DNA of 64,000 nt from Asanoa ishikariensis (GCF_900107455.1 NZ_FNQB01000002.1:1612001-1676000), one strand, 5' to 3'. Counted from the first letter of the stretch, positions 1 to 64,000 are shown. Notes: generated from the sequence alone by a model not told the origin. Numbers and translations are program-made.

Positions 1-1
1 C

Positions 2-166
2 GAGCCGTTCAAGACGGAGTTCGGCGTGCCGGCCGCGTACACGCCGATCGGTGCCATCTCGGTGGGCTACAGCTCCGAGCCGCCGCGCGACCTGCGGTCC
101 CGCCGCCGGCCCACCGACGACGTGGTGTTCCGCGGGAACTGGGGCACGTCAGCCTCAGCCGACTAG
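2..166 (+). CDS. Nitroreductase family protein, C-terminal fragment
   Basis: Only the last 54 residues are in the window; the gene starts to the left. The frame shows the nitroreductase C-terminus: a P-I-G-A-I-S-V-G-Y segment near residue 20, a basic R-R-R-P motif near residue 36, and a closing V-F-R-G-N-W block. In this family the region forms part of the FMN-binding dimer edge, and the usual activity is NAD(P)H-dependent reduction of nitro compounds or quinones. Substrate cannot be judged from this piece. The stop (TAG at 164-166) overlaps by 12 bp the 3' end of the convergent lipoprotein gene. Confidence 0.7.
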   Translation, partial: EPFKTEFGVPAAYTPIGAISVGYSSEPPRDLRSRRRPTDDVVFRGNWGTSASAD

Positions 167-1717
167 CACCGGCTCGCTCTCGTTGTTGGCACGGTCCAGC
201 GACGTGACGCAGTAGCTGGCCGCCGGGCCGATCCAGCTCGGCAGGTCGTTGGCCCGGATGGTGTCGACGAGGGTGGCGGTCTTCGCCTCGGGGTCGGCCC
301 GGTAGATCGCGTAGCTGGTCACGTCGTCGACCGGTCGCCAGGTGAGCACCGTGCGGTCGCCGTCGCGCCGCGCCCCGGTCGGGGTCGGCGCGGACGGCCG
401 CGCGTCGCGCAACCGCTCGATGGTCGGCACGAGCGCGGGCGTCGCGTAGTGCGCGTCGCGGTAGCGCGACACGGCACCGAGCCGGTCGGCCTTGACCTGC
501 TTGGCGCTGAAGTGGATGCTGCCGCTGACTCCGTAGCGCTCGTTGAGGGTGAGCTGCTGGTCGAGCTCGGCCGGCTTGCTCCACGGGCCGGCCTCGCCGA
601 TGCGGTAATCCGCCTGGCCGACGTAGAGCTGCACGCCCGTGCCCTTGACCGTGTCGGCCCACCAGGGCAACAGCTTCGCGTAGTCGGCCTTGTCGAACCC
701 GATGTTCCAGTAGAGCTGCGGGACGATGTAGTCGAGCCACTTCTCCCGCACCCACTTGCGGGTGTCGGCGTAGATGGCCTCGTAGCTCTCCAGTCCGCGG
801 GTTGGCGAGCCCGCCGGGTCCGAGCTCTTGTTGCGCCAGATGCCGAACGGGCTCAGGCCGAAGCGTACCCACGGCTTCGCCTCGTGGATCTTCTGGCTGA
901 CCTCCTGGACGAAAGTGTCCACATTGGCCCGGCGCCAGTCGCCTCGGGACTTCCCGTCGCCGTAGCGTGCGTAGCTGGCGTCGTCGTTGAACTCGTGCCC
1001 TTCCGGGTACGGGTAGAAGAAGTCGTCGAAGTGCACGCCGTCGATGGCGTAACGGTTGACCGCGTCGAGGATCGCGTCCTCGACGTGCGCGCGGGCCGCG
1101 GGGTTGCCCGGGTCGAAGTAGAAGCGGCTGTTCTTCGCGCCCTCGGGGAACGCCACCGCCCACTCCGGGTTCTTGCGCAGCGGGTGGTCGCGCGCGAGCT
1201 TGTCGAAGTCGGCACCGGCACCGCCGGAGGTCGCCGGCTGGCTGCCCCGGTACGGGTTGAACCAGGCGTGGAACTCGAGGTTGCGGGCGTGCGTCTCCTC
1301 GATCATCCAGGCCAGCGGATCCCAGCCCGGATCCTTGCCGCGGACCCCGGTCAGCCATTCCGACCACGGCGCGTACGCGGACGGCCAGAACGCGTCGCCA
1401 CTGGGGCGGACGTGCACGAACACCGCGTTGTGGTTCATCTTCTCGGCCAGGTCGAGCCAGCCGCGGTATTCCTGTTTCACCTTGGCCTCGGGCAGCCCGG
1501 GCCGGCTCGGGAAGTCGATGTTGCTGACCGTGGTGAGCCACATGCCGCGAAGCTCGCGCTTGGCGACCAGGCTCTGGGCGTCGCAGGTGCCCAGCGAAGC
1601 ACCGACCGAGTCGCCATCGCGGCTCGACTCGGAGCTGCGATTGAACAGCCCGCAACCGGCCGGCACCGTCACCGCGAGGACGACAACCACCAGCCCGACG
1701 AGCAACCGACGCTGCAC
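155..1717 (-). CDS. GH10-like (GHL10/YngK-type) glycosyl hydrolase lipoprotein with C-terminal FN3 domain
   Basis: A predicted 520-residue exported lipoprotein. The GTG at 1717 gives a short basic start, a hydrophobic stretch and a lipobox V-P-A-G-C with the lipidated Cys at residue 22. An ATG at 1771 is possible but gives an overlong leader. The catalytic region opens with R-E-L-R-G-M-W-L-T-T-V, the signature of the glycosyl-hydrolase-like GHL10 family, and runs through a (beta/alpha)8-type sequence with D-G-V-H-F-D-D-F-F-Y-P-Y mid-domain. The last 90 or so residues read as a fibronectin type III domain. Members are thought to cleave bacterial surface or peptidoglycan-linked glycans, but the substrate here is unknown. 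It stands alone on the minus strand. Confidence 0.85.
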   Translation of the reverse strand: MQRRLLVGLVVVVLAVTVPAGCGLFNRSSESSRDGDSVGASLGTCDAQSLVAKRELRGMWLTTVSNIDFPSRPGLPEAKVKQEYRGWLDLAEKMNHNAVFVHVRPSGDAFWPSAYAPWSEWLTGVRGKDPGWDPLAWMIEETHARNLEFHAWFNPYRGSQPATSGGAGADFDKLARDHPLRKNPEWAVAFPEGAKNSRFYFDPGNPAARAHVEDAILDAVNRYAIDGVHFDDFFYPYPEGHEFNDDASYARYGDGKSRGDWRRANVDTFVQEVSQKIHEAKPWVRFGLSPFGIWRNKSSDPAGSPTRGLESYEAIYADTRKWVREKWLDYIVPQLYWNIGFDKADYAKLLPWWADTVKGTGVQLYVGQADYRIGEAGPWSKPAELDQQLTLNERYGVSGSIHFSAKQVKADRLGAVSRYRDAHYATPALVPTIERLRDARPSAPTPTGARRDGDRTVLTWRPVDDVTSYAIYRADPEAKTATLVDTIRANDLPSWIGPAASYCVTSLDRANNESEPVLVG

Positions 1718-1824
1718 GGCCAAGACGCTAGGCCCACGATGCGTGGTGGTCAACGGAACAAAGGCCCACATAAGGAAAAGCGACCCCTTTAGGTGCAGGC
1801 GCCGAGGGCTGGTTGAATCGGATA

Positions 1825-2343
1825 ATGGTTCAGATCCGCCCGGTCGACCCGGCCGACGCCGACGTATTCACCACCCTCGCTATCGCCAACCGGGAGTTCC
1901 TCGCACCCTTCGAGCCGGACCGCGCCGAGTCCTTCTACACGCCGGCCGGGCAGCTCTCCCGGATCGAGAGCGCGCTGGCGGACCCGCACGTGCACCGGTG
2001 TGCCATCGAGGCCGACGGCGAGGTGGTCGGGATGATCTCGTTGAGTGTCATCGAGTACGGGCCGGCCCAGTCCGCCAACCTCGGCTACTGGGTGGCGGAG
2101 GCGGCCAACGGCCGTGGCATCGCGTCCAAGGCGACCGCGCTGATGGTCGAGCTGGCGTTCGGTGCGTTCGGCCTGCACCGGGTGCAGGCGGGCACGCGGT
2201 TGGACAACGTCGCCTCGCAGAAGGTGCTGGCCCGCAACGGGTTCGAGCGGATCGGCGTCGCCCGGTCGTACCTACGGGTGGCCGGCGACTGGCATGACCA
2301 CGTGCTCTTCCAGCGCATCAACGACGAATGGAAGCCGGCGTGA
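1825..2343 (+). CDS. GNAT acetyltransferase, RimJ/RimL type
   Basis: A 172-residue cytoplasmic acetyltransferase. It begins Q-I-R-P-V-D and carries a G-Y-W-V-A-E strand and an R-G-I-A-S-K-A acetyl-CoA pyrophosphate-binding loop near residue 97, followed by the V-L-A-R-N-G-F-E-R-I-G motif typical of RimJ-like N-terminal protein or small-molecule acetylases. I chose ATG 1825 over an in-frame TTG at 1813 because family members start just before the R-P-x-D strand. The stop overlaps the next start by 4 bp (GTGA), so it is probably translationally coupled to the RidA gene. Substrate unknown. Confidence 0.85.
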   Translation: MVQIRPVDPADADVFTTLAIANREFLAPFEPDRAESFYTPAGQLSRIESALADPHVHRCAIEADGEVVGMISLSVIEYGPAQSANLGYWVAEAANGRGIASKATALMVELAFGAFGLHRVQAGTRLDNVASQKVLARNGFERIGVARSYLRVAGDWHDHVLFQRINDEWKPA

Positions 2344-2723
2344 GCACCCGACAGACGATCACGAGCGGTTCGACCTTCGAGGAGCGGATCGGGTACGCCC
2401 GCGCGGTGGTCGACGGCGACCACGTGTACGTGTCCGGTACCACCGGCTACGACTACGCCAGGATGACCATCGCCGACGACGTGGTCGCCCAGTGTGAGCA
2501 GGTGGTCCGCAATATCGAGGCGGCCCTGGCCGAGGCCGGCTGCACCCTGGCCGACGTGGTCCGGGTCCGCTACCTGCTGCCGGACCGGGCCGACTTCGAA
2601 CCCTGCTGGCCCACGCTGCGGGCGGCGTTCGGCCCGGTGCCGCCGGCCGCCACGATGATGGTCTGCGGGCTGGCCGACCCCGCTATGCGGATCGAAATCG
2701 AGGTCGACGCCCGGCGACACTGA
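2340..2723 (+). CDS. RidA family protein (YjgF/YER057c/UK114)
   Basis: A 127-residue RidA-superfamily protein. Visible family features are V-Y-V-S-G-T-T-G-Y-D in the first third, the central helix Q-V-V-R-N-I-E-A-A-L-A-E-A-G, and the C-terminal M-R-I-E-I-E-V-D-A strand. Canonical RidA trimers hydrolyse reactive enamine/imine intermediates made by PLP enzymes. The conserved C-terminal Arg (MRIEIE) is present, but the rest of the active site diverges from classic RidA, so it could belong to a side subgroup. The GTG start at 2340 overlaps the upstream GNAT stop by 4 bp. The next gene follows after 20 bp. Confidence 0.85.
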   Translation: MSTRQTITSGSTFEERIGYARAVVDGDHVYVSGTTGYDYARMTIADDVVAQCEQVVRNIEAALAEAGCTLADVVRVRYLLPDRADFEPCWPTLRAAFGPVPPAATMMVCGLADPAMRIEIEVDARRH

Positions 2724-2743
2724 CCGCACGCGATGATGGTGCG

Positions 2744-3859
2744 GTGCGCGACACACCGCAAGAGCTGTTGGTCGGGACCCCGGGGCGGTACGCCCGGGAG
2801 GTCTTCCACGATCGCCATCCGACGCTGATCGAGCGGGTCGCGGCCGCGCACCCCTACGGCGAGGCGCAGCGGTCCGCCCTGCGCGCGCTGCTCGAGGAGT
2901 CGCTGACCGGGGAGGTCCGCGGGCTGCCCGGCGACGCGCCGGACTGGGCCGACTGGGATGCCTGGGACCGTGGGTACTTCGGGCGGCCATGGGCGGATGC
3001 GCCGTTCCTCTGGGCGGAGAGCTATTTCTACCGGCGGATCCTGGACGCCGTCGACTACTTCCGCGCGGGCCCGTGGCAGGGCGTCGACCCGTTCGCCCCG
3101 ATGAAGGCCGCTGAGCTCGCCGACCCGGACCTCGACCGCGACTTCGCCTGGGTCGCGGACCTGCCGGCGGCGCCGACCGCGGACGGCTTCGCGACCGTGG
3201 TGCGGGCGGCCGTGTTCGGCAACCGGGCCGACATCAGCTTCCGTCTGCAGCAACCGGCCGGCCCTGGGGACGCGGCCGCTCCGGACGAGCTGCTGTCCGA
3301 CGACACCGACGCTCTGGCGGCGGCATTGCGCTCGCCGGGACCGGTCTGCGTCGTCGCCGACAACGGCGGCCGGGAGATCATGGCGGATCTGGTGCTGGCC
3401 AACTGGCTGCTCGACACCGGTCGCGCCGACCGGGTCACGCTGCACGTCAAGCCGATGCCCTACTACGTTTCCGACGCCGCCGCGTCCGATGTGGACGATG
3501 CCTGTGCGCGGCTCGGCCGCCCGCTGGACTCCCGGATCGCCGTGCGTGCCCACTGGTTCTGGTGCGCGCCGCTGGACTTCCGGGCCATGCCGGCCGACCT
3601 CGGCGACGACCTGCGCGGGCACCGCGTGGTCGTCGTCAAGGGCGACCTCAACTACCGCCGGCTGGTCGGCGACCGGGACTGGGAACCGACGACACCGTTC
3701 GCCGCGGCGGCCGCCGACCTGGGTGTCCCGGTCGTCGCGCTACGCACCTGCAAGTCGGAGGTGGTGGTCGGGCTCGACGGCGCGACCGTCGCGCGGCTGG
3801 ACGCCGCCGAGCCCCGTTGGCGGGTCAGTGGCCGGCACGGGCTGGTGCAGGCGCGCTGA
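2744..3859 (+). CDS. ARMT1-like damage-control phosphatase (DUF89)
   Basis: A 371-residue protein of the DUF89/ARMT1 metal-dependent phosphatase family. It has the helical N-terminal bundle (to about residue 120), the A-D-N-G-G-R-E motif with D206 and N207 that bind the metal, H-V-K-P-M-P-Y-Y near 234, V-V-K-G-D-L-N-Y-R-R near 298, and a T-C-K-S-E-V-V-V-G end. The family removes phosphate from damaged or excess sugar-phosphate metabolites such as fructose-1-phosphate. The GTG start at 2744 follows the RidA gene by 20 bp, so a GNAT-RidA-DUF89 'metabolite repair' operon is plausible. Its 3' end overlaps the convergent transglutaminase gene by 35 bp. Confidence 0.9.
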   Translation: MRDTPQELLVGTPGRYAREVFHDRHPTLIERVAAAHPYGEAQRSALRALLEESLTGEVRGLPGDAPDWADWDAWDRGYFGRPWADAPFLWAESYFYRRILDAVDYFRAGPWQGVDPFAPMKAAELADPDLDRDFAWVADLPAAPTADGFATVVRAAVFGNRADISFRLQQPAGPGDAAAPDELLSDDTDALAAALRSPGPVCVVADNGGREIMADLVLANWLLDTGRADRVTLHVKPMPYYVSDAAASDVDDACARLGRPLDSRIAVRAHWFWCAPLDFRAMPADLGDDLRGHRVVVVKGDLNYRRLVGDRDWEPTTPFAAAAADLGVPVVALRTCKSEVVVGLDGATVARLDAAEPRWRVSGRHGLVQAR

Positions 3860-4733
3860 CCCGGGTCGCCAGGTCGACCATCGTCTCGTCACCGGTGGGC
3901 GACAGGCAGCGCACCTGGCCGCGCGGGTTGAGCCGGTCGTCCTTGGCATAACGGTCGGCCAGCTCGTCCGAGGCGGCCTCGTCGCCGGCGTCGGCGGCCA
4001 GCAGCAGCGCGGCGAGCTCGTCGGCGAGCGCCGCGCCGGCCTCGTCGACGCTGTCGGACATGTCGCCCCAGATGTCCCAGAGCAGCAACTCGTCGCCCTG
4101 CCGGGCGGCCAGCTCGGCGATCACGTAGTCACGGATGAACCAGTCGCCGCCGATCGGGATGCCGGGGCCGACGCCGTACGTGGCCGGGTCGACCTCGCCC
4201 CTGCGGTGGGCGGTCCAGACTGCCGCCGCCGTCGCGAACGGCGTGCCCGCACCGTTCGGGCGGGGCATGTCGTCGGGGTCGAACGGCCAGTCGCCGGGGC
4301 CGATCTGCGGGTCGGCCAGCACCCAGCGTGACCCGTCCCAGTAGTCCACGACCACGTGGTCGTGGTGGAAGCCGGGCACGAAGAAGTAGTCCGCGAAGCC
4401 GATCCGGACCCGCGCGGGAACCCCCTGGTGGCGCAGGGCCGAGACGGTCAGCAGGGAGAAGTCGCGGCAGCAGCCGCCCACGCGGTCCTCGGCGGCGCGC
4501 GGCTCGGCCAACGGGCAGTCGTGCCGGCCCTGGTCGGTGGCGAGCACGCGTTCGATCCAGCGGTTGTTGATGTCCTCCGCGCGGTCGGCCGGCAGCGTCA
4601 CGTTGGGGTCGTGGTAGTGCGTGAGCACGTTGCGCACGGTGGCGGTCAGCTCGCGCGGGTCGGTGGGCAGCTTGTCGAGCAGATGGGCGTACGCGCCGGG
4701 GTCGCTGAACGCGGTCTGCCGTGCGTAGTTCAT
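3825..4733 (-). CDS. Transglutaminase-like cysteine protease-fold protein
   Basis: A 302-residue cytoplasmic protein with a transglutaminase-core domain in its first half. The likely catalytic triad is intact: Cys89 in G-G-C-C-R-D-F-S, His126 in H-H-D-H-V-V-V, and Asp141 in L-A-D-P-Q-I-G. Bacterial members act as peptidases or amidases rather than true cross-linkers; the substrate is unknown. The C-terminal third is acidic and helical with no recognisable domain. Its ATG overlaps the stop of the upstream MerR gene by 4 bp, so the two are an operon, and its 3' end overlaps the convergent DUF89 gene by 35 bp. Confidence 0.85.
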   Translation of the reverse strand: MNYARQTAFSDPGAYAHLLDKLPTDPRELTATVRNVLTHYHDPNVTLPADRAEDINNRWIERVLATDQGRHDCPLAEPRAAEDRVGGCCRDFSLLTVSALRHQGVPARVRIGFADYFFVPGFHHDHVVVDYWDGSRWVLADPQIGPGDWPFDPDDMPRPNGAGTPFATAAAVWTAHRRGEVDPATYGVGPGIPIGGDWFIRDYVIAELAARQGDELLLWDIWGDMSDSVDEAGAALADELAALLLAADAGDEAASDELADRYAKDDRLNPRGQVRCLSPTGDETMVDLATRVSAPAPARAGH

Positions 4734-5575
4734 GCGGGGTCATCCTCCAATGTGGTCTGCACCGGAACGGCGACGTGTACGAACGGGTCGTCGTCGCCGA
4801 TGTCGCACCATTCGGCGAAGTAGATCTCGCGGGGTGCCCCGGCCGTGGCCAGCCCCGCGTCGTGCACGTGGTCCTGGACGTCGTCGTACGCGAGCATGAT
4901 CTTGGGATAGAAGCAGTCCTTGCGAGGCACCGTGACGGCCGCCAGGGTCTGCGGCGGCTCGATCCGGATGACGATGTCGTCGGTCGGTTCGACGCTGCCG
5001 GTGAACGGCACGCAGATCTCGACCGTGGCCTCGCTGTCGGGCGTGACGTGGCCGTGGAAGACGATCCACCGTTCGCCGATGGGGTCGGCGCCGGCCGCCC
5101 GCAGGTGCGTGCCGATCTCGGCGGCACAGGCCAGCGTCGTCGGCACCAGGCTCTGCTGGTCGCAGTCGCGGGTGATGCTGGCGACCTTGGTCCGCGTCCG
5201 GTCGAGCAGGTGCACCGGATACGGGGTGCGGGCCGGACCGCCCCTGGTCAGTTGCGCCCGCAGGTAGTCGGCGCTGGCGCGGCGGGACTGCACCTGCGTC
5301 TCCTGCGCCTGCCACCAGCGGTCCAGCCGGATCGCCGCCTCGATGTCGTCGCCGGCGAGCACCTCGGCCACGACGGCGAGCGGCATGTCGAGCTGGCGCA
5401 ACAGGCTGATCCGGCGGGCCCGCTCGACCTGTTCGACGCTGTAGCGGCGGTAGCCCGTGGCCGGGTCCACACTGGCCGGCCGCAGCAGACCGGACACCTC
5501 GTACAACCGCAGGGCCTTTGGTGACAAACCGGTCCGCCGACCGAACTCCCCGATGGTTAGGTCGCGCACGTCCAT
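4730..5575 (-). CDS. MerR family transcriptional regulator with GyrI-like effector domain
   Basis: A 281-residue regulator. Residues 6-75 form the MerR winged helix (I-G-E-F-G-R-R-T-G-L-S-P-K-A-L-R-L-Y-E), followed by a coiled-coil dimerisation helix to about 120. The second half resembles a GyrI-like/BmrR-type small-molecule-binding domain (residues 130-280). It is translationally coupled to the transglutaminase gene by a 4-bp overlap and is likely its regulator. A MerR-style dyad lies 15-35 bp upstream (5590-5610), consistent with autoregulation or control of the divergent LCP gene. The inducer is unknown. Confidence 0.88.
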   Translation of the reverse strand: MDVRDLTIGEFGRRTGLSPKALRLYEVSGLLRPASVDPATGYRRYSVEQVERARRISLLRQLDMPLAVVAEVLAGDDIEAAIRLDRWWQAQETQVQSRRASADYLRAQLTRGGPARTPYPVHLLDRTRTKVASITRDCDQQSLVPTTLACAAEIGTHLRAAGADPIGERWIVFHGHVTPDSEATVEICVPFTGSVEPTDDIVIRIEPPQTLAAVTVPRKDCFYPKIMLAYDDVQDHVHDAGLATAGAPREIYFAEWCDIGDDDPFVHVAVPVQTTLEDDPA

Positions 5576-5589
5576 GGCGGCAAGTCTTC

Positions 5590-5610
5590 ACCCTGCCCAA
5601 GGGTCAAGGT
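5590..5610 (-). promoter_or_regulatory. Candidate MerR operator
   Basis: A 21-bp dyad whose core is ACCCT-GCCCA-AGGGT, with an outer ACC...GGT pair. It lies 15-35 bp before the MerR start codon. MerR proteins bind such dyads between overlong-spaced -35 and -10 elements; TTGACC on the minus strand at 5607-5602 could be the -35. No clear -10 was found. Confidence 0.5.
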
Positions 5611-5670
5611 AAAGACCGCAACGCATTGGGTATCCGAATGCGTCTCTCTAATGACACGGGGAGGACGACG

Positions 5671-6840
5671 ATGCCGAAGGAACCTGCCAGACCCGATCCC
5701 GCCGAGGCCGATCCCGCCAAAGCCGGGCCGACGAATAAGCCTGCCCGGAAGCGCTCGACCCCGCGCTGGGCCCGGGTCTGCGTGATCATCGGTGCGGTGT
5801 TGATGGTCGTGAGCGGCGGGTTGATCGTGACGTCGCAGGCACTGCTGGCCCGCTACGAGGGCGCGGTCAAGACCGAGGACCTGTTCGGCGAGGGCGACGA
5901 GGTCAAGCCGAAGGAGAGCGACATCAAGGGCCCGATCAACATCCTGTTGGTCGGCATCGACCCGCGCGACACCACCACGCTGCCGTTGGCCGACTCGATC
6001 ATGATCATGCACATCCCGGCGGGGCTCGAGCGCGGCTACCTGTTCTCGCTGCCGCGCGACCTGCTGGTCGACATCCCGGCGTTCCCGAAGTCCAACTACC
6101 CCGGCGGCAGGGGCAAGCTCAACTCCGCGATGGCGTTCGGCAGCCGGGTCCAGAACGGTCGGCCCGACCGCGCCAAGGGTTTCGAGCTGCTGTCGAAGAC
6201 GGTCACCAACTACACCGGCATCAAGCGGTTCGACGCCGGCGCGATCGTCAACTTCGCGGGCTTCAAGAAGATCGTCGACGCGATGGGCGGCGTCACGATG
6301 ACCGTCGACCAGGACGTCGTCTACTCGGAGCACCTCAAGCCGGACGGGACACACCGCCCGAACGACGGCTCGGGGGACGATCACCCCTACTACGGTCCGC
6401 AGGCCAAGTACACGAAGGGCACCCACAAGTTCAACGGGTGGCAGGCGCTCGACTACGTGCGGCAGCGTTACGGCGTCAAGGACAGCGACTACGGCCGGCA
6501 GCGGCACCAGCAGCAGTTCGTCAAGGCGATGGCCCAGCAGGCGCTGAGCAAGTCGGTGCTCACGGACCCGCCCAAGCTCGACCGGGTGCTCCGGGCGGCG
6601 GGGGAGTCGCTGGTGTTCAACGGGCGGGGACACAGCGTGGTCGACTTCGGCTTCGCCCTGAAGGGCATGCGGCAGGACTCGATCACGATGGTCAAGCTGA
6701 AGGGCGGCGGCGTCTTCAACTCCAACGGCAAGTACGCCGGTGAGGGTCTGCCGGCTGAGGCGAAGCGGTTCTTCGCCGCGATCCAGACGGACACGGCCGA
6801 CGCTTTCATCGCCGCGCATCCGGAGTTGGTCAACAAGTAG
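5671..6840 (+). CDS. LytR-CpsA-Psr (LCP) family cell-wall glycopolymer ligase
   Basis: A 389-residue membrane-anchored protein. It has a Pro/Ala-rich cytoplasmic head, one transmembrane helix (about 36-58) and an extracellular LCP domain. Visible motifs are L-V-G-I-D-P-R-D, A-D-S-I-M-I-M-H, S-L-P-R-D-L-L-V-D-I-P, and the late L-D-Y-V-R-Q-R-Y plus D-Y-G-R-Q-R-H-Q-Q, which supply the Asp and Arg residues that hold the polyprenyl pyrophosphate and Mg. LCP enzymes attach teichoic acids, arabinogalactan or capsule to peptidoglycan. ATG 5671 was chosen because GGGGAGGA lies just before it; an upstream in-frame start at 5518 would overlap the MerR gene. Confidence 0.92.
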   Translation: MPKEPARPDPAEADPAKAGPTNKPARKRSTPRWARVCVIIGAVLMVVSGGLIVTSQALLARYEGAVKTEDLFGEGDEVKPKESDIKGPINILLVGIDPRDTTTLPLADSIMIMHIPAGLERGYLFSLPRDLLVDIPAFPKSNYPGGRGKLNSAMAFGSRVQNGRPDRAKGFELLSKTVTNYTGIKRFDAGAIVNFAGFKKIVDAMGGVTMTVDQDVVYSEHLKPDGTHRPNDGSGDDHPYYGPQAKYTKGTHKFNGWQALDYVRQRYGVKDSDYGRQRHQQQFVKAMAQQALSKSVLTDPPKLDRVLRAAGESLVFNGRGHSVVDFGFALKGMRQDSITMVKLKGGGVFNSNGKYAGEGLPAEAKRFFAAIQTDTADAFIAAHPELVNK

Positions 6841-6850
6841 TGTCCCGGGA

Positions 6851-7507
6851 ATGTCGGAGAGCCGGACCCGCGACGCGTACGACACGGTGGCCGCCGCCTA
6901 CGACGCGGCGCTGCGATCCGAACTGGCGGCCAAGCCGGTCGACCGCGCCCTGCTCGACGCGTTGCTCGAGCTCTGCCCGGGAATCGTGGCCGACGTCGGG
7001 TGCGGCCCGGGACATGTGACGCGGCACCTGGCCGCGCGGCACCGCGCGGTGGTCGGCGTCGACCTCTCGCCGGCGATGGTCTCCCTCGCGCGCGAGGCCG
7101 GGCCGTCGATCAGCTTCGAGGTCGGCTCGATGCTGGACCTGCCCGTCGCCGACGGCGCCTGGTCCGGCATCGTGGCGTTCTACTCGATCATCCATCTGGC
7201 GCCGGCGGAGCGTGCGCGGGCTTTTCGTGAGTTCGCCCGTGCCCTTTCCTCGGGCGGCTGGGTGCTCGTGTCGTTCCACGTCTCGGCCGCCGACCAGCCG
7301 CCGGGCAGCACCCAGCACCTGAGCTCGTGGTTCGGCTCGCCGGTCGACCTCGACTCGTTCTATCTCGACCCGGCCTCGGTGACCGCGGATCTGGCGGCGG
7401 CCGGGTTCTCGGTCGCGGCCAGCACGATGCGCGCGCCGCTGCCCGGCGTCGAGTACCCGAGTCGCCGCTGTTATCTGCTAGCCCAGTTGGACTCTGAGCG
7501 TTTGTAG
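6851..7507 (+). CDS. Class I SAM-dependent methyltransferase
   Basis: A 218-residue small-molecule methyltransferase. Motif I is V-A-D-V-G-C-G-P-G-H (about 49-58), followed by G-V-D-L-S-P-A-M (motif II), G-S-M-L-D-L-P-V-A-D-G (motif III) and F-Y-S-I-I-H-L in place of the usual post-IV segment. This matches the Methyltransf_11/25 group. It starts 10 bp after the LCP stop and may be co-transcribed with it. Its 3' end overlaps the convergent P450 gene by 30 bp. The substrate cannot be told. Confidence 0.88.
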   Translation: MSESRTRDAYDTVAAAYDAALRSELAAKPVDRALLDALLELCPGIVADVGCGPGHVTRHLAARHRAVVGVDLSPAMVSLAREAGPSISFEVGSMLDLPVADGAWSGIVAFYSIIHLAPAERARAFREFARALSSGGWVLVSFHVSAADQPPGSTQHLSSWFGSPVDLDSFYLDPASVTADLAAAGFSVAASTMRAPLPGVEYPSRRCYLLAQLDSERL

Positions 7508-8638
7508 GCGCCAGGTGGCCGGGTCGGGGATCCGTTCTGTCCGCGGCTCGGCCAGCGTCAGCCCCGGGTAGCGGGCGAACAGCGCGGTCAGTGCCACCTC
7601 GGTCTGCACCCGGGCCAGTGGCGCCCCGAGGCAGAAGTGCGGCCCGTGGGCGAAGCTGAGGTGGTTGTTTCCCGTGCGGTGCACGTCGAAGCGGTCCGGT
7701 TCGGTGAACACCCGCGGGTCACGGTTGGCCGCGGCCAGGATGGCGGTCACCCGCGCGCCCTCGGGTATCAGCTCGCCCCCGAGCTTGACGTCCTCGCGTG
7801 CCTGGCGGGGGATGGTCAGCATTTGCGGCCCGCACCAGCGGAGCAGTTCCTCGACCGCACCCGGTGCGGCGTTGTCCGTGAAGGCGGCGAGCTGGTCGGG
7901 GTGGTCGAGCAGGGTCGGCACCGCGTTGGCGATCAGGCTGGCCGGGGTCTGGCCGGCGAGCACCAGGTGCCAGACGAAGGTGACGAGCTCGCGTTCGGTC
8001 AGCTTGTCGTCGTCCCGGCTGCGCAGGAGCTGGCTGATCAGGTCTGACCCCGGCTTGGTGCGCTTAGCCTCCAGCGCCTTTATGGCGCCCTCGATGATGG
8101 CCGGGACGGCGGCGACGAACTCGGCACCGTGGCCCGCGGTGATCGCCGCGCCGTAGGTGCGCCACTGTGGACGGTTGTCTTTGGGCACGCCGACGAGCTC
8201 GCAGATCACCTCCATCGGCAGCGGGGTAGTGAAGTGGCGGACCAGGTCGACCGTGCCGTCGGGTTCGACGTTGCGGTCGACCTCGTCGAGCAGCGTGTCG
8301 ACGATCCGCTCCAGCGTCGGGCGGAACTGCGTGCCGCGCCGGGCGGAGAACTCGGGTGAGACCAGGCGGCGCAGGCGGGCGTGCTCCTCGCCGGTCGTCT
8401 GCTGCATGGTGCGCAGGTAGGGCACGCAGTGCGCGGGCACGTCGAGGTGCTGGAAGCTCTCCTCGCCGAGGGTGAACCGGGGGTCGCCCAGCATGGCGCG
8501 CGCCTCGGCGTGCCGGGTCACCGCCCACAGTCGAAGTCCCGGCGCCACGAGCGCGGCGACCGTCGCCTGTTCCCGGAGGCGTCCGTAGGCGGTGAAGGGG
8601 TCGCGCATCAGGTCGGGATCGCTGAGCTGGAGCTCCAT
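7478..8638 (-). CDS. Cytochrome P450 (bacterial class I)
   Basis: A 386-residue soluble P450. The K-helix E-x-x-R is E-E-L-L-R and the haem loop is F-A-H-G-P-H-F-C-L-G-A with the ligand Cys at 336. The I-helix reads V-L-A-G-Q-T-P-A: it lacks the usual acid-Thr pair of (A/G)Gx(D/E)TT, so the proton-relay set is altered. Size and order otherwise match actinobacterial CYP105/107-like hydroxylases. A strong RBS (AAGAGGTG) precedes the ATG at 8638. It is divergent from a TetR gene with a shared operator-like repeat, so TetR control is likely. No ferredoxin partner lies nearby. Confidence 0.92.
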   Translation of the reverse strand: MELQLSDPDLMRDPFTAYGRLREQATVAALVAPGLRLWAVTRHAEARAMLGDPRFTLGEESFQHLDVPAHCVPYLRTMQQTTGEEHARLRRLVSPEFSARRGTQFRPTLERIVDTLLDEVDRNVEPDGTVDLVRHFTTPLPMEVICELVGVPKDNRPQWRTYGAAITAGHGAEFVAAVPAIIEGAIKALEAKRTKPGSDLISQLLRSRDDDKLTERELVTFVWHLVLAGQTPASLIANAVPTLLDHPDQLAAFTDNAAPGAVEELLRWCGPQMLTIPRQAREDVKLGGELIPEGARVTAILAAANRDPRVFTEPDRFDVHRTGNNHLSFAHGPHFCLGAPLARVQTEVALTALFARYPGLTLAEPRTERIPDPATWRLQTLRVQLG

Positions 8639-8659
8639 GACACCTCTTGGATGTTAATA

Positions 8660-8680
8660 TCAGATGTTCTCATCATCTGA
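8660..8680. promoter_or_regulatory. Inverted repeat between P450 and tetR genes (candidate TetR operator)
   Basis: A perfect inverted repeat TCAGATG-N7-CATCTGA lies in the 118-bp divergent region, 22 bp upstream of the P450 start. The region is unusually A/T-rich for this window. A TTGACA sequence follows at 8695-8700 and could be a -35 for the tetR gene. Size and position fit a TetR dimer site controlling both genes. Confidence 0.6.
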
Positions 8681-8756
8681 ATGATGGAGATATCTTGACA
8701 CGGACGATCGCCGCGGCGCCAGGCCTGGTGCTGCGCCGACGCACGACGGGAGTGGC

Positions 8757-9809
8757 ATGGCAAGGCTCAGCCGGGCCGAGGCGCAGTCGCGCAACCGCGA
8801 GAAGGTGCTGGCCGCGGCGCACGCCGAGTTCCTGTCGCGGGGCTACCGAGCAGCCAAGATCGACTCGATCGCGGAGCGGGCCGAGCTCACCCGGGGTGCG
8901 GTCTACTCGAACTTCCCGGGGAAGCGCGCGCTCTATTTCGCTGTGCTGGCGGCGGCGCTGATGTCCGAGCCCCTTGACCCGGCGCCGACCGCTTCGACCA
9001 CACCGCGGGAGGCCTTGGCCGCCTTCGCGCGGGCGTGGTGTGCCCGGCTGCCGCTGTTCACCGACGACGACCGATCGCCGGCTCGGCTCGGCGCGGACCT
9101 GCTGCCGGAGATCCTGGCCGACGAGGGGACGCGGCGGCCGTACGCACAGCTCATGCGCCTCAACGCTCTCCTGTTGGGTCTGGCGTTGGAGAACCTGGCG
9201 TTCGCGAACCTGCGCACCCGCACGGGCCGCATGGTCCGGGTGGCGGAGACGGCACTGACCACATTGCACGGTGCGAGCCAGTTGGCGGCGGCCGCGCCGG
9301 GCTTCGTGGAGCCGTTCGACGTGGTGCGGGCGTGTGCGCAGCTCGCGGACCTCGACCTCGACGACGCGTGGCTGCCACCGCATCTGCCTTATGCGGTGCG
9401 GGCGCGGCCGGTCGACGAGCGCTGGGCACCGCCCCCGGGCGGCCCTGCGGGTGGGGTGGTGGCGGTGGTCGGGCTGCAGCGGCTGGCCTCGATCGAGGAG
9501 GCGGTCCGCACGGCGCCGGCCGGCACCGAGATCACCGCCGTGCTGGTCAGCGGCGATCCGGCGGAGCTGTCGGCGCTGGCGCGGCTGGCGCTGGCCGAGG
9601 TTGGCAACTGCTTACGGGTGGCGTTTCCGCCGACTGCCTGGCCGCGGCTGGCCGTCGTTCACGACGACGGCGGTGTGCTGGCCGCGGCGGCCGGGGTCCC
9701 GTCCGTCAGCGACGCCACCGAGTCCGCGGTGCTGGTTCGCGACGGGCGGATCGTCGCGCGAGCGGAGGGCTTCGGCGCCTGCCACGCCGCCGCGTCGGCC
9801 GCCGCCTGA
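8757..9809 (+). CDS. TetR family regulator with long C-terminal thioredoxin-like extension
   Basis: A 350-residue protein, much longer than the usual 190-230 of TetR regulators. Residues 12-60 are a standard TetR HTH (A-A-H-A-E-F-L-S-R-G-Y then T-R-G-A-V-Y-S-N-F), followed by a helical ligand domain to about 200. After a linker, residues 235-350 look like a degenerate thioredoxin/peroxiredoxin fold: an alternating beta/alpha pattern ending R-L-A-V-V-H-D-D-G-G-V, A-A-G-V, A-V-L-V-R-D-G-R-I-V-A-R. No CxxC is present. It is divergent from the P450 gene. A piece of this gene (about 9366-9430) is repeated at 10585-10650. Confidence 0.85.
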   Translation: MARLSRAEAQSRNREKVLAAAHAEFLSRGYRAAKIDSIAERAELTRGAVYSNFPGKRALYFAVLAAALMSEPLDPAPTASTTPREALAAFARAWCARLPLFTDDDRSPARLGADLLPEILADEGTRRPYAQLMRLNALLLGLALENLAFANLRTRTGRMVRVAETALTTLHGASQLAAAAPGFVEPFDVVRACAQLADLDLDDAWLPPHLPYAVRARPVDERWAPPPGGPAGGVVAVVGLQRLASIEEAVRTAPAGTEITAVLVSGDPAELSALARLALAEVGNCLRVAFPPTAWPRLAVVHDDGGVLAAAAGVPSVSDATESAVLVRDGRIVARAEGFGACHAAASAAA

Positions 9810-9883
9810 CCGCGCTCCCGCTGGCGCCCCGTGTCTACGATGTGGCCGCGAATCGATCACGAGCGTTCTTTCTCAGGAGGACG

Positions 9884-10414
9884 ATGTCATCGCGGCGGTT
9901 GTATCGGTCGACGGGTCTGCCGTTGTTCACGGGGCTGTTCACCATCGTCGGCGGCGTGGCGCTGGTGATCCTCGCCTATCCCGACCCGGCCGCGCTGAGC
10001 GCGGCGGCGTTCATCATGGGCTTTGGCATCTTCTACGGGTACACCGCGGCTCTGGGCAGTTGGGTCCAGGTACGGGACGGCGCGCTGATCGTCGCCAACC
10101 TGTTCCGCGAGCACCGGATCCCGCTGCGCCGTTTCGTGGACCTTACGAGCGTTGACTACCTCGAGGTCAACGCCACCATCGTCGACGAGGAAGCCATCGA
10201 GATCCACGCGATGACCCAACTGCAGTCGACCTCGGTCGGAAACGTCCGGAGGAAGCTGAAAAGGCTGCTCACCATGCTCGACGAGCATGCCGCACCACCG
10301 GCCGACGGCCCGGTGACCATGCGTTTGCGGTGGGAGAGCGTCACCGTCATGGCTGTCGGGCTCACGGCCTTCACGGGCGGCATCATCCTCACTTTCATTC
10401 TGGACAAGACGTGA
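9884..10414 (+). CDS. Small membrane protein with bacterial PH-like region, paralogue 1
   Basis: A 176-residue protein with two N-terminal transmembrane segments (about 13-33 and 38-60), a soluble central part and a C-terminal transmembrane helix (about 150-172). The centre (V-Q-V-R-D-G-A-L-I-V-A-N-L-F then R-I-P-L-R-R-F) resembles the first strands of a bacterial PH domain. An AGGAGG lies 3 bp before the ATG. It is about 65% identical by eye to the protein at 10734-11255, with which it shares the ends of the duplication. Function unknown. Confidence 0.75.
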   Translation: MSSRRLYRSTGLPLFTGLFTIVGGVALVILAYPDPAALSAAAFIMGFGIFYGYTAALGSWVQVRDGALIVANLFREHRIPLRRFVDLTSVDYLEVNATIVDEEAIEIHAMTQLQSTSVGNVRRKLKRLLTMLDEHAAPPADGPVTMRLRWESVTVMAVGLTAFTGGIILTFILDKT

Positions 10415-10428
10415 CCTGAGCCCTCGGC

Positions 10429-10584
10429 TCGCGGTGACGACGACCTTGCCGATGGCGGCCGAGCTTTCGAGCAGGCATGGGCGTCGCGCATTGTCGCCGC
10501 GTCGAGCTGGAGGCCGAGCCGCGTCGTGGCGGTGCCGCGTACCTTGCCCGCGTCGACCAGCACGGCCGTCTCCTCCAGCACCTC
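10429..10584 (-). pseudogene. Remnant of the 3' end of the neighbouring oxidoreductase gene
   Basis: Reverse translation gives E-E-T-A-V-L-V-D-A-G-K-V-R-G-T-A-T-T-R-L, matching E-E-T-A-K-L-V-D-A-G-T-V-R-S-T-A-T-T-R-L in the intact gene at 11256-12260. Both then read D-A-A-T-M-R-D-A-H-A, after which the remnant loses frame through a 2-nt change. There is no start or N-terminal part. Together with the tetR scrap at 10585-10650, it fills the only gene-free stretch over 300 bp (10415-10733). Confidence 0.85.
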
Positions 10585-10650
10585 GCGTGGCTGCCGCCGC
10601 ATCTCCCGTATGCGGGTGCGTGCGCGGCCGGCCGACGAGCGCTGACCGCC
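10585..10650 (+). pseudogene. Remnant of the tetR gene (C-terminal half)
   Basis: It encodes W-L-P-P-H-L-P-Y-A in frame, identical to the segment of the long TetR protein encoded at about 9370-9396, then diverges by a frameshift (the shared nucleotides CGACGAGCGCTG continue). It marks the start of duplication unit 2. About 390 bp of tetR tail present in unit 1 is missing here. Confidence 0.8.
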
Positions 10651-10733
10651 CGGATCGCTACGCGGCGACCGGTGGCGAACCGCGTCTACGATGTGGCCCA
10701 CGAATTGATCACGGGCGTTCTTCTTGGAGGACG

Positions 10734-11255
10734 ATGTCATCGCGGCGGCTGTATCGATCGACGGGGTTCCCACTGTTCATCGCATTGCCGCTCATGGTAG
10801 GCCCCGTGGTGGTGGCGATTCTTTCCCACGACCCCGAGGCGTCGATGGCAGCGGTGTTTTTCGTGGGCTTCGGCATTTGCTACGGGTACATCGCCACGGT
10901 GGGCAGCTACGTCCAGGTCCGGGACGGCGCGCTCATTGTCGCCAACCTGTTCCGCGCGCACCGGATTCCGCTGCGCCGTTTCGTCGACTTCACGTCGATG
11001 GAGTTCCTCGTGGTGCGCGCCAACACTGTCGACCAGAAAGCCATCGAGATCCAGGCGATGGTGCAGCTGCAGTCGACCTCCTTCGGAGGCATCAAGAGGA
11101 AGCTGAAAAGGCTGCGCACCATGCTCGACGAGCACGGCGCACCACCAGCCGACGGTCCGGTGACCGTGCGTCTGAGGTGGGAGAGCCTGGCCGTCATGGG
11201 CGTCGGGCTCGCGGCCTGCGTGGGCGGCAGCCTCATCGTTTTCCTGGTCTACTAG
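10734..11255 (+). CDS. Small membrane protein with bacterial PH-like region, paralogue 2
   Basis: A 173-residue paralogue of the protein at 9884-10414, starting with the same M-S-S-R-R-L-Y-R-S-T-G. It has two N-terminal membrane helices, the same V-Q-V-R-D-G-A-L-I-V-A-N-L-F core, a basic helix (I-K-R-K-L-K-R-L) and a C-terminal membrane helix. A TTGGAGG precedes the ATG. The gene stops at 11255, and the stop codon of the convergent oxidoreductase begins at 11256. Both copies remain intact, which suggests selection, but the function is unknown. Confidence 0.75.
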   Translation: MSSRRLYRSTGFPLFIALPLMVGPVVVAILSHDPEASMAAVFFVGFGICYGYIATVGSYVQVRDGALIVANLFRAHRIPLRRFVDFTSMEFLVVRANTVDQKAIEIQAMVQLQSTSFGGIKRKLKRLRTMLDEHGAPPADGPVTVRLRWESLAVMGVGLAACVGGSLIVFLVY

Positions 11256-12260
11256 TCAACTCGCGCTGACGACCACCTTGCCGATGGCGGCGGTGCTTTC
11301 GACCCGGGCGTGCGCGTCGCGCATCGTCGCCGCGTCGAGCGGGCCGAGCCGAGTGGTCGCGGTGCTGCGTACCGTGCCCGCGTCGACCAGCTTCGCCGTC
11401 TCCTCCAGCAGTTCGTGTTGGTACGCGTCCTCGGGCAGCAGCATCGGCCGGGTGAACATCAGCTCCCAGTGCCAGGCCACGCTCTTCGCCTTGAGCGGCA
11501 GCAGATCGAGCCCCTCCGGCTCGTCGGTGGCCGCGATGTGTCCGAGCGGGCGCATCAGCTCGGCGTAGGCGTCGATGTTGCCCTTCGAGTACGGGCTGAT
11601 CAGGTAGTCGACGCCGTCCGGAGTCGCCGCGCGCACGGACTCGACCAGGTTGCGCCGGTCGACAACGTGGTGCGCGCCCATCTCCATGGCCCACCGCTGC
11701 GAGTCGCCGCGGCCGGCAGTGGCGACCAGGGTCAGACCGGTGCGGGCCCGGGCGAGCTGAAGGACCATCGACCCGACGCCGCCGGCGCCGCCGACCACCA
11801 GGAGCGTGCCGGTGCTCGTCGACGACAGTCCGAAGTGGTCGAAGAGCATCTCCCACGCGGTGATCGTGGTCAGGGGCAGCGCGGCCGCGTCCGCGAAGTC
11901 GAGCGACGCCGGTTTGGCTCCGACGATGTTCTCGTTGACCGCCTGGAACTGGGCGTTGCTGCCGGGCCGGTCGATCTGGCCCGCGTAGTAGACCTCGTCA
12001 CCGACCCCGAACCGGGTCACCGCCTGGCCGACCGCCGTCACCACGCCCGCCGCGTCGTACCCGAGGATCCGGAAGCCCTTGGGGTCGCCGCCCGAGCGGG
12101 ACTTGACGTCGACGGGGTTGACCGAGACCGCCTCCACCCGGACCAGCAGGTCGTGCGGTCCCGGCGTGGGCATCGGCACGTCGGCGTCGACCAGGCTCTC
12201 CGGGTCGGTGATCGGAAGAGCCCTCCGGTAGCCGACCGCCCGCATGAGATCACCCATCAC
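11256..12260 (-). CDS. Zinc-type alcohol dehydrogenase-like / quinone oxidoreductase family protein
   Basis: A 334-residue medium-chain dehydrogenase/reductase of the adh_fam_1 (zinc-binding alcohol dehydrogenase family) type. The N-terminal GroES-like domain has V-E-A-V-S-V-N-P-V-D-V-K and G-Y-D-A-A-G-V-V. The Rossmann domain has V-V-G-G-A-G-G-V-G-S near 155, typical of NADPH binding. The catalytic zinc ligands of true alcohol dehydrogenases are absent, so quinone or enone reduction is likelier. The start may be ATG 12260, 12257 or 12245; the last gives M-R-A-V-G-Y, the usual opening. A broken copy of its 3' end lies at 10429-10584. Confidence 0.85.
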   Translation of the reverse strand: MMGDLMRAVGYRRALPITDPESLVDADVPMPTPGPHDLLVRVEAVSVNPVDVKSRSGGDPKGFRILGYDAAGVVTAVGQAVTRFGVGDEVYYAGQIDRPGSNAQFQAVNENIVGAKPASLDFADAAALPLTTITAWEMLFDHFGLSSTSTGTLLVVGGAGGVGSMVLQLARARTGLTLVATAGRGDSQRWAMEMGAHHVVDRRNLVESVRAATPDGVDYLISPYSKGNIDAYAELMRPLGHIAATDEPEGLDLLPLKAKSVAWHWELMFTRPMLLPEDAYQHELLEETAKLVDAGTVRSTATTRLGPLDAATMRDAHARVESTAAIGKVVVSAS

Positions 12261-12368
12261 CCCACGGTAGGGCCTGCGTCCGGGTGCGTACGCGGGATGT
12301 CGCTCCAGGGGCGACGCCGGGCGCGCTCACACGCGGGACCGTCGAGGCACGACGAAAGGAGCCCCACG

Positions 12369-12635
12369 ATGGTGGCCCAACTTACGACCTATGCCGCCGA
12401 CCCCGCGTGGCACAACGGTCCCTGGAACCACGGCGGCCCCGGCTGGTGGATCGTCTTCCCGATCGTGTTCTGGGTGCTGGTGGTCTCGGTGATCGGCTAT
12501 GTCATCTGGCGCCGCTCGCCGGGTCAGAGCGCCCGGCACGCGGCGGAGCAGACCCTGGCGGAGCGCTACGCCCGCGGCGAGATCGACGAGCACGAGCTCC
12601 GCGAGCGCCGCTCGAACCTCCGCGCCAAGGGTTAA
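12369..12635 (+). CDS. SHOCT-domain single-pass membrane protein
   Basis: An 88-residue protein. A polar, Trp/His-rich head is followed by one transmembrane helix (about 26-48) and a C-terminal SHOCT motif (L-A-E-R-Y-A-R-G-E-I-D-E-H-E-L-R-E-R), a short helical hairpin found at the ends of many bacterial proteins and thought to mediate oligomerisation. GAAAGGAG lies upstream of the ATG. Function unknown. It is convergent with recQ, with 17 bp between stops. Confidence 0.8.
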   Translation: MVAQLTTYAADPAWHNGPWNHGGPGWWIVFPIVFWVLVVSVIGYVIWRRSPGQSARHAAEQTLAERYARGEIDEHELRERRSNLRAKG

Positions 12636-12652
12636 GCGTTGTGGGAGCCCGG

Positions 12653-14782
12653 CTATTCGTAGTAGTCGGGCTCCACCAGCTCCTCATCACCCCACAGGTC
12701 GTCGTCGGCGGCCGGCTTCGGCCGAGGCGTGGACCCGGCGGCCGGCGGTGGAGGGTCTGCGCCTGGCCCCGCGGCGGCGGCCAAGGGCGCGGCGGCCGAG
12801 ACTGCGCCCGGCCGCACTGCGGCGCCGGAGACTGCGCCAGGCCGCGCTGCGGCGGAGGCGCCTGCCGCAGCGTTGTCCGGCGAGGCTGTGACGGGCCGCG
12901 CGGTGGCGGGCGGAGCGGCGGCGGCCGGGACCGCGGCAGATAGGGAGTCGGCCAGCACGTCGAGCACCGGTTGGCCGTATTTGGCCAGCTTGTTCTCGCC
13001 GATGCCGCTGATCCGGCCCAGGTCGGCCAGCGAGCGCGGCTCGTCGGCGGCGATCTGCCGCAGCGTCGCGTCGTGGAAGATCACGTAGGCCGGGACGCCC
13101 TGCTCCTTGGCGGTCGCGGCGCGCCACGCCCGCAGCCGCTCGAACGTGCCCACCGCCTCACCGGACAACGCCGTCGGAGCGGCGGCAGTCTTGGGTGACG
13201 CGGCGCGGGACTGGCGCGGGGTCTTCGGCGGCTCGCGCCGGAGCATGACCTGGCGTTCCTTGGCCAGCACGGCGCCGCTGGCATCCGTGAGCGACAGCGT
13301 GCCGTAGTCGCCCTCGACCGCCAGCAACCCCTGCGCCAGCATCTGCCGCACGGCACCGCGCCACTCGGCCTCGGAAAGCTCGGTGCCGATGCCGTAGACG
13401 GAGAGCTGGTCGTGGCGGAACCGGGTGACCTTGTCGGTCTGCCGGCCGAGCAGGATGTCGATGAGCTGGCCCGCGCCGAACCGCTGGTTGCGCTCGCGGT
13501 CGAGGCGCAGCACGGTGGAGAGCAGCTTCTGCGCGGCGACCGTGCCGTCGAACGAGGACGGCGGGCTCAGGCAGGTGTCGCAGTTGCCGCACGGCTGGCC
13601 GCCCGGCTCGCCGAAGTAGGCCAGTAGTTGCACCCGGCGGCACTCGACCGTCTCGCACAGGGCCAGCATCGCGTCGAGGTGCTGGCCCAGTGCGCGGCGC
13701 CGGGTGCGGTCAGCGTCGGAGGTCTCGATCATCTTGCGCTGCTGCACGACGTCTTGCAGGCCGTAGGCCAGCCACGCGGTCGACGGCAGCCCGTCGCGGC
13801 CGGCGCGGCCGGTCTCCTGGTAGTAGCCCTCGACCGACTTGGGCAGGTCGAGGTGGGCGACGAAGCGCACGTCGGGCTTGTCGATGCCCATGCCGAACGC
13901 GATCGTCGCCACCATCACCAGGCCGTCTTCGCGGAGGAAGCGGGACTGGTTGGCGGCACGGGTGCGTGCGTCGAGGCCGGCGTGGTAGGGCAGGGCCGGC
14001 ACGCCGTTGGCGACCAGCAACTCGGCGGTGCGCTCGACCGACGCGCGGGACAGGCAGTAGACGATGCCGGCGTCGTCCTTGTGCTCGGTGCGGAGGAAGT
14101 CGAGGAGCTGGGTGGCCGGGCTCTTCTTCGGCACGATGCGGTATTGGATGTTGGGCCGGTCGAAGCCCGCCACGAACCGCTTGGCCTCGGTCAGGTTGAG
14201 CCGGGTGGCGATCTCGTCGCGGGTCGCGGTGGTCGCCGTCGCGGTCAACGCGATGCGCGGCACGTCGGGCCAGCGCTCGTGCAGCACCGACAGCCCGAGA
14301 TAGTCGGGCCGGAAGTCGTGGCCCCACTGGGCGACGCAGTGCGCCTCGTCGATCGCGAACAGGGCTATTCGCCCGCGTTCGAGCAGCCGCATCGTCTTGT
14401 CGGAGCCGAGTGCCTCGGGCGCCAGATAGAGCAGGTCTAGCTCGCCGCCGATGAACGCTGCCTCGGTGTCGCGCCGCTCGCCCCACTCCTGCGTGGAGTT
14501 GATGAAGCCCGCCCGGACCCCGAGCGTCCGCATGGCGTCGACCTGGTCCTGCATGAGCGCGATCAGCGGGGAGATGACCACCCCCACGCCCGGCCGGACG
14601 ATCGCCGGGATCTGGTAGCAGAGGGACTTGCCACCGCCGGTCGGCATCAGGACCAGCGCGTCACCCCCGCCGACCAGCTGCTCGATGATCTCTTCCTGCT
14701 GGTTGCGAAACGTGTCGTAACCGAAGAGCCGCCGGAGCACCTCGACCGGCGCGGCACCTGCCATCTCCGCTGTCGTCGTCAC
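12653..14782 (-). CDS. recQ: ATP-dependent DNA helicase RecQ
   Basis: A 709-residue superfamily 2 helicase that unwinds DNA 3' to 5' in recombination and fork repair. Walker A is M-P-T-G-G-G-K-S (46-53), the DEAH box is at 145-148, and Q-W-G-H-D-F-R-P and the motif [12 protein letters not shown] are intact. The RecQ-Ct zinc cluster is visible around residues 380-405 (C-R-R-V-Q-L-L then C-G-N-C-D-T-C). An HRDC domain follows (about 545-615). The final 90 residues are an Ala/Pro-rich linker ending in an acidic [11 protein letters not shown] tail. It is divergent from the marR gene, 121 bp away. Confidence 0.96.
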
Positions 14783-14903
14783 TCGGCGATTCTATGGGGC
14801 GGCAAGCGGGGCGCAGGACTGCCTGTGGATAACTCAGTCGATACGCATGTGCTGACGATCTCAGCCGCTCGACCCGCTCAGAGACCACAGATATTGTCAG
14901 CTA

Positions 14904-15359
14904 ATGCGTACGGAAACGGATATCGCGACCGCCCGCCGGATCCGCACGGGCGTCGCCGCCTACAGCGAGCGAATCCGTGCCGAGCGCGCCGGCCTGCTCA
15001 CACTCACCCAGACGGCGGTGCTCGGGCAGGTCTATCGGCACGGCGCGATGACCCCGGGCGAGATCGCCGACCGGCTGCGCGCCAAGCCGCAGACGCTCAC
15101 CCGGGTGCTCGCCGCCCTCGAAGAGCGCGCCCTGATCAGCCGCACCCCGGACCCGGCCGACGGCCGGCAGGCGCTGGTCACGATCACCGACGCCGGCCGC
15201 GCCACGCTCCGCGACGAGATGCACCCGCGCGACGTCTTCGGGGCGGCACTCATCGCGCAAGAGCTCACGGAAGAGGAACGCGACCTGCTGACGATCGCCG
15301 CGCGCCTGCTGGAACGGTTGGCCGCCGCCGGCGACCCACCGGTCCGAGCCGAGCCATGA
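14904..15359 (+). CDS. MarR family transcriptional regulator
   Basis: A 151-residue winged-helix regulator. The core is T-L-T-Q-T-A-V-L-G-Q-V then T-P-G-E-I-A-D-R-L-R (recognition helix region, about 55-75) and the wing D-G-R-Q-A-L-V-T-I-T. MarR proteins usually sense small aromatic or toxic compounds. The stop overlaps the ABC exporter start by 4 bp (ATGA at 15356), so the pair is coupled and the exporter is its likely target. No RBS is obvious before ATG 14904; ATTGTCAGCTA just upstream might serve as a -10 for a leaderless transcript, but this is weak. Confidence 0.9.
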   Translation: MRTETDIATARRIRTGVAAYSERIRAERAGLLTLTQTAVLGQVYRHGAMTPGEIADRLRAKPQTLTRVLAALEERALISRTPDPADGRQALVTITDAGRATLRDEMHPRDVFGAALIAQELTEEERDLLTIAARLLERLAAAGDPPVRAEP

Positions 15360-17299
15360 GCAGCAGGGATACGCACGACGGTGCCCCGCAACCCCACAGG
15401 AGCACCGCCGGCCGGGGCCGCCGCGCGGTCCGGGTCGCGGACGACCCGCCAGCGACCCCAGCCGAGCCCGACGTTCGTCCCCCGCTGCGCCGGGTCACCG
15501 CCCTCTTCCGCCGCCACCGCCGCTGGGTCGCGGCCCTCGTACTCGCCGCCTGTCTCCTCGGTGCCGTCAACGTCGTCTCGCCGTTCCTGCTCCGCGCGAT
15601 CATCGACCGGGCCCTGCCCGACAAGAACGCCGCGCTGATCTCGTACCTCGCCGGTGGCATGATCGTCGCGGCTCTGGCCGGTGCCGGTCTCGGCGTGGTC
15701 ACCACCTGGCTGGCCAACCTGATCGGCCAGCGGGTCATGCACGAGCTACGGGTCGAGGTCTTCACCCACCTCCAGCGGATGTCGCTGCTCTACTACGTGC
15801 GTACCCGTCCCGGTGAGCTCCAGTCGCGGATCGCCAACGACGTCGGCGGCGTGGAGAACGTGGTGGCCAACACCGCGGCCTCCGCCGTGCAGAACGCGAC
15901 CAGCGCGGCGGCGGTCGGCGTGGCCGCGTTGGTGATGAGCTGGAAGCTGGCCCTGATCTGCCTCGCGGTCGTGCCGCTGTTCCTGCTCGCCGCGATCCGC
16001 CTCGGCGGCCAACGTCGCGGGATCGCCCGGCGTCGTCAGGGCCAGCTCGCCAACCTGACCGCGATGGTCGAAGAAGGACTCTCGGTTGCGGGCATGCTGC
16101 TGTCCACCACCATGGGCCGGCGGGCGGCGCTGGCGCAGCGGTTCACCACGGAGTCCCGGGCGCTCGCCGACAGCGAGATGCGCGCGGCGATGAGCGGCAA
16201 ATGGCTGCTGTCGACCCGCCGGGCGAGCCTGACCATGGTGCCGGCGGTCGTCTACTGGGTGGCCGGCCTCGCGTTCGCCCACGGCGCGGTGGTCATCTCG
16301 ATCGGCACCGCGGTCGCGTTCACCAGCATGCTCAACCGGTTGGTCGGCCCGGCGAGCGCACTGCAAGGGCTGGGCCTTCAGGTGTCGACCTCGATGGCCC
16401 TGTTCGGCCGGATCTTCGAGGTCCTCGACGAGCCGGTCGACATCGTCGAGAAGCCGACGGCCCGCGCCCTGCCGGCACCGACCGGCGACGTGCGGTTCGA
16501 CGGCGTCGGCTTCCGGTACGCGGACGACCAGCCGTGGACGCTCGACAGCATCGACCTGCACGTGCCGGCCGGCACCACGACCGCCCTCGTCGGCGAGACC
16601 GGTTCCGGCAAGACCACGGTGGGCTACCTGGTGTCCCGGCTGGTCGACCCCGGGCGCGGTGCGGTCCTGATCGACGGAATCGACCTGCGCGACCTGCGCC
16701 TCGACGCGGTGTCCGGCGCGGTCGGGCTGGTCTCCCAGGACACCTACCTGTTCCACGACACGGTGCGGGCCAACCTGCTGTTCGGCCGGCCGGACGCCAC
16801 CCAGGACCAGATCGAGGCGGCCTGCCGCGCAGCCAGGATCCACGACCTGGTCGCGTCGCTGCCGGACGGCTACGACACGGTGGTCGGCGCCCGCGGCCAC
16901 CGTTTCTCGGGCGGCGAGCGGCAGCGGCTGGCGATCGCCCGGATGATCCTGCGCGACCCGCCGGTGCTCGTGCTCGACGAGGCGACCAGTGCGCTCGACA
17001 ACGAGACGGAGCGGGCGGTGCAGGCGGCACTCGACGAGCTGTCCCGGGGGCGCACCACGATCGCCATCGCCCACCGCCTGTCCACCGTGCGGCACGCCGA
17101 CCAGATCGTCGTGCTCGACCGGGGCCGGATCGTCGAACGCGGTACGCACAGCGATTTGATCACCCTGGGCGGCCGCTACGCCCGGCTGGCGACCGGCGCC
17201 GACCCCGGCGTTTGGGGTGCCGGACCCGGGGAAACCCGAGCAGATGAAGCAGCTGCTGACCCGCCTCGAACAGGCGTCCGGTCTCGACCGGATCAGTGA
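15356..17299 (+). CDS. ABC exporter, fused membrane and ATPase domains
   Basis: A 647-residue half-transporter of the MsbA/LmrA type. A basic N-terminal tail is followed by six membrane helices (about 50-330) and an ATPase domain with Walker A G-E-T-G-S-G-K-T-T (413-421), Q-loop S-Q-D-T-Y-L-F, signature F-S-G-G-E-R-Q-R-L, Walker B L-V-L-D-E-A-T-S-A-L-D and switch A-H-R-L-S-T-V. All catalytic motifs are intact, so it is probably an active homodimeric drug or lipid exporter. It is coupled to the MarR regulator by ATGA. Its last 56 bp overlap the start of the Rieske gene in another frame. Confidence 0.93.
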   Translation: MSSRDTHDGAPQPHRSTAGRGRRAVRVADDPPATPAEPDVRPPLRRVTALFRRHRRWVAALVLAACLLGAVNVVSPFLLRAIIDRALPDKNAALISYLAGGMIVAALAGAGLGVVTTWLANLIGQRVMHELRVEVFTHLQRMSLLYYVRTRPGELQSRIANDVGGVENVVANTAASAVQNATSAAAVGVAALVMSWKLALICLAVVPLFLLAAIRLGGQRRGIARRRQGQLANLTAMVEEGLSVAGMLLSTTMGRRAALAQRFTTESRALADSEMRAAMSGKWLLSTRRASLTMVPAVVYWVAGLAFAHGAVVISIGTAVAFTSMLNRLVGPASALQGLGLQVSTSMALFGRIFEVLDEPVDIVEKPTARALPAPTGDVRFDGVGFRYADDQPWTLDSIDLHVPAGTTTALVGETGSGKTTVGYLVSRLVDPGRGAVLIDGIDLRDLRLDAVSGAVGLVSQDTYLFHDTVRANLLFGRPDATQDQIEAACRAARIHDLVASLPDGYDTVVGARGHRFSGGERQRLAIARMILRDPPVLVLDEATSALDNETERAVQAALDELSRGRTTIAIAHRLSTVRHADQIVVLDRGRIVERGTHSDLITLGGRYARLATGADPGVWGAGPGETRADEAAADPPRTGVRSRPDQ

Positions 17300-18095
17300 T
17301 CCACTTCAGAAGGCGCTGCAGTCGGCGCTGAAGCCGCGTATGCTCCGCGACGCTCTGCACGGAGTGCAGGTCGGCCACCCGCTGCACCCGGCACTGGCCT
17401 CGTTCACATTGGGCTCGATGACCAGCGCCGCGATCCTCGACGTGCTGCGCGGCCAGGAGTTCCCGGCGACCCTCATGGTCGGCGGCGCCGTGGCCAGCGC
17501 ACCCATCACCGTCCTCGCCGGCGCGAACGACTGGGCGGAGCTCGACGCCGAGCAGCGCCGGGTCGGCCTCGTACACATGCTGGTCAACGCGGCGTCGGTC
17601 GGCTTCTACACCGCTTCGCTGCTGCTCCGCCTGCGCGGCGACCACGCACGCGGCCGGCTCCTCGGCTTCGCCGGCTTCTGCCTCGTCAACGTGGGCGCGT
17701 TCCTCGGCGGGCACCTGGCCTACAAGCAGGGCGCCCAGGTCAACCAGGCGGCCACCCAGCTCCACCGGATCAGCGACGGCTGGCACCCGGTGGCCGACAT
17801 CAGCGCGCTGCCACACGGCATGCCCGTCTCCCGCAGCATCGGCGAGGTGCCGGTGCTCGTCTACCGCGACGGCGACCGGGTCTCGGTGCTGCTCGAACGC
17901 TGCGGCCACGAGACCGGCCCGCTCGGCGAGGGCCGCGTGGTCGACGTCGACGGCGACGCCTGCGTCGAGTGCCCCTGGCACGGCAGCACCTTCCGGCTCG
18001 CCGACGGTCTGGTCATGCACGGCCCCGCCGGGTCCGATCAGCCTGTCCTACGTACCCGCGTGGTCAACGATGTGGTCGAGGCAAACCTGCCGTAA
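17244..18095 (+). CDS. DUF2231 membrane domain fused to Rieske [2Fe-2S] domain
   Basis: A 283-residue membrane protein. The N-terminal two-thirds is DUF2231 with four hydrophobic helices, opened by G-V-Q-V-G-H-P-L-H-P-A. The C-terminal third is a Rieske domain with both cluster-binding boxes complete: C-G-H-E-T-G and C-P-W-H-G-S. It should pass electrons at the inner face of the membrane; partners are unknown. I chose ATG 17244. A GTG at 17217 in the same frame would add nine residues and lengthen the overlap with the ABC exporter to 83 bp. Confidence 0.88.
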   Translation: MKQLLTRLEQASGLDRISDPLQKALQSALKPRMLRDALHGVQVGHPLHPALASFTLGSMTSAAILDVLRGQEFPATLMVGGAVASAPITVLAGANDWAELDAEQRRVGLVHMLVNAASVGFYTASLLLRLRGDHARGRLLGFAGFCLVNVGAFLGGHLAYKQGAQVNQAATQLHRISDGWHPVADISALPHGMPVSRSIGEVPVLVYRDGDRVSVLLERCGHETGPLGEGRVVDVDGDACVECPWHGSTFRLADGLVMHGPAGSDQPVLRTRVVNDVVEANLP

Positions 18096-18140
18096 CCGCA
18101 CGTCCACAAGGGAAACCGCTGATCGTGGCATGCTTTGCCG

Positions 18141-19331
18141 GTGACGGAAGCTGAGATCGTGCCGGAGCCGCCGGCGCAGCAGCCCCGCCGGCTGCGCCGG
18201 ACGGTGCTGACCCTCGCCACGATGGTGCTCATCCTCTTCGGGGTGCCGTGCGGGTTGCTCGTCTTCGCCGGTCAGGACTGGCCGGCCTGGGCTCGCGGCC
18301 TCGGCAGCGCGGTCTTCTTCTTCGGCGCCCTGCTCTACGGGCGGATGATGGTGCTCGGCCACGGCCGCCGGCACCGCGACTGGGCCGCCCGCATCGGCGA
18401 CACCACGCTCGGCGTCATCTGGGTGTTGTTCACCTGCTCGATCCTGGCGCAACTGGTGCGGCTGCCGCTGTGGGCCGGCGGCGTCGACGACCCGCTGCGG
18501 TCCCGGATCACGGCGGGGGCCGCTCTTTTCGCCGCGCTGGTGCTGCTCGGTTGGGGCCACTACGAGGCGATGCGGGTCTCCCGCGTACGCGAGGTCGAGG
18601 TCACCATCCCGCGCCTGGGCATCGGGCTGGACGGCCTGCGTGTGGTCCTGCTGACCGACACGCACTACGGCCCGATCAACCGGGCGCGCTGGTCGGCGGG
18701 CGTCGTCGACGTGGTCAACGCGCTCGACGCCGACCTGGTTTGCCACACCGGCGACATCGCCGACGGCACGGTCACCCAGCGCCTGGAGCAGGCGGCGCCG
18801 CTCGGCCAGGTGAAAGCCCGCTACGGCCGGGCGTACGTGACGGGCAACCACGAGTACTTCTCGGAAGCGCAGGAGTGGCTCGACCACATGCGCGAACTGG
18901 GCTGGGACTCCCTGCACAACCGGCACATCGTGCTCACCCGCGACGGTTCGAGCCTGGTGGTGGCCGGCGTCGACGACCGCACCGCGGCGCTGTCCGGCAA
19001 GCCCGGCCACCGCACCGACCACGCGGCCGCGCTCGCCGGAGCCGACCCGGACCTGCCGGTGCTGCTGCTGGCACACCAGCCCCGCCAGATCGACGGCGCC
19101 GTGGAGCACGGGATCGACCTCCAGATCTCCGGCCACACGCACGGCGGGCAGATCTGGCCCTTTCACTACCTGGTGCTCACCGACCAGCCGGTGCTGCACG
19201 GCCTGAGCCGGCACGGCGAGCGGACCCAGCTCTACACGAGCCGGGGCACCGGTTTCTGGGGCCCGCCGTTCCGGGTCTTCGCGCCCAGCGAGATCACGCT
19301 CATCACGTTGCGGGCCGCCGCTCAGAGGTAG
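18141..19331 (+). CDS. Membrane-anchored metallophosphoesterase (YkuE/YaeI-like)
   Basis: A 396-residue protein with four hydrophobic helices in the first 145 residues, then a calcineurin-like phosphoesterase domain. The metal-binding motifs are all present: L-T-D-T-H, H-T-G-D-I-A-D, T-G-N-H-E, L-A-H-Q-P and S-G-H-T-H-G-G-Q. Relatives hydrolyse UDP-diacylglucosamine or phosphodiesters at the membrane. I prefer GTG 18141; a TTG at 18135 is also in frame. The 3' end overlaps the convergent DoxX-like gene by 10 bp. Confidence 0.9.
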   Translation: MTEAEIVPEPPAQQPRRLRRTVLTLATMVLILFGVPCGLLVFAGQDWPAWARGLGSAVFFFGALLYGRMMVLGHGRRHRDWAARIGDTTLGVIWVLFTCSILAQLVRLPLWAGGVDDPLRSRITAGAALFAALVLLGWGHYEAMRVSRVREVEVTIPRLGIGLDGLRVVLLTDTHYGPINRARWSAGVVDVVNALDADLVCHTGDIADGTVTQRLEQAAPLGQVKARYGRAYVTGNHEYFSEAQEWLDHMRELGWDSLHNRHIVLTRDGSSLVVAGVDDRTAALSGKPGHRTDHAAALAGADPDLPVLLLAHQPRQIDGAVEHGIDLQISGHTHGGQIWPFHYLVLTDQPVLHGLSRHGERTQLYTSRGTGFWGPPFRVFAPSEITLITLRAAAQR

Positions 19332-19672
19332 CAGAGGCTGACCAGCCCCGACAGGACACCGAGCCCGACCGCGTTGCGGAAGTTGCGGCGGAGGTCGCGG
19401 GCGCGCAGGTGCATGCCGACCGCGATCGCGAAGTACGCGACCAGCGCCGCGCAGGTCAGCACGCCCAGGTAGGGCACGACCAGGCCGAGCAGGAGGCCCG
19501 TGCCGGCGGCCAGCTTGATCGGGGTGAGCAGGCGGCGGACCAGCGGCGGCGCGTGCACATCGTCGAGGCAGCGGCGCACCGCGTCCACCGGCCGCGCGCA
19601 CATGGCGGCGTCGACGTACTGGATCGCGGCGAGCACCAGGACCGGCCAGACCGGGTCGGCGATGATGGTCAT
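19322..19672 (-). CDS. DoxX-like small membrane protein
   Basis: A 116-residue, four-helix membrane protein. The conserved DoxX-like features are A-I-Q-Y-V-D-A near the start, P-I-K-L-A-A-G-T-G-L-L-L-G in the middle and a basic H-L-R-A-R-D segment before the last helix. The family has been linked to quinone or redox functions, but roles differ. ATG 19672 was chosen; a GTG two codons upstream is equally possible. It overlaps the metallophosphoesterase gene at the 3' ends. Confidence 0.78.
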   Translation of the reverse strand: MTIIADPVWPVLVLAAIQYVDAAMCARPVDAVRRCLDDVHAPPLVRRLLTPIKLAAGTGLLLGLVVPYLGVLTCAALVAYFAIAVGMHLRARDLRRNFRNAVGLGVLSGLVSLCYL

Positions 19673-19720
19673 GCTCACAGGACGGGAGCGAACGGCGAGA
19701 TGTGACATAGATTCGTCGGT

Positions 19721-20689
19721 GTGCGTTGGGTGATCGTGGGTGCGGGCGCTGTCGGTGGAGTAGTCGGTGGCCGCCTGGCGGCGGCCGGGCAGGACGTGGT
19801 GCTGGTCGCCCGCGGCGCGCATCTCGACGCGCTCCGCCGGGACGGGCTCGCGCTGCACTCGCCGGAGGGCCGGCAGACGCTGCGGCTGCCGGCGGTCGGC
19901 GCGGTCACCGAACACGAGTGGTGCCCCGGCGACGTGGCGGTGCTCGCGGTCAAGGGCATGGACACCCCCGACGTGCTGCGCCCGCTGGCGACGGTCGCGC
20001 CGCCGGAGACCCCGGTGCTGTGCCTCCAGAACGGCGTGGCCAACGAATGCGCGGCGCTGCGCGTGTTCCCCAACGTGTACGGAGTGTGGGTGATCCTCCC
20101 GGCCACCCACCTCGCGCCGGGCGTCGTGGTAGCCCACAGCGCACCGACCCCCGGCGGCCTCGACCTCGGCCGGGTCCCGGGCGGTGTCGACGACACCGCC
20201 AAGGCGTTGGCGGCCGGCCTGCGCGAGGCCGGCTTCGCCTCGGAGGCGCGGGCCGACATCATGCGCTGGAAATATGCCAAGCTGCTGACGAACCTCGGCA
20301 ACGCGATCCAGGCCCTCTGCGGCCCGGACGCGGAAGGCATCGACACGGTCGACGCGCTGCTGCGCACGGAGGCCGCCGACGTCCTGCGCGTGGCCGGCAT
20401 CGACGTGGCCACCGAGGCGGAGGAGGCCGAGCGCCGCAAGGGCCTGCTGGCCATCAAGCCGGTCGAGGGCACCCCGCGCGGCGGCGGGTCGAGCTGGCAG
20501 AGCCTGGCCCGCGGCACGGGCACCGTCGAGGCCGACTATCTCAACGGCGAGATCGTGCTGCTGGGCCGCCTGCACGGCGTCGCGACGCCGGCCAACGAGC
20601 TCGTCCGCCAACTCGTCAACCGCGCGGCCCGCGAAGGCACCCGCCCAGGCGCCCTGACCCCCACCCAGTTCCTGTCGCTCCTGCCCTGA
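19721..20689 (+). CDS. Ketopantoate reductase family protein (ApbA/PanE)
   Basis: A 322-residue NADPH-dependent reductase. The Rossmann motif is G-A-G-A-V-G-G (8-14), with V-A-R-G-A-H after the second strand. The central catalytic Lys lies in M-R-W-K-Y-A-K-L-L-T-N-L-G-N-A, and S-S-W-Q-S-L-A-R-G marks the C-terminal helical domain. PanE makes pantoate for coenzyme A, but this fold is also used for other 2-oxoacid reductions, and many actinomycetes carry several copies, so a pantothenate role is not certain. The start is GTG 19721. Confidence 0.88.
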   Translation: MRWVIVGAGAVGGVVGGRLAAAGQDVVLVARGAHLDALRRDGLALHSPEGRQTLRLPAVGAVTEHEWCPGDVAVLAVKGMDTPDVLRPLATVAPPETPVLCLQNGVANECAALRVFPNVYGVWVILPATHLAPGVVVAHSAPTPGGLDLGRVPGGVDDTAKALAAGLREAGFASEARADIMRWKYAKLLTNLGNAIQALCGPDAEGIDTVDALLRTEAADVLRVAGIDVATEAEEAERRKGLLAIKPVEGTPRGGGSSWQSLARGTGTVEADYLNGEIVLLGRLHGVATPANELVRQLVNRAAREGTRPGALTPTQFLSLLP

Positions 20690-20769
20690 CCCCGGCGCCG
20701 CCCCGGTCGGTCAGGCTTGAGCCGCCGCTGCGGGAGGCATCCGCCCGGGCGCCCTGACCGCGCTCAGCG

Positions 20770-21321
20770 CTACTGGCCGGCCACGGCGTAGGTCAGATAG
20801 GCGAACGGGCCTACCTGCTCCACCGCGGTGAGGGCCAAGCGGCGCGACGTTAGTCGGCGGGGTAGCAGCGGTGCGCCAGCACCCAGGGTCACCGGTGTCA
20901 CGCCGAGGATGATCTCGTCGAGCAGGTTGGCGTCGGCGAAGGCGCCGACCAGCTCGCCGCCGCCGACGAGCCAGATGTCGCGGTCGCCCGCGGCCGCCGT
21001 CATCGCCGCGTGCACCGGGCGGACGTCGCCCGAGACGAAGGTGAGGTTGACGCCCGGGATCGTCGGTAGGTCACGGTGGGTGAAGACCCAGGTCGGACGG
21101 TCGCCGTACCACTCCTGCCATTTCGACGGGTTCTCGAGTAGCTTCTCGTGGTCGAGCATCCACTCGTAGGTCGTCGAGCCCATCGCCATGGCGCCGACCT
21201 GTGCGATGAACGGGCCGAAGCGGTCGTCGCGGTCGGTGACCTCGAAGAGCCAGTCGAGCGAGTTGCGCTCGTCAGCGATGAAGCCGTCGATGGAGGTCGC
21301 GGTGTAGTAGCGGGTAGCCAT
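20770..21321 (-). CDS. Dihydrofolate reductase-like (RibD C-terminal) family protein
   Basis: A 183-residue protein of the RibD-C/dihydrofolate-reductase fold. It opens Y-Y-T-A-T-S-I-D-G-F-I-A, then has M-A-M-G-S-T-T-Y-E-W and the NADPH-binding loop I-W-L-V-G-G-G-E-L-V-G-A-F. Closely similar actinobacterial proteins are annotated as deaminase/reductases, and their substrates are mostly unknown. It is a single gene, 35 bp downstream of the GNAT gene on the same strand, so the two may be co-transcribed. Confidence 0.85.
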   Translation of the reverse strand: MATRYYTATSIDGFIADERNSLDWLFEVTDRDDRFGPFIAQVGAMAMGSTTYEWMLDHEKLLENPSKWQEWYGDRPTWVFTHRDLPTIPGVNLTFVSGDVRPVHAAMTAAAGDRDIWLVGGGELVGAFADANLLDEIILGVTPVTLGAGAPLLPRRLTSRRLALTAVEQVGPFAYLTYAVAGQ

Positions 21322-21356
21322 GCTGACACCACACCACAGGGGTACGACAAGAACGC

Positions 21357-21890
21357 TCAGCGCGGCGACGGGTCCGACCGCAACCGGCTGTAGAGGTAGC
21401 CGTTGCGCCAGGCGCCCTCCCGGAACTCGCATGCCCGGATCACGCCTTCGAGCTGGAAACCGGCCTTGACCAGCGAATGCCGCTCGGGCAGGTTCTCCTC
21501 GTGCGTGCCGGCCTGGATCCGCTGCACCGGCGAGTGCGCGAACAGGTAGTCACAGAGCATCGCCTGCGCGCGCCAGCCGATGCCGCGGCCCCGGAAGTCC
21601 GGGAGCAGCGCGATGCCGATCTCCCAGTAGGGCGCCCGCCCGGCGTAGAGGCCCTCGTTGAAGCTAACGAACCCGGCCCGCTTGCTGCCGGCCACCTCGA
21701 CGACCAACCGCCCGTCGCGTTCACCGAGAAAACCGTCCTCCGCGTAACGCTTCGCGACCCCCTGCGCGTCCAGGAAGCCCCGCCAGTCGAGCCCGATCAG
21801 CCCTGGCTCGACGCAGAACCGGCGGAACATGTCGAGGTCGTCTTCGTCGGACACCGGCCGCAGCCGGATCGCGATGTCGGTCACCACCAT
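21357..21890 (-). CDS. GNAT family acetyltransferase
   Basis: A 177-residue RimJ-like acetyltransferase: I-R-L-R-P-V-S-D-E-D at the start, W-E-I-G-I-A-L-L-P-D-F-R-G-R-G-I-G in the acetyl-CoA-binding region (about 110-126), and E-E-N-L-P-E-R-H-S-L-V-K-A-G-F typical of the C-terminal half. Substrate unknown. ATG 21890 fits the family start. It is divergent from the ComB gene, with 46 bp between starts. Confidence 0.87.
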   Translation of the reverse strand: MVVTDIAIRLRPVSDEDDLDMFRRFCVEPGLIGLDWRGFLDAQGVAKRYAEDGFLGERDGRLVVEVAGSKRAGFVSFNEGLYAGRAPYWEIGIALLPDFRGRGIGWRAQAMLCDYLFAHSPVQRIQAGTHEENLPERHSLVKAGFQLEGVIRACEFREGAWRNGYLYSRLRSDPSPR

Positions 21891-21936
21891 CCGGCCATCC
21901 TGCCGGCCGGAAACGCGCCTGTGTGACCCTGCTCGC

Positions 21937-22689
21937 GTGGAGGCATGGTCGCAGCGCGGGTACGGGGTCCGGTTCGAGTGGGGTCCGGAGGGGGCACGAC
22001 GGCTTGCGCCGGGCAGCGCGTACGCGGTGGTCGTCGACGTTCTGTCGTTCACCACCTCGGTGTCGGTGCTGGTCGACGCCGGCACCCGGGTGCGTCCCCG
22101 GGCCTGGCACGCCGACCCCGACGAGGACGAAGCAGGAGTGCCGGTCGCGGTCGGCCGCCGCGCGGTGACGCCGGAACGCCCGTGGTCGCTGTCGCCGGCG
22201 GCGTTGCGCCGCGCGCCGCGTACACCGGAGCTCGTCCTGCCCTCACCCAACGGCTCGGCCATCGCCGCCGCGATCAAGGACCACTGCGGCCTCGTCGCCG
22301 GCAGCCTCCGCAATGCCGAAGCGGTCGGCCGGTGGTTGCGGCAATCAGGCGTAGGTACGCCCGACCGCCCGCTTACCGTGATCGCCGCGGGGGAGCGCTG
22401 GCCGGACGACAGCCTGCGCCCGGCCGTGGAGGACCTGCTCGGCGCCGGCGCGGTGATCGCTGCCCTGGGCGCCGCCACTCTCTCCCCGGAGGCGGAGACC
22501 GCGATGCGGGCGTACGGGGGAGCAGACCTCGAACGCACCATCATGGACAGTGCCTCGGGACGCGAACTGGCCGCGATCGGCTTCGCGGAGGACGTCGCGA
22601 TAGCGGTGGAGGCGAACGCGTCGGACGCCGTGCCGGTGTTCCGGGACGGCGCGTTCAGCGCAGCAGACCCCGGATCGGGTGCGGGCTGA
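21937..22689 (+). CDS. comB: 2-phosphosulfolactate phosphatase (ComB) family protein
   Basis: A 250-residue ComB-fold protein. Diagnostic stretches are V-V-V-D-V-L-S-F-T-T-S-V near residue 31, L-P-S-P-N-G-S-A-I near 105, G-L-V-A-G-S-L-R-N-A near 121, and I-A-A-G-E-R-W. In methanogens ComB dephosphorylates phosphosulfolactate on the way to coenzyme M. Actinobacterial copies are widespread without the rest of that pathway, and none of it is in this window, so the bacterial substrate is open. The start is GTG 21937. The 3' end overlaps the convergent deformylase gene by 35 bp. Confidence 0.82.
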   Translation: MEAWSQRGYGVRFEWGPEGARRLAPGSAYAVVVDVLSFTTSVSVLVDAGTRVRPRAWHADPDEDEAGVPVAVGRRAVTPERPWSLSPAALRRAPRTPELVLPSPNGSAIAAAIKDHCGLVAGSLRNAEAVGRWLRQSGVGTPDRPLTVIAAGERWPDDSLRPAVEDLLGAGAVIAALGAATLSPEAETAMRAYGGADLERTIMDSASGRELAAIGFAEDVAIAVEANASDAVPVFRDGAFSAADPGSGAG

Positions 22690-23170
22690 GCTTCACGCGG
22701 ATGTCGCGCATCGCGGTGCGCCGGGTGGCCGGGTCGAGCCGGTCCAGGAACAGCACGCCGTCGAGGTGGTCGGTCTCGTGCTGGAGGCACCGGGCCAGCT
22801 CGTCGGTGCCGACCACCTGCGCCGGGCGCCCGTGCTGGTCGACGCCGTGCCCGACCGTGTGCAACCGCCGCCGGGTGTCGTAGTAGAGCCCCGGGATCGA
22901 GAGGCACCCCTCCGGGCCGAACTGCTCCTCGTCGGAGGGGAAGTCCAGGGCCGGGTTGACCAGGTGGCCGCGCACGCCGTCGACGTCGAAGACGAACACC
23001 CGCAGCGGCACGCCGATCTGCGGCGCCGCGAGCCCCGAGCCGCGCTGGTCGCGCAGGGTCTCGCTCAGGTCCTGGACCAGCGTGCGCAAGGACTTGTCGA
23101 AGTCGGTGACCGGGTCGGCCGCCATCGTCAGCACCGGGTCGCCGAAGAGCCGCACCTGCCGCACCGTCAT
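22655..23170 (-). CDS. def: Peptide deformylase
   Basis: A 171-residue metalloenzyme that removes the N-formyl group from new proteins at the ribosome exit. All three motifs are present: G-S-G-L-A-A-P-Q (44-51), E-G-C-L-S with ligand Cys89, and Q-H-E-T-D-H with ligands His131 and His135 and catalytic Glu132. Genomes of this type usually have several def copies; this one sits away from fmt. It is divergent from an ArsR regulator/AAC(2') pair and shares with them an 18-bp perfect palindrome, suggesting joint control. Confidence 0.95.
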   Translation of the reverse strand: MTVRQVRLFGDPVLTMAADPVTDFDKSLRTLVQDLSETLRDQRGSGLAAPQIGVPLRVFVFDVDGVRGHLVNPALDFPSDEEQFGPEGCLSIPGLYYDTRRRLHTVGHGVDQHGRPAQVVGTDELARCLQHETDHLDGVLFLDRLDPATRRTAMRDIRVKLSPHPIRGLLR

Positions 23171-23194
23171 TCGAGACCACCCCGTAGAAGTGAC

Positions 23195-23212
23195 TTTGCA
23201 AAGCTTTGCAAA
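23195..23212. promoter_or_regulatory. Perfect 18-bp palindrome between def and arsR genes (candidate ArsR operator)
   Basis: The sequence TTTGCAAAGCTTTGCAAA is its own reverse complement. It lies 25 bp upstream of def and 13 bp upstream of the arsR-type gene, in a 54-bp divergent gap, where bound protein would block both promoters. Its A/T content stands out in this genome. ArsR-family dimers bind symmetric sites of this size. Confidence 0.7.
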
Positions 23213-23224
23213 TAGCAGGGTACG

Positions 23225-23743
23225 ATGCGATGCGTGATCGGGCAAGACACGGAGATGGCGTTGCGGCACCCGCTGCGGGTGGCGCTCATCGACCTGCTGA
23301 CCACCGCCGGCTCGGTGACGGCAAACGAGGCCGCCCGCCGGCTCGGCGAGAGCTCCGGCGCCTGCTCGTTCCACCTGCGACAGTTGGAGCGCTACGGCTA
23401 CGTCGAGCCGGTCGCGGGAGCCCACGGCCGCGCGCGCCCGTGGCGCTTGACCACACCGCCCCCGGCGCCGAAACCGGCCCATGGGCTCGGATCTCTGGCC
23501 CGAGAGCTGGAGGACGAGGGCTACCACCGCTGGCTAGCGCGGCGCCACACAGCCCCGGAACGCTGGCGCCGCGACGAGGCGTTCAGCGAGGTGCTGCACC
23601 TGACCCCCGACGAACTGGCCATAGTCGCGGCCCAGATCAACGCCGTCCTCGCGCCCTACGCCGCCCGAAAACGCCCCCGCGGCAGCGGCCCAGTGGGCGT
23701 GGTCGCCCGCGTCTTCCCCCTGATCCCCGAGGCAGACGAATGA
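23225..23743 (+). CDS. ArsR-type winged-helix transcriptional regulator
   Basis: A 172-residue regulator. Residues 11-75 form a winged helix: L-R-H-P-L-R-V-A-L-I-D-L-L then T-A-N-E-A-A-R-R-L-G-E-S-S-G-A-C-S-F-H-L-R-Q-L as the recognition helix and R-A-R-P-W-R-L as the wing. No metal-binding Cys pair of classic ArsR is present, so a non-metal signal is likely. Its stop overlaps the AAC(2') start by 4 bp (ATGA), so the two are made together. It is divergent from def across a perfect palindrome. Start ATG 23225 or GTG 23234. Confidence 0.87.
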   Translation: MRCVIGQDTEMALRHPLRVALIDLLTTAGSVTANEAARRLGESSGACSFHLRQLERYGYVEPVAGAHGRARPWRLTTPPPAPKPAHGLGSLARELEDEGYHRWLARRHTAPERWRRDEAFSEVLHLTPDELAIVAAQINAVLAPYAARKRPRGSGPVGVVARVFPLIPEADE

Positions 23744-24267
23744 TCGAGCTCGTGCATACGAGCGCCGCCGGCTCGGTCGCGCTGGGTGCCGCGTATCGCC
23801 TCCTGGAGGACGTCTTCCGGGGCGACTTCGGTGCCGAGGACTGGGAGCACTCACTCGGTGGCATGCACGCCTTCGCCTGGGAGGGCGCGACGTTGGTCGG
23901 CCACGGCAGCGTTGTGCAGCGCCGGCTTGTCCATAACGGACGCGCGTTGCGTTGCGGCTATGTCGAGGGCGTCGGTGTGCACCCGGATCACCGGCGGCGC
24001 GGATACGGCGGCGAGGTGATGGCTGCGCTCGAGTCTGTCATTCGGGCGGGCTACGACCTGGGCGCGCTTGGCACCACCGACGAAGGTGAGCCGTTCTATC
24101 GCTCCCGAGGCTGGCTGACCTGGGCCGGCCCGCTCGCCGCCCTGACCCCCGACGGCATCCGGGACACCCCGGACGAGCAGGGCGCCGTCTACGTCTTCCC
24201 GGGCGTCATGCCGCTCGACCTGTCCGCGCCGCTGATCTGCGACTGGCGCGACGGCGACGTCTGGTAG
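23740..24267 (+). CDS. aac(2')-I: Aminoglycoside 2'-N-acetyltransferase, AAC(2')-I family
   Basis: A 175-residue GNAT enzyme that should acetylate the 2'-amino group of aminoglycosides such as gentamicin, tobramycin or kanamycin B using acetyl-CoA. It follows the mycobacterial AAC(2')-Ic pattern throughout: D-W-E-H-S-L-G-G-M-H-A, the V-V-Q-R-R-L strand, A-L-R-C-G-Y-V-E-G-V, H-R-R-R-G-Y-G-G acetyl-CoA loop, Y-R-S-R-G-W-L-T-W-x-G-P, and the terminal C-D-W-R-D-G-D-V-W. It is coupled to an ArsR-type regulator, which is unusual for a chromosomal AAC(2'). The last 79 bp overlap the convergent Nudix gene. True substrate could be endogenous. Confidence 0.88.
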   Translation: MIELVHTSAAGSVALGAAYRLLEDVFRGDFGAEDWEHSLGGMHAFAWEGATLVGHGSVVQRRLVHNGRALRCGYVEGVGVHPDHRRRGYGGEVMAALESVIRAGYDLGALGTTDEGEPFYRSRGWLTWAGPLAALTPDGIRDTPDEQGAVYVFPGVMPLDLSAPLICDWRDGDVW

Positions 24268-24725
24268 CCACCCTCCAGATAGACCCCGCCCTCGGTGAGG
24301 AGCGCCTCGCGCACCCGCCGGGCCAGCCGCGGCCGCAGGAAACCGTCCAGTGAAGCCAGAGCCACGAACTCGAAACCCGACAGCTCGTCGGGTGGCAGCA
24401 CGATAGAAGCCACGGCCGCCGGGGAAACCGTTCCGCCGTCGAACAGGAACATCAGCCCCGCGTCCCACGGTCCGTCGGCCGCCACCCAGTCGACCACCAG
24501 CAGCCGCCCCACCGGGAAGTCGACGCCGAGCTCCTCGCGCACCTCCCGGCGTGCCGCCGCCAGCGGGGACTCGTCGGCCTCCACCGAGCCACCCGGCACC
24601 TCCCACCCGGTCTTGTAGGTCGGGCGGACCAGGAGCACCCCACCGGCGCTGTCGCGGAAGAGCACGCCGGCCGCCGCCCGGACGCGGGCCAGGCCCGCGA
24701 TGTGTGCGGTCAGATCGAAAGTCAC
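24189..24725 (-). CDS. Nudix hydrolase
   Basis: A 178-residue protein with a complete Nudix box: G-G-S-V-E-A-D-E-S-P-L then R-R-E-V-R-E-E-L-G-V (about residues 45-67), which binds Mg and hydrolyses nucleoside diphosphate derivatives. The fold begins V-R-A-A-A-G-V-L-F-R-D. The C-terminal part continues past the usual end into the AAC(2') coding region, overlapping it by 79 bp on the other strand. The GTG at 24725 gives a start of the expected length; earlier starts are possible. Substrate unknown. Confidence 0.82.
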   Translation of the reverse strand: MTFDLTAHIAGLARVRAAAGVLFRDSAGGVLLVRPTYKTGWEVPGGSVEADESPLAAARREVREELGVDFPVGRLLVVDWVAADGPWDAGLMFLFDGGTVSPAAVASIVLPPDELSGFEFVALASLDGFLRPRLARRVREALLTEGGVYLEGGYQTSPSRQSQISGADRSSGMTPGKT

Positions 24726-24805
24726 CCCCGGAATTCTCCCGCGAAATGTCGAAAAGAAGGCGACAGCCGCTACGTCACAGGTAAAGACAGGCAAGGGAGA
24801 GGGTT

Positions 24806-25633
24806 ATGGCTGAGCTTCGTACCCTGGTGTCCGGTGTCGCGATGGGTGAGTCGCCGCGGTGGCGGGACGGGCGGTTGTGGTTCTGCGACTGGGGCGCCGG
24901 CCAGGTGGTCCGCGTCGAGCCCGACGGCACCACAGCAGTCGTCGCCGAGGTGGCAGACATGCCGATCTGCATCGACTGGCTGCCCGACGGCAGGCTGCTC
25001 GCCGTGTCCGGCCAACAGGGCCTGCTGCTGGCGGTCGGCGACGACGGCCCACCCGACCAGCACGCCGTCCTCGGAGCGGGGCGGTGGAACGAGATCGCCG
25101 TGGACGGGCGCGGGAACGTGTTCGTCAACGACATCGGCTTCGACTTCCCGGGCGGCGAGTTCCGGCCCGGCCGGGTCTGCGTGCTCACGCCGGGCGCGGA
25201 TCGGCCCCGTGAGGTCGCCGACGGGCTCGCGTTCCCCAACGGGATGGCGATCCGGGGCGACACCCTGATCGTCGCCGAGTCGTACGCCGGCCGACTCACC
25301 GCCTTCGACATCGCGCCGGACGGTGGGCTCAGTGGCCGGCGGGAGTTCGCCGCCGTCGAGGGCTCGGCGCCCGACGGCATCTGCCTCGACACCGACGGGG
25401 CGGTCTGGTTCGCCGACGTGCCCAACCGGCGCTGCGTGCGGGTCGCCGAAGGCGGCGCGATCCTCGAAACGGTGGACGCCGACCGAGGCTGCTTCTCCTG
25501 CGCGCTCGGCGGCGCCGATGGGCGAACCCTGTTCATCACCGCCAACCAGTGGGGTGAGGACGGCGCGGGGGAGGGCGTCGTCTACGCCACCGAGGTCAAC
25601 AGCCGGGCCAGCAGGTCGAGCGCCGCGGGATAG
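24806..25633 (+). CDS. SMP-30/gluconolactonase family protein
   Basis: A 275-residue six-bladed propeller of the SMP-30/regucalcin family, preceded by a strong GGGAGAGGG. Family marks are G-E-S-P-R-W at residues 14-19 with the metal-binding Glu15, W-N-E-I-A-V-D-G-R-G-N mid-protein (Asn ligand), and S-A-P-D-G-I-C-L-D with the late Asp ligand. The family hydrolyses sugar lactones with a divalent metal. It could serve sugar-lactone steps, but it lies 9 kb from the glycan locus, so a link is speculative. It overlaps the convergent MocR gene by 52 bp at the 3' end. Confidence 0.87.
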   Translation: MAELRTLVSGVAMGESPRWRDGRLWFCDWGAGQVVRVEPDGTTAVVAEVADMPICIDWLPDGRLLAVSGQQGLLLAVGDDGPPDQHAVLGAGRWNEIAVDGRGNVFVNDIGFDFPGGEFRPGRVCVLTPGADRPREVADGLAFPNGMAIRGDTLIVAESYAGRLTAFDIAPDGGLSGRREFAAVEGSAPDGICLDTDGAVWFADVPNRRCVRVAEGGAILETVDADRGCFSCALGGADGRTLFITANQWGEDGAGEGVVYATEVNSRASRSSAAG

Positions 25634-26937
25634 CGGCTCTCGCTCGGTGTGCCGTACCCGACGATCAGCCCTTGTGGATGGTCACCGGTGAAATGCCAGT
25701 GGCTGCCGAGGTCGCCCAGCGCCAGTCCGCGCCGGGCGGCCTCGTCCAGCACCTCCGCCTCCGTCGGGCCGCCCGGTGGCAGCGGCAGCAGCGCGTGGAG
25801 CCCGGCCGCTACGCCGCGCACCGGAGCGCCGCGCAGCCGGGTCAGCAGCAGGTCGCGCCTGGCCCGGTAGCGGGAGCGGGCGGCCCGCACGTGCCGGTCG
25901 TACTCATGACTGGTCAGCAACGAGGCCAGGGTGAGCTGGCCGATCACCTCGGTGTGGTAATCGGTGTGCCGCTTGGCCTCGACCACCGGCTCGACCAGCC
26001 GCTCCGGCAGCACCACCCAGCCCAGCCGCAGCGCCGGCCCGAGCGTCTTGGCCGCGGTGCCTACGTAGGCCACCTGCTCGGGCGCGACCCCCTGCACCGC
26101 GCCGACCGGCTGCCGGTCGTAGCGGAACTCGCCGTCGTAGTCGTCCTCGATGACCAGCCCGCCCCAGTCGACGACCGCCCGCCGCCGCGCCGGCGCCAGC
26201 GCGGCACCGAGCGGGAACTGGTTGGCCGGGGTCAGCACCACCGCGTCCACGGTGGACTCCAACAAATCAGTGCGGGCGCCGTGGGTGTCGACCGGCAGCG
26301 GCACGACCCGGGCACCGGCCCGGCGCACCACCGCGCGGTGGAAGGCCAGACCCGGATCCTCCATCGCGACCACCCGGTGCAGCCCGGCCAGCAGTGCGAG
26401 CGCCTGCACGTAGCCCGACGTGACCACGATCCGGTCGGGATGGGCCAGCACGCCGCGCACCCGGCCCAGATAGTCGGCCAGCGCGGCGCGCAGTGCGGGA
26501 TGCCCGCGCGGGTCGCCGTAGTCGTAGGTGGCGGCGGGCGCGTCGGCCAGCGCCCGGCGGGCGGCGCGCAGCCAGGCCGCCGCCGGGAAGAAGGACACGT
26601 CGGGACTGCCGGGCCGCAGGTCGAACCGGGGCGGCACCGCGGGCGCGAGAGCCGGGAAAACGGGAGAAGGCGGCGGCAGCGCGGCCACGGTGGTGCCCGA
26701 TCCGGTCCGCGCGGTCAGGTAGCCCTCGGCGACGAGCTGGTCGTACGCGGCCGCCACCGTGTTCCGGGCGATGCCGAGCTCAACAGCCAGCGTTCGGGTG
26801 GCCGGCAACCGGCTGCCGGGTGTGAGCCGCCCCGACCGGATCGCCGTGCGGAGGGCGCGCTCCAGTCCGGCCCGCCGACCGCCGGCGGGCACGTCGAGAT
26901 GAAGGTCGACACCCCAATCGGCCCAATCAGTTGCCAC
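25582..26937 (-). CDS. MocR-type regulator (GntR winged helix fused to aminotransferase domain)
   Basis: A 451-residue MocR/PdxR protein. Residues 22-90 are a GntR winged helix (S-G-R-L-T-P-G-S-R-L-P-A-T-R-T-L-A and G-I-A-R-N-T-V-A-A-A-Y). The rest is a fold-type I aminotransferase domain with the PLP Lys in G-T-A-A-K-T-L-G-P-A-L-R-L-G. The GTG start lies only 4 bp from an inverted repeat shared with the divergent AhpD-like gene, so the mRNA may be leaderless and the protein probably represses itself and that operon. MocR proteins sense PLP or amino compounds. Confidence 0.9.
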   Translation of the reverse strand: MATDWADWGVDLHLDVPAGGRRAGLERALRTAIRSGRLTPGSRLPATRTLAVELGIARNTVAAAYDQLVAEGYLTARTGSGTTVAALPPPSPVFPALAPAVPPRFDLRPGSPDVSFFPAAAWLRAARRALADAPAATYDYGDPRGHPALRAALADYLGRVRGVLAHPDRIVVTSGYVQALALLAGLHRVVAMEDPGLAFHRAVVRRAGARVVPLPVDTHGARTDLLESTVDAVVLTPANQFPLGAALAPARRRAVVDWGGLVIEDDYDGEFRYDRQPVGAVQGVAPEQVAYVGTAAKTLGPALRLGWVVLPERLVEPVVEAKRHTDYHTEVIGQLTLASLLTSHEYDRHVRAARSRYRARRDLLLTRLRGAPVRGVAAGLHALLPLPPGGPTEAEVLDEAARRGLALGDLGSHWHFTGDHPQGLIVGYGTPSESRYPAALDLLARLLTSVA

Positions 26938-26940
26938 AGT

Positions 26941-26964
26941 ATTGGACCTTAGCGCGGGTCCAAT
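26941..26964. promoter_or_regulatory. Inverted repeat between MocR gene and AhpD-like operon
   Basis: Perfect 8-bp arms ATTGGACC and GGTCCAAT are separated by 8 bp, centred in the 47-bp gap between the divergent starts. The TTGGAC of the left arm may double as a -35. It is the obvious binding site for the MocR protein. Confidence 0.6.
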
Positions 26965-26984
26965 CCTCGCCTAGCGTCATGAGC

Positions 26985-27434
26985 ATGACAACGACGACAG
27001 TCCGCCTCGCGGCCGACAAGCTGGCCCCGCACATGAACAGGGCGATGAACGCCTTCGACGCCGCCTCCCGCAAGACCTCGCTGGAAGCGCCCCTGCTGGA
27101 GCTGGTCCGGGCCCGCGCCTCGCAGCTCAACGGCTGCGCCTACTGCGTCGACACGCACAACGCGGACGCCCGCGCCGGCGGCGAGACCGAGCGCCGGCTC
27201 TACGCCCTGCCGGTCTGGTCGCAGACGCCGTTCTTCACCTCCCGCGAACGGGCCGCCCTCGCGCTCACCGAGGCGATGACCCGGCTGACCGACGGCCCGG
27301 TGCCGGACGCGGTCTTCGGCGCGGCCCAGGCCGAGTTCGACGAGACCGAACTGGCCGAGCTCGTCTGGTCGATCACGGTGATCAACGCCTGGAACCGGGT
27401 GGCTGTCACCACGCACGCCTGGCCCTTGTCATGA
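26985..27434 (+). CDS. Carboxymuconolactone decarboxylase/AhpD-like protein
   Basis: A 149-residue AhpD-like helical protein. The redox motif is intact: N-G-C-A-Y-C-V-D-T-H (CxxC plus the His three residues on), typical of alkylhydroperoxidase-like members rather than true decarboxylases. It likely acts as a peroxidase or disulfide relay. ATG 26979 is also possible. Its stop overlaps the next gene by 4 bp, and the MocR gene is divergent; MocR-AhpD pairs are common in actinomycetes. Confidence 0.9.
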   Translation: MTTTTVRLAADKLAPHMNRAMNAFDAASRKTSLEAPLLELVRARASQLNGCAYCVDTHNADARAGGETERRLYALPVWSQTPFFTSRERAALALTEAMTRLTDGPVPDAVFGAAQAEFDETELAELVWSITVINAWNRVAVTTHAWPLS

Positions 27435-28168
27435 CCCACGCCGACACCCTGCGCGCGCTGCACCGGCCCGGGAGCCCGGTGGTGCTGCCCAACGCCTGGG
27501 ACGCGGCGTCCGCGCGGGCGGTGGAGGCGGCCGGGTTCCCGGCCGTCGCGACTAGCAGCGCCGCGGTGGCGCTCAGCCTCGGCTATGCCGACGGTGAGGC
27601 CACCCCCGTGCGGGAGATGCTCGACGCGGTCGCCCGGATCGTCCGCGCGGTCGGCGTCCCGGTCACCGCGGATGTCGAGCGGGGGTACGGGCTGCCGCCC
27701 GCGCAGCTCGCCGAGCGCCTGCTGGCCACCGGTGCGGTGGGCTGCAACCTGGAGGACTCGGACCCCCGCACCAAGCAACTCATCGATGTGGACAGACATG
27801 CCGACTTCCTCGACGCCGTGCGGGAGGCGGCGGGCGCCGACCTGGTCATCAATGCGCGGGTCGACGCCTACATCCGGGTCCCGACCGACCCGCTGCCGGT
27901 GGCACTGGAGCGCATGAGACGTTTCCTGGCCGCCGGCGCCGACTGCGTCTACCCGATCGGCGCCACCATCAGAGAAGACATCACCGCGCTGACGGCAACA
28001 GGCCCGGTGAACATCCTGTTCACCCCCGCCACGCCGACCCTCGCCGAGCTCGCCGCGCTCGGGGTGGCCCGGGTCAGCTTCGGCGACGGCATCCATGAGG
28101 CGCTGGCCGCCGAGCACGCCCGGATGCTCGCCGCGATCGTGGCAGGGACCTCGCCGTACCCGGAATGA
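27431..28168 (+). CDS. Isocitrate lyase/PEP mutase superfamily protein
   Basis: A 245-residue (beta/alpha)8 enzyme of the PEP mutase/isocitrate lyase superfamily. It has V-L-P-N-A-W-D-A-A-S-A-R, the first-strand A-T-S-S-A-A-V-A-L-S, the metal site V-T-A-D-V-E-R-G-Y-G, N-L-E-D-S and V-I-N-A-R-V-D. The K-K-C-G-H motif of isocitrate lyase is absent, so C-C or C-P lyase activity on small oxoacids is likely but unassigned. It is coupled to the AhpD-like gene by a 4-bp overlap. Confidence 0.85.
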   Translation: MTHADTLRALHRPGSPVVLPNAWDAASARAVEAAGFPAVATSSAAVALSLGYADGEATPVREMLDAVARIVRAVGVPVTADVERGYGLPPAQLAERLLATGAVGCNLEDSDPRTKQLIDVDRHADFLDAVREAAGADLVINARVDAYIRVPTDPLPVALERMRRFLAAGADCVYPIGATIREDITALTATGPVNILFTPATPTLAELAALGVARVSFGDGIHEALAAEHARMLAAIVAGTSPYPE

Positions 28169-28184
28169 GCGTTACCGTGGCTGG

Positions 28185-28697
28185 GTGACCGACGTGCGCG
28201 AGCCCCGGCATGACCTGGCCGACCCGAAGGTCCTGTTGTTGGACTTCCTCGACTACTACCGGGTGGTCGTCGGGCGCAAGGTGGTCGGCCTGGCGCCGGA
28301 GGAGCTCAACCGCAGTCGGCTGCCGTCCGGGTGGACTCCGCTGCAGCTTCTCAAACACCTGGTCTACATGGAGGAACGCTGGCTCCGCTGGGGTTTCGCG
28401 GCGGAGCCCGTGCTGCTCCCGTGGGGCGACCAGGACGACGACGGGAAGTGGCAGGTCCGTCCGGAGGAGACGGTCGACCTGCTGCTGGCCGCGATGGATT
28501 TGGCCGGCGCCCGCACCCGGGAGATCGCGGACCGTTCCGCGCTCGACGACAAGGCGGCGGTCGGCGGGCGGTTCACCACCGAGGCCGAATGCCCGTCGCT
28601 GGGCTGGATCCTGACGCACGTCCTCCAGGAGTACGCCCGGCACGCCGGCCACCTGGACGTCGCCCGTGAGCTGATCGACGGCAGCGTCGGCGAGTAG
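28185..28697 (+). CDS. DinB family protein (DUF664)
   Basis: A 170-residue four-helix-bundle protein. The three metal-ligand histidines of the DinB superfamily fit L-L-K-H-L (near 58), T-H-V-L-Q-E-Y and A-R-H-A-G-H-L-D. In actinomycetes such proteins often act as thiol-dependent (mycothiol or bacillithiol) transferases. The start is GTG 28185; a GTG at 28194 is possible. It lies 16 bp after the PEP-mutase-like gene. Confidence 0.85.
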   Translation: MTDVREPRHDLADPKVLLLDFLDYYRVVVGRKVVGLAPEELNRSRLPSGWTPLQLLKHLVYMEERWLRWGFAAEPVLLPWGDQDDDGKWQVRPEETVDLLLAAMDLAGARTREIADRSALDDKAAVGGRFTTEAECPSLGWILTHVLQEYARHAGHLDVARELIDGSVGE

Positions 28698-28764
28698 GAC
28701 ACTTTCGGCGCTAGCGTCGGGCGGCTGACACCAACGCGCGTACGGCGGTCGTACCGTGCGGTGC

Positions 28765-29955
28765 GTGACCCTCCGGCTGGCGACGTTCAACGTCGAGAAC
28801 CTGTTCGCGCGCGCCAAGGCGCTCGACACCCGGGAGCGTGCGGAGGGCCAGCCGGCCCTCTCGGCGTTCGAGACCTTCAACCGCATCGCGGCCAACCCGG
28901 TCTACTCCGACCAGGACAAGGCCGAGATGATCGCGGCGCTGACCACCCTGCGCGTGCTGATCGAGACGGCACAGGGCCTGCGCCTCAATCCGAACCAGTT
29001 CGACAACGCGTGGGCACTGCTGCGGGAGAACCGGGGCGACTTCCTCGCCGCGCCGGCCAACGCGCCGCCGCGGGTCGTCGCCAACGGGCGGGGTGACTGG
29101 CTGGGCTGGGTCGAGCTGACCGTCGAGCCGGTCGACGAGACCTCCACCCGGATGACCGCCAAGGTGATCGACGACCTGGCGCCCGACCTGCTCTGCGTGG
29201 TCGAGGCCGAGAACCGGCCGGCCCTGGCCCGGTTCAACGACGAGCTGCTCGGCGGCCGGTTCGCGCACTGCATGCTGGTCGACGGCAACGACCCGCGCGG
29301 CATCGACGTCGGGCTGTTCTGCACCGACAAGGTCAAGGTGCGCTGGGTGCGCAGCAACGTCGACGTGCCCGACCCCAAGCGCAAGGGCAAGCGCCTGTTC
29401 AGCCGGGACTGCCCGGTCTACCAGCTCCGGCTGCCCGGCGGGGAAGACCTGTTCCTGCTGCTCAACCACCTCAAGAGCCAGTCGTTCAGCAGCGGCGACC
29501 CGGACCCGCTGCGCACCCGGCAGGCGCTCGAGGTCCGCTCGATCTACGACGGGCTGCGGGCCGAGGGTGCCGACTTCGTCGCGGTGCTCGGCGACCTCAA
29601 CAAAGGCCCCGACGGTGACCGGCACCCGACGCTGGAGGCCTTGATCGGACCCGACTCACCACTGGTCGACGTGTACGGGCACGACAGGTTCAGCCAACTC
29701 TGGGGTGACAAGGACCCCGACCACGAGCGGCCGGGCAGCTTCCAGTCGTGCTCGCTGAAGAACCGGCTCGACTACATCCTGCTGTCGCCGGAGCTCGCCG
29801 GGAAGGTGGCCGACGGCGGGGTGTTCCGCAAGGGGCTCTGGGGCACGCCCAGCAACCAGAACCCGCCCAAGCACTGGACGGTCTTCCCGGAGATCACCGC
29901 CGGCCGGCACGGCGCCTCCGACCACGGCGCGGTCTGGGTCGACCTCGACCTCTGA
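28765..29955 (+). CDS. Endonuclease/exonuclease/phosphatase family protein
   Basis: A 396-residue protein of the exonuclease III/DNase I fold. It begins L-A-T-F-N-V-E-N-L-F (Asn and Glu-binding strand), then D-L-L-C-V-V-E-A-E-N, L-L-N-H-L-K-S-Q, V-L-G-D-L-N-K-G-P, R-L-D-Y-I-L-L-S and the terminal S-D-H-G-A-V-W, covering all catalytic positions. No signal peptide is seen, so it is cytoplasmic. The substrate may be nucleic acid or a phosphodiester. GTG 28765 fits the family start better than GTG 28756. It ends just before a strong bidirectional hairpin. Confidence 0.87.
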   Translation: MTLRLATFNVENLFARAKALDTRERAEGQPALSAFETFNRIAANPVYSDQDKAEMIAALTTLRVLIETAQGLRLNPNQFDNAWALLRENRGDFLAAPANAPPRVVANGRGDWLGWVELTVEPVDETSTRMTAKVIDDLAPDLLCVVEAENRPALARFNDELLGGRFAHCMLVDGNDPRGIDVGLFCTDKVKVRWVRSNVDVPDPKRKGKRLFSRDCPVYQLRLPGGEDLFLLLNHLKSQSFSSGDPDPLRTRQALEVRSIYDGLRAEGADFVAVLGDLNKGPDGDRHPTLEALIGPDSPLVDVYGHDRFSQLWGDKDPDHERPGSFQSCSLKNRLDYILLSPELAGKVADGGVFRKGLWGTPSNQNPPKHWTVFPEITAGRHGASDHGAVWVDLDL

Positions 29956-29962
29956 GGGGCCG

Positions 29963-30013
29963 AAGGAAGGGACCCTTGTCAACGCGCTAAGCGTTAACAA
30001 GGGTCCCTTCCTT
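29963..30013. terminator. Bidirectional hairpin terminator (copy 1 of a repeated stem)
   Basis: Perfect 17-bp arms at 29963-29979 and 29997-30013 with a 17-nt centre that contains a further 5-bp stem. It lies between convergent stops. The stem AAGGAAGGGACCCTTGT recurs at 38914-38961. Confidence 0.85.
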
Positions 30014-30022
30014 GCGAAAAGC

Positions 30023-30949
30023 TCAGACGCGCGCCGGCTCCGGCTCGTCGGCGACGACGGAGGCGGCGGCCGCGCGGTTCTCGGCCCGGTAGGCACGCAC
30101 CGAGTACGTGACCGCCGCGGCCCAGGCCACCCAGATGACCGCGTAGACGGAGTAGCGCACGCCGTCCGAGGCGTCGATCCAGTCGCTGCGCAGCAGGGTC
30201 CGCACGTTGGTCAGGATGATCACGCCGCCGACCGCGGAGCCGAGCACCCGCGGCGGCACGTGCCGGACGAGCCAGGCGGCGATCGGCGCGGCGATCACGC
30301 CACCGGCCAGCAGGGCGCCGACCCAGGCGAAGTTGATCTGCTCGGAGCCGATGCCGATGATGAAGCCGATGCTGGCGGCGATCGCGACCAGGAACTCGCT
30401 GGTGTCGATCGAGCCGATCGTCTTGCGGGGCTCGAGCCGGCCGCTGGCCAGGATCGCCGGCGTGCCGACCGGGCCCCAGCCGCCGCCACCGGTCGAGTCG
30501 ACGAAGCCGGCGACCAGGCCGAGCGGGGTGAGGAAACGCTTGCGCAGCGGCTTGCCGAGGTTGCCCTTGGGCAGGCCGGAGATGGTGAACCGGGTCAGGA
30601 TGTAGAGGCCGAGCGCCAGCAGGATCAGCGACATGACCGGTGCGGCGGTCTCGGTCGACAGGTTGGACAGGAACGTCGCGCCGGCGAAGGCGCCGACCGC
30701 GCCCGGGATGCCGATCTTGGCGACGACCTTCCAGTCGACGTTGCCGAACCGCCAGTGCGACGCGCCCGAGACGAGCGTCGTGCCGATCTCGGCGAGGTGG
30801 ACGGTGGCCGACGCGGCGGCCGGGTTGGTGCCGATCGCGAGGAGGAGGGTCGTCGACGTGACGCCGTAGGCCATGCCCAGGCTGCCGTCGACGAGCTGGG
30901 CGCCGAGCCCGACCAGCGCCAGGAGGACCAGCTTGCGCATCGCTGCCAC
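30023..30949 (-). CDS. TauE/SafE (TSUP) family permease
   Basis: A 308-residue integral membrane protein with eight to nine helices. The N-terminal repeat shows Q-L-V-D-G-S-L-G-M-A-Y-G-V-T-S-T-T-L-L-L, and the second repeat shows G-F-V-D-S-T-G-G-G-G-W-G-P-V, both diagnostic of sulfite/sulfoacetate exporters of the TSUP family. Many actinobacterial copies lie beside cysteine/sulfate assimilation genes, but none is present here, so the organic or sulfur anion carried is unknown. GTG 30949 or ATG 30940 may be the start. It is divergent from the acyl-CoA synthetase gene. Confidence 0.9.
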   Translation of the reverse strand: MAAMRKLVLLALVGLGAQLVDGSLGMAYGVTSTTLLLAIGTNPAAASATVHLAEIGTTLVSGASHWRFGNVDWKVVAKIGIPGAVGAFAGATFLSNLSTETAAPVMSLILLALGLYILTRFTISGLPKGNLGKPLRKRFLTPLGLVAGFVDSTGGGGWGPVGTPAILASGRLEPRKTIGSIDTSEFLVAIAASIGFIIGIGSEQINFAWVGALLAGGVIAAPIAAWLVRHVPPRVLGSAVGGVIILTNVRTLLRSDWIDASDGVRYSVYAVIWVAWAAAVTYSVRAYRAENRAAAASVVADEPEPARV

Positions 30950-31080
30950 CGCCTTTCCCTAGTTTGTTGATAGAGAATAGGTGTCCCATCGGGAAACCGG
31001 CAAGACACGTCTCACGAACCAGGAATTTCCCAGCCGTCACAGGCGCCCCGAAAACCGCGCGCAGGACCGATGATGGGCTG

Positions 31081-32943
31081 ATGGGTGCCTACGCCGACGC
31101 GTACCGGATGAGCCTCACCGACCCGAGCGCCTTCTGGCGGGCCGCCTCCAGGGATATCGAGTGGTACCGCCCGCCGGTTACGGTCCTCGACGACAGCGCG
31201 CCGCCGTTCTACCGCTGGTTTCCCGACGGCGTGCTGAACACCTGCTTCAACGCCGTCGACCGGCACGTCCGGGCCGGGCGGGGAGAGCAGGCGGCGATCG
31301 AGTACGACAGCCCGGTCACCGACAGCCGGCGCACCCTGACCTATCGCGAGCTCCAGGACCAGACCGCGCGCTTCGCCGGCGTACTCCGGCATCTCGGTGT
31401 CGACCGCGGCGACCGCGTGGTGATCTACCTGCCGATGGTGCCCGAGGCCGTGGTCGCCATGCTGGCCTGCGCCCGGCTCGGCGCCGTGCACTCCGTGGTG
31501 TTCGGCGGCTTCGCGCCGCGCGAGCTGGCGGCCCGGATCGACCACGCCCGGCCGAAGGTCCTCGTGACCGCCTCGTGCGGCATCGAGGTCAAGCGGGTGA
31601 TCGAGTACCTGCCGATCGTCGAGCAGGCGCTCGCCCTGGCCACCCACGCCCCGCACAGCGTGGTGCTGCTCCAGCGACCGCAGGCACCGGCCACCCCGCG
31701 GGCCGGGCGCGACGTCGACTGGCACGACGCGCTCGGGGAGGCCGAGCCGGTCGACTGCGTGCCGGTGGCCGCCACCGACCCGCTCTACATCCTCTACACC
31801 TCGGGCACCACCGCCCGGCCGAAGGGCGTGGTGCGCGACAACGGGGGCCACGCGGTGGCGCTGCGGTGGAGCATGCGGCACGTCTACGACACCCATCAGG
31901 GCGAGACGATGTGGACCGCTTCAGACATCGGATGGGTCGTCGGACACTCTTACATCGTGTACGGGCCGCTGCTCGCCGGCTGCACCTCGGTGCTCTACGA
32001 GGGCAAGCCGGTCGGCACCCCGGACGCCGGCGCGTTCTGGCGCGTGGCCTCCGAGCATCGGGTCAAGACGATGTTCACCGCGCCGACCGCGTTCCGGGCG
32101 ATCCGCCGCGACGACCCGACCGGCGCCCACCTCGACCGCTACGACCTGAGCGAGCTGCGCTACCTGTTCCTGGCGGGCGAGCGGCTCGACCCCGACACGT
32201 ACACCTGGGCCCGGGATCGGCTCGGCATCCCGGTGGTCGACCACTGGTGGCAGACCGAGACCGGCTGGCCGGTGGCCGCCAACCCGATGGGCCTCGAACC
32301 CCACCCGCCGCGGCCCGGCTCGGCCACCGTCCCGATGCCCGGGTACGACGTGCGGGTGGTCGACGACGACGGCCAGCCGGCGCGCGAGGGGCAGATCGTG
32401 ATCAAGCTCCCGCTGCCGCCCGGCACGCTGCCCACGCTCTGGCAGGACGACGAGCGCTACCTCGCCTCCTACCTGACCGCCCACCCGGGCCACTACCTGA
32501 CCGGCGACGGCGGGTACGTCGACGACGACGGCTACCTGTTCGTCATGGGTCGCACCGACGACGTGATCAACGTGGCCGGGCACCGCCTGTCCACCGGCGC
32601 GATCGAGCAGGTCGTGGCCGCCCACCCGGCGGTCGCGGAGTGCGCCGTCATCGGCGTCGCCGACCAGCTCAAGGGCCAGGTGCCGAGGGCGCTCGTGGTG
32701 CTGAAGGCGGGTGCCGAGCCGAACGGGCTGGACGCCGACCTCAAGGCGCTGGTCCGGGAGCGGATCGGCGGGATCGCGGCGCTCAGCCGAGTCGACGTGG
32801 TGGCCGCCCTCCCGAAGACCCGCTCCGGCAAGGTCCTCCGCAAGACCATGCGGGGCCTGGCCGACGGCGTCGACGAGCCCGTGCCGGCGACGATCGAGGA
32901 CCCGGCGGTCCTGGACGCCCTCCGCGCGATCTTGCGGAGCTAG
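31081..32943 (+). CDS. prpE: Propionyl-CoA/acetyl-CoA synthetase (PrpE-like)
   Basis: A 620-residue acyl-CoA synthetase converting a short-chain acid, ATP and CoA to acyl-CoA via an acyl-adenylate. The AMP-binding P-loop is Y-I-L-Y-T-S-G-T-T-A-R-P-K-G (about 235-248), followed by V-V-R-D-N-G-G-H, the form typical of PrpE rather than Acs. W-W-Q-T-E-T-G-W-P and the C-terminal P-K-T-R-S-G-K-V-L-R-K-T with the adenylation Lys are intact. It stands alone; no 2-methylcitrate genes are near. It overlaps the convergent NADH dehydrogenase gene by 4 bp. Confidence 0.92.
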   Translation: MGAYADAYRMSLTDPSAFWRAASRDIEWYRPPVTVLDDSAPPFYRWFPDGVLNTCFNAVDRHVRAGRGEQAAIEYDSPVTDSRRTLTYRELQDQTARFAGVLRHLGVDRGDRVVIYLPMVPEAVVAMLACARLGAVHSVVFGGFAPRELAARIDHARPKVLVTASCGIEVKRVIEYLPIVEQALALATHAPHSVVLLQRPQAPATPRAGRDVDWHDALGEAEPVDCVPVAATDPLYILYTSGTTARPKGVVRDNGGHAVALRWSMRHVYDTHQGETMWTASDIGWVVGHSYIVYGPLLAGCTSVLYEGKPVGTPDAGAFWRVASEHRVKTMFTAPTAFRAIRRDDPTGAHLDRYDLSELRYLFLAGERLDPDTYTWARDRLGIPVVDHWWQTETGWPVAANPMGLEPHPPRPGSATVPMPGYDVRVVDDDGQPAREGQIVIKLPLPPGTLPTLWQDDERYLASYLTAHPGHYLTGDGGYVDDDGYLFVMGRTDDVINVAGHRLSTGAIEQVVAAHPAVAECAVIGVADQLKGQVPRALVVLKAGAEPNGLDADLKALVRERIGGIAALSRVDVVAALPKTRSGKVLRKTMRGLADGVDEPVPATIEDPAVLDALRAILRS

Positions 32944-34256
32944 CGGGTTCGGGCCGGCGTCGGCGGCCGGACCGGTAGCTCCGGTGCCGCGTTGTTGAGC
33001 GGGACCTCGGGGCCGCGGATCAGGCCGAGCTGCACCGCCTGGCGGGGGAGCAGCGCGTGCAGCAGCCAGTCGCCGACCACCCGGATCCGGTTGCCGGGCA
33101 GCGACAGCAAGTGGTAGCCCCGCGTCACCACCATGCCCGGGATGCCCGAGACGTGGATGCCCAGCGGGTTGGCGGTCGCGTCGATCCCGCCGAGGTCGAC
33201 CACGAAGCCGAGGTCGCGGTGCCGGTAGGGCTTGCGCTTCCCCGTGCCGTACTCCGCGGCGATGTTGTGCGCGACCTGCTTGCCGTGCCGGACCGCGTGC
33301 TGCGCGGTCATCGGGGTCGCCCGGCCCGGGTGCTGCGGGTCCGGCACCGCGGCCGCGTCGCCGATCGCGTAGACCCGGGGGTGGCCGGGCACGTTGAGGA
33401 ACTCGTCGACCACGATCCGGCCCTTGTCGGTGGGCAGGCCCAGGTCCTCGACCACCGGGTCGGGGCGAACGCCCACGCACCAGATCAGCGAACGGGTCGG
33501 GATGTAGCGGCCGTCGGTCAGGCGTACGCCGTCGAACAGCGCCTCCTGCACCGAGGTGCCGAGCAGCACCTCGACGCCGCGCTCCTCGAGCACCCGGTGC
33601 GCGTCCTTCGACATCCGCTCGTCGAGCTCCGGCAGCACCCGTTTGGCCAGGTCGAGCAGTATCCACTGGGGCTTGATGGGGGTCTTCTTCTGCTTGGCCA
33701 GCATGTCCGTGAACTGCACGCCGTGCGCGGCCACCTCGGTGCCGGTGTAGCCGGCGCCGACCACGACGAAGGTGCAGCGAGCGGTGCACTCGCCGGGGTC
33801 GGACTCGGTCAGGGCCATTTCGAGCTGGCGGACCATGTGGTCGTGCAGGAACAGCGCCTCGGGCACGCCGCGGAAGCCGTGCGCGTGGTCGGCGACGCCG
33901 GGGATCGGCAGCAGCTTGTTGACGCTGCCCAGCGCTATCACGAGCCGGTCGTACTTGACGTGCCCCTCGCCGCCCTCCGGGTCCGTGTAGTGCACCCGGT
34001 TTTCCTTGAGGTCGAGCGAGTTGGCCTCGCCGAGCACCAGCCGGACCCCGGGCAGCGCGGCGGTCAGCGAGACCGCGATCTGCCGAGGCTCCAGCACGCC
34101 CACCGCGACCTCCGGCAACAGCGGCACGTAGAGCAGATAGTCCGTGGGGTTGATCAGCGTGATGTCCGCCCGGCCACGAGCCAGCCGGACGAGTTTGTGT
34201 GCTGCGTGATACCCGGCGAAGCCGCCGCCGACGATGACCACCCTGGGACGAGCCAT
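32940..34256 (-). CDS. Type II NADH dehydrogenase (NDH-2) family FAD oxidoreductase
   Basis: A 438-residue flavoprotein. The FAD motif is V-V-I-V-G-G-G-F-A-G (5-14), the NADH motif V-V-V-G-A-G-Y-T-G-T-E is near 165, and Y-A-I-G-D-A-A-A-V-P closes the FAD site. The C-terminal half ends with hydrophobic and amphipathic segments (L-L-S-L-P-G-N-R, D-W-L-L-H-A-L-L-P) that anchor NDH-2 to the inner membrane face. It should pass electrons from NADH to menaquinone without pumping protons. It is divergent from the glycan locus. Confidence 0.92.
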   Translation of the reverse strand: MARPRVVIVGGGFAGYHAAHKLVRLARGRADITLINPTDYLLYVPLLPEVAVGVLEPRQIAVSLTAALPGVRLVLGEANSLDLKENRVHYTDPEGGEGHVKYDRLVIALGSVNKLLPIPGVADHAHGFRGVPEALFLHDHMVRQLEMALTESDPGECTARCTFVVVGAGYTGTEVAAHGVQFTDMLAKQKKTPIKPQWILLDLAKRVLPELDERMSKDAHRVLEERGVEVLLGTSVQEALFDGVRLTDGRYIPTRSLIWCVGVRPDPVVEDLGLPTDKGRIVVDEFLNVPGHPRVYAIGDAAAVPDPQHPGRATPMTAQHAVRHGKQVAHNIAAEYGTGKRKPYRHRDLGFVVDLGGIDATANPLGIHVSGIPGMVVTRGYHLLSLPGNRIRVVGDWLLHALLPRQAVQLGLIRGPEVPLNNAAPELPVRPPTPARTR

Positions 34257-34321
34257 GCCACCCACGTTAGTGGCCCTTGGGGGGTCCGGCGCCCTTTGTG
34301 CCAAATCCGCCCGGTGCTCAT

Positions 34322-34332
34322 ACCTCCGATGT
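34322..34332. promoter_or_regulatory. ACATCNGATGT-like site A
   Basis: ACCTCCGATGT differs at one position from the dyad ACATCNGATGT. It is the most distal of three such sites upstream of the hydrolase gene at 34490, about 158 bp before its start. Confidence 0.45.
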
Positions 34333-34366
34333 CTCGTGACCACGCTGCGGAGAACGCTCGGGAAAG

Positions 34367-34376
34367 ACATCGATGC
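34367..34376. promoter_or_regulatory. ACATCNGATGT-like site B (shortened)
   Basis: ACATCGATGC has both half-sites but lacks the central base of the dyad. It lies just upstream of the probable -35 of the hydrolase gene. Confidence 0.35.
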
Positions 34377-34383
34377 TCGGGGA

Positions 34384-34412
34384 TTGACGGCCGAAGACAT
34401 CCAATGTTAAAT
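34384..34412 (+). promoter_or_regulatory. Probable promoter of the glycan locus with internal operator
   Basis: TTGACG (34384-34389) and TTAAAT (34407-34412) are separated by exactly 17 bp. ACATCCAATGT (34397-34407), one base off the dyad ACATCNGATGT, fills the space between them, where a repressor would block RNA polymerase. Downstream, an 8-bp stem (34435-34442 with 34449-34456) may fold in the 5' leader. Confidence 0.55.
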
Positions 34413-34489
34413 CCTTGTCACAGATGAAGGTCGATGCCCATTTCGGCGAATGGGCACCGCCCGAAACGATCTAGAAGGGATCGTGTCGG

Positions 34490-37400
34490 ATGAAGGTGCG
34501 TTCGCCGAACTGGCGACCAACTCTGCGCGCCAGCGTGCTCCTCCTCGTGCTGACCGGTGGCCTCGTCGTCACCGGGCCGGGTCCCGCTCTCGCGGCACCC
34601 ACCGACGCCGCCTACAACGCGGGCACCGGCGCACTCAACGTCGACTACGCGAACTATCTGTCGAAGCACGACATCGTCTACAACCGGCCCAACACCAACC
34701 CGCTGCACGGCCTGACCGTCGGCAACGGCAAGACCGGCGCGATGGTGTGGAACCAGAACGGCCTGACGGCGCAGGTGTCCGGTGTGGACCTGGCGCAGCA
34801 GTCCACGTACGCGGCCGGCAACCTCAACCTGTTCACCTCGCCGCAGCTCGACAGCGGCTACACCACGTTCCAGCAGCGGCTGTCGCTCTACGACGGCACG
34901 CTCACCACCAAGTACGACAGCAACCGCACGGTGACCGTGCTCGGCGCGCCCAACTCCGAGGTGATGGGCATCCACGTCGAGGACTCGCGGCCCGGCGTGA
35001 CGAGCATCGGGTTGGACCTGTCGCTCTGGGACATGAACACCGTCCAGAACATCGCCGACGTGCCCAACCTGACCACCTGGCGGACCGTCAGCACCTTCGC
35101 GGACTCGACCGGTGTCGGCCTGTCGCGCGGTCAGGCGGACCCCAACAACTTCGGCTACACGTTCGCGGCGACCGTCGAGGGCGCTGCCTACACCTCGCAG
35201 GCCGTCAACGGCACTCGGGTGCGGCTGAACATCACGCCGACGTCGAGCTACACCATCTGGTTCACCGCGGCCAGCCGGGTCAACTCGCCCGGCCAGAACT
35301 CGGTGCAGCAGGCGAAGAACCAGCTCGCCGCCGTCAAGGCCACCGGTTACACCAGCACACTGAACGCGTACAAGAACTGGTGGCATGCCTTCTGGGCCAA
35401 GTCGTTCGTCCAGTACGGCGGCAGCGCCGACAACGACTACCTGGAGAACGCCTACTACCTGTTCACGTACATGATCGCGGCCGGCGGCTACGGCAACTAC
35501 CCGTTGCACTTCATCAACGGGAACTTCCGGGCCACGCAGGACAACTCGAAGTGGTCCAACGGCTACTGGTACTGGAACCAACGCGACGTCTACAACTCGT
35601 TCTACAGCTCGAACCATACGGAGCTGATGCGGACGTTCAACAACCTCTACTCACGGAACTACGCGGCGATCAAGAGCTACACGCAGACGAGGTACGGCTC
35701 CGACTCGCTGTGGGTGCCCGAGACGATGGGCTGGGACGGCAACGCCCGCGGCACCATCAACAGCGACTACGTGAACGACACGTACTCGACGGGCACCGAG
35801 GCCGCCTACAACATGTACCTGTACTACCGGTACACGAACGACACGGCGTACCTCCAGAACGTCGCGTACCCGTATATGCGTGACGCGGCGCGGTTCTACC
35901 AGAACAGGCTGTCCCGCAACGGAGCCCAGTACTACATGGCCAGCTCCAACGCGCACGAGACCTACTGGGACGTGAAGAACGCGCTCACCGACCTGGCCGC
36001 GATCCGGCTCCTCTATCCGCTGACGATCCAGGTGTCCACCCAGCTCGGACTCGACAGTGGACTGCGGGCCGGCTGGCAGGACGTGCTGAACAACCTGGCG
36101 CCGTACCAGATCTCGAACGGTGCCTATCTGCCGCACGACCCGCCGACCTCACCGACGCGCAACGGCGAGAACGTGGCGCTGGAGCTCGTCTGGCCCTACG
36201 ACCAGAGCGGCATCGGCTTCCCCGACACGCAGACGTCCATCAACACCTGGAACGTGCGGCCGCACCCGTACGGCAACGTGTGGGCCAACGACCACGTGCA
36301 CGCCGCCCGGCTCGGCCTCGGGCCCCAGGCACAGTCCGGCATGAAGACGATGCTGCAGAAGTACCAGAACTACCCCAACGGCATGACCAACAACACCAAC
36401 GGGGTGTACGAGTACATCGGCATCCACCTGGCGGCGATGAACGAGTCGCTGATGCAGTCGTACAACGACAAGATCCGGGTGTTCCCCGCGATCCCGTCCG
36501 ACTCCGGCTTCGTCGGCAAGTTCACGCTGCTGGCCAAGGACGGCTTCCTGGTCAGCGCGGAGCGCGAGGCGCAGGAGACCAAGTACGTGGGCATCCGCAG
36601 CCTGCACGGCAAGCAGGCCCGGGTGGTCAACCCGTGGGGCACCCAGCAGATCCGGGTCCGTCGCACCAGTGACAACGCCATCATCACCACGGTCTCGGCG
36701 GCCGAGGTGACGTGGGCGACCGCGGCGAACACGAGCTACGTCGTGGAGCGGGTGGCCAAGCCACTGACGTCCTACTCCGCGACCACGTTGACCGGCACGG
36801 CCAACCAGGGCGCAAAGTCGCTGTCCGGCACCGCCTCCACCTTCGGCCTCGGGCCGGCGGGGCAGGGTGGCCTGGTCAACGACACCGACCTGACCTACGG
36901 CGCGAACTGGTACCACACCACGGCCCGCGGGTACGGCGACTACAACGACGACACCCACCACAGCAACACCGTCAACGCGGAGGCGTCCTACACGTTCAAC
37001 GGCACGGGCGTGGAGTACCTCTCGGAGCGGTTCAGCGACATGGGCAACGTCGACGTCTACCTCGACGGCACGTTCCAGGCCAACGTCAACCTCAACGTGA
37101 CCGGCGCACGCCAGGCGCAACAGGTGGTGTGGAGCCGCACCGGGCTCACCAACGGCCAGCACACGATCCGGATCGTCAACAAGACGACCTCGGTGGGGAT
37201 GATCGACGCGTTGCGGATCCTGACCGGCGGGGGCAGCAACCCGACGGGCGGCACCGCACTGCGGGCGGCGGCCAACAACCTGTACGTGACCGCCGCGGGC
37301 ACCGCACCCCTGATCGCCAGCGCGGCGACGATCGGCGGGTCGGAGCGCTTCGACGTGGTCGACCTCGGCGGTGGCAACGTGGGGCTGCGGTCCCGGGCCA

Positions 37401-37633
37401 ACAACATGTTCGTCTGCGCGGAGAACGCCGGCGCCAACCCGCTGGTCGCGAACCGGGCATCGGCCGGGGCCTGGGAGACGTTCACCCGGGTCAACAACTC
37501 CGACGGCACGATCAGCCTGCGGGCCAACGTCAACACCAAATACGTCGTCGCGGAGAACGGCGGTGCGGGCAACCTCATCGCCAACCGCGACGCGATCGGA
37601 CCGTGGGAGAAGTTCACGCTCGTCGCGGGCTGA
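34490..37633 (+). CDS. Secreted GH95-like (alpha/alpha)6 glycoside hydrolase with CBM-like and fascin-like domains
   Basis: A 1047-residue exported enzyme with a signal peptide ending near A-L-A-A-P (35). Residues 50-260 are a beta-sandwich opening H-G-L-T-V-G-N-G-K-T-G-A-M-V-W, the pattern of GH95/DUF5703-type hydrolases. Residues 290-690 are a six-hairpin catalytic barrel ending M-N-E-S-L-M-Q-S-Y-N-D-K-I-R-V-F-P-A-I-P, which matches GH95 alpha-L-fucosidases. A galactose-binding-like module (about 790-910) and a fascin-like beta-trefoil piece (922-1047) follow. The fucosidase function is inferred from the fold and the L-fuconate dehydratase downstream; other deoxy- or galacto-linkages are possible. 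Catalytic residues were not assigned. Confidence 0.75.
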   Translation: MKVRSPNWRPTLRASVLLLVLTGGLVVTGPGPALAAPTDAAYNAGTGALNVDYANYLSKHDIVYNRPNTNPLHGLTVGNGKTGAMVWNQNGLTAQVSGVDLAQQSTYAAGNLNLFTSPQLDSGYTTFQQRLSLYDGTLTTKYDSNRTVTVLGAPNSEVMGIHVEDSRPGVTSIGLDLSLWDMNTVQNIADVPNLTTWRTVSTFADSTGVGLSRGQADPNNFGYTFAATVEGAAYTSQAVNGTRVRLNITPTSSYTIWFTAASRVNSPGQNSVQQAKNQLAAVKATGYTSTLNAYKNWWHAFWAKSFVQYGGSADNDYLENAYYLFTYMIAAGGYGNYPLHFINGNFRATQDNSKWSNGYWYWNQRDVYNSFYSSNHTELMRTFNNLYSRNYAAIKSYTQTRYGSDSLWVPETMGWDGNARGTINSDYVNDTYSTGTEAAYNMYLYYRYTNDTAYLQNVAYPYMRDAARFYQNRLSRNGAQYYMASSNAHETYWDVKNALTDLAAIRLLYPLTIQVSTQLGLDSGLRAGWQDVLNNLAPYQISNGAYLPHDPPTSPTRNGENVALELVWPYDQSGIGFPDTQTSINTWNVRPHPYGNVWANDHVHAARLGLGPQAQSGMKTMLQKYQNYPNGMTNNTNGVYEYIGIHLAAMNESLMQSYNDKIRVFPAIPSDSGFVGKFTLLAKDGFLVSAEREAQETKYVGIRSLHGKQARVVNPWGTQQIRVRRTSDNAIITTVSAAEVTWATAANTSYVVERVAKPLTSYSATTLTGTANQGAKSLSGTASTFGLGPAGQGGLVNDTDLTYGANWYHTTARGYGDYNDDTHHSNTVNAEASYTFNGTGVEYLSERFSDMGNVDVYLDGTFQANVNLNVTGARQAQQVVWSRTGLTNGQHTIRIVNKTTSVGMIDALRILTGGGSNPTGGTALRAAANNLYVTAAGTAPLIASAATIGGSERFDVVDLGGGNVGLRSRANNMFVCAENAGANPLVANRASAGAWETFTRVNNSDGTISLRANVNTKYVVAENGGAGNLIANRDAIGPWEKFTLVAG
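37253..37633 (+). repeat. Fascin-like module, copy 1 (C-terminus of GH95-like enzyme)
   Basis: It encodes residues 922-1047. Landmarks shared by all three copies are R-F-D-V-V-D-L-G-G-G-N-V, V-C-A-E-N-A-G-A, W-E-T-F and a closing P-W-E-K-F. The nucleotide sequence is also strongly conserved between copies. Confidence 0.8.
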
Positions 37634-37642
37634 ACCCACAGC

Positions 37643-37672
37643 GGGGCCAGGGGAATGGCACACCCTGGCCCC
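37643..37672 (+). terminator. Hairpin terminator after the GH95-like gene
   Basis: A perfect 10-bp G/C stem (GGGGCCAGGG with CCCTGGCCCC) and a 10-nt loop start 9 bp after the stop. There is no U-run, as is common in this G+C range. Confidence 0.7.
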
Positions 37673-37752
37673 GACACCCGTCCCTACCAACCGTTCCAGC
37701 CGGCAGCGGCGGCCCGGCTCCTAGCCAACCCCCACATGAGCGGAGGAGCAGA

Positions 37753-38913
37753 GTGTTGAAACGATTGGTGGCGGCCCTTGCCGGGCTCGCCGTGGTGCTG
37801 GTAGCGGCGCTGTACGCCGCACCGGCGAACGCGGCGCCGGTGACCAAGGTTCTCGTGTTCTCCAAGACGGCCGGTTTCCGGCACTCGTCGATCCCCAACG
37901 GCATCGCGGCGATCCAGCTACTCGGTTCGCAGAACGGCTTCTCGGTGACGGCCACCGAGGACGCCGCCCAGTTCACGACCGCCAACCTGGCGCAGTACCA
38001 GGCGGTGGTCTTCCTCTCCACGACCGGTGACGTGCTGAACGCGACCCAGCAGACCGCGTTCCAGTCGTACATCGCGAGCGGTAAGGGCTACGTGGGCGTG
38101 CACGCCGCCGCCGACACCGAGTACGACTGGGCCTGGTACGGCGGCCTGGTCGGTGCCTACTTCCAGTCGCACCCGGCGATCCAGCAGGCGACCCTGCGGG
38201 TCGAGGACACCACGAACCCGGCGAGCGCGCATCTGCCGGCCAACTGGACTCGGTCGGACGAGTGGTACAACTACCGGACCAACCCGCGGGCCAACGTACG
38301 CGTGCTCGTGCGGCTCGACGAGGCCACCTACAGCGGCGGCTCGATGGGTGACCACCCGATCACCTGGTGCCAGAACTACGGCGGTGGCCGGTCGTTCTAC
38401 ACCGGGCTCGGGCACACCGAGGCGTCGTACACGGAGTCGAACTTCACCCGGATGCTGCTCGGCGCGATCCAGTGGGCCGGCGGCGCGGTCAGCGCGACCT
38501 GCACGCCCGCCACGACGCCGCCGGTGAGCGGCACAGCCGTGCGGGCGGGGGCGAACAACCTGTTCGTCACGGCGGGTTCCGGCAACCTGATCGCCAACGC
38601 GAGCGCGGCGTCCACCAACGCGCAGCGCTTCGACGTGGTCGACCTCGGCGGCGGCAACGTCGCACTGAAGTCGCGCGCCAACGGCATGTACGTCTGCGCG
38701 GAGAACGCCGGCGCCAACCCGTTGGTCGCCAACCGGGCATCGGTCGGTGGCTGGGAGACGTTCGCGCGGGTCAACAACTCCGACGGCACGGTCAGCTTCC
38801 GCGCCCAGGCCAACGGCCGCTACGTGGTGGCCGAGAACGGCGGAGCCGCGGCCCTGATCGCCAACCGCACCACCATCGGCGCCTGGGAGAAGTTCACCCT
38901 CACCACCAGCTGA
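37753..38913 (+). CDS. Secreted ThuA-domain protein with fascin-like C-terminus (ThuA1)
   Basis: A 386-residue exported protein: signal peptide ending A-N-A-A-P (about 28), ThuA domain (30-245) and fascin-like module (261-386). The ThuA core shows L-V-F-S-K-T-A-G-F-R-H-S-S, V-F-L-S-T-T-G-D-V-L, G-V-H-A-A-A-D-T-E-Y-D-W and the G-L-G-H-T-E-A-S-Y end, i.e. the glutamine-amidotransferase-like fold. ThuA proteins are implicated in 3-keto-disaccharide metabolism; their exact chemistry is unsettled. The start is GTG 37753 after GGAGGA. Its catalytic domain is a close duplicate of the one at 41954-44068. A strong hairpin begins one base after its stop. Confidence 0.85.
   Translation: MLKRLVAALAGLAVVLVAALYAAPANAAPVTKVLVFSKTAGFRHSSIPNGIAAIQLLGSQNGFSVTATEDAAQFTTANLAQYQAVVFLSTTGDVLNATQQTAFQSYIASGKGYVGVHAAADTEYDWAWYGGLVGAYFQSHPAIQQATLRVEDTTNPASAHLPANWTRSDEWYNYRTNPRANVRVLVRLDEATYSGGSMGDHPITWCQNYGGGRSFYTGLGHTEASYTESNFTRMLLGAIQWAGGAVSATCTPATTPPVSGTAVRAGANNLFVTAGSGNLIANASAASTNAQRFDVVDLGGGNVALKSRANGMYVCAENAGANPLVANRASVGGWETFARVNNSDGTVSFRAQANGRYVVAENGGAAALIANRTTIGAWEKFTLTTS
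37834..38472 (+). repeat. Duplicated ThuA coding segment, copy 1
   Basis: It encodes the mature ThuA domain of ThuA1 and matches 42032-42676 almost base for base over long stretches, e.g. GGTTCGCAGAACGGCTTCTC in both. Differences are mostly third-position changes, plus divergence in the middle of the domain. Confidence 0.85.
38533..38910 (+). repeat. Fascin-like module, copy 2 (C-terminus of ThuA1)
   Basis: It encodes residues 261-386 of ThuA1. It is closest to copy 1, sharing V-C-A-E-N-A-G-A-N-P-L-V-A-N-R-A-S and the R-V-N-N-S-D-G-T turn. Confidence 0.8.
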
Positions 38914-38961
38914 AGGAAGGGACCCTTGTTATCGCTTTTCGCATAACAAGGGTCCCTTCCT
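38914..38961. terminator. Hairpin terminator/attenuator (copy 2 of a repeated stem)
   Basis: Perfect 19-bp arms at 38914-38932 and 38943-38961 with a 10-nt loop. The stem shares AGGAAGGGACCCTTGT with the hairpin at 29963-30013. It sits between co-oriented genes, 45 bp before the dehydrogenase start, so it may limit read-through within the locus. Confidence 0.8.
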
Positions 38962-39006
38962 AACGCCCTCTGCTCCGTACCCCTACCCAAAATCAGGAGC
39001 ATCCAC

Positions 39007-41877
39007 ATGCGACGTACGTCCCTGCGCCGCAGACCGCGCCTCTTGAGCGCGCTCGGCGCCGCCCTGCTCACTGCGGCCAGCCTGACGGTGCTGACCGTCA
39101 CGCCCACACCGGCGGCTGCCGCGCCGCCCGCGACCAACCTGTTCGAGAAGGTGAAGCTGGACGGCGGCACCTCGATGGGTGAGCCGATCGAGCTCGCCGT
39201 CGCGCCGGACCAGAAGGTCTTCTACATCAACCGGGGCACGTCGTCCGGCGGCGGCCAGGTCCGGCTCTACAACCCCACGACGCGGACCACGACGGTCGCG
39301 CTGACGATCGCGCTGGACGCCCGCTTCGAGGACGGCCTGATCGGCATCACGCTCGACCCCGGCTTCGCCACGAACCGCTGGCTCTACCTGTTCTACTCGC
39401 CCGCCCAGGCGAGCCTGGTCAACCGGATCTCCCGGTTCACCTTCAACGCGACCACGAACGTCATCGACCCGGCGTCCGAGGACATGATCATCGAGTGGCC
39501 CACCGAGCGGCGGCTGTGCTGTCACTCGGCCGGCTCGATGACCTGGGACACCGCCGGCAACCTGTACTTCGCGGTCGGCGACAACACCAACTCCGGTGGC
39601 GACTCGGCCGGCATGGCGCCGATCGACGAGCGCACCAGCCGGGACGCGCAGTACGACGCCCAGCGCACGTCGGGCAACACCAACGACCTGCGCGGCAAGA
39701 TCAACCGGATCAAGCCGACCACCGCCGGCACGTACACGGTGCCGAGCGGCAACCTGTTCGCGGCCGGCACCGCGGGGACCCGGTCCGAGATCTACATCAT
39801 GGGCACCCGCAACCCGTACCGGATCTGGGTCGACAAGAAGGCCAACAACACCCTGTACTGGGGCGAAGTCGGTCCGGACGCGGGCGCGACGGTCGCCAAC
39901 CGGGGTCCGGCGGCCTACGACGAGTTCAACCGGGCCACCGCGCCGGGCAACTACGGCTGGCCCTACTGCGGCGGCCCGAACGTCGCGTACAACGACTGGG
40001 ACTTCGCGGCCAACGCACCGCGCGGCTGGTTCCCCTGCGGTGGCACCACCGGCCCGGTCAACAACTCGCCGCGCAACACCGGCCTCCAGCAGCTTCCGCC
40101 GACCAAGCCGGCGCTGGTCTGGGAGCAGCACGGCGGCAGCAAGGAGTGGCCGGCCCTGGACAGCCCGGGCGGCTGTGGCTCGCCGAACCACACCGAGGTC
40201 TACCACTACGACGCGAACCTGGTCTCGGACGTCAAGTGGCCGGCCTACTACGACAACAAGTGGCTGATCTCCGAGTACTGCCGCAACTGGATCAAGGAGG
40301 TCCAGTTCAACAACGGCAACCCGGTGACCGGCACGCCGACCGTGATCGAGCCGGTGCTGGCCGGGATGCAGCTCGTGCACCCGATCGACATGGAGTTCGG
40401 CCCGGACGGGTCGCTCTATCTGCTCGAGTACGGCAACGGCTACTTCTCCGGTGACGTCGCGGCCGGCCTCTACAAGATCAATTACGTCGCCGGTGGACGC
40501 GCGCCCATCGCCGTCGCCTCCGCCAACCGCGACAACGGTTTGGCGCCGCTCGCCGTCACGTTCTCCAGCGCGGGCAGCACCGACCCCGACGGGGACCCGC
40601 TGACCTACCAGTGGGACTTCGACAACAACGGCACGGTCGACTCGACGGCCGCCAACCCGTCGTTCACCTACACGACCAACGGCGACAAGCGGGCCCGGCT
40701 GACCGTCAACGACGGCACCGGCCGCAGCGGCACCACCCTGCTGCCGATCGTGGTCGGCAACAACCGGCCGACGGTCGCGCTCAACGGCCTGCCGGCCGGC
40801 GGCATGATCTCGTGGGGCGAGAACGTCACCTCCACGGGTACGGCCACGGACCCGCAGGACGGCACCATCCCGTGTGCCAGCGTGGTGATCCGGGCCGCGC
40901 TCGGCCACCAGGAGCACGCGCACGAGGAGGGCCAGGGCACCGGTTGCGGGTTCACCGTCAACACCGGTCCCGTGCACGCCGGCCCCGACTCGACGCTGTT
41001 CTTCGTGCTGCGGTCCAGCTACACCGACCGGGGTGCGACCGGCAGCGTGCCGCTGACCGGGGAGAAGGAGATCACCCTCTGGCCCAAGCAGTGGCAGGCC
41101 GAGCACTACGTCACGCTCAACGGCCCGCAGGTGATCAACGCGTCCGGTGCCGAGGGTGGCAAGCGGCTCGGTGACATCCAGAACGGCGAGTACGTGCGGC
41201 ACCACGCCGTCAGCCTCAAGGGGATCACCCAGCTCCGGACCCGGGTCTCGTCCGGCGGCGCCGGCGGCACGATCTCGTTCCGCTACGACTCGACCACCGG
41301 CACCGAGGTGGCCCGGGTCGCGGTGCCGAGCACCGGTAGCTGGGACACGTACACGGACATCACCGTCCCGGTGAACAAGCCCGACGACAACACCCACGAC
41401 CTCTACATCGTGTTCACCGGTGGCAGCGGGGCGTTCCTCGACCTCGACAGCTACACGTTCGTCGGATCGGGTGTCAGCACGCCGGGCACTGGTGGCCCGC
41501 GTACCGGCGCCATCCGGGCGCTCGGCAAGTGCGCCGACGTGAACGGCGGCGCGACCGCCGACGGCACCAAGGTGCAGATCTGGGACTGCAACGGCGCGAC
41601 CAACCAGAGCTGGACCGTCGGCACCGACGGCACCATCCGCTCGCTCGGCAAGTGCCTCGACGTCCAGTCCAGCGGCACGACCAACGGCACGAAGGTCCAC
41701 CTCTGGACCTGCAACAGCACCGGTGCCCAGCAGTGGGTCACCGCCGCCAACGGCGGCCTGCGCAACCCGCAGGCCAACAAGTGCCTGGACATCCCGGGCT
41801 CGAACGTCACCAACGGCACCCAGCTCCAGATCTACGACTGCAACGGCACCGGCGCCCAGAACTGGACGCTGCCGTAA
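39007..41877 (+). CDS. Secreted PQQ-type sugar dehydrogenase with PKD, CBM6-like and ricin-B domains (GSDH1)
   Basis: A 956-residue exported protein: signal peptide (to about 39), glucose/sorbosone-dehydrogenase six-bladed propeller (45-490), PKD domain (about 500-580), CBM6-like module (about 690-820) and ricin-type beta-trefoil (about 835-956, with repeated Q-x-W motifs). The propeller carries D-P-G-F-A-T-N-R-W, the probable catalytic His173 in C-C-H-S-A-G-S-M, and T-S-G-N-T-N-D-L-R-G-K-I. Relatives oxidise sugars with PQQ as cofactor; PQQ genes are not in this window. Vicinal Cys171-172 precede the His. The lectin and CBM domains suggest binding to polysaccharide. It alternates with ThuA genes. 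Confidence 0.87.
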   Translation: MRRTSLRRRPRLLSALGAALLTAASLTVLTVTPTPAAAAPPATNLFEKVKLDGGTSMGEPIELAVAPDQKVFYINRGTSSGGGQVRLYNPTTRTTTVALTIALDARFEDGLIGITLDPGFATNRWLYLFYSPAQASLVNRISRFTFNATTNVIDPASEDMIIEWPTERRLCCHSAGSMTWDTAGNLYFAVGDNTNSGGDSAGMAPIDERTSRDAQYDAQRTSGNTNDLRGKINRIKPTTAGTYTVPSGNLFAAGTAGTRSEIYIMGTRNPYRIWVDKKANNTLYWGEVGPDAGATVANRGPAAYDEFNRATAPGNYGWPYCGGPNVAYNDWDFAANAPRGWFPCGGTTGPVNNSPRNTGLQQLPPTKPALVWEQHGGSKEWPALDSPGGCGSPNHTEVYHYDANLVSDVKWPAYYDNKWLISEYCRNWIKEVQFNNGNPVTGTPTVIEPVLAGMQLVHPIDMEFGPDGSLYLLEYGNGYFSGDVAAGLYKINYVAGGRAPIAVASANRDNGLAPLAVTFSSAGSTDPDGDPLTYQWDFDNNGTVDSTAANPSFTYTTNGDKRARLTVNDGTGRSGTTLLPIVVGNNRPTVALNGLPAGGMISWGENVTSTGTATDPQDGTIPCASVVIRAALGHQEHAHEEGQGTGCGFTVNTGPVHAGPDSTLFFVLRSSYTDRGATGSVPLTGEKEITLWPKQWQAEHYVTLNGPQVINASGAEGGKRLGDIQNGEYVRHHAVSLKGITQLRTRVSSGGAGGTISFRYDSTTGTEVARVAVPSTGSWDTYTDITVPVNKPDDNTHDLYIVFTGGSGAFLDLDSYTFVGSGVSTPGTGGPRTGAIRALGKCADVNGGATADGTKVQIWDCNGATNQSWTVGTDGTIRSLGKCLDVQSSGTTNGTKVHLWTCNSTGAQQWVTAANGGLRNPQANKCLDIPGSNVTNGTQLQIYDCNGTGAQNWTLP

Positions 41878-41893
41878 GGCCGGAGCGCTAGCC

Positions 41894-41931
41894 GCGCGGG
41901 GTCCGGTCGCGCCGACGGCCGGGCCCCGCGC
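41894..41931 (+). terminator. Hairpin terminator after GSDH1
   Basis: A 13-bp stem with one G-T pair (41894-41906 with 41919-41931) lies 17 bp after the stop and before the RBS of the next gene. Confidence 0.65.
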
Positions 41932-41953
41932 CCCCTACCCATTAGGAGTAAGC

Positions 41954-44068
41954 ATGCGCATCCGCGCCCTCGCCGCGGCCGCGGCGCTCGCCCTCGTGGC
42001 GGGCCTCGCGGTCGCCCCACCGGCCCAGGCCGCCCCGCTCACCAAGGTCCTGGTGTTCTCCAAGACCGCCGGCTTCCGGCACTCGTCCATTCCCAACGGC
42101 ATCGCGGCGATCCAGCAGCTCGGTTCGCAGAACGGCTTCTCGGTGACCGCGACCGAGGACGCCGCCCAGTTCACCACCGCCAACCTCGCGCAGTACCAGG
42201 CGGTCGTCTTCCTCTCGACCACCGGTGACGTGCTCAACGCGACGCAGCAGACCGCGTTCCAGTCGTACGTGACCGGTGGGGGCGGCTTCGTCGGTGTGCA
42301 TGCCGCCGCCGACACCGAGTACGACTGGCCGTTCTACGGCGAGCTCGTCGGTGCCTGGTTCGCCTCGCATCCGGCCAACCAGACCGCGACGATCCGGGTC
42401 GAGGACCGCGGCAACGCCTCGACCGCGCACCTGCCGGCGACCTGGTCCCGGCTGGACGAGTGGTACAACTACCGGACCAACCCCCGGTCCACCGCCAAGG
42501 TGCTGGCCAGCCTGGACGAGTCCTCGTACTCCGGCGGCTCGATGGGTGGCGACCACCCGATCACCTGGTGCAAGAACGTCGGCAACGGCCGGTCCTGGTA
42601 CACGGGGCTCGGTCACGTCGAGGACGCCTACACCGACGCCAACTTCACCCGGATGCTGCTCGGCGGCATCCAGATCGCGGCCAACAACCGGCCGGCCGAC
42701 TGCCGTGCGGAGACCGGCTACACCGCGCTGTTCGACGGCACCCAGGCCAGCCTCAACAACTGGCAGCAGGCCGGGCCGGGCAGCTTCACGCTGGCCAACG
42801 GCACGCTCAGCTCGGTCGGCGGCATGGGTCTGCTCTGGTACCCGGTGCGGACGTTCAGCAACTACTCGCTGAAGGTCGACTGGATGATGCCGGGCGACGA
42901 CAACGGCGGCGTGTTCATCGGTTTCCCGAACCCGAACGGTGACCCATGGAACCCGGTCAACCAGGGTCACGAGATCCAGATCGATGCCACCGACGCCGAC
43001 CCGTCGCGCACCACCGGCAGCGTCTACAGCTTCTCCGGGCCGAACTACGCGCTGCGCGACGCCGCGCTCAACCCGCCGGGATCGTGGAACACCTACGAGA
43101 TCGGTGTGCACGGGCAGCGGGTCGAGGTCTGGCTCAACGGCGTCAAGGTGAACGACTACCAGTCGACGCGGGCCATCTCCAACGGCTACATCGGTGTGCA
43201 GAACGACGGCGCCGGCGCTGACATCAACTACCGCAACATCCGGATCAAGGCCGACGGCGGCACCCCGCCCGCCACCGACATCGCACAGGGCAAGCCCGTC
43301 GTGGTGTCGAGTGTGGAGGGTGGCAACCTGGCCGCGTACGCCACCGACGGCAACTCGTCGACCCGCTGGGGCTCCGCCTACAGCGACCCGCAGACGGCCA
43401 CCGTGGACCTCGGGCAGTCGTACAACCTCTCCCGCGTGCGGTTGAACTGGGAGACGGCGTACGGGCGGGGCTACCAGATCCAGACCTCGCCCAACAACTC
43501 CACCTGGACGACGGTCTACTCGACCACCACCGGCGACGGCGGGGTCGACGACATCACCCTCACCGGCACCGGCCGCTACGTGCGGATGAACGGCACGCAG
43601 CGGGCCACCGCATGGGGCTACTCGCTCTGGGACTTCAACGTGTACGGAACCCCGGGTGGTGGCACCGGGCCCACGCTGTTGTCCCGCAACCAGCCGGTGA
43701 CCGTGTCCAGCGTCGAGCCGGGATCGGCCCATGCCGGCTCCAACGCCGTCGACGGCAACACCGCCACCCGCTGGGGATCGGCCTACAGCGACCCGCAGTG
43801 GATCACCGTCGACCTGGGCTCGGCGCGGACCGTCAACCGCGTCCGGCTCCAGTGGGAGGCCGCCTACGCGCGGGCGTACCAGGTCCAGACCTCGACCAAC
43901 GGCTCGACCTGGACCAACGCCTACGCCACCACGACCGGTGACGGCGCCGTCGACGACGTCACCCTCACCACCCCGCCCACCGCCCGCTACGTCCGCGTCA
44001 ACGGCACGCAGCGGGCCCTGACCCAGTACGGCTACTCCCTCTGGGAGTTCGAGGTCTACGGATCATGA
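41954..44068 (+). CDS. Secreted ThuA-DUF1080 fusion with two F5/8C domains (ThuA2)
   Basis: A 704-residue exported protein: signal peptide ending A-Q-A-A-P (about 26), ThuA domain (28-245), DUF1080/3-keto-disaccharide hydrolase domain (about 255-435, with G-Y-T-A-L-F-D-G-T and D-D-N-G-G-V-F-I-G-F-P) and two tandem F5/8 type C domains (about 445-565 and 575-704, each with T-R-W-G-S-A-Y-S-D-P-Q). DUF1080 enzymes in gut and soil bacteria cleave 3-keto-glycosides. Fusion with ThuA places both steps in one secreted protein. The start follows TAGGAG. It overlaps the next dehydrogenase gene by 4 bp, so the two are coupled. Its ThuA part duplicates that of ThuA1. Confidence 0.87.
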   Translation: MRIRALAAAAALALVAGLAVAPPAQAAPLTKVLVFSKTAGFRHSSIPNGIAAIQQLGSQNGFSVTATEDAAQFTTANLAQYQAVVFLSTTGDVLNATQQTAFQSYVTGGGGFVGVHAAADTEYDWPFYGELVGAWFASHPANQTATIRVEDRGNASTAHLPATWSRLDEWYNYRTNPRSTAKVLASLDESSYSGGSMGGDHPITWCKNVGNGRSWYTGLGHVEDAYTDANFTRMLLGGIQIAANNRPADCRAETGYTALFDGTQASLNNWQQAGPGSFTLANGTLSSVGGMGLLWYPVRTFSNYSLKVDWMMPGDDNGGVFIGFPNPNGDPWNPVNQGHEIQIDATDADPSRTTGSVYSFSGPNYALRDAALNPPGSWNTYEIGVHGQRVEVWLNGVKVNDYQSTRAISNGYIGVQNDGAGADINYRNIRIKADGGTPPATDIAQGKPVVVSSVEGGNLAAYATDGNSSTRWGSAYSDPQTATVDLGQSYNLSRVRLNWETAYGRGYQIQTSPNNSTWTTVYSTTTGDGGVDDITLTGTGRYVRMNGTQRATAWGYSLWDFNVYGTPGGGTGPTLLSRNQPVTVSSVEPGSAHAGSNAVDGNTATRWGSAYSDPQWITVDLGSARTVNRVRLQWEAAYARAYQVQTSTNGSTWTNAYATTTGDGAVDDVTLTTPPTARYVRVNGTQRALTQYGYSLWEFEVYGS
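42032..42676 (+). repeat. Duplicated ThuA coding segment, copy 2
   Basis: It encodes the ThuA domain of ThuA2 and pairs with 37834-38472. The sequence outside the ThuA domain is unrelated (DUF1080 here, fascin-like there), so the duplication was followed by domain exchange. Confidence 0.85.
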
Positions 44069-46911
44069 AAGGACCAGGTATGCGCCCAACCCCTCGGCGC
44101 TGGTCGCGGCTGCTCGCCGTCGGCCTGCTCGGCATCGCCAGCTCCACGCTGGCGGTGACCTCGACCGCGGCACCCGCCGCCGCGGCGGACATCCCGGCGG
44201 CCGACTACCAGGCCGTCCAGCTCGCCCTCGGCTCCGCCGAGATCGGTGAGGCGATGTCGCTGGCCGTGCTGCCGGACCGCACGGTCATCCACACCGCCCG
44301 CAACGGCACGGTCCGGGTCACGGACCCGGCCGGCAACACCAAGGTGGCCGGCACCATCCCCGTCTACACGCACGACGAGGAGGGCCTCCAGGGCGTCGCG
44401 GTCGACCCGGGCTTCGCGACCAACCGCTACGTCTGGCTCTACTACTCGCCGCCGCTGTCGACGCCCGGCGGTGACGCGCCGACCACCGGCACCGCGGCCG
44501 ACTTCAACGCGTGGAAGGGGCACCTGAACCTGTCGCGGTTCACCCTCAACGCCGACAACACGCTCAACATGGGCAGCCAGGTCGTCACGCTGACCGTCGA
44601 CAACGACCGTGGTCAGTGCTGCCACGTCGGTGGCGACATCGACTTCGACTCGGCCGGCAACCTCTACCTGACCACCGGTGACGACACCAACCCGTTCGAG
44701 AGCAACGCGTTCACGCCGATCGACGAGCGGACCAACCGGAACCCGCAGTTCGACGCGCAGCGCTCCTCGGGCAACACCAACGACCTGCGCGGCAAGGTCC
44801 TGCGGATCAAGCCGACCGCGGCGGGCGGCTACACCATCCCGGCCGGCAACATGTTCGCGGCGGGCACGGCGAACACCCGGCCGGAGATCTACGCGATGGG
44901 CTTCCGGAACCCGTTCCGGATGAGCGTCGACAAGCCGACCGGCATCGTCTACCTCGGCGACTACGGCCCGGACGCGGGCGCCGCCGACGCCAACCGCGGC
45001 CCTGGCGGCCAGGTCGAGTTCAACCGGATCACCGCGCCCGGCAACTACGGCTGGCCGTACTGCACCGGCAACAACTCGACGGCCGAGACCTACAACGAGT
45101 ACACGTTCCCGTCTGGGCCTTCGCAGGCCAAGTACAACTGCGCGGGCGGGCCGACCAACAACTCGTTCCGCAACACCGGCCTCACGACGTTGCCCGCGGC
45201 CAAGCCGGCCTGGATCCGGTACGGCTTCGACTCGACCCCGCCGGAGTTCGGCGGCGGCTCGGAGTCGCCGATGGGTGGCCCGGTCTACCGCTACAACGCG
45301 TCGCTGAACTCCGCCGTCAAGTTCCCGCAGTCGCTGGACGGCCGCTACTTCGCCGGTGAGTACGGCCGGCAGTGGATCAAGGCGATCGCGGTCAACAGCA
45401 ACGGCACCTACGGCGAGATCTCCGACTTCCCGTGGGACGGCACGCAGGTCATGGACATGGCCTTCGGTCCGGACGGCGCGCTGTACGTGCTCGACTACGG
45501 CACGGGCTCCAACAACCAGGCGCTGTACCGGGTCGAGTACATCGGTGGCGGCAACCGCAGCCCGGTGGCGGTCGCCTCGGCCAACCGGACGTCCGGACCG
45601 GCGCCGCTGAGCATCACCTTCTCCTCGGCCGGATCCTCGGACCCGGAGGGTGGCGCGCTGTCGTATCTCTGGACGTTCGGCGACGGGACCACGTCGACGG
45701 CGGCCAACCCGACCAAGACCTACACCACCAACGGCACGTACACGCCGACACTGCGGGTCACCGACCCGACGGGCCTGTCCGGAACGGCGAGTCTCGTCGT
45801 CACCGTCGGCAACTCCGCTCCGACCGTCAACCTCAGCGTGCCGGCCGATGGGACGCTGTTCAACTTCGGTGACACCATTCCGTACACGGTGAGCGTCTCG
45901 GATCCTGAGGACGGCACCATCAACTGCGCGCGGGTGTCGGTCACCTACTTCCTCGGCCACGACAACCACTCGCACCAGATCACCTCGAAGACCGGCTGCT
46001 CCGGCACGCTGACCGTGCCCACCGACGGCGAGCACGACGCGGCGGCCAACATCTTCGGCATCTTCGTCGCGTCGTACACCGACAACGGCGGTCTGACCAC
46101 GACCAACCAGAAGACGCTGCAGCCCCGGCACCGCCAGGGTGAGCACTTCGCGGCGCAGTCCGGTGGCGTGCAGATCGCCAACCACGCCGCGGCCGAGGGC
46201 GGCTCGACGGCGGGCTACATCGACAACAACGACTGGATCTCGTTCCGGCCGTACAGCCTGTCGGGGGTTTCGAGCATCACTGCCCGGGTGGCCTCCGGCA
46301 CGACCGGCGGCACCATCGAGGTGCGCAGCGGCTCGCAGACCGGCACGTTGCACGGCACGCTGACGGTCAGCGCGACCGGTGGCTGGGAGACCTACGCCAA
46401 CGTGTCGGCGAACCTGACGAACCTGCCGGCCGGGTCCACGCAGCTCTTCTTCGTGTTCAAGGGCGGCGCGGGCAACCTGTTCGACCTCGACGCGTTCACC
46501 CTGAACTCGACGGGAACCCCGCCAACCGGTGGGTCGACGCTCAAGGCGTTGGTCAACAACCAGTTCGTCAGCGCCGCCAACAGCACGACGCCGCTGATCG
46601 CCAACAAGGCGACGGCGGGCACCACCGAGCGGTTCGACGTGGTCGACCTGGGCGGTGGGAACGTCGCGCTGCGCTCGCGGGCCAACAACATGTTCGTCTG
46701 CGCGGAGAACGCCGGTGCGGGCGCGCTGGTGGCCAACCGGGCCACGGCCGGCTCGTGGGAGACCTTCACGCTGGTCCGGAACTCGGACGGCAGCGAGAGC
46801 TTCCGGGCGACCGTCAACAACATGTACGTGGTCGCGGAGAACAGCGGCGCCGGCTCGCTGATCGCCAACCGGGCGGCCATCGGGCCGTGGGAGAAGTTCG
46901 ACCTGGTCTAA
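44065..46911 (+). CDS. Secreted PQQ-type sugar dehydrogenase with PKD, CBM6-like and fascin-like domains (GSDH2)
   Basis: A 948-residue exported protein, paralogue of GSDH1: signal peptide ending A-A-A-A-D (about 41), propeller (45-495), PKD (about 500-580), CBM6-like module (about 690-815) and fascin-like module (824-948) where GSDH1 has ricin-B. The probable catalytic His187 lies in C-C-H-V-G-G-D-I, preceded by vicinal Cys185-186; D-P-G-F-A-T-N-R-Y and S-S-G-N-T-N-D-L-R-G-K-V also match. It should oxidise extracellular sugars. The ATG overlaps the ThuA2 stop by 4 bp, so the ThuA-DUF1080 protein and this dehydrogenase are made together. A terminator follows 18 bp after its stop. Confidence 0.88.
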   Translation: MKGPGMRPTPRRWSRLLAVGLLGIASSTLAVTSTAAPAAAADIPAADYQAVQLALGSAEIGEAMSLAVLPDRTVIHTARNGTVRVTDPAGNTKVAGTIPVYTHDEEGLQGVAVDPGFATNRYVWLYYSPPLSTPGGDAPTTGTAADFNAWKGHLNLSRFTLNADNTLNMGSQVVTLTVDNDRGQCCHVGGDIDFDSAGNLYLTTGDDTNPFESNAFTPIDERTNRNPQFDAQRSSGNTNDLRGKVLRIKPTAAGGYTIPAGNMFAAGTANTRPEIYAMGFRNPFRMSVDKPTGIVYLGDYGPDAGAADANRGPGGQVEFNRITAPGNYGWPYCTGNNSTAETYNEYTFPSGPSQAKYNCAGGPTNNSFRNTGLTTLPAAKPAWIRYGFDSTPPEFGGGSESPMGGPVYRYNASLNSAVKFPQSLDGRYFAGEYGRQWIKAIAVNSNGTYGEISDFPWDGTQVMDMAFGPDGALYVLDYGTGSNNQALYRVEYIGGGNRSPVAVASANRTSGPAPLSITFSSAGSSDPEGGALSYLWTFGDGTTSTAANPTKTYTTNGTYTPTLRVTDPTGLSGTASLVVTVGNSAPTVNLSVPADGTLFNFGDTIPYTVSVSDPEDGTINCARVSVTYFLGHDNHSHQITSKTGCSGTLTVPTDGEHDAAANIFGIFVASYTDNGGLTTTNQKTLQPRHRQGEHFAAQSGGVQIANHAAAEGGSTAGYIDNNDWISFRPYSLSGVSSITARVASGTTGGTIEVRSGSQTGTLHGTLTVSATGGWETYANVSANLTNLPAGSTQLFFVFKGGAGNLFDLDAFTLNSTGTPPTGGSTLKALVNNQFVSAANSTTPLIANKATAGTTERFDVVDLGGGNVALRSRANNMFVCAENAGAGALVANRATAGSWETFTLVRNSDGSESFRATVNNMYVVAENSGAGSLIANRAAIGPWEKFDLV
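46534..46908 (+). repeat. Fascin-like module, copy 3 (C-terminus of GSDH2)
   Basis: It encodes residues 824-948 of GSDH2 and shares the R-F-D-V-V-D-L-G-G-G-N-V-A-L, V-C-A-E-N-A-G-A and P-W-E-K-F landmarks with copies 1 and 2. Confidence 0.8.
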
Positions 46912-46929
46912 CTCGCGGATAGATTGGAT

Positions 46930-46955
46930 GAATCGCCTCGGCAACGGGGCGATTC
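46930..46955 (+). terminator. Intrinsic terminator after GSDH2
   Basis: GAATCGCCTCG pairs with CGGGGCGATTC (one T-G pair) around a GCAA tetraloop, followed by TTCCTTTG. This is the most canonical terminator in the window, and it separates the secreted block from the fuconate dehydratase operon. Confidence 0.85.
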
Positions 46956-46978
46956 TTCCTTTGTGGAGATCGAAGGTC

Positions 46979-47015
46979 TTGCCATACATCCGACCACCTG
47001 GTAAACATCGGATCT
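46979..47015 (+). promoter_or_regulatory. Probable promoter of the fuconate dehydratase-ABC operon with ACATCNGATGT-like sites
   Basis: TTGCCA (46979-46984) and TAAACA (47002-47007) are 17 bp apart. ACATCGGATCT (47005-47015), one base off ACATCNGATGT, overlaps the -10, and a half-site ACATCCGA (46986-46993) lies in the spacer. ATCCGA and TCGGAT also form an inverted repeat around the promoter. Confidence 0.5.
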
Positions 47016-47038
47016 ATGAATGCGCGTGAGGATCGTCG

Positions 47039-48346
47039 ATGACCGCCCGCTTCGTGTCACTGGACACCTACGACGTGCGGTTCCCGACCTCGCGTGAGCT
47101 CGACGGCTCCGACGCGATGAACCCGGACCCGGACTACTCGGCGGCCTACGTGGTCCTGCGGACCGACGAGGTCGACGGGAACGAGGGCCACGGGTTCGCG
47201 TTCACCATCGGGCGCGGCAACGAGGTGCAGACCGCGGCGATCGCCGCGCTGCGGCCCTACCTGGCCGGCCGCCTGGTCAAGAACGTCCTCGACGACATGG
47301 GCGCGTTCTGGCGCGAGCTGGTGCACGACTCGCAGCTTCGGTGGCTCGGTCCGGAGAAGGGCGTCATGCACATGGCCATCTCGGCCGTGGTCAACGCCCT
47401 GTGGGACCTCAAGGCCAAGCAGGCGGGGCTGCCGCTGTGGCAACTGCTCTCCTCGATGCCGCCGGAGGAGCTGGTCTCCCTGGTCGACTTCCGCTACCTG
47501 ACCGACGCGCTCACGCCGGGGGAGGCGCTCGAGCTGCTCCAGCCCGGCGCCGCCGGCCGCGAGGAGCGGGTCGCCGAGCTGTTGGCGCACGGCTACCCGG
47601 CCTACGCCACCTCACCGGGCTGGCTCGGCTACGAGGACGCCAAGCTGCGCCGGCTGTGCCAGGAGGCCCTCGACGCGGGCTTCACGCAGATCAAGCTGAA
47701 GGTCGGCGCGGACCTGGCCGACGACATCCGCCGGCTGCGGATCGCCCGCGAGGTGTGCGGCCCGGACATCCGGATCGCGGTCGACGCGAACCAGCGCTGG
47801 GACGTCGGCCAAGCGATCGAGTGGGTCGGTGAGTTGGCGCCGTTCGACCCGTGGTGGGTCGAGGAGCCGACCAGCCCGGACGACGTGGTCGGCCACGCCG
47901 CGATCGCCCGCGGCATCGCGCCGATTCCCGTGGCGACCGGCGAGCACGTGCAGAACCGCGTCGTGTTCAAGCAGCTCCTCCAGCTCGGCGCGGTGTCCTA
48001 TGTGCAGCTCGACGCCGCCCGGGTGGCCGGCGTCAACGAGAACATCGCGATCCTGTTGCTGGCGGCCAAGTTCGGCGTGCCCGTCTGCCCGCACGCGGGC
48101 GGCGTCGGCCTCTGCGAGCTGGTGCAGCACCTCTCCCTCTTCGACTACGTCGCGGTGTCCCGCTCGATGGACAACCGCGTCATCGAGTACGTCGACCATC
48201 TCCACGAGCACTTTCTCGATCCCGTGCAGATCCGCGCCGGTCGTTACCTGGCACCTCAGGCACCCGGCTTCAGCTCGACCATGCGTCCCGAAAGCCGGGC
48301 CCGGTTCGCCTTCCCCGACGGGCCGGCCTGGTCACGCACCGTCTGA
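47039..48346 (+). CDS. L-fuconate dehydratase (enolase superfamily)
   Basis: A 435-residue enolase-superfamily enzyme converting L-fuconate to 2-keto-3-deoxy-L-fuconate. The full active site is visible: Lys219 and Lys221 in I-K-L-K-V, metal ligands Asp249 (V-D-A-N-Q-R-W), Glu275 (V-E-E-P-T-S-P-D-D) and Glu302 (G-E-H-V-Q-N-R), and base His352 ([11 protein letters not shown]). Spacing is within one residue of the characterised Xanthomonas FucD as I recall it, and length fits. It heads an operon with the sugar ABC importer and GntR regulator. The fucose dehydrogenase, lactonase and later steps are not in the window and must lie elsewhere. Confidence 0.92.
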
Positions 48347-48382
48347 CCCCCGCAACACCCCTACCCACCACAGAGGACTGCG

Positions 48383-49447
48383 ATGATCCTGAACAGACGC
48401 GCCGTCGTCAGCGTGGCGGTCGTTGCCGCTTTCGCCGCGGCGACCGCTGGTTGCAACTCGTCCGACACCGGCTCCACCGGCGGCAGCGGCACCGACGCCG
48501 GCGCCGCCAAGCCGCCGATCGCGGTCGACCTGCCCCGGGCCGACTCCGACTTCTGGAACTCGTACGCCAAGTACATCCCGGAGTACGCGAAGGAAAGCGA
48601 CATCAACCTGATGACGCCGACCAACTCGCAGAACGACATCGCCAAGCTGGTCGCCAACGCGCAGGCCGTCACCGCGCAGGGTGCCAAGGCGATCGTGATG
48701 GCGCCGCAGGACACGGGCGCCATCGCCAGCACGCTCACCATGCTGGAGAGCAAGAAGATCCCGGTGGTCTCCGTCGACACCCGGCCCGACAAGGGCAAGG
48801 TCTTCATGGTGGTGCGGGCCGACAACCGCGCCTACGGCCAGAAGGCGTGCGAGTTCCTCGGCGAGAAGCTCGGCGGCAAGGGCAAGGTCATCGAGTTCCA
48901 GGGCTCGCTCTCGTCGGTCAACGGACGGGACCGGTCCGAGGCGTTCGCCGAGTGCATGAAGACGAAGTTCCCCGACATCACCATCTTCGAGGAGCCGACC
49001 GAGTGGGAAGGCCCGAAGGCGGCCGCCGCGCTGCAGACCCGGCTCGCCCAGCACCCTGACCTCAAGGGCGTCTACATGCAGGCCGGTGGCGTGTTCCTGG
49101 CGCCGACGCTGCAGGTGCTCAAATCGAAGAACCTGCTGGTGCCGCCGACCGACCCGAAGCACATCTTCATCGTCTCCAACGACGGCATCCCGCAGGAGTT
49201 CGAGGCGATCCGCAAGGGCGAGATCGACGCCACCGTCTCGCAGCCCGCGGACCTCTACGCCAAGTACGCGCTGTTCTACGCCAAGGCCGCGGTCGAGGGA
49301 AAGACCTTCACCCCTGGACCTACGGACCACGACAGCACCATCATCGACGTCGGCAACGGCGTGCTCGAAGACCAGCTTCCGGCGCCGCTCGTGACGAAGG
49401 ACAACGTCGACGACGCGTCGTTGTGGGGCAACCAGATCGGGAAGTGA
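48383..49447 (+). CDS. Sugar ABC transporter substrate-binding lipoprotein
   Basis: A 354-residue binding protein of the periplasmic-binding-protein type I (RbsB-like) class. The lipobox is A-T-A-G-C with Cys at 24, followed by a Ser/Gly/Thr-rich tether. The core shows N-D-I-A-K-L-V-A-N-A-Q-A-V, A-I-V-M-A-P-Q-D-T, P-V-V-S-V-D-T-R and V-S-N-D-G-I-P-Q-E. It should capture the monosaccharide, probably L-fucose or fuconate by context, for import. The stop overlaps the ATPase start by one base (TGATG). Confidence 0.92.
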   Translation: MILNRRAVVSVAVVAAFAAATAGCNSSDTGSTGGSGTDAGAAKPPIAVDLPRADSDFWNSYAKYIPEYAKESDINLMTPTNSQNDIAKLVANAQAVTAQGAKAIVMAPQDTGAIASTLTMLESKKIPVVSVDTRPDKGKVFMVVRADNRAYGQKACEFLGEKLGGKGKVIEFQGSLSSVNGRDRSEAFAECMKTKFPDITIFEEPTEWEGPKAAAALQTRLAQHPDLKGVYMQAGGVFLAPTLQVLKSKNLLVPPTDPKHIFIVSNDGIPQEFEAIRKGEIDATVSQPADLYAKYALFYAKAAVEGKTFTPGPTDHDSTIIDVGNGVLEDQLPAPLVTKDNVDDASLWGNQIGK

Positions 49448-50985
49448 TGACCGACGTACTGACCGACGCGGCCGGGGGTGGGGCTGCCGCCCCGCACCCG
49501 GCCGTCTCGGCCCACGAGATAACCAAACGCTTCGGCGCGACCACGGCGCTGTCCGAGGTGAGCGTGGCGATCCAGGCCGGCACGACCCACGCCCTGGTGG
49601 GACGCAACGGCGCGGGCAAGTCGACGCTGGTCTCGGTGCTCACCGGGCTGCACCGGGCCGACGAGGGCACCGTCTCCTTCGGCGACTCACCGGCACCGGC
49701 CCCGTCCGACCGGGACGGGTGGCGACGGCACGTCGCCTGTGTGTACCAGCGTTCGACCATCATCCCGGCGCTGTCGGTGGCGGAGAACCTGTTCCTGAAC
49801 CGGCAGGCCGCCGGCGGCCTGATCAAGTGGGGCGGCCTGCGTAAGCGGGCCGGCGCGCTGCTCGAGGAATACGGCGTCGACGTCGACCCGGGCGCGCTCG
49901 CCGGTGACCTCAACGTGGAGCAACGCCAACTCGTCGAGATCGCCCGGGCGCTGTCCCTCGGCACCCGGTTCATCATCCTCGACGAGCCGACCGCGCGTCT
50001 GGACGCGACCGCGATCGAGCGGTTGTTCGGCCGGATGCGCACGCTGGCCGCGGCCGGCGTCACCATGCTGTTCATCTCGCACCACCTGCGCGAGGTCTAC
50101 GAGGTCTGCGACACCGTCACCGTGCTGCGCGACGCCCGCTGGGTGCTCACGGAGCCAGTCTCGGCGGTCAGCCACGACGCGCTGGTGGCCGCGATGACGG
50201 GCGAGGCGGTCGGGCTCACCGAGGTCGCGCCGCGTTCGGTGCCCGACGCGCCGCCGGTGCTCTCGTTGCGCTCGCTGACGCTGGCCGACGCGTACACGGA
50301 GATCGATCTTGATATCCGGCCCGGCGAGATGGTTGGCGTGACCGGCTCCGGCAGCAGCGGCAAGGTGTCGCTGGCGGAGACGGTCGGCGGGTTGCGGCGC
50401 GCGGACAGCGGCACGGTCAGCGTCGGCGGGGCCGCGGTCGGCTCGGGTGTGCCTTTGGCTTTGAAGGCCGGCATCGGGCTCGTTCCCGAGGACCGGCACC
50501 GCGAAGGGCTCGTGCCCCTGTTGTCGGTCGCGGAGAACGCGACCCTGCCGATCGGCGACCGGCTCGGGCCGGCGGGTGTCGTCGTGCCGCGCCGGCGGAC
50601 CAGCGTGGCCGAGGAGATGATCCGGCGGTACGACATCCGCACCGAGAGCGCGGCGGCCCCGGTCGCCAGCCTCTCCGGTGGCAACGCGCAGAAGGTCGTG
50701 CTGGCCCGCGCGCTGTCCACCGACCCGCGGGTGCTGGTGCTGATCAACCCCACCGCCGGCGTCGACGTGCGCTCCAAGGAGTCGCTGCTCGGTGCCGTGC
50801 GCTCGGCGGCCGACCAGGGCACGGGCGTGCTGATGGTCTCCGACGAGCTCGACGACCTGCGCCACTGCGATCGGGTGCTGGTCATGTTCCACGGCCGGGT
50901 GACGGCCACGCTCTCCCGAGGCTGGGATGACGCGCAGGTGGTCGCGGCAGTCGAGGGTGTTTCTTCCGAAGGAGCTTCGTCATGA
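49447..50985 (+). CDS. Sugar ABC transporter ATP-binding protein (RbsA/MglA type, two domains)
   Basis: A 512-residue protein with two ATPase domains. Domain 1 has Walker A G-R-N-G-A-G-K-S-T, a divergent signature L-N-V-E-Q-R-Q and Walker B I-I-L-D-E-P-T. Domain 2 has a degenerate Walker A (G-S-G-S-S-G-K-V-S), signature L-S-G-G-N-A-Q-K and a Walker B lacking the catalytic acid (V-L-I-N-P-T-A-G-V-D). One working and one degenerate site is normal for RbsA-type importers. It is coupled to the binding protein (TGATG) and to the permease (4-bp overlap). Confidence 0.93.
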   Translation: MTDVLTDAAGGGAAAPHPAVSAHEITKRFGATTALSEVSVAIQAGTTHALVGRNGAGKSTLVSVLTGLHRADEGTVSFGDSPAPAPSDRDGWRRHVACVYQRSTIIPALSVAENLFLNRQAAGGLIKWGGLRKRAGALLEEYGVDVDPGALAGDLNVEQRQLVEIARALSLGTRFIILDEPTARLDATAIERLFGRMRTLAAAGVTMLFISHHLREVYEVCDTVTVLRDARWVLTEPVSAVSHDALVAAMTGEAVGLTEVAPRSVPDAPPVLSLRSLTLADAYTEIDLDIRPGEMVGVTGSGSSGKVSLAETVGGLRRADSGTVSVGGAAVGSGVPLALKAGIGLVPEDRHREGLVPLLSVAENATLPIGDRLGPAGVVVPRRRTSVAEEMIRRYDIRTESAAAPVASLSGGNAQKVVLARALSTDPRVLVLINPTAGVDVRSKESLLGAVRSAADQGTGVLMVSDELDDLRHCDRVLVMFHGRVTATLSRGWDDAQVVAAVEGVSSEGASS

Positions 50986-52007
50986 CCGGGACTACGACAG
51001 CGCCGGTTTCACCGCCGGAGGCGCCGGTCAGGCGGCGGCTGACCGGGCCGCGGCTGGCGCGGATGCGGGACCTGGCGCTCGTACCCGCGATCATCGTGCT
51101 GGTCCTGGTCGGTGCGCTCATCGATCCGGTGTTCCTGAGCAGCGCCAACATCACCAACGTGCTGCAACAGCAGACCGAGCTGTCGCTGCTGGTGCTGGCC
51201 GAGGCGATCATCCTGATCGGTGGCCGGTTCGACCTCTCGCTGGAGTCGACCGTCGGCCTCGCGCCGGCGCTGGCTGTGGCGCTGGTCATCCCGGCCGCCA
51301 GCAACGGGATCGGCACCGAATGGGCCACGGCCCTGGCGATCCCGATCTGCCTGCTCGTCGGCGTGGCCATCGGCGCGTTCAACGGGCTGCTGATCCTGCG
51401 TTTCGGGCTGTCGGCGTTCATCGTCACGCTCGGCATGCTGATCGTGCTGCGCGGCCTCCAGATCGGCATCACCGGCGGGCAGAACCTGTTCGAGCTGCCG
51501 ATGTCGGTGCTCTACCTGGGCAACGCGGTCTGGCTCGGCCTGCCGGCCTCGATCTGGATCTGCGGGATCCTGTTCGCGATCGGCATCGCGGTACTCGGTT
51601 TCTTCCGGCACGGGCGCGCTGTGTACGCCATCGGCGGCAACCGGGACGCGGCGCGCGCGGCGGGCATCCGGGTGGACCGGGTGATGTGGATCGTGTTCAT
51701 CGTCGGCGGCCTGCTCGCGGCGCTGGCCGGCCTGCTGATGACCGGGCGGCTCGGCTCGGTCGCGGCGGCGCAGGGCGACGGCATGATCTTCACGGTGTTC
51801 GCGGCGGCCGTGATCGGCGGGGTCAGCATGGAGGGCGGCAAGGGCACGCTGTTCGGCGCGCTCTGCGGCGTCATCGTGCTCGGCCTGATCAACAACATCC
51901 TCACGCTCGCCGGCGTCTCGGCACAGTGGATCCAGGCCATCTACGGCCTGATCATCCTGGTGGCACTGATGCTCGCCCGGTTGACGACAGGCAAAGCCCA
52001 GGACTGA
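50982..52007 (+). CDS. Sugar ABC transporter permease (RbsC type)
   Basis: A 341-residue inner-membrane permease with about nine hydrophobic helices after a cytoplasmic Pro/Arg-rich head. RbsC-family marks are G-G-R-F-D-L-S-L-E-S-T-V-G-L-A in the second third of the membrane part, F-I-V-T-L-G-M-L-I-V-L-R-G, the coupling region Y-A-I-G-G-N-R-D-A-A-R-A-A-G-I, and G-G-V-S-M-E-G-G-K-G-T. A single permease gene indicates a homodimer. It is coupled to the ATPase by ATGA; the GntR gene starts 9 bp downstream. Confidence 0.93.
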   Translation: MTGTTTAPVSPPEAPVRRRLTGPRLARMRDLALVPAIIVLVLVGALIDPVFLSSANITNVLQQQTELSLLVLAEAIILIGGRFDLSLESTVGLAPALAVALVIPAASNGIGTEWATALAIPICLLVGVAIGAFNGLLILRFGLSAFIVTLGMLIVLRGLQIGITGGQNLFELPMSVLYLGNAVWLGLPASIWICGILFAIGIAVLGFFRHGRAVYAIGGNRDAARAAGIRVDRVMWIVFIVGGLLAALAGLLMTGRLGSVAAAQGDGMIFTVFAAAVIGGVSMEGGKGTLFGALCGVIVLGLINNILTLAGVSAQWIQAIYGLIILVALMLARLTTGKAQD

Positions 52008-52016
52008 GGTGACGGC

Positions 52017-52688
52017 GTGGCGTTGACCGACGAAGCGATCGACAAGATCAAGGAGATGATCGTCTCCGGGGCACTCGGCCCCGGGGACCGGCTCCCCAAG
52101 GAGGCGGATCTCGCCGAGCGGCTCGGGCTGTCCCGCAACTCGTTGCGCGAGGCGGTCAAGGCGCTGTCCATCATCAAGATTCTCGACGTGCGGCAGGGAG
52201 ACGGCACGTACGTCACGAGCCTGTCGCCCGACCTGCTCCTCGAGTCGCTGAGCTTCGTCGTCGACTTCCACCGCGACGACACCGTGCTCCAGTTCCTCGA
52301 GGTGCGCCGCATCCTGGAGCCGGCGGCGACGGCGCTGGCGTCTCTGCGGATGCTTCCCGGGGACGTCGCCAAGCTGCAACGGACGCTCGACGAGCTCGGC
52401 GCGTCGCCGTCGGTGGAGGCGCTGGTCGCGAACGACCTCGAGTTCCACCGCGCGATCGCGGCCGGGTCCGGCAACGCGGCGCTCTGCTCGCTGATCGACG
52501 GGCTCTCCGGGCCGACCACGCGGGCCCGGATCTGGCGCGGGCTCACCCAGGAGGGCGCGGTCGACAAGACGCGCGAGCAGCACCAGGCGATCGTCGACGC
52601 GATCGCGGCCCACGAGCCCGACCTGGCCCGCTCGTGGGCGACGGTGCACATCGCGGGTGTGGAGGAGTGGCTACGACAGGCGCTCTGA
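52017..52688 (+). CDS. FadR-subfamily GntR transcriptional regulator
   Basis: A 223-residue regulator: winged helix at 8-72 (I-V-S-G-A-L-G-P-G-D-R-L-P-K-E-A-D-L-A and L-S-R-N-S-L-R-E-A-V) and an all-helical FCD ligand domain (about 90-220) with the metal-ligand pattern D-L-E-F-H-R-A-I-A, H-Q-A-I-V-D-A-I and V-H-I-A-G-V. It is the last gene of the fuconate dehydratase-ABC operon, so its ligand is probably a fucose catabolite. The ACATCNGATGT-like sites at 34322-34407 and 46986-47015 are its candidate targets. The start is GTG 52017. Confidence 0.92.
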   Translation: MALTDEAIDKIKEMIVSGALGPGDRLPKEADLAERLGLSRNSLREAVKALSIIKILDVRQGDGTYVTSLSPDLLLESLSFVVDFHRDDTVLQFLEVRRILEPAATALASLRMLPGDVAKLQRTLDELGASPSVEALVANDLEFHRAIAAGSGNAALCSLIDGLSGPTTRARIWRGLTQEGAVDKTREQHQAIVDAIAAHEPDLARSWATVHIAGVEEWLRQAL

Positions 52689-52742
52689 TACGTCGTGTGA
52701 CGTACAGTCGGATACTCCCTGCCGAGTACGAACCTGTCGTAC
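52689..52742. promoter_or_regulatory. Two inverted repeats upstream of the multicopper oxidase pair
   Basis: TACGTC-N4-GACGTA (52689-52704) starts right after the GntR stop, and GTACGA-N5-TCGTAC (52726-52742) follows. Both contain GTAC/TACG half-sites. The first may simply be a small terminator. The second lies about 50 bp before the next start and could be an operator. Confidence 0.35.
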
Positions 52743-52793
52743 GCCCGCCATAGAGTCATCGCGTCCAACACAGACTCTTCAGACGGGGTTCCG

Positions 52794-53249
52794 ATGCGTT
52801 CGCTCTACATCTGGTTGTCCAGGTTGATCGCGCTCGGCGTGGTGGTGCAGGTGCTGGTCATCGCCTGGAGCGCGTTCGACATCCAAAGCAAGGCAAATGA
52901 CGGCGTCCCCTTCACGGAGGACACCGAGGCCAACATCGGCGCGATGCTGCACTCGGTGATCGGCATGATGGTCATCCCGGTGCTGGCGCTGCTCTTCGCC
53001 ATCGTCTCGTTCTTCGCCAAGGTGCGCGGTGGAGCGGCTCTGGCCTGGGGCGTGTTCGGTCTGGTCGTCCTACAGATCGCGCTCGCCTTCGCGTCCTTCG
53101 CGGCGCCGGTGGTGGGCACGCTGCACGCGCTCAACGCGTTCGCCGTCGCCGGCCTGGCCGGCATGGCCGGGTCGCGTGCGACCAAGCCCGATCCCTCGGT
53201 TGCCGCTCCGGCCAGGAGCAGCGATCCCGGGGTCCCCGCCGGGGCATGA
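52794..53249 (+). CDS. Four-helix membrane protein (DUF6220-like)
   Basis: A 151-residue membrane protein with helices at about 6-28, 52-75, 82-103 and 108-126, and a Pro/Ala-rich cytoplasmic tail. A His in helix 2 (A-M-L-H-S-V-I-G) and one in helix 4 (G-T-L-H-A-L-N) face each other and could bind haem or copper, but this is only suggestive. The stop overlaps the multicopper oxidase start by 4 bp, so the two probably work together. Function unknown. Confidence 0.72.
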   Translation: MRSLYIWLSRLIALGVVVQVLVIAWSAFDIQSKANDGVPFTEDTEANIGAMLHSVIGMMVIPVLALLFAIVSFFAKVRGGAALAWGVFGLVVLQIALAFASFAAPVVGTLHALNAFAVAGLAGMAGSRATKPDPSVAAPARSSDPGVPAGA

Positions 53250-54814
53250 CGGCAACGGACAACCCGGCCGAGCGCGCGACACCCTCGGCCGGGTCGGACA
53301 ACCATGCCCAAGCGACGGCTGACCTGGCTCCCGAGCCGTCCGGCGGTGCGGAGGCCGCCGGTTGGCGATCCTGGCTGCGTTGGGGTGCGGCGGTCCTGTC
53401 CGTGGTGCTGGTCGGGACGCTCGGTTATCTCTGGTTCGACAGCCGCGTCCCGTCGACGTTGTCGGTCATGGAGATGGGCTACGCCGACTGGGGTGGCGGT
53501 GCGGTGCCGGCGGGCGGGCATCAGCACGCCGGCGGGATCAGCGTCGCCGGCCTGACCGGGCCGGCCGGCACGCCGGCCGTCTCGCTCTCGCTGACGGCGC
53601 GGGCGGAGACGTTCACGCTGCCCACGGGCGAGCGGGTCGAGGGTTACACGCTCAACCACGCCTCGCCGGGTCCCGAGATTCGGGCGCGGGTCGGTGACCT
53701 CGTCCAGGTCGAGCTCGTCAACGAGTCGGTGCCCGACGGGGTGGCGCTGCACTGGCACGGGGTGCGGGTGCCGAACGCGGAGGACGGGGTCGCCGGGGTC
53801 ACCCAGGACGCGGTGCCGATCGGTGGGCGGCATACCTACCGGTTCGTGGTGAGCGATGCCGGGACCTACTGGTATCACTCCCATCAGGTCTCGCACGAAC
53901 AGGTGAAAGGCGGACTGTTCGGGGCTCTGGTGGTCGCGCCGGCCGCTGGCGATGCCGGGCCCGACGTCGTGGCGCAGGTGCACACCTACGACGGGCGACG
54001 GACGGTGCAGGGGGCGACGGGGTCGCTGTCGGTGCCTTCGCCTGCCGGCGTGGCGACCCGGGTGCGGGTGGTCAACACCGACAACGGGCCGTTGCGGCTG
54101 TCGGTGACCGGCGCGCCCTATCGCGTGGTCGCCGTCGACGGTCACGACCTGCACGGGCCGTCGGATGTCAGCGATCGAGGTCTCTCGGTTGCGGCCGGCG
54201 GTCGGGTCGACCTGCTGGTCACGCCCGTCGGTGGTGCTGTCCGGGTTGATCTCGGGGCCGGTTCCTCGCTGGTGGTGGGGCCTTCGGGTGCCGCTGCTCC
54301 GGCCGCGGTCACGCCCGCGACGATGCTCGACCTGCTGTCCTACGGCACGCCGGCGCCGGTCTCGCTGGATACCGGGCATTTCGACCGTTCCTTCGAGTTG
54401 ACGATCGACCGCCGTCCCGGCTTCCTCGACGGGCGGCCCGGTCTGTGGTGGACGATGAACGGCCACCTCTATCCCGACGTGCCGATGTTCATGGTCCGCG
54501 AGGGCGACATCGTGCGGATGACGATCACCAACAACTCGGGCGAGGTGCATCCGATGCACCTGCACGGGCACGTGGCGCTGGTGCTGTCCCGCGACGGGGT
54601 CGCCGCCACCGGCAGCCCGTGGTGGACGGACTCGCTCGACGTCGCCGAGGGGGAAAGCTACGTGGTCGCGTTTCGAGCCGACAATCCCGGCATTTGGATG
54701 GACCACTGTCATAACCTGCCGCATGCCGCGGACGGGATGGTCGCGCACTTGGCGTACGAGGGCTACACGACTCCGTACGTGATCGGCGGAACGGCCGAGA
54801 ACGAACCCGAGTGA
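53246..54814 (+). CDS. Membrane-anchored multicopper oxidase
   Basis: A 522-residue protein with a cytoplasmic Ala-rich head, one membrane helix (about 45-66) and an extracellular multicopper oxidase. All copper motifs are present: L-H-W-H-G-V, W-Y-H-S-H-Q, H-P-M-H-L-H-G-H and M-D-H-C-H-N-L-P-H-A-A-D-G-M, whose last Met would be the axial type-1 ligand. Ahead of the first domain is a His-rich G-G-H-Q-H-A-G-G stretch. Likely substrates are metal ions or phenols outside the cell. It is coupled by ATGA to the upstream membrane protein. Confidence 0.9.
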   Translation: MTATDNPAERATPSAGSDNHAQATADLAPEPSGGAEAAGWRSWLRWGAAVLSVVLVGTLGYLWFDSRVPSTLSVMEMGYADWGGGAVPAGGHQHAGGISVAGLTGPAGTPAVSLSLTARAETFTLPTGERVEGYTLNHASPGPEIRARVGDLVQVELVNESVPDGVALHWHGVRVPNAEDGVAGVTQDAVPIGGRHTYRFVVSDAGTYWYHSHQVSHEQVKGGLFGALVVAPAAGDAGPDVVAQVHTYDGRRTVQGATGSLSVPSPAGVATRVRVVNTDNGPLRLSVTGAPYRVVAVDGHDLHGPSDVSDRGLSVAAGGRVDLLVTPVGGAVRVDLGAGSSLVVGPSGAAAPAAVTPATMLDLLSYGTPAPVSLDTGHFDRSFELTIDRRPGFLDGRPGLWWTMNGHLYPDVPMFMVREGDIVRMTITNNSGEVHPMHLHGHVALVLSRDGVAATGSPWWTDSLDVAEGESYVVAFRADNPGIWMDHCHNLPHAADGMVAHLAYEGYTTPYVIGGTAENEPE

Positions 54815-54837
54815 TTAACCAGTCACCATGAATGACC

Positions 54838-54865
54838 TTGCATATTTCGTGCATCCCGGTAGCGT
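54838..54865 (+). promoter_or_regulatory. Candidate promoter for the GNAT gene at 54901
   Basis: TTGCAT (54838-54843) and TAGCGT (54860-54865) are 16 bp apart, about 36 bp before the start codon, in an A/T-richer pocket. Confidence 0.4.
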
Positions 54866-54900
54866 TGCCTGTCGATCAATGATCGGGGAGCGGGCGGGTT

Positions 54901-55446
54901 ATGCACGTCGACGTCGAGAAGGTTCTGACCGGCACGCGACGCGAGGAGGCCTGGCACCTCTACACGACGGCTTTCGAAGAGCTCCGCTATGCGGCGGTCC
55001 AGCGGCACCTCATGCACCGCGGGGAGTTCGACGAGGTCCTGGCCGACGACAGGGTCGAGAAATACGTCTCCCTGACCTCGGACGGCAGGCTCGCGGGGTT
55101 GTCGACGTTCACCAACGACCTCGACGCGATGCCGCTGATCTCCCCGGACTACTTCGCCCACCGCTGGCCGGACCGCTACGCGGAACGCCGCATCTGGTAC
55201 CTGGGCTTCGTCGCCATCGCCGCCGACCAACGCCGGTCGGGCGTCTTCGAAGCGCTGATCGAGAAGATGTGGCGGGTTGTCCGCGCCAACGCCGGCATCG
55301 CGGCCCTGGACCTGTGCGCCCGCAACGAGTCCCGCCAGCTTGACGCCGCCATCACCAGGACACTGACGGCCCTGACCCCCGACGTGGTCGCCACCCGCCT
55401 GGACACCCAGGCCTTCTGGTCCTGGGAGCTCCCGACCGCCTCCTAG
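54901..55446 (+). CDS. GNAT-like acetyltransferase
   Basis: A 181-residue protein. The centre (W-Y-L-G-F-V-A-I-A-A-D-Q-R-R-S-G-V-F-E-A-L-I-E) has the strand and Q-R-R-S-G-V-F acetyl-CoA loop of a GNAT fold, although the N-terminal half is atypical. No close family is recognised and the substrate is unknown. ATG 54901 is the first start after a plausible promoter. It is convergent with the GGDEF-EAL gene, with 14 bp between stops. Confidence 0.65.
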   Translation: MHVDVEKVLTGTRREEAWHLYTTAFEELRYAAVQRHLMHRGEFDEVLADDRVEKYVSLTSDGRLAGLSTFTNDLDAMPLISPDYFAHRWPDRYAERRIWYLGFVAIAADQRRSGVFEALIEKMWRVVRANAGIAALDLCARNESRQLDAAITRTLTALTPDVVATRLDTQAFWSWELPTAS

Positions 55447-55460
55447 GGCGGTCCTGCCGC

Positions 55461-58445
55461 TCAGTTCTCGTCGGTGTCGGCGTCGGTCAGCGGGTCGGAG
55501 GTGTCGACCGGCGTGCGGGCGACGTGGCGGGCGACCTCGACCTCGTCGACCGATTCGCCGCTCGGGACGTCCTGCGCCGCGCGACGTCGGTTCTTGACCG
55601 GGACCGGTGGCACGGCGTTCGCCGCCTCATGACCGGCATTCTCCCGCACCGACGACGACCCGTTCGCCTCCTTCGGCGCGGCCGCATCGGGTGGTGCCGC
55701 CGGCACCCAGCCGTTGGCGTTGGTGCTCACCGTCCCCGCCCCGGCCGCCTCCGGTGCTTCTGTCCTGGCCAGGATCCGGCCCAGCCGCCCGTTCACCGTC
55801 CATTTGGGACTGGTCAGGGCGTCCGGCTGGCCCTTCCCGTTGGCGGTCCTTGCCCCGGTGCCGATCGGCTCGTCCGGCTCGTCGCCGTTCGCGGCCCGGG
55901 GCGAGGTGGACTCGGCGCCGATCGGTCGGGCGTCCGGGAGCGCCGTGCCGGAGCCGGGCTTCGGGCCGGTGGCCGGGCGGGCCGGGGAGACGGGTGGCTC
56001 GCCCGGGATCGGGTCGAGCAGCCGGCGCGCCGCCTCGGCGTCGTCGCCGTTCGCGTTCGGAGCCGGACCCAGCCGCGGGAACCCCTCGACCGCCTTGGAG
56101 CGCTTCGGCTCCTCGGGCGCCGGGCGGTCGGCGTGGGCCAGGTCGCCACCTCGACCGATGGCGGCCGGGCGGCGGAGGCGGGCGAAGGTCTCCGGGTCCT
56201 GCGGGCGGCCCCACAGCCAACCCTGCCCGTACACGACGCCAAGAGCTTGCAGCACGTCGCGCTGTGACTGGGTCTGCACGCCCTCGGCGACCACGGTCAG
56301 GCCGAGCGCCGAGCTCATCGCGACCACGGCACGGACGATCTCCTCGTCCTCCGGGTTGGTGCCGAGGCCACCCACGAACGAGCGGTCGATCTTCACGCCG
56401 GTGACCGGATGGCGGCGCAGGTAGCCCAGCGCGGAGAACCCCGTGCCGAAGTCGTCGACGACGAGCCGCACACCCAGGCCGCGCAGGTCGGCCATCACCT
56501 GGTCGGTGACCTGCGAGCCGTCGACCATGACCGACTCGGTGATCTCCAGCATCACCGACTCGCCGGACAGGCCGTTCTCGACCAGGGCCTCGGCGAGCTC
56601 GCCGGGCAGGCGCGGATCACGGAGCTGGCGCGGCGAGACGTTGATCGACAGCCAGAACTCGTCGTTGACCACGTCGTTCCTGCGCCATTCGGCGAGCTGG
56701 CGCAGGGCCTCACGCATCACCCAGCGGCCCAGGTCGGTGATCAGCCCGGTCTCCTCCGCGACCGGGATGAACTTGGTCGGCGCGATCGTGCCCTTCGTCG
56801 GGTGCTCCCAGCGGATCAACGCCTCGACACCGGTCAGGCGGGCGCCACTGAGCCGGACGATCGGCTGGTACGCGAGCCGGAGCTGGTCGTGCGCGAGCGC
56901 GTGGCGGAGCGAGAGCTCGAGCTCGATGCGGTCGCGTACCCGGTCGTGCATGGTCGAGTCGAACAGCACCCAGCGGCCGCGCCCTTCGGCCTTGGCCTGG
57001 TACATCGCGGTGTCGGCGTCGCGCAGCAGGCCCTCGGCGGTGACCAGAGGCGCGCCGGCGTCGTCGGTCTTGGCGACCGCCGAGCCGGCGATGCCGATCG
57101 AACCCGACACCACCACGTCGGACGCGGTGGCCTGCAGCGGCAGGGTGAGGCTGGCCAGCACCCGCTCGGACAGCGCGATCGCCTCGTCGGCGGTCGACAT
57201 GTGCGCGATCACGAACTCGTCGCCACCGACCCGGGCGACCGCGGCGCCGGCCGGCACCGTGCGGCGCAGGCGGCGGGCCACCTCGACGATCACCCGGTCG
57301 CCGGCGTAGTGGCCCCACGAGTCGTTGACCAGCTTGAACCCGTCGAGGTCGAGGAAGAACAGCCACAGCGGACGGTCCGGGTCGGTCGGCCGGGCGAGGA
57401 TCTGGCCGACCTGGTCGACGAGCAGCGCGCGGTTCGGCAGCGCGGTGAGGTGGTCGTGCGTGGCCTGGTACTCGTACTCGCGCTGCGCAGCCGCGTACGC
57501 CTGCACCGCGGACACCGACCGCAGCAGCAGCAACGCGACCATCAGCGCGCCGCCGACGGCCAGCACGACCCGGTCGAGCCTGCTCAGGTCGGGGATCGTC
57601 GCCGTCAGCACGAACGGCACGGCCAGGGCCGGGATGAGCAGCAGCAGGCGGCGCCAGGACCAGGCCTGGACCGGCAGCGGGGTACGGCGGCCGATGTGCC
57701 GCATGGACGGATGCAGCGCGCAGGCGCCGATCAGCACGAAACCGAGCAGGAAGGGAAGGTCGATGAGCCGGTTGCCGTTGAGGGTGCCGTTGACGCCGAT
57801 GATGGCGTAACCGATGTCGCCGGCCAGCAACAACACCATCGAACCGATGAGCATGAGGTAGCTGGGGCCGCGGACCGCGGTGGTGAACGCGACGTTGGCG
57901 ACGAGCAGCACCAGCACCAGGTCGAAGATGGGATACAGCCCGGCCACGGTGGACACCGCGGCGGACCGGTCGGCGATGCCCGCCGCCGGCACGCTGAACA
58001 GCAGCGCGAAGATCAGCCCCGCGCCGAGCCCGAGCAGCATCCCGTCGATGACGGCGTGCCGTTTGGGCCCGTGCTTGACCGTCAGGAAGCCGACCAGGGC
58101 CGCGAACATCAGCACATATCCGGGCAGGGTGAAAGCGTCGCCCATCAGTTCGGTGGCGCCGCGCTGCTCGGTCGACCAGGGCCGCAGGATCGCGCCGATC
58201 ACGAACAATATGGACGCGGCCCCGAGCAACAGCCAGGGCCACCGAGGTCGCGCGCCGTTGCGGCCGGACCCGATGACCAGCGAGGCGGCGGCACCCGCTC
58301 CGACGACCGCGAACGTGATGCCGCTGGCCGTCGTGCTGTCGACGACGAGATATGCGATCGCGGCGGCCAGACCTACCAGGACGAAAAGCCCAGCCAAGAA
58401 TGCGGGGGCCTGCGACTTCGCGACGGCCGAGACCGCACGTGGCAT
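55461..58445 (-). CDS. Membrane GGDEF-EAL protein (c-di-GMP synthase/phosphodiesterase)
   Basis: A 994-residue inner-membrane protein. Nine to ten helices fill residues 1-310. The GGDEF domain (about 320-490) has intact G-G-D-E-F at 407-411. The EAL domain (about 505-745) has E-A-L at 541-543, S-I-N-V-S-P, E-I-T-E-S and D-D-F-G-T-G. Both active sites look competent. The inhibitory RxxD site is replaced by P-A-G-A, so product feedback is probably lost. A 240-residue Pro/Ala/Asn-rich tail follows. ATG 58445 is preferred because AGGGGGCG precedes it; ATG 58478 is also in frame. The 279-bp gap to the divergent SDR gene shows nothing clear beyond the latter's RBS. Confidence 0.92.
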   Translation of the reverse strand: MPRAVSAVAKSQAPAFLAGLFVLVGLAAAIAYLVVDSTTASGITFAVVGAGAAASLVIGSGRNGARPRWPWLLLGAASILFVIGAILRPWSTEQRGATELMGDAFTLPGYVLMFAALVGFLTVKHGPKRHAVIDGMLLGLGAGLIFALLFSVPAAGIADRSAAVSTVAGLYPIFDLVLVLLVANVAFTTAVRGPSYLMLIGSMVLLLAGDIGYAIIGVNGTLNGNRLIDLPFLLGFVLIGACALHPSMRHIGRRTPLPVQAWSWRRLLLLIPALAVPFVLTATIPDLSRLDRVVLAVGGALMVALLLLRSVSAVQAYAAAQREYEYQATHDHLTALPNRALLVDQVGQILARPTDPDRPLWLFFLDLDGFKLVNDSWGHYAGDRVIVEVARRLRRTVPAGAAVARVGGDEFVIAHMSTADEAIALSERVLASLTLPLQATASDVVVSGSIGIAGSAVAKTDDAGAPLVTAEGLLRDADTAMYQAKAEGRGRWVLFDSTMHDRVRDRIELELSLRHALAHDQLRLAYQPIVRLSGARLTGVEALIRWEHPTKGTIAPTKFIPVAEETGLITDLGRWVMREALRQLAEWRRNDVVNDEFWLSINVSPRQLRDPRLPGELAEALVENGLSGESVMLEITESVMVDGSQVTDQVMADLRGLGVRLVVDDFGTGFSALGYLRRHPVTGVKIDRSFVGGLGTNPEDEEIVRAVVAMSSALGLTVVAEGVQTQSQRDVLQALGVVYGQGWLWGRPQDPETFARLRRPAAIGRGGDLAHADRPAPEEPKRSKAVEGFPRLGPAPNANGDDAEAARRLLDPIPGEPPVSPARPATGPKPGSGTALPDARPIGAESTSPRAANGDEPDEPIGTGARTANGKGQPDALTSPKWTVNGRLGRILARTEAPEAAGAGTVSTNANGWVPAAPPDAAAPKEANGSSSVRENAGHEAANAVPPVPVKNRRRAAQDVPSGESVDEVEVARHVARTPVDTSDPLTDADTDEN

Positions 58446-58724
58446 TTCATCGCCCCCTGCGCGGACTTCCGGCGACATTTTCCCAAGCGAACCACGACTG
58501 TAGCAGGGTTGATCGGCGCTAAGTGACTGTTCTTCGCGTTTGTCGGCCAGATTCGGAATGGGAGCGCTATCGATGTCGAATTGACTGGACCGAGCGCCGT
58601 CCCCGTCCCATCAACAGGACCCATTCTGGACAGTTCGTGGCCGATGACCCGCTTGCCGGCCGGTAGGCAGGGGCGGTGTGTTCGTATGGGACGCACACGA
58701 GGCGACGGCGACAGGAGGTCCGGC

Positions 58725-59333
58725 ATGAAGGTGATCCTGGTAGGCAGCGGGGCGATCGGGGCGGCGGTACGCGAGACGCTGGAGACGCACGGGCACGAGG
58801 TGGTGACCGTCGGGCGCACGTCCGGTGCGCACCAGGCAGACCTCACCGACAAGGCGAGCCTCGACGACCTGTTCGCCCGCCTGGCCCCGTTCGACGCGGT
58901 GGCCAGCGCGGCCGGCGAGGTCTCTCCGGGGCCGCTCGCGGAGGCGTCCGACCAACAGTGGGCGGACTCGATCGCGGGCAAGGGCATGGGCCAGATCAAC
59001 CTGGTACGCGCGGCGCTGCCGCACATCGCGGACGGCGGCTCGTTCACGCTGGTCTCCGGCGTGCTGAGCGACGAGTACACGCACCACAGCACCCTCGGCA
59101 GCACCGTCAACCACATGGTCGAGGGCTTCGTCAAAGCGGCGGCGACGGAGTTGCCCCGTGGCCTGCGCATCAACTGCGTGAGCCCGACGGTGCTGACCGA
59201 GTCGACGCACTACTACCCGTTCTTCCCGGGCTTCGCGCCGGTGCCGGCCGCCGAGGTGGGCCTCGCCTACCTGCGGGCGATCGCCAACCCGATCACCGGC
59301 CGCATCCTGCGGCTCCACAAGACCAACTCCTAG
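58725..59333 (+). CDS. Atypical short-chain dehydrogenase/reductase
   Basis: A 202-residue SDR-fold protein, shorter than classical members (about 250). The NAD(P) motif is V-G-S-G-A-I-G-A (6-13) with V-G-R-T-S after strand 2, A-S-A-A-G-E (the N-A-G-like turn) and L-V-S-G-V-L-S-D. Where classical SDRs have YxxxK, this protein reads S-T-L-G-S-T-V-N-H-M-V-E-G-F, so both catalytic residues are missing. The same gap occurs in a bacterial subgroup of uncharacterised SDRs that it resembles throughout (P-T-V-L-T-E-S). A perfect AGGAGG precedes the ATG. An ATP-grasp gene follows after 9 bp. Confidence 0.85.
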   Translation: MKVILVGSGAIGAAVRETLETHGHEVVTVGRTSGAHQADLTDKASLDDLFARLAPFDAVASAAGEVSPGPLAEASDQQWADSIAGKGMGQINLVRAALPHIADGGSFTLVSGVLSDEYTHHSTLGSTVNHMVEGFVKAAATELPRGLRINCVSPTVLTESTHYYPFFPGFAPVPAAEVGLAYLRAIANPITGRILRLHKTNS

Positions 59334-59342
59334 GAGCGAAGC

Positions 59343-60185
59343 GTGATCCTCCTCGTTCCCGGCGACCCGCTGCGACCGCGTCGCCCCGACGAGCATTTCG
59401 CGCCAGAGGCGGCGGCCGCGCGGGTCGCCGGCCTGGACGTCGCGGTGGTCGACCACGACGCGTTGACGCGCGGCGGTGCCGGGCGGGCCGTCGGTGCGGT
59501 GCCGGCCGGCAGCGGCGTGGCGGTCTACCGGGGGTGGATGCTGCGCGGGCCGGAGTACGCGGCGTTCGCCGAGTCGCTCGCCGTGCGCGGCGTGCGTCTG
59601 CGGACCACGGCCGAGGAATACCGGAAGGCGCACGAACTGCCCGGCTGGTACGCGGCGCTGGCGACCGTCACACCGTTGTCGGAATGGACCGAAGGCTGGC
59701 GCCGGGCCGATTTCGAGCGGGCGCGCATCGGGCTGGGTTCGGGGCCGGCGGTGCTGCGCGACTACAGCAAATCCATGAAGGCCTACTGGCACGAGGCGAC
59801 GTTCATCCCGGACCTCGACGACGCCGAGGCCGGGTGGCGGGTGGCACAGCGGTTCCTCGAACTGCGCGAGGACGAGGCCGTCGGCGGGTTCGTGCTGCGA
59901 CGCTACGAGCGCTTCGGGTCGGCGGAGGTGCGCACCTGGTGGATCGACGGCGAATGCGTCCTTGTCGGCGCGCACCCGGACACCCCGCACGAGATCCCGG
60001 GGACGGAGGTCGATCTGGTGGCGGTGGCACCCTTGGTGGCCGGGCTGGGACTGCCGTTCGTGACGGTGGACCTCGCGCTGCGCGCGGACGGCGTGTGGCG
60101 GGTCGTCGAACTGGGCGACGGCCAGGTCAGCGACCGCCCCGCCAGCATGCGACCCGAGGACCTGATCGCGCGCATCGCGGACTGA
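59343..60185 (+). CDS. ATP-grasp domain protein (DUF4343-like)
   Basis: A 280-residue protein with an ATP-grasp type C-terminal half: L-R-D-Y-S-K-S-M-K near residue 140 (ATP-binding Lys), G-G-F-V-L-R-R-Y-E, V-R-T-W-W-I-D-G-E and the metal-binding V-D-L-A-L-R-A-D-G-V-W-R-V-V-E-L-G-D-G. The family ligates a carboxylate to an amine or thiol using ATP; the substrate is unknown. The start is GTG 59343, with GGAGCG just before it, 9 bp after the SDR stop, so the two are likely an operon. Confidence 0.82.
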   Translation: MILLVPGDPLRPRRPDEHFAPEAAAARVAGLDVAVVDHDALTRGGAGRAVGAVPAGSGVAVYRGWMLRGPEYAAFAESLAVRGVRLRTTAEEYRKAHELPGWYAALATVTPLSEWTEGWRRADFERARIGLGSGPAVLRDYSKSMKAYWHEATFIPDLDDAEAGWRVAQRFLELREDEAVGGFVLRRYERFGSAEVRTWWIDGECVLVGAHPDTPHEIPGTEVDLVAVAPLVAGLGLPFVTVDLALRADGVWRVVELGDGQVSDRPASMRPEDLIARIAD

Positions 60186-60194
60186 GGCACTCGA

Positions 60195-61307
60195 TTACGT
60201 TCCGATCGTCCGGACCTCGGCGGACGGGATGCCCTTGGTCCACCAGTGGCGGTAGCGGCCGTAGACGGTCGGGTCGCGGTCCGCGAGGAAGGCCGACAAC
60301 GCACGTGCCTCCGTGGCCAGGCCGGTCCACGTGGCCTCGTCGAGCGGGTGGAAGGCGGTCGCCTCGATGCCCGTGCCGTCCTCCGCCGGGCGCCACACGC
60401 CCGCCACGTAGCCGTCGACCAGCAGCGTCGGCAGCACGTCGCCGTTGCGGCGCACGACGAGGGCGCGGTAGTCGGCCGGGATCAGGCGAGTTCGGTCGGC
60501 GTACGCCAACAAGACGTTGTCCCACATCGGCAGCAACCGCGGCGGTGCCGGGGTGTCCTCGGGTGGCAGCGTCGCGCCGGCCAGGTCAAGCAGACCGTCC
60601 GCGGCCGTCAGCTCGTCGCCCAGGGCCGCGACAGCCGCCTTGACCCGGGCGCTGTTGAGCCGCGTGAACGTCATGATGTCCGATGTGGATGCTGGCCCGA
60701 AGGCGGCCAGATAGCGGCGCACGAGCACGCGCACCGAGTCGTCGTGCGAGGCGCGGCCCGGCGCCGTCACGAACGAGGCCGGGTGCCGGAACGACCACGG
60801 GCCACCCGTCGGCCGGTAGTGCAAGGGCGCGAACGTGCGCAGCGCCCACCACATCCGGCTCGGGTCGTCGACCCGGCCCTCCAGCATCGCCTGGATCTCC
60901 GTGCCGGACCGAGGCTCTTTCGCGAACTCGGCCAGGTGGTCGAGCGCCGCCAGTGCCTGCGCGTCGGTCAGGTCGCTCTCCAGCCAGCGGTAGTCGGCCA
61001 GCCGCGACGCCCGCAGCAACGGCGTCATCGCCGCGTGCAGGCCGGCCCAGTCACCTCCGTGCACGGCGTGCAACGTGACCCGCATCAGGCTGGAGCGGAC
61101 CACCGTGCCGTCGGCGAACGCCCGATCGACGTCCGCGGCGTCGAGGCCCGCCACCCGGTTCCACAGCGCCAGGTAGGGCGACGCCGGCTCCTGCGCCTGC
61201 AACGCCAGCAGCGCGGCCACGGCGTCCGCCACCGGCAGCGACGAGCGGCGCAGCAGCGACTGCCGGTCGAGGCTCGCCCGGTTGAGTCGGCGGGCGGTGA
61301 AGGTCAT
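60195..61307 (-). CDS. AlkZ-like winged-helix DNA glycosylase (HTH_42 family)
   Basis: A 370-residue protein of the HTH_42 (AlkZ/YcaQ) superfamily, built of tandem winged helices and a C-terminal beta-barrel. The catalytic Q-x-Q motif is present as Q37-A-Q39 in L-L-A-L-Q-A-Q-E-P, the same positions as in the azinomycin-resistance enzyme AlkZ as I recall it. Further family marks are R-S-S-L-M-R-V-T-L-H, M-W-D-N-V-L-L-A-Y-A-D-R and V-L-P-T-L-L-V-D-G. Such enzymes excise bulky alkylated bases or unhook cross-links. It is coupled by a 4-bp overlap to the methyltransferase gene upstream and is last of a three-gene operon. Confidence 0.85.
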   Translation of the reverse strand: MTFTARRLNRASLDRQSLLRRSSLPVADAVAALLALQAQEPASPYLALWNRVAGLDAADVDRAFADGTVVRSSLMRVTLHAVHGGDWAGLHAAMTPLLRASRLADYRWLESDLTDAQALAALDHLAEFAKEPRSGTEIQAMLEGRVDDPSRMWWALRTFAPLHYRPTGGPWSFRHPASFVTAPGRASHDDSVRVLVRRYLAAFGPASTSDIMTFTRLNSARVKAAVAALGDELTAADGLLDLAGATLPPEDTPAPPRLLPMWDNVLLAYADRTRLIPADYRALVVRRNGDVLPTLLVDGYVAGVWRPAEDGTGIEATAFHPLDEATWTGLATEARALSAFLADRDPTVYGRYRHWWTKGIPSAEVRTIGT

Positions 61308-61948
61308 GAGCAGCGGCGGGCCAGGTAGACCACGTCGGGCTCGCCGCGGTCGACCTCGGTGAGCAGGGTCTCGACCGGGCCGATGGTCGCCGTCAGACGG
61401 GTCAGGTAGGCGGCGGATGCGCTCGCGCTCCAGACCGCCAGCACACCGCCGGGACTGAGATGGGCGCGCAGCAGCGCCGTGCCGGCGTCGCCGTAGAGAG
61501 CGGCGTTGTCGCCGAAGACCGTCCAGTCCGGACCGTTGTCGACGTCGAGGCAGATGACGTCGAAGAGCTCGTCTGTGGTGGCCAGCCAACGGCCCAGGTC
61601 GGCGGTGACCACCCGGACCCGCGGATCGTCCAACGCTCCCGCGCTGAAGCTCGCCAGGTGGGTGGCGTGCCAGGCGACGACGTCCGGCTCGATCTCGATG
61701 ACCACGATCTCCGCCGCTGTCTTGGACCGAACCGCCTCGGCCAGGGAGAAGCCCACCCCGAGGCCACCGATCAGCAGGCGGGCGCCGGGTGCGGCGGCGG
61801 ACAGCGCGGCCCGGACCAGCGTGCGTTCCGACGTGCCGGAGCGGGTGTCCATCAGGAACACGCCGTTGCTGATCAGCTCGAAGTGCGCGCCGTCGCGGCG
61901 CAGGACGAGCTCACCCCGGTCGGTGACGACGCGCTCGACGGTCTCCAT
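61304..61948 (-). CDS. Spermidine-synthase-like methyltransferase-fold protein
   Basis: A 214-residue Rossmann-fold protein. It opens R-G-E-L-V-L-R-R-D-G-A-H-F-E-L, then has L-L-I-G-G-L-G-V-G-F-S-L (about 59-70, the nucleotide-binding loop), V-V-I-E-I-E-P-D-V-V and D-V-I-C-L-D-V-D-N-G-P. This matches the spermidine synthase/class I methyltransferase group that lacks a clear polyamine site. It overlaps the dioxygenase stop by one base and the glycosylase start by 4 bp, so the three genes form one tightly coupled operon. Substrate unknown. Confidence 0.83.
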   Translation of the reverse strand: METVERVVTDRGELVLRRDGAHFELISNGVFLMDTRSGTSERTLVRAALSAAAPGARLLIGGLGVGFSLAEAVRSKTAAEIVVIEIEPDVVAWHATHLASFSAGALDDPRVRVVTADLGRWLATTDELFDVICLDVDNGPDWTVFGDNAALYGDAGTALLRAHLSPGGVLAVWSASASAAYLTRLTATIGPVETLLTEVDRGEPDVVYLARRCS

Positions 61949-62778
61949 CAGGCGGCCCGCAGGACGAAGTCGTGCTCGACCAGCGTGCTGCCGTCGGGCT
62001 GCGGCACGAACTCCTTCACCAGACTCGCGCGTACGCCGAAGACCGCATCGCTGTCCAGATTGGAGTCCTCGGCGTCGAACAGGTGGGTGGTCACCGGGTC
62101 GTGGCCGTCGGCCGAGACGATGACGTGGATGTGCGCGGCTCGCCACGGGTGCCGCCCGCTGGCCCGCAGCAGGACGCCGACGGGGCCGTCGTCCGGCACG
62201 GTGTAGCTGACCGGGCGGCTGGTGCGGAAGACGAACTGCCCGCCGTCGTCCGCGCGGAAGCGGCCACGCATGTTGCCCCGGGGCTGCGCCGGGTCCTGCA
62301 CGTCGTACATCCCGTTGGAGGCGCACTGCCAGACGTCGAGCACCGCGCCGGACAGCGCGCTTCCGCCGAACGTGCGGACCCGGCCGCGTACGAGCGTCGG
62401 CACCCCGCCCGGGTCGGCGACCGCGATCGAGTCGCCGGCGGCCCGCCACGGTGCTCCGGGCACGTAGAACGGGCCGAGCACGGTCGCCTCGGTGGCCGCG
62501 TCGGCGGGATGCGCGATGGTCTCGATCAGCGACGAGAGCCCGAGGGTGTCGGAGAGCAGGATGAACTCCTGCCGCTGGTCGTCGCTCATGTGCCCGACGG
62601 CGGTCAGGAACCTGATGCCGGCCGCCCATTCGGCGGGCGTCAGACCGACCTCGCGCGCGAAGCCGTGCAGGTGCCGCACCGCGGCGTCGAGCACCTCGCG
62701 CAGGCGTGGATCGGGCGTGCCCGCCATCCGCTCGAGCACCTCCCGGGTCAGCGAGGCCGCCGGATCGCTGCGCGTCAT
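61948..62778 (-). CDS. Intradiol ring-cleavage dioxygenase (hydroxyquinol 1,2-dioxygenase-like)
   Basis: A 276-residue non-haem Fe(III) dioxygenase. An N-terminal helical dimerisation domain (to about 95) precedes the beta-sandwich catalytic domain. The four iron ligands are Tyr158 (N-G-M-Y-D-V-Q), Tyr192 (V-S-Y-T-V-P), His216 and His218 (R-A-A-H-I-H-V). The E-A-T-V-L-G-P-F-Y-V segment is typical of hydroxyquinol or chlorocatechol dioxygenases. It would open a catechol or hydroxyquinol ring to a muconate-type acid. No other aromatic catabolism gene lies in the window. It heads the operon with the methyltransferase-like and AlkZ-like genes. Confidence 0.88.
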   Translation of the reverse strand: MTRSDPAASLTREVLERMAGTPDPRLREVLDAAVRHLHGFAREVGLTPAEWAAGIRFLTAVGHMSDDQRQEFILLSDTLGLSSLIETIAHPADAATEATVLGPFYVPGAPWRAAGDSIAVADPGGVPTLVRGRVRTFGGSALSGAVLDVWQCASNGMYDVQDPAQPRGNMRGRFRADDGGQFVFRTSRPVSYTVPDDGPVGVLLRASGRHPWRAAHIHVIVSADGHDPVTTHLFDAEDSNLDSDAVFGVRASLVKEFVPQPDGSTLVEHDFVLRAA

Positions 62779-62815
62779 GCCCAGAGACTACGGACCACGA
62801 TGGACCCGGACGAGG

Positions 62816-63865
62816 TCATTTCGCCGGCGCCACCGCGCTGTCGCGGACGATGAGCTCGGTGGCCAGCTCGACCCGCGGGCTCTCGATCTGCTCGCCGCGG
62901 GCGAGCCGCAGCACCGTGCGAGCGGCCAGCAGACCCATCTCGGCCAGCGGTTGGCGGACCGTGGTCAGCGGTGGCGAGCACCACCGCACCTCGGGCAGGT
63001 CGTCGAAGCCGACCACGCTGATGTCGTCGGGCACCCGCAGGTGCCGCTGCCGCACCGCCTCGTAGACGCCGAGCGCCATCTGGTCGCTGGAGGCGAAGAT
63101 GGCGGTCGGCGGGTCGGCCAGCGCGAGCAGCTCGGTGCCGCCCGCGAAGCCGGCCTCGTGGTAGAAGTTGCCCGGCCGGATCAGGCCGTCGTCGATCGGG
63201 ATGCCCGCCGACTCTAGCGCCGCCCGGTAGCCGTCGAGCCGGGCGCGGCTGCACATCAACTGCGGCGGTCCGGCGATGAATCCGATCCGCCGGTGACCCA
63301 GACCGATCAGGTACTCCGTGGCGTGCAGGCTGCCGACCCAGTTGGTCGCGCCGATCGTGGGCGCCTCCTGCGACGGCACGCCGGCCGGGTCGACGATCAC
63401 CACCGGGATGTTGAGCCGGCGGAGCTCGCTCTGCAGCGGCGGCTCCAACGTGGAGGTCACGAAGATGACACCCTCGGTCGACCGGGTCCGGATGTTGTCG
63501 AGCCACTGCTTGGCCGACGACGTCCGGCGGTGGATGGCGGACACGACGGTGCCGACGCCGGACGCGTGGGCGACGTCCTCGACGCCACGGATGATCTCGA
63601 CCGCCCACGGGCTGTCGATGTCGTTGAAGACCAGGTCGACCAACCCCGAGTTGGCCCGCATGCTGGGCGGTCGGCGCCGGTAGCCGTGCTGGCTGAGCAG
63701 GTCTTCGACCCGCTTGCGGGTGTTCGGCGAGACGTCGGCGCGGCCGTTGAGGACGCGGGACACCGTCGGCACGGACACGCCGGCCAGGCGCGCGATCGCC
63801 GCGATCGTCACGGTCCTCTTGTCACCTGCGGCAGTGGCACCAGACACGGATCGCCCTTTCGTCAT
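62816..63865 (-). CDS. LacI family transcriptional regulator
   Basis: A 349-residue regulator. A short basic head precedes the LacI HTH (V-T-I-A-A-I-A-R-L-A-G-V-S-V-P-T-V-S-R-V-L-N-G at 19-41) and hinge helix, then a sugar-binding type I periplasmic-binding-protein domain with G-H-R-R-I-G-F-I-A-G and F-A-S-S-D-Q-M-A-L-G and the D-D-I-S-V-V-G-F-D-D-L-P end. It is a typical repressor of a carbohydrate operon. Its likely target lies to the right, beyond the window; a LacI-type half-palindrome sits 41-49 bp upstream of its start. Confidence 0.93.
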   Translation of the reverse strand: MTKGRSVSGATAAGDKRTVTIAAIARLAGVSVPTVSRVLNGRADVSPNTRKRVEDLLSQHGYRRRPPSMRANSGLVDLVFNDIDSPWAVEIIRGVEDVAHASGVGTVVSAIHRRTSSAKQWLDNIRTRSTEGVIFVTSTLEPPLQSELRRLNIPVVIVDPAGVPSQEAPTIGATNWVGSLHATEYLIGLGHRRIGFIAGPPQLMCSRARLDGYRAALESAGIPIDDGLIRPGNFYHEAGFAGGTELLALADPPTAIFASSDQMALGVYEAVRQRHLRVPDDISVVGFDDLPEVRWCSPPLTTVRQPLAEMGLLAARTVLRLARGEQIESPRVELATELIVRDSAVAPAK

Positions 63866-63905
63866 GGGTGGAGCCTACGGACGTCGATCAGTCCGTCAAC
63901 CCGCC

Positions 63906-63914
63906 GAAACTTTC
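63906..63914. promoter_or_regulatory. Candidate LacI-family operator core
   Basis: GAAACTTTC is a 9-bp perfect dyad, preceded by CC and followed by AGG. Actinobacterial LacI repressors of glycosidase operons recognise CGAAA-N-TTTCG-like sites. It could serve the lacI gene, a divergent gene to the right, or both. Confidence 0.45.
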
Positions 63915-64000
63915 AGGTCGATTTCCGGTATGTCGGCGACGTTACGACGACCGCAACTGCCGGTCAAGGAACTGTCGGATCTCGATATAAGCCGTTACCG

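What the first reader, a model, noticed from the sequence alone, without database searches (positions are those of the whole stretch)
34490..52688. Candidate extracellular 'oxidise and cleave' system for a fucosylated glycan
Seen: a secreted GH95-like hydrolase, two ThuA proteins, two PQQ-type sugar dehydrogenases, a DUF1080 domain, a complete L-fuconate dehydratase active site, a sugar ABC importer and a FadR-type regulator lie in one co-oriented 18-kb run. Known: DUF1080 enzymes cleave 3-keto-glycosides, ThuA proteins are implicated in keto-disaccharide metabolism, and fuconate dehydratase belongs to the non-phosphorylating fucose route. Inference: sugars are oxidised by the dehydrogenases outside the cell, the keto-glycosides are cleaved by ThuA-DUF1080, the GH95-like enzyme releases fucose directly, and the products are imported and degraded. 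I do not know of a described secreted keto-glycoside route combined with fucose catabolism.
Basis: partly seen in the sequence, partly recalled or inferred. Interest (0 to 1): 0.8.

Follow-up and report, generated by a model that had tools for sequence, protein, structure and literature searches.

The report
Fucose-scavenging gene cluster with secreted enzymes
A soil actinobacterium carries a cluster that very probably cuts the sugar fucose off complex glycans outside the cell and takes it up and degrades it inside, and the same cluster carries a set of secreted sugar-oxidising proteins whose real job is still unknown.

Summary
In detail: five signal-peptide proteins (GH95/GH139-like hydrolase, ThuA, GSDH, ThuA-DUF1080, GSDH), then fuconate dehydratase, sugar ABC importer and FCD-GntR regulator, all co-oriented at 34490-52688.

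The fucose half is well supported. The hydrolase folds like GH95/GH139 L-fucosidases and keeps their catalytic Asn and Glu. A fuconate dehydratase lies within 20 kb of 16 of 52 orthologues (5 of 12 genera; about 0.6 expected). A palindrome, ACATCSGATGT, precedes many hydrolase genes and fuconate operons; in a held-out set, 16 of 18 fuconate-dehydratase genes away from the hydrolase carry it (at most 1 mismatch) within 1.5 kb upstream.

The "oxidise and cleave" half is not shown. 71 of 80 related GSDH loci lack a close hydrolase and are poor in this operator. GSDH-fold enzymes are known to oxidise C1, not C3. PQQ genes were not detected (weak controls). A terminator-like hairpin separates the secreted genes from the fuconate operon. 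CBM92-like modules point to beta-glucan-rich (perhaps fungal) material.

Best reading: a fucose regulon with a new-looking fucosidase that has recruited a generic secreted oxidative module. New variant of a known kind.

The parts
34322..34332 (.). operator-like site ACCTCCGATGT (1 mismatch to ACATCSGATGT), 5' of the hydrolase gene
   Evidence: the same site precedes GH95-like orthologues in other genera
34397..34407 (.). second operator-like site ACATCCAATGT, 82 bp before the hydrolase start codon
34490..37633 (+). secreted GH95/GH139-like hydrolase (DUF5703_N + GH95_cat) with C-terminal CBM92-like trefoil; predicted catalytic N363 (base), E490 (acid), also W598 and E641
37753..38913 (+). secreted ThuA domain protein with CBM92-like trefoil (WExF at 334 and 378)
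38914..38961 (.). perfect 19-nt inverted repeat between ThuA1 and GSDH1 (hairpin, no T run)
39007..41877 (+). secreted GSDH (PQQ aldose dehydrogenase-like) - PKD - CBM6 - ricin B lectin
41954..44068 (+). secreted ThuA - DUF1080 (PF06439) - two F5/8C modules (closest solved: glucanase/chitosanase modules, e.g. 2rv9)
44065..46911 (+). secreted GSDH - PKD - CBM6 - CBM92-like; H187, R281, N282 align to sGDH H144, R228, N229
46930..46955 (+). terminator-like hairpin (11 pairs, then TTCCTTT) between the secreted block and the fuconate operon
   Evidence: a like hairpin is visible in L151, L154 and L155 at the same place
46983..47018 (.). operator-like inverted pair CATACATCCGA ... TCGGATCTATG just before fuconate dehydratase
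47039..48346 (+). L-fuconate dehydratase (enolase superfamily)
48383..49447 (+). periplasmic-type sugar-binding protein of the ABC importer
49423..50985 (+). sugar ABC ATPase (two ABC_tran domains)
50982..52007 (+). sugar ABC permease (BPD_transp_2)
52017..52688 (+). GntR/FCD regulator, 79% identical to the one in the genome's second fuconate locus

Best explanation
The 18-kb run is a fucose-scavenging regulon. A secreted enzyme of the GH95/GH139 structural group, held on beta-glucan-containing material by a CBM92-like module, releases terminal L-fucose (or a fucosyl derivative). The RbsABC-type importer takes the product up. It is channelled into the non-phosphorylating fucose route, of which the window encodes the fuconate dehydratase; a second locus in the same genome has another dehydratase, a fuconolactonase-like protein and two SDRs. 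The FCD-GntR regulator controls both the hydrolase gene and the fuconate operon through the palindrome ACATCSGATGT, with a pathway intermediate as inducer. The two ThuA and two GSDH proteins between them form a generic secreted 'sugar dehydrogenase plus ThuA' module, recruited here and probably read from the hydrolase promoter; they probably process oxidised or reducing sugar ends on the same material. Shown by computation: gene content, fold, catalytic-residue conservation, synteny, operator conservation. Inferred: fucosidase activity, which regulator binds the palindrome, inducer, transport substrate, co-transcription, and everything about the ThuA-GSDH chemistry.
For: Fold: the hydrolase model (pLDDT 82, pTM 0.85) matches 2rdy (a putative glycoside hydrolase) at 3.1e-30, GH139 2-O-methylfucosidase 9hyq at 3.5e-29, GH139 9hmb at 6.2e-29 and GH95 enzymes such as 4ufc, 7kmq and 7znz and the 1,2-alpha-L-fucosidase 2eae. 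A profile of 29 relatives finds 9hmb (158 bits) and 9hyq (122) before alpha-L-fucosidase 8zbv (85) and GH95 7kmq (82). Residues: the acid Glu is invariant in 29 of 29 rows and the base Asn is listed as at least 90% conserved; mapping and PMC12282258. Synteny: a fuconate dehydratase within 20 kb of 16 of 52 GH95-like orthologues, 5 of 12 genera, always on the downstream side, about 0.6 expected. In 6 of 51 fetched loci the hydrolase sits with the dehydratase or its binding protein without any ThuA or GSDH. Among 80 GSDH2 loci (the best 80 of 578 relatives), a fuconate dehydratase of at least 55% identity is in 4 of 9 with the hydrolase and 1 of 71 without, Fisher p = 3.8e-4, loci taken as independent. 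Operator: at most 1 mismatch within 300 bp upstream of 30 of 54 hydrolase genes, 8 of 16 fuconate dehydratase genes and 8 of 19 binding-protein genes (shuffle means 0.03, 0.05, 0.07), and of 0 of 35 GSDH2, 0 of 27 GSDH1, 0 of 45 ThuA (L047 and L065 are second copies of L195 and L172, and without them the first three counts are 28 of 52, 8 of 15 and 6 of 17). Held-out: 18 fuconate dehydratase genes not within 20 kb of a hydrolase and not used: 7 of 18 within 320 bp (shuffle mean 0.04) and 16 of 18 within 1500 bp, 12 exact, hits in all 7 genera of that set; at the own-genome rate about 0.1 would be expected in 1500 bp (my arithmetic; no shuffle was run for 1500 bp). The operator also precedes 14 of 32 hydrolase genes with no fuconate operon nearby (9 of 24 if the 8 loci already displayed are set aside). 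Second locus: fuconate dehydratase 83% identical, SDRs, a protein whose only NCBIfam match is L-fucono-1,5-lactonase (202.7 bits, below the 400 cut-off) and a 79% identical GntR.
Against: 36 of 52 hydrolase orthologues have no fuconate dehydratase within 20 kb. All 11 hydrolase loci of genus g17 lack the operator (best hit 3 or more mismatches), though 3 of them have a 64-65% identical dehydratase 15.7 kb downstream. In the window's own genus, 3 of the 5 other dehydratase upstream regions reach the consensus only with 2 mismatches. The motif was first seen by eye in the sequences. In the own genome it has 44 places at 1 mismatch or less (reversed control 6), of which only 5 lie at the two fuconate loci and one more in the window at 31925; of 23 such places in 20 fetched regions, 14 lie inside called genes. 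Three of the 18 held-out genes lie 26-43 kb from a hydrolase. The hydrolase has neither the full GH95 nor the full GH139 active-site set. No dehydrogenase or lactonase was seen in the window's operon. No activity or expression data exist here.
Confidence: 0.65

Rival explanations
1. One reading: the GSDH proteins oxidise glycans outside the cell to keto-glycosides, ThuA-DUF1080 cleaves these, and the GH95-like enzyme adds direct fucose release.
For: ThuA and GSDH are a real pair: 10 of 15 ThuA genes of this genome lie within 5 kb of a GSDH domain, several in one reading frame. Another ThuA is fused to a galactose-oxidase-like domain, so ThuA goes with two unrelated oxidising enzyme types. DUF1080 proteins include a 3-ketotrehalose hydrolase and a proposed 3'-ketolactose hydrolase (PMC9007349, passages seen).
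Against: The closest solved relatives of the GSDH domain are soluble aldose dehydrogenases, which oxidise C1 (established knowledge). In PMC9007349 the keto sugar is made by a LacABC-type dehydrogenase; none was seen among the 17 window frames scanned, and the genome was not searched for it. DUF1080 was found in 37 of 80 GSDH2 loci, ThuA in 71. The 71 loci without a close hydrolase are poor in the fucose operator.
Confidence: 0.13
2. Extracellular C1 route: the secreted GSDH oxidises freed L-fucose (or fucosyl oligosaccharides) to fuconolactone/fuconate outside the cell; the ABC importer takes up L-fuconate, which meets the dehydratase directly, as in periplasmic glucose oxidation of pseudomonads.
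For: The window operon is importer, dehydratase and regulator, with no fucose dehydrogenase seen. Catalytic H, R and N of sGDH are invariant in 30 of 30 rows. A fungal GSDH-fold enzyme, TrAA12, prefers L-fucose (PMC6881810, passages), and AA12 has been proposed to stand in for fucose dehydrogenase in fungi (PMC10481521, passages).
Against: Four hydrolase-linked operons without any GSDH also show no SDR (L187, L190, L198, L199), so the lack is not specific to GSDH loci. The genome has a second locus that can supply the missing steps. AA12 structures are only distant matches (best E 1e-9). No PQQ gene passed a cut-off.
Confidence: 0.12
3. The ThuA-GSDH block is a bystander: a generic secreted module that happens to sit between the hydrolase and the fuconate operon and has no part in fucose use.
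For: 71 of the 80 GSDH2 loci have no close hydrolase, and ThuA is found in 63 of those 71 (two of them, L062 and L068, have a hydrolase of 26-27% identity beside GSDH). 14 of 51 hydrolase loci have no ThuA or GSDH. The block has no operator of its own. Inverted repeats separate the hydrolase, ThuA1 and GSDH1.
Against: 33 of 51 hydrolase loci have GSDH and 36 of 51 ThuA, in the listings mostly downstream of the hydrolase and in its direction. The same CBM92-like module ends the hydrolase, ThuA1 and GSDH2, which suggests a common target.
Confidence: 0.25
4. The pathway serves a different L-fuco-configured sugar (L-galactose, 2-O-methyl-L-fucose) rather than L-fucose.
For: GH95 includes L-galactosidases (PMC12282258 abstract) and the nearest solved relatives by profile are GH139 structures, one a 2-O-methylfucosidase. 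Fuconate dehydratases are known to be promiscuous (recalled).
Against: The lactonase-like protein of the second locus matches only the L-fucono-1,5-lactonase model (below cut-off); the dehydratase is closest to L-fuconate dehydratase structures.
Confidence: 0.15

Closest known systems
GH139 (BT0984, a 2-O-methyl-alpha-L-fucosidase, PDB 9hyq; 9hmb)
   Same: DUF5703 annotation, overall fold, catalytic Glu and base Asn, -1 subsite Trp by alignment (PMC12282258)
   Different: Trp instead of Gln before the base Asn; Glu at the place of N729; no aligned D723; 17-18% identity over the fold
GH95 alpha-L-fucosidases/L-galactosidases (AfcA, Xac1774, BACOVA_03438)
   Same: fold (E down to 2e-27 for entries titled GH95), acid Glu and base Asn positions (PMC12282258)
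   Different: sequence profile weaker than to GH139 (82 bits or less for entries named GH95, 85 for 8zbv); Glu where the activating Asp is expected; Trp instead of the first Asn
Non-phosphorylating L-fucose (fuconate) pathway, e.g. fuconate dehydratase 1yey
   Same: fuconate dehydratase match of 654 bits; lactonase-like protein and SDRs in a second locus
   Different: here the window copy is tied to an ABC importer, a secreted hydrolase and a ThuA-GSDH block
DUF1080-dependent 3-keto-glycoside hydrolysis (C. crescentus CCNA_01705 with LacABC; BT2157)
   Same: a secreted DUF1080 domain (PMC9007349 passages)
   Different: DUF1080 is fused to ThuA and F5/8C modules; the neighbouring dehydrogenases are GSDH, not LacABC
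AA12 / soluble PQQ glucose dehydrogenase fold
   Same: fold match and catalytic H, R, N
   Different: PKD, CBM6 and lectin modules attached; no cytochrome domain among the Pfam matches; AA12 only at E 1e-9
CBM92 (beta-1,6-glucan binding)
   Same: two WExF motifs each in the hydrolase, ThuA1 and GSDH2 (motif from PMC11039641 passages)
   Different: the first of the three sites lacks Trp; hydrolases of this type, ThuA and GSDH are not among the attached enzymes named in the passages read (GH99, found in relatives here, is)

Membership tests
GH95 | GH95 catalytic-domain profile | tested here: met
   PF22124 35.6 bits, cut-off 27; the C-terminal model PF21307 misses its cut-off by 0.1 bit
GH95 | acid Glu (AfcA E566) and base Asn (N423) | tested here: met
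   window E490 and N363, read off the GH139 9hyq alignment and the AfcA equivalences in PMC12282258; E invariant 29 of 29
GH95 | second Asn (N421) and activating Asp (D766) | tested here: not met
   W362 and E641 at these places by my reading of the 9hyq and 7kmq alignments; that the aligned Asp of 7kmq is the D766 equivalent is inferred
GH139 | closest profile relatives are GH139 | tested here: met
   9hmb 158 bits, 9hyq 122 bits, ahead of the GH95 entries
GH139 | Q411, D723 and N729 around the catalytic pair (BT0984) | tested here: not met
   W362 for Q411, E641 for N729, no aligned D723 (PMC12282258). Filed as unclassified relative, not as GH139 member
L-fuconate dehydratase | full-length match to characterised enzyme and conserved active-site motifs | tested here: met
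   1yey 1.1e-195 over residues 5-432; [19 protein letters not shown] and PHAGG identical in the printed alignment; their catalytic role is recalled
L-fuconate dehydratase | activity on L-fuconate | not testable with these tools
   needs enzyme assay
PQQ-dependent soluble aldose dehydrogenase (GSDH) | sGDH-like fold with H144, R228, N229 equivalents | tested here: met
   invariant in 30 of 30 rows
PQQ-dependent soluble aldose dehydrogenase (GSDH) | PQQ available to the organism | tested here: inconclusive
   PqqE below cut-off, PqqC no hit; no control genome passed either cut-off, and PQQ may come from the medium
3-keto-glycoside hydrolase (DUF1080) | PF06439 domain | tested here: met
   134.4 bits, cut-off 26.8
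3-keto-glycoside hydrolase (DUF1080) | partner glycoside 3-dehydrogenase (LacABC or GMC type) | tested here: inconclusive
   none among the 17 window frames scanned; the genome was not searched for it
CBM92 | beta-trefoil with WExF motifs | tested here: met
   DUF7910 matches, PDB 7zoh match at 3.4e-14 for the hydrolase, two WExF each in three proteins; binding not tested
FCD-type GntR regulator of fuconate genes | GntR and FCD domains, gene next to the target operon, shared operator | tested here: met
   the pairing of this regulator with this palindrome is inferred

The most novel reading that the evidence does not exclude
The hydrolase founds a fucosidase family of its own, between GH95 and GH139 with a mixed active site. 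The ThuA-sugar-oxidase pair (GSDH here, a galactose-oxidase-like domain elsewhere in the genome) is a general extracellular oxidative glycan-processing module of actinobacteria, which has been plugged into a fucose regulon. Fucosylated, beta-glucan-rich (possibly fungal) material would then be attacked by hydrolysis and oxidation together.
Probability: 0.25. Interest if true: 0.75.

Novelty: new variant of a known kind. Interest (0 to 1): 0.5.

Why it matters
It gives a testable assignment for an unclassified secreted enzyme (predicted L-fucosidase), a predicted operator and regulator for fucose catabolism in Micromonosporaceae, and a defined place to test what ThuA does. ThuA proteins are common (16 matches, counted by me as 15 genes, in this genome), and no experimental account of this secreted ThuA-GSDH pair stood out in the listings of my searches of the held library. 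If the ThuA-GSDH module proves to act on oxidised glycans, it would extend the keto-sugar route known from Caulobacter and Bacteroides to the surface of mycelial soil bacteria.

Tried and rejected
Classical FCD operator patterns (TNGTNNNACNA and variants) gave no site in the two promoter regions. The consensus promoter scan found 0. PQQ genes: PqqE below cut-off, PqqC none, but no control genome passed a cut-off, so no conclusion. A GH99-type gene, clustered by sequence in 26 of the 68 related loci given to (two pairs are the same genome; one member, L013, was scanned with Pfam), was not found in the own genome, again without a ringing control. I considered that the lack of a fucose dehydrogenase in the operon proves extracellular oxidation; loci without GSDH lack it too, so this was dropped. 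The third fuconate-dehydratase-like gene of the genome (58% identical) sits with pectate lyases and a UxaC homologue and was not used as evidence for fucose. An exact operator-like site at C5:101119 lies just downstream of a ThuA gene and was not counted as regulon evidence. One search's counts for unlinked dehydratase genes had the wrong orientation for minus-strand loci and are replaced; its hydrolase counts stand.

Rows dropped or limited before counts: one partial hydrolase match (G017:C6, 83 residues) and the matches below 65% identity were left out of the 52. In one search only the 29 fuconate-dehydratase loci returned were used (11 linked, 18 not), not all 255 genomes with a match. The listing is cut, best first; the 14 full-length matches stand at its top. 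The two genome collections overlap (some contig lengths agree; for instance L047 and L195, L065 and L172, L013 and L182, L039 and L185 are the same genomes), so the counts and are not independent.

Full report
WHAT IS THERE. The window lies in a 9.09-Mb genome (G000:C4:1612001-1676000). The GSDH2 domain is 97% identical to that of Asanoa iriomotensis, so I take the organism to be an Asanoa-like Micromonosporaceae (inference). From 34490 to 52688 there are ten co-oriented genes: a GH95-like hydrolase, ThuA-CBM92-like, GSDH-PKD-CBM6-ricin B, ThuA-DUF1080-F5/8C2, GSDH-PKD-CBM6-CBM92-like, L-fuconate dehydratase, binding protein, double ATPase, permease and GntR/FCD regulator. A Pyr_redox_2 (NDH-2-like, my name) gene is divergent upstream, and a small gene without Pfam match and a multicopper oxidase gene follow downstream.

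THE HYDROLASE. Pfam gives DUF5703_N and GH95_cat somewhat over cut-off (36 against 26.7 bits, 35.6 against 27). The best solved relatives by profile are the two GH139 structures (158 and 122 bits), then alpha-L-fucosidase 8zbv (85) and GH95 enzymes (82 and less). The predicted model (pLDDT 82) matches 2rdy, a putative glycoside hydrolase, and GH139 9hyq and 9hmb almost equally, then entries titled GH95. From the alignments and the residue roles given in PMC12282258 (abstract and found passages read), the acid is E490, the base N363 and the stacking Trp W598. E641 takes the place of AfcA D766 / BT0984 N729, and W362 that of N421 / Q411 (my reading). The acid is invariant in 29 of 29 rows. So the enzyme looks competent but belongs cleanly to neither family.

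LINKAGE. Of 300 genomes of the family, 59 have a hydrolase match at 1e-10; 52 places reach 65% identity over nearly the whole query. A fuconate dehydratase (E up to 1e-120) lies within 20 kb of 16 of these 52, in 5 of 12 genera, always on the downstream side; about 0.6 would be expected with even spacing in 9-Mb genomes. 36 of 52 have none within 20 kb. In G106, G121 and G095 the order is simply hydrolase, dehydratase, importer, with no ThuA or GSDH. In G160 the hydrolase precedes a different fuconate cluster with a lactonase homologue (58%) and an SDR (64%). In G261 a hydrolase of only 28% identity stands back to back with an importer-dehydratase-regulator operon. Among 80 GSDH2-centred loci of named Actinomycetota (best 80 of 578), 4 of 9 with the hydrolase and 1 of 71 without carry the dehydratase. 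The exception, a Nonomuraea (L052), has a gene with a GH141 insertion domain (30.5 bits, cut-off 27) next to its GSDH and ThuA genes; GH141 is listed among families with fucosidase activity in PMC10154630 (abstract start seen in the listing).

OPERATOR. Upstream regions of hydrolase and dehydratase genes share ACATCSGATGT (by eye). With at most one mismatch it lies within 300 bp of 30 of 54 hydrolase genes, 8 of 16 dehydratase genes and 8 of 19 binding-protein genes, but of 0 of 35, 27 and 45 GSDH2, GSDH1 and ThuA genes (a few loci are second copies of the same genome, see Best explanation). All 11 hydrolase genes of genus g17 lack it. Because the motif came from part of these sequences, I used 18 dehydratase genes that are not within 20 kb of a hydrolase and were not as a held-out set: 7 of 18 within 320 bp and 16 of 18 within 1500 bp, 12 of them exact, with hits in 7 of 7 genera. 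15 of those 18 operons continue with SDRb. Genome-wide the one-mismatch pattern is not specific: 44 places, 5 of them at the two fuconate loci, and 14 of 23 examined others inside called genes. It is the position, not the pattern alone, that carries the evidence.

THE SECRETED OXIDATIVE BLOCK. The GSDH2 model (pLDDT 80) matches soluble PQQ aldose dehydrogenases (3a9g 1.5e-20, sGDH 1c9u 1.9e-19) and, weakly, AA12. H, R and N of the sGDH active site are conserved. ThuA and GSDH go together: 10 of 15 ThuA genes of this genome are within 5 kb of a GSDH domain, and 71 of 80 GSDH2 loci have ThuA. A further ThuA is fused to a galactose-oxidase-like domain, with full-length relatives in 14 of 150 family genomes. 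The block is thus a real module, but it is not fucose-specific: in the 71 loci without a close hydrolase the density of the one-mismatch operator is 13.9 per Mb against 67.8 in the 9 with it. Whether it makes keto-glycosides is open. The known members of the GSDH class act at C1 (established knowledge), and the DUF1080 system described in PMC9007349 (passages) uses a LacABC dehydrogenase.

SUBSTRATE HINTS. The hydrolase, ThuA1 and GSDH2 end in DUF7910 domains with two WExF motifs each. That motif is typical of CBM92, whose tested members prefer beta-1,6-glucan (PMC11039641, abstract and passages). The F5/8C modules of ThuA2 are closest to glucanase/chitosanase modules. In 26 of 68 related loci a GH99-like gene is also present (one member checked with Pfam); GH99 is among the enzymes PMC11039641 lists with CBM92. 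PMC10481521 (passages) reports 12-25% fucose in the wall carbohydrates of some Mucoromycotina. A fungal, fucose- and mannose-bearing wall is therefore my guess for the target, against brown-algal fucoidan; this is inference only.

TRANSCRIPTION. An 11-pair hairpin followed by TTCCTTT lies at 46930-46955, with an operator pair just after it (46983-47018). So the secreted block and the fuconate operon are best seen as two units under one regulator. Inverted repeats also separate the hydrolase, ThuA1 and GSDH1.

LIMITS. No experiment and no CAZy assignment were possible. Family-level counts include related genomes, and the number of genera is the safer figure. Literature was searched only in the held open-access library, mostly as listings; I found no description of this cluster there, which does not show that none exists.

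Noticed in passing
L226:2550-6962 (G000:C5, near 96831): A 1470-aa protein joins ThuA to a galactose/glyoxal-oxidase-like domain and laminin-G domains; full-length relatives in 14 of 150 family genomes.
   Followed up: partly
L089:5901-13953 (G000:C2): Second fuconate locus: cytochrome bd oxidase genes divergent from a fuconate dehydratase, SDR, lactonase-like gene and GntR, with an exact ACATCGGATGT at 8435.
   Followed up: partly
L090:8024-19583 (G000:C4): A third fuconate-dehydratase-like gene (58%) beside UxaC, a mannitol dehydrogenase homologue and pectate lyases, some with weak DUF1080 matches.
   Followed up: no
window:38914-38961: A perfect 19-nt inverted repeat between ThuA1 and GSDH1.
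   Followed up: no
window:14180-14276: ARAGORN reports a tRNA with an odd four-base anticodon (gtcg) and no amino acid; probably a false call.
   Followed up: no
window:53246-54814: Multicopper oxidase gene shortly downstream of the cluster, co-oriented; whether it could take electrons from the GSDH proteins is unknown.
   Followed up: no
G000:C5:376742-378847 and G000:C2:2836378-2838033: Two distant GH95-like genes (28-29%) in the same genome, the first about 7 kb from a GH43-ricin B gene.
   Followed up: no
L131-L133 and L136-L150: 15 of these 18 fuconate dehydratase genes away from the hydrolase have an SDR (SDRb, 73-80%) directly after the dehydratase, which the window operon lacks.
   Followed up: partly
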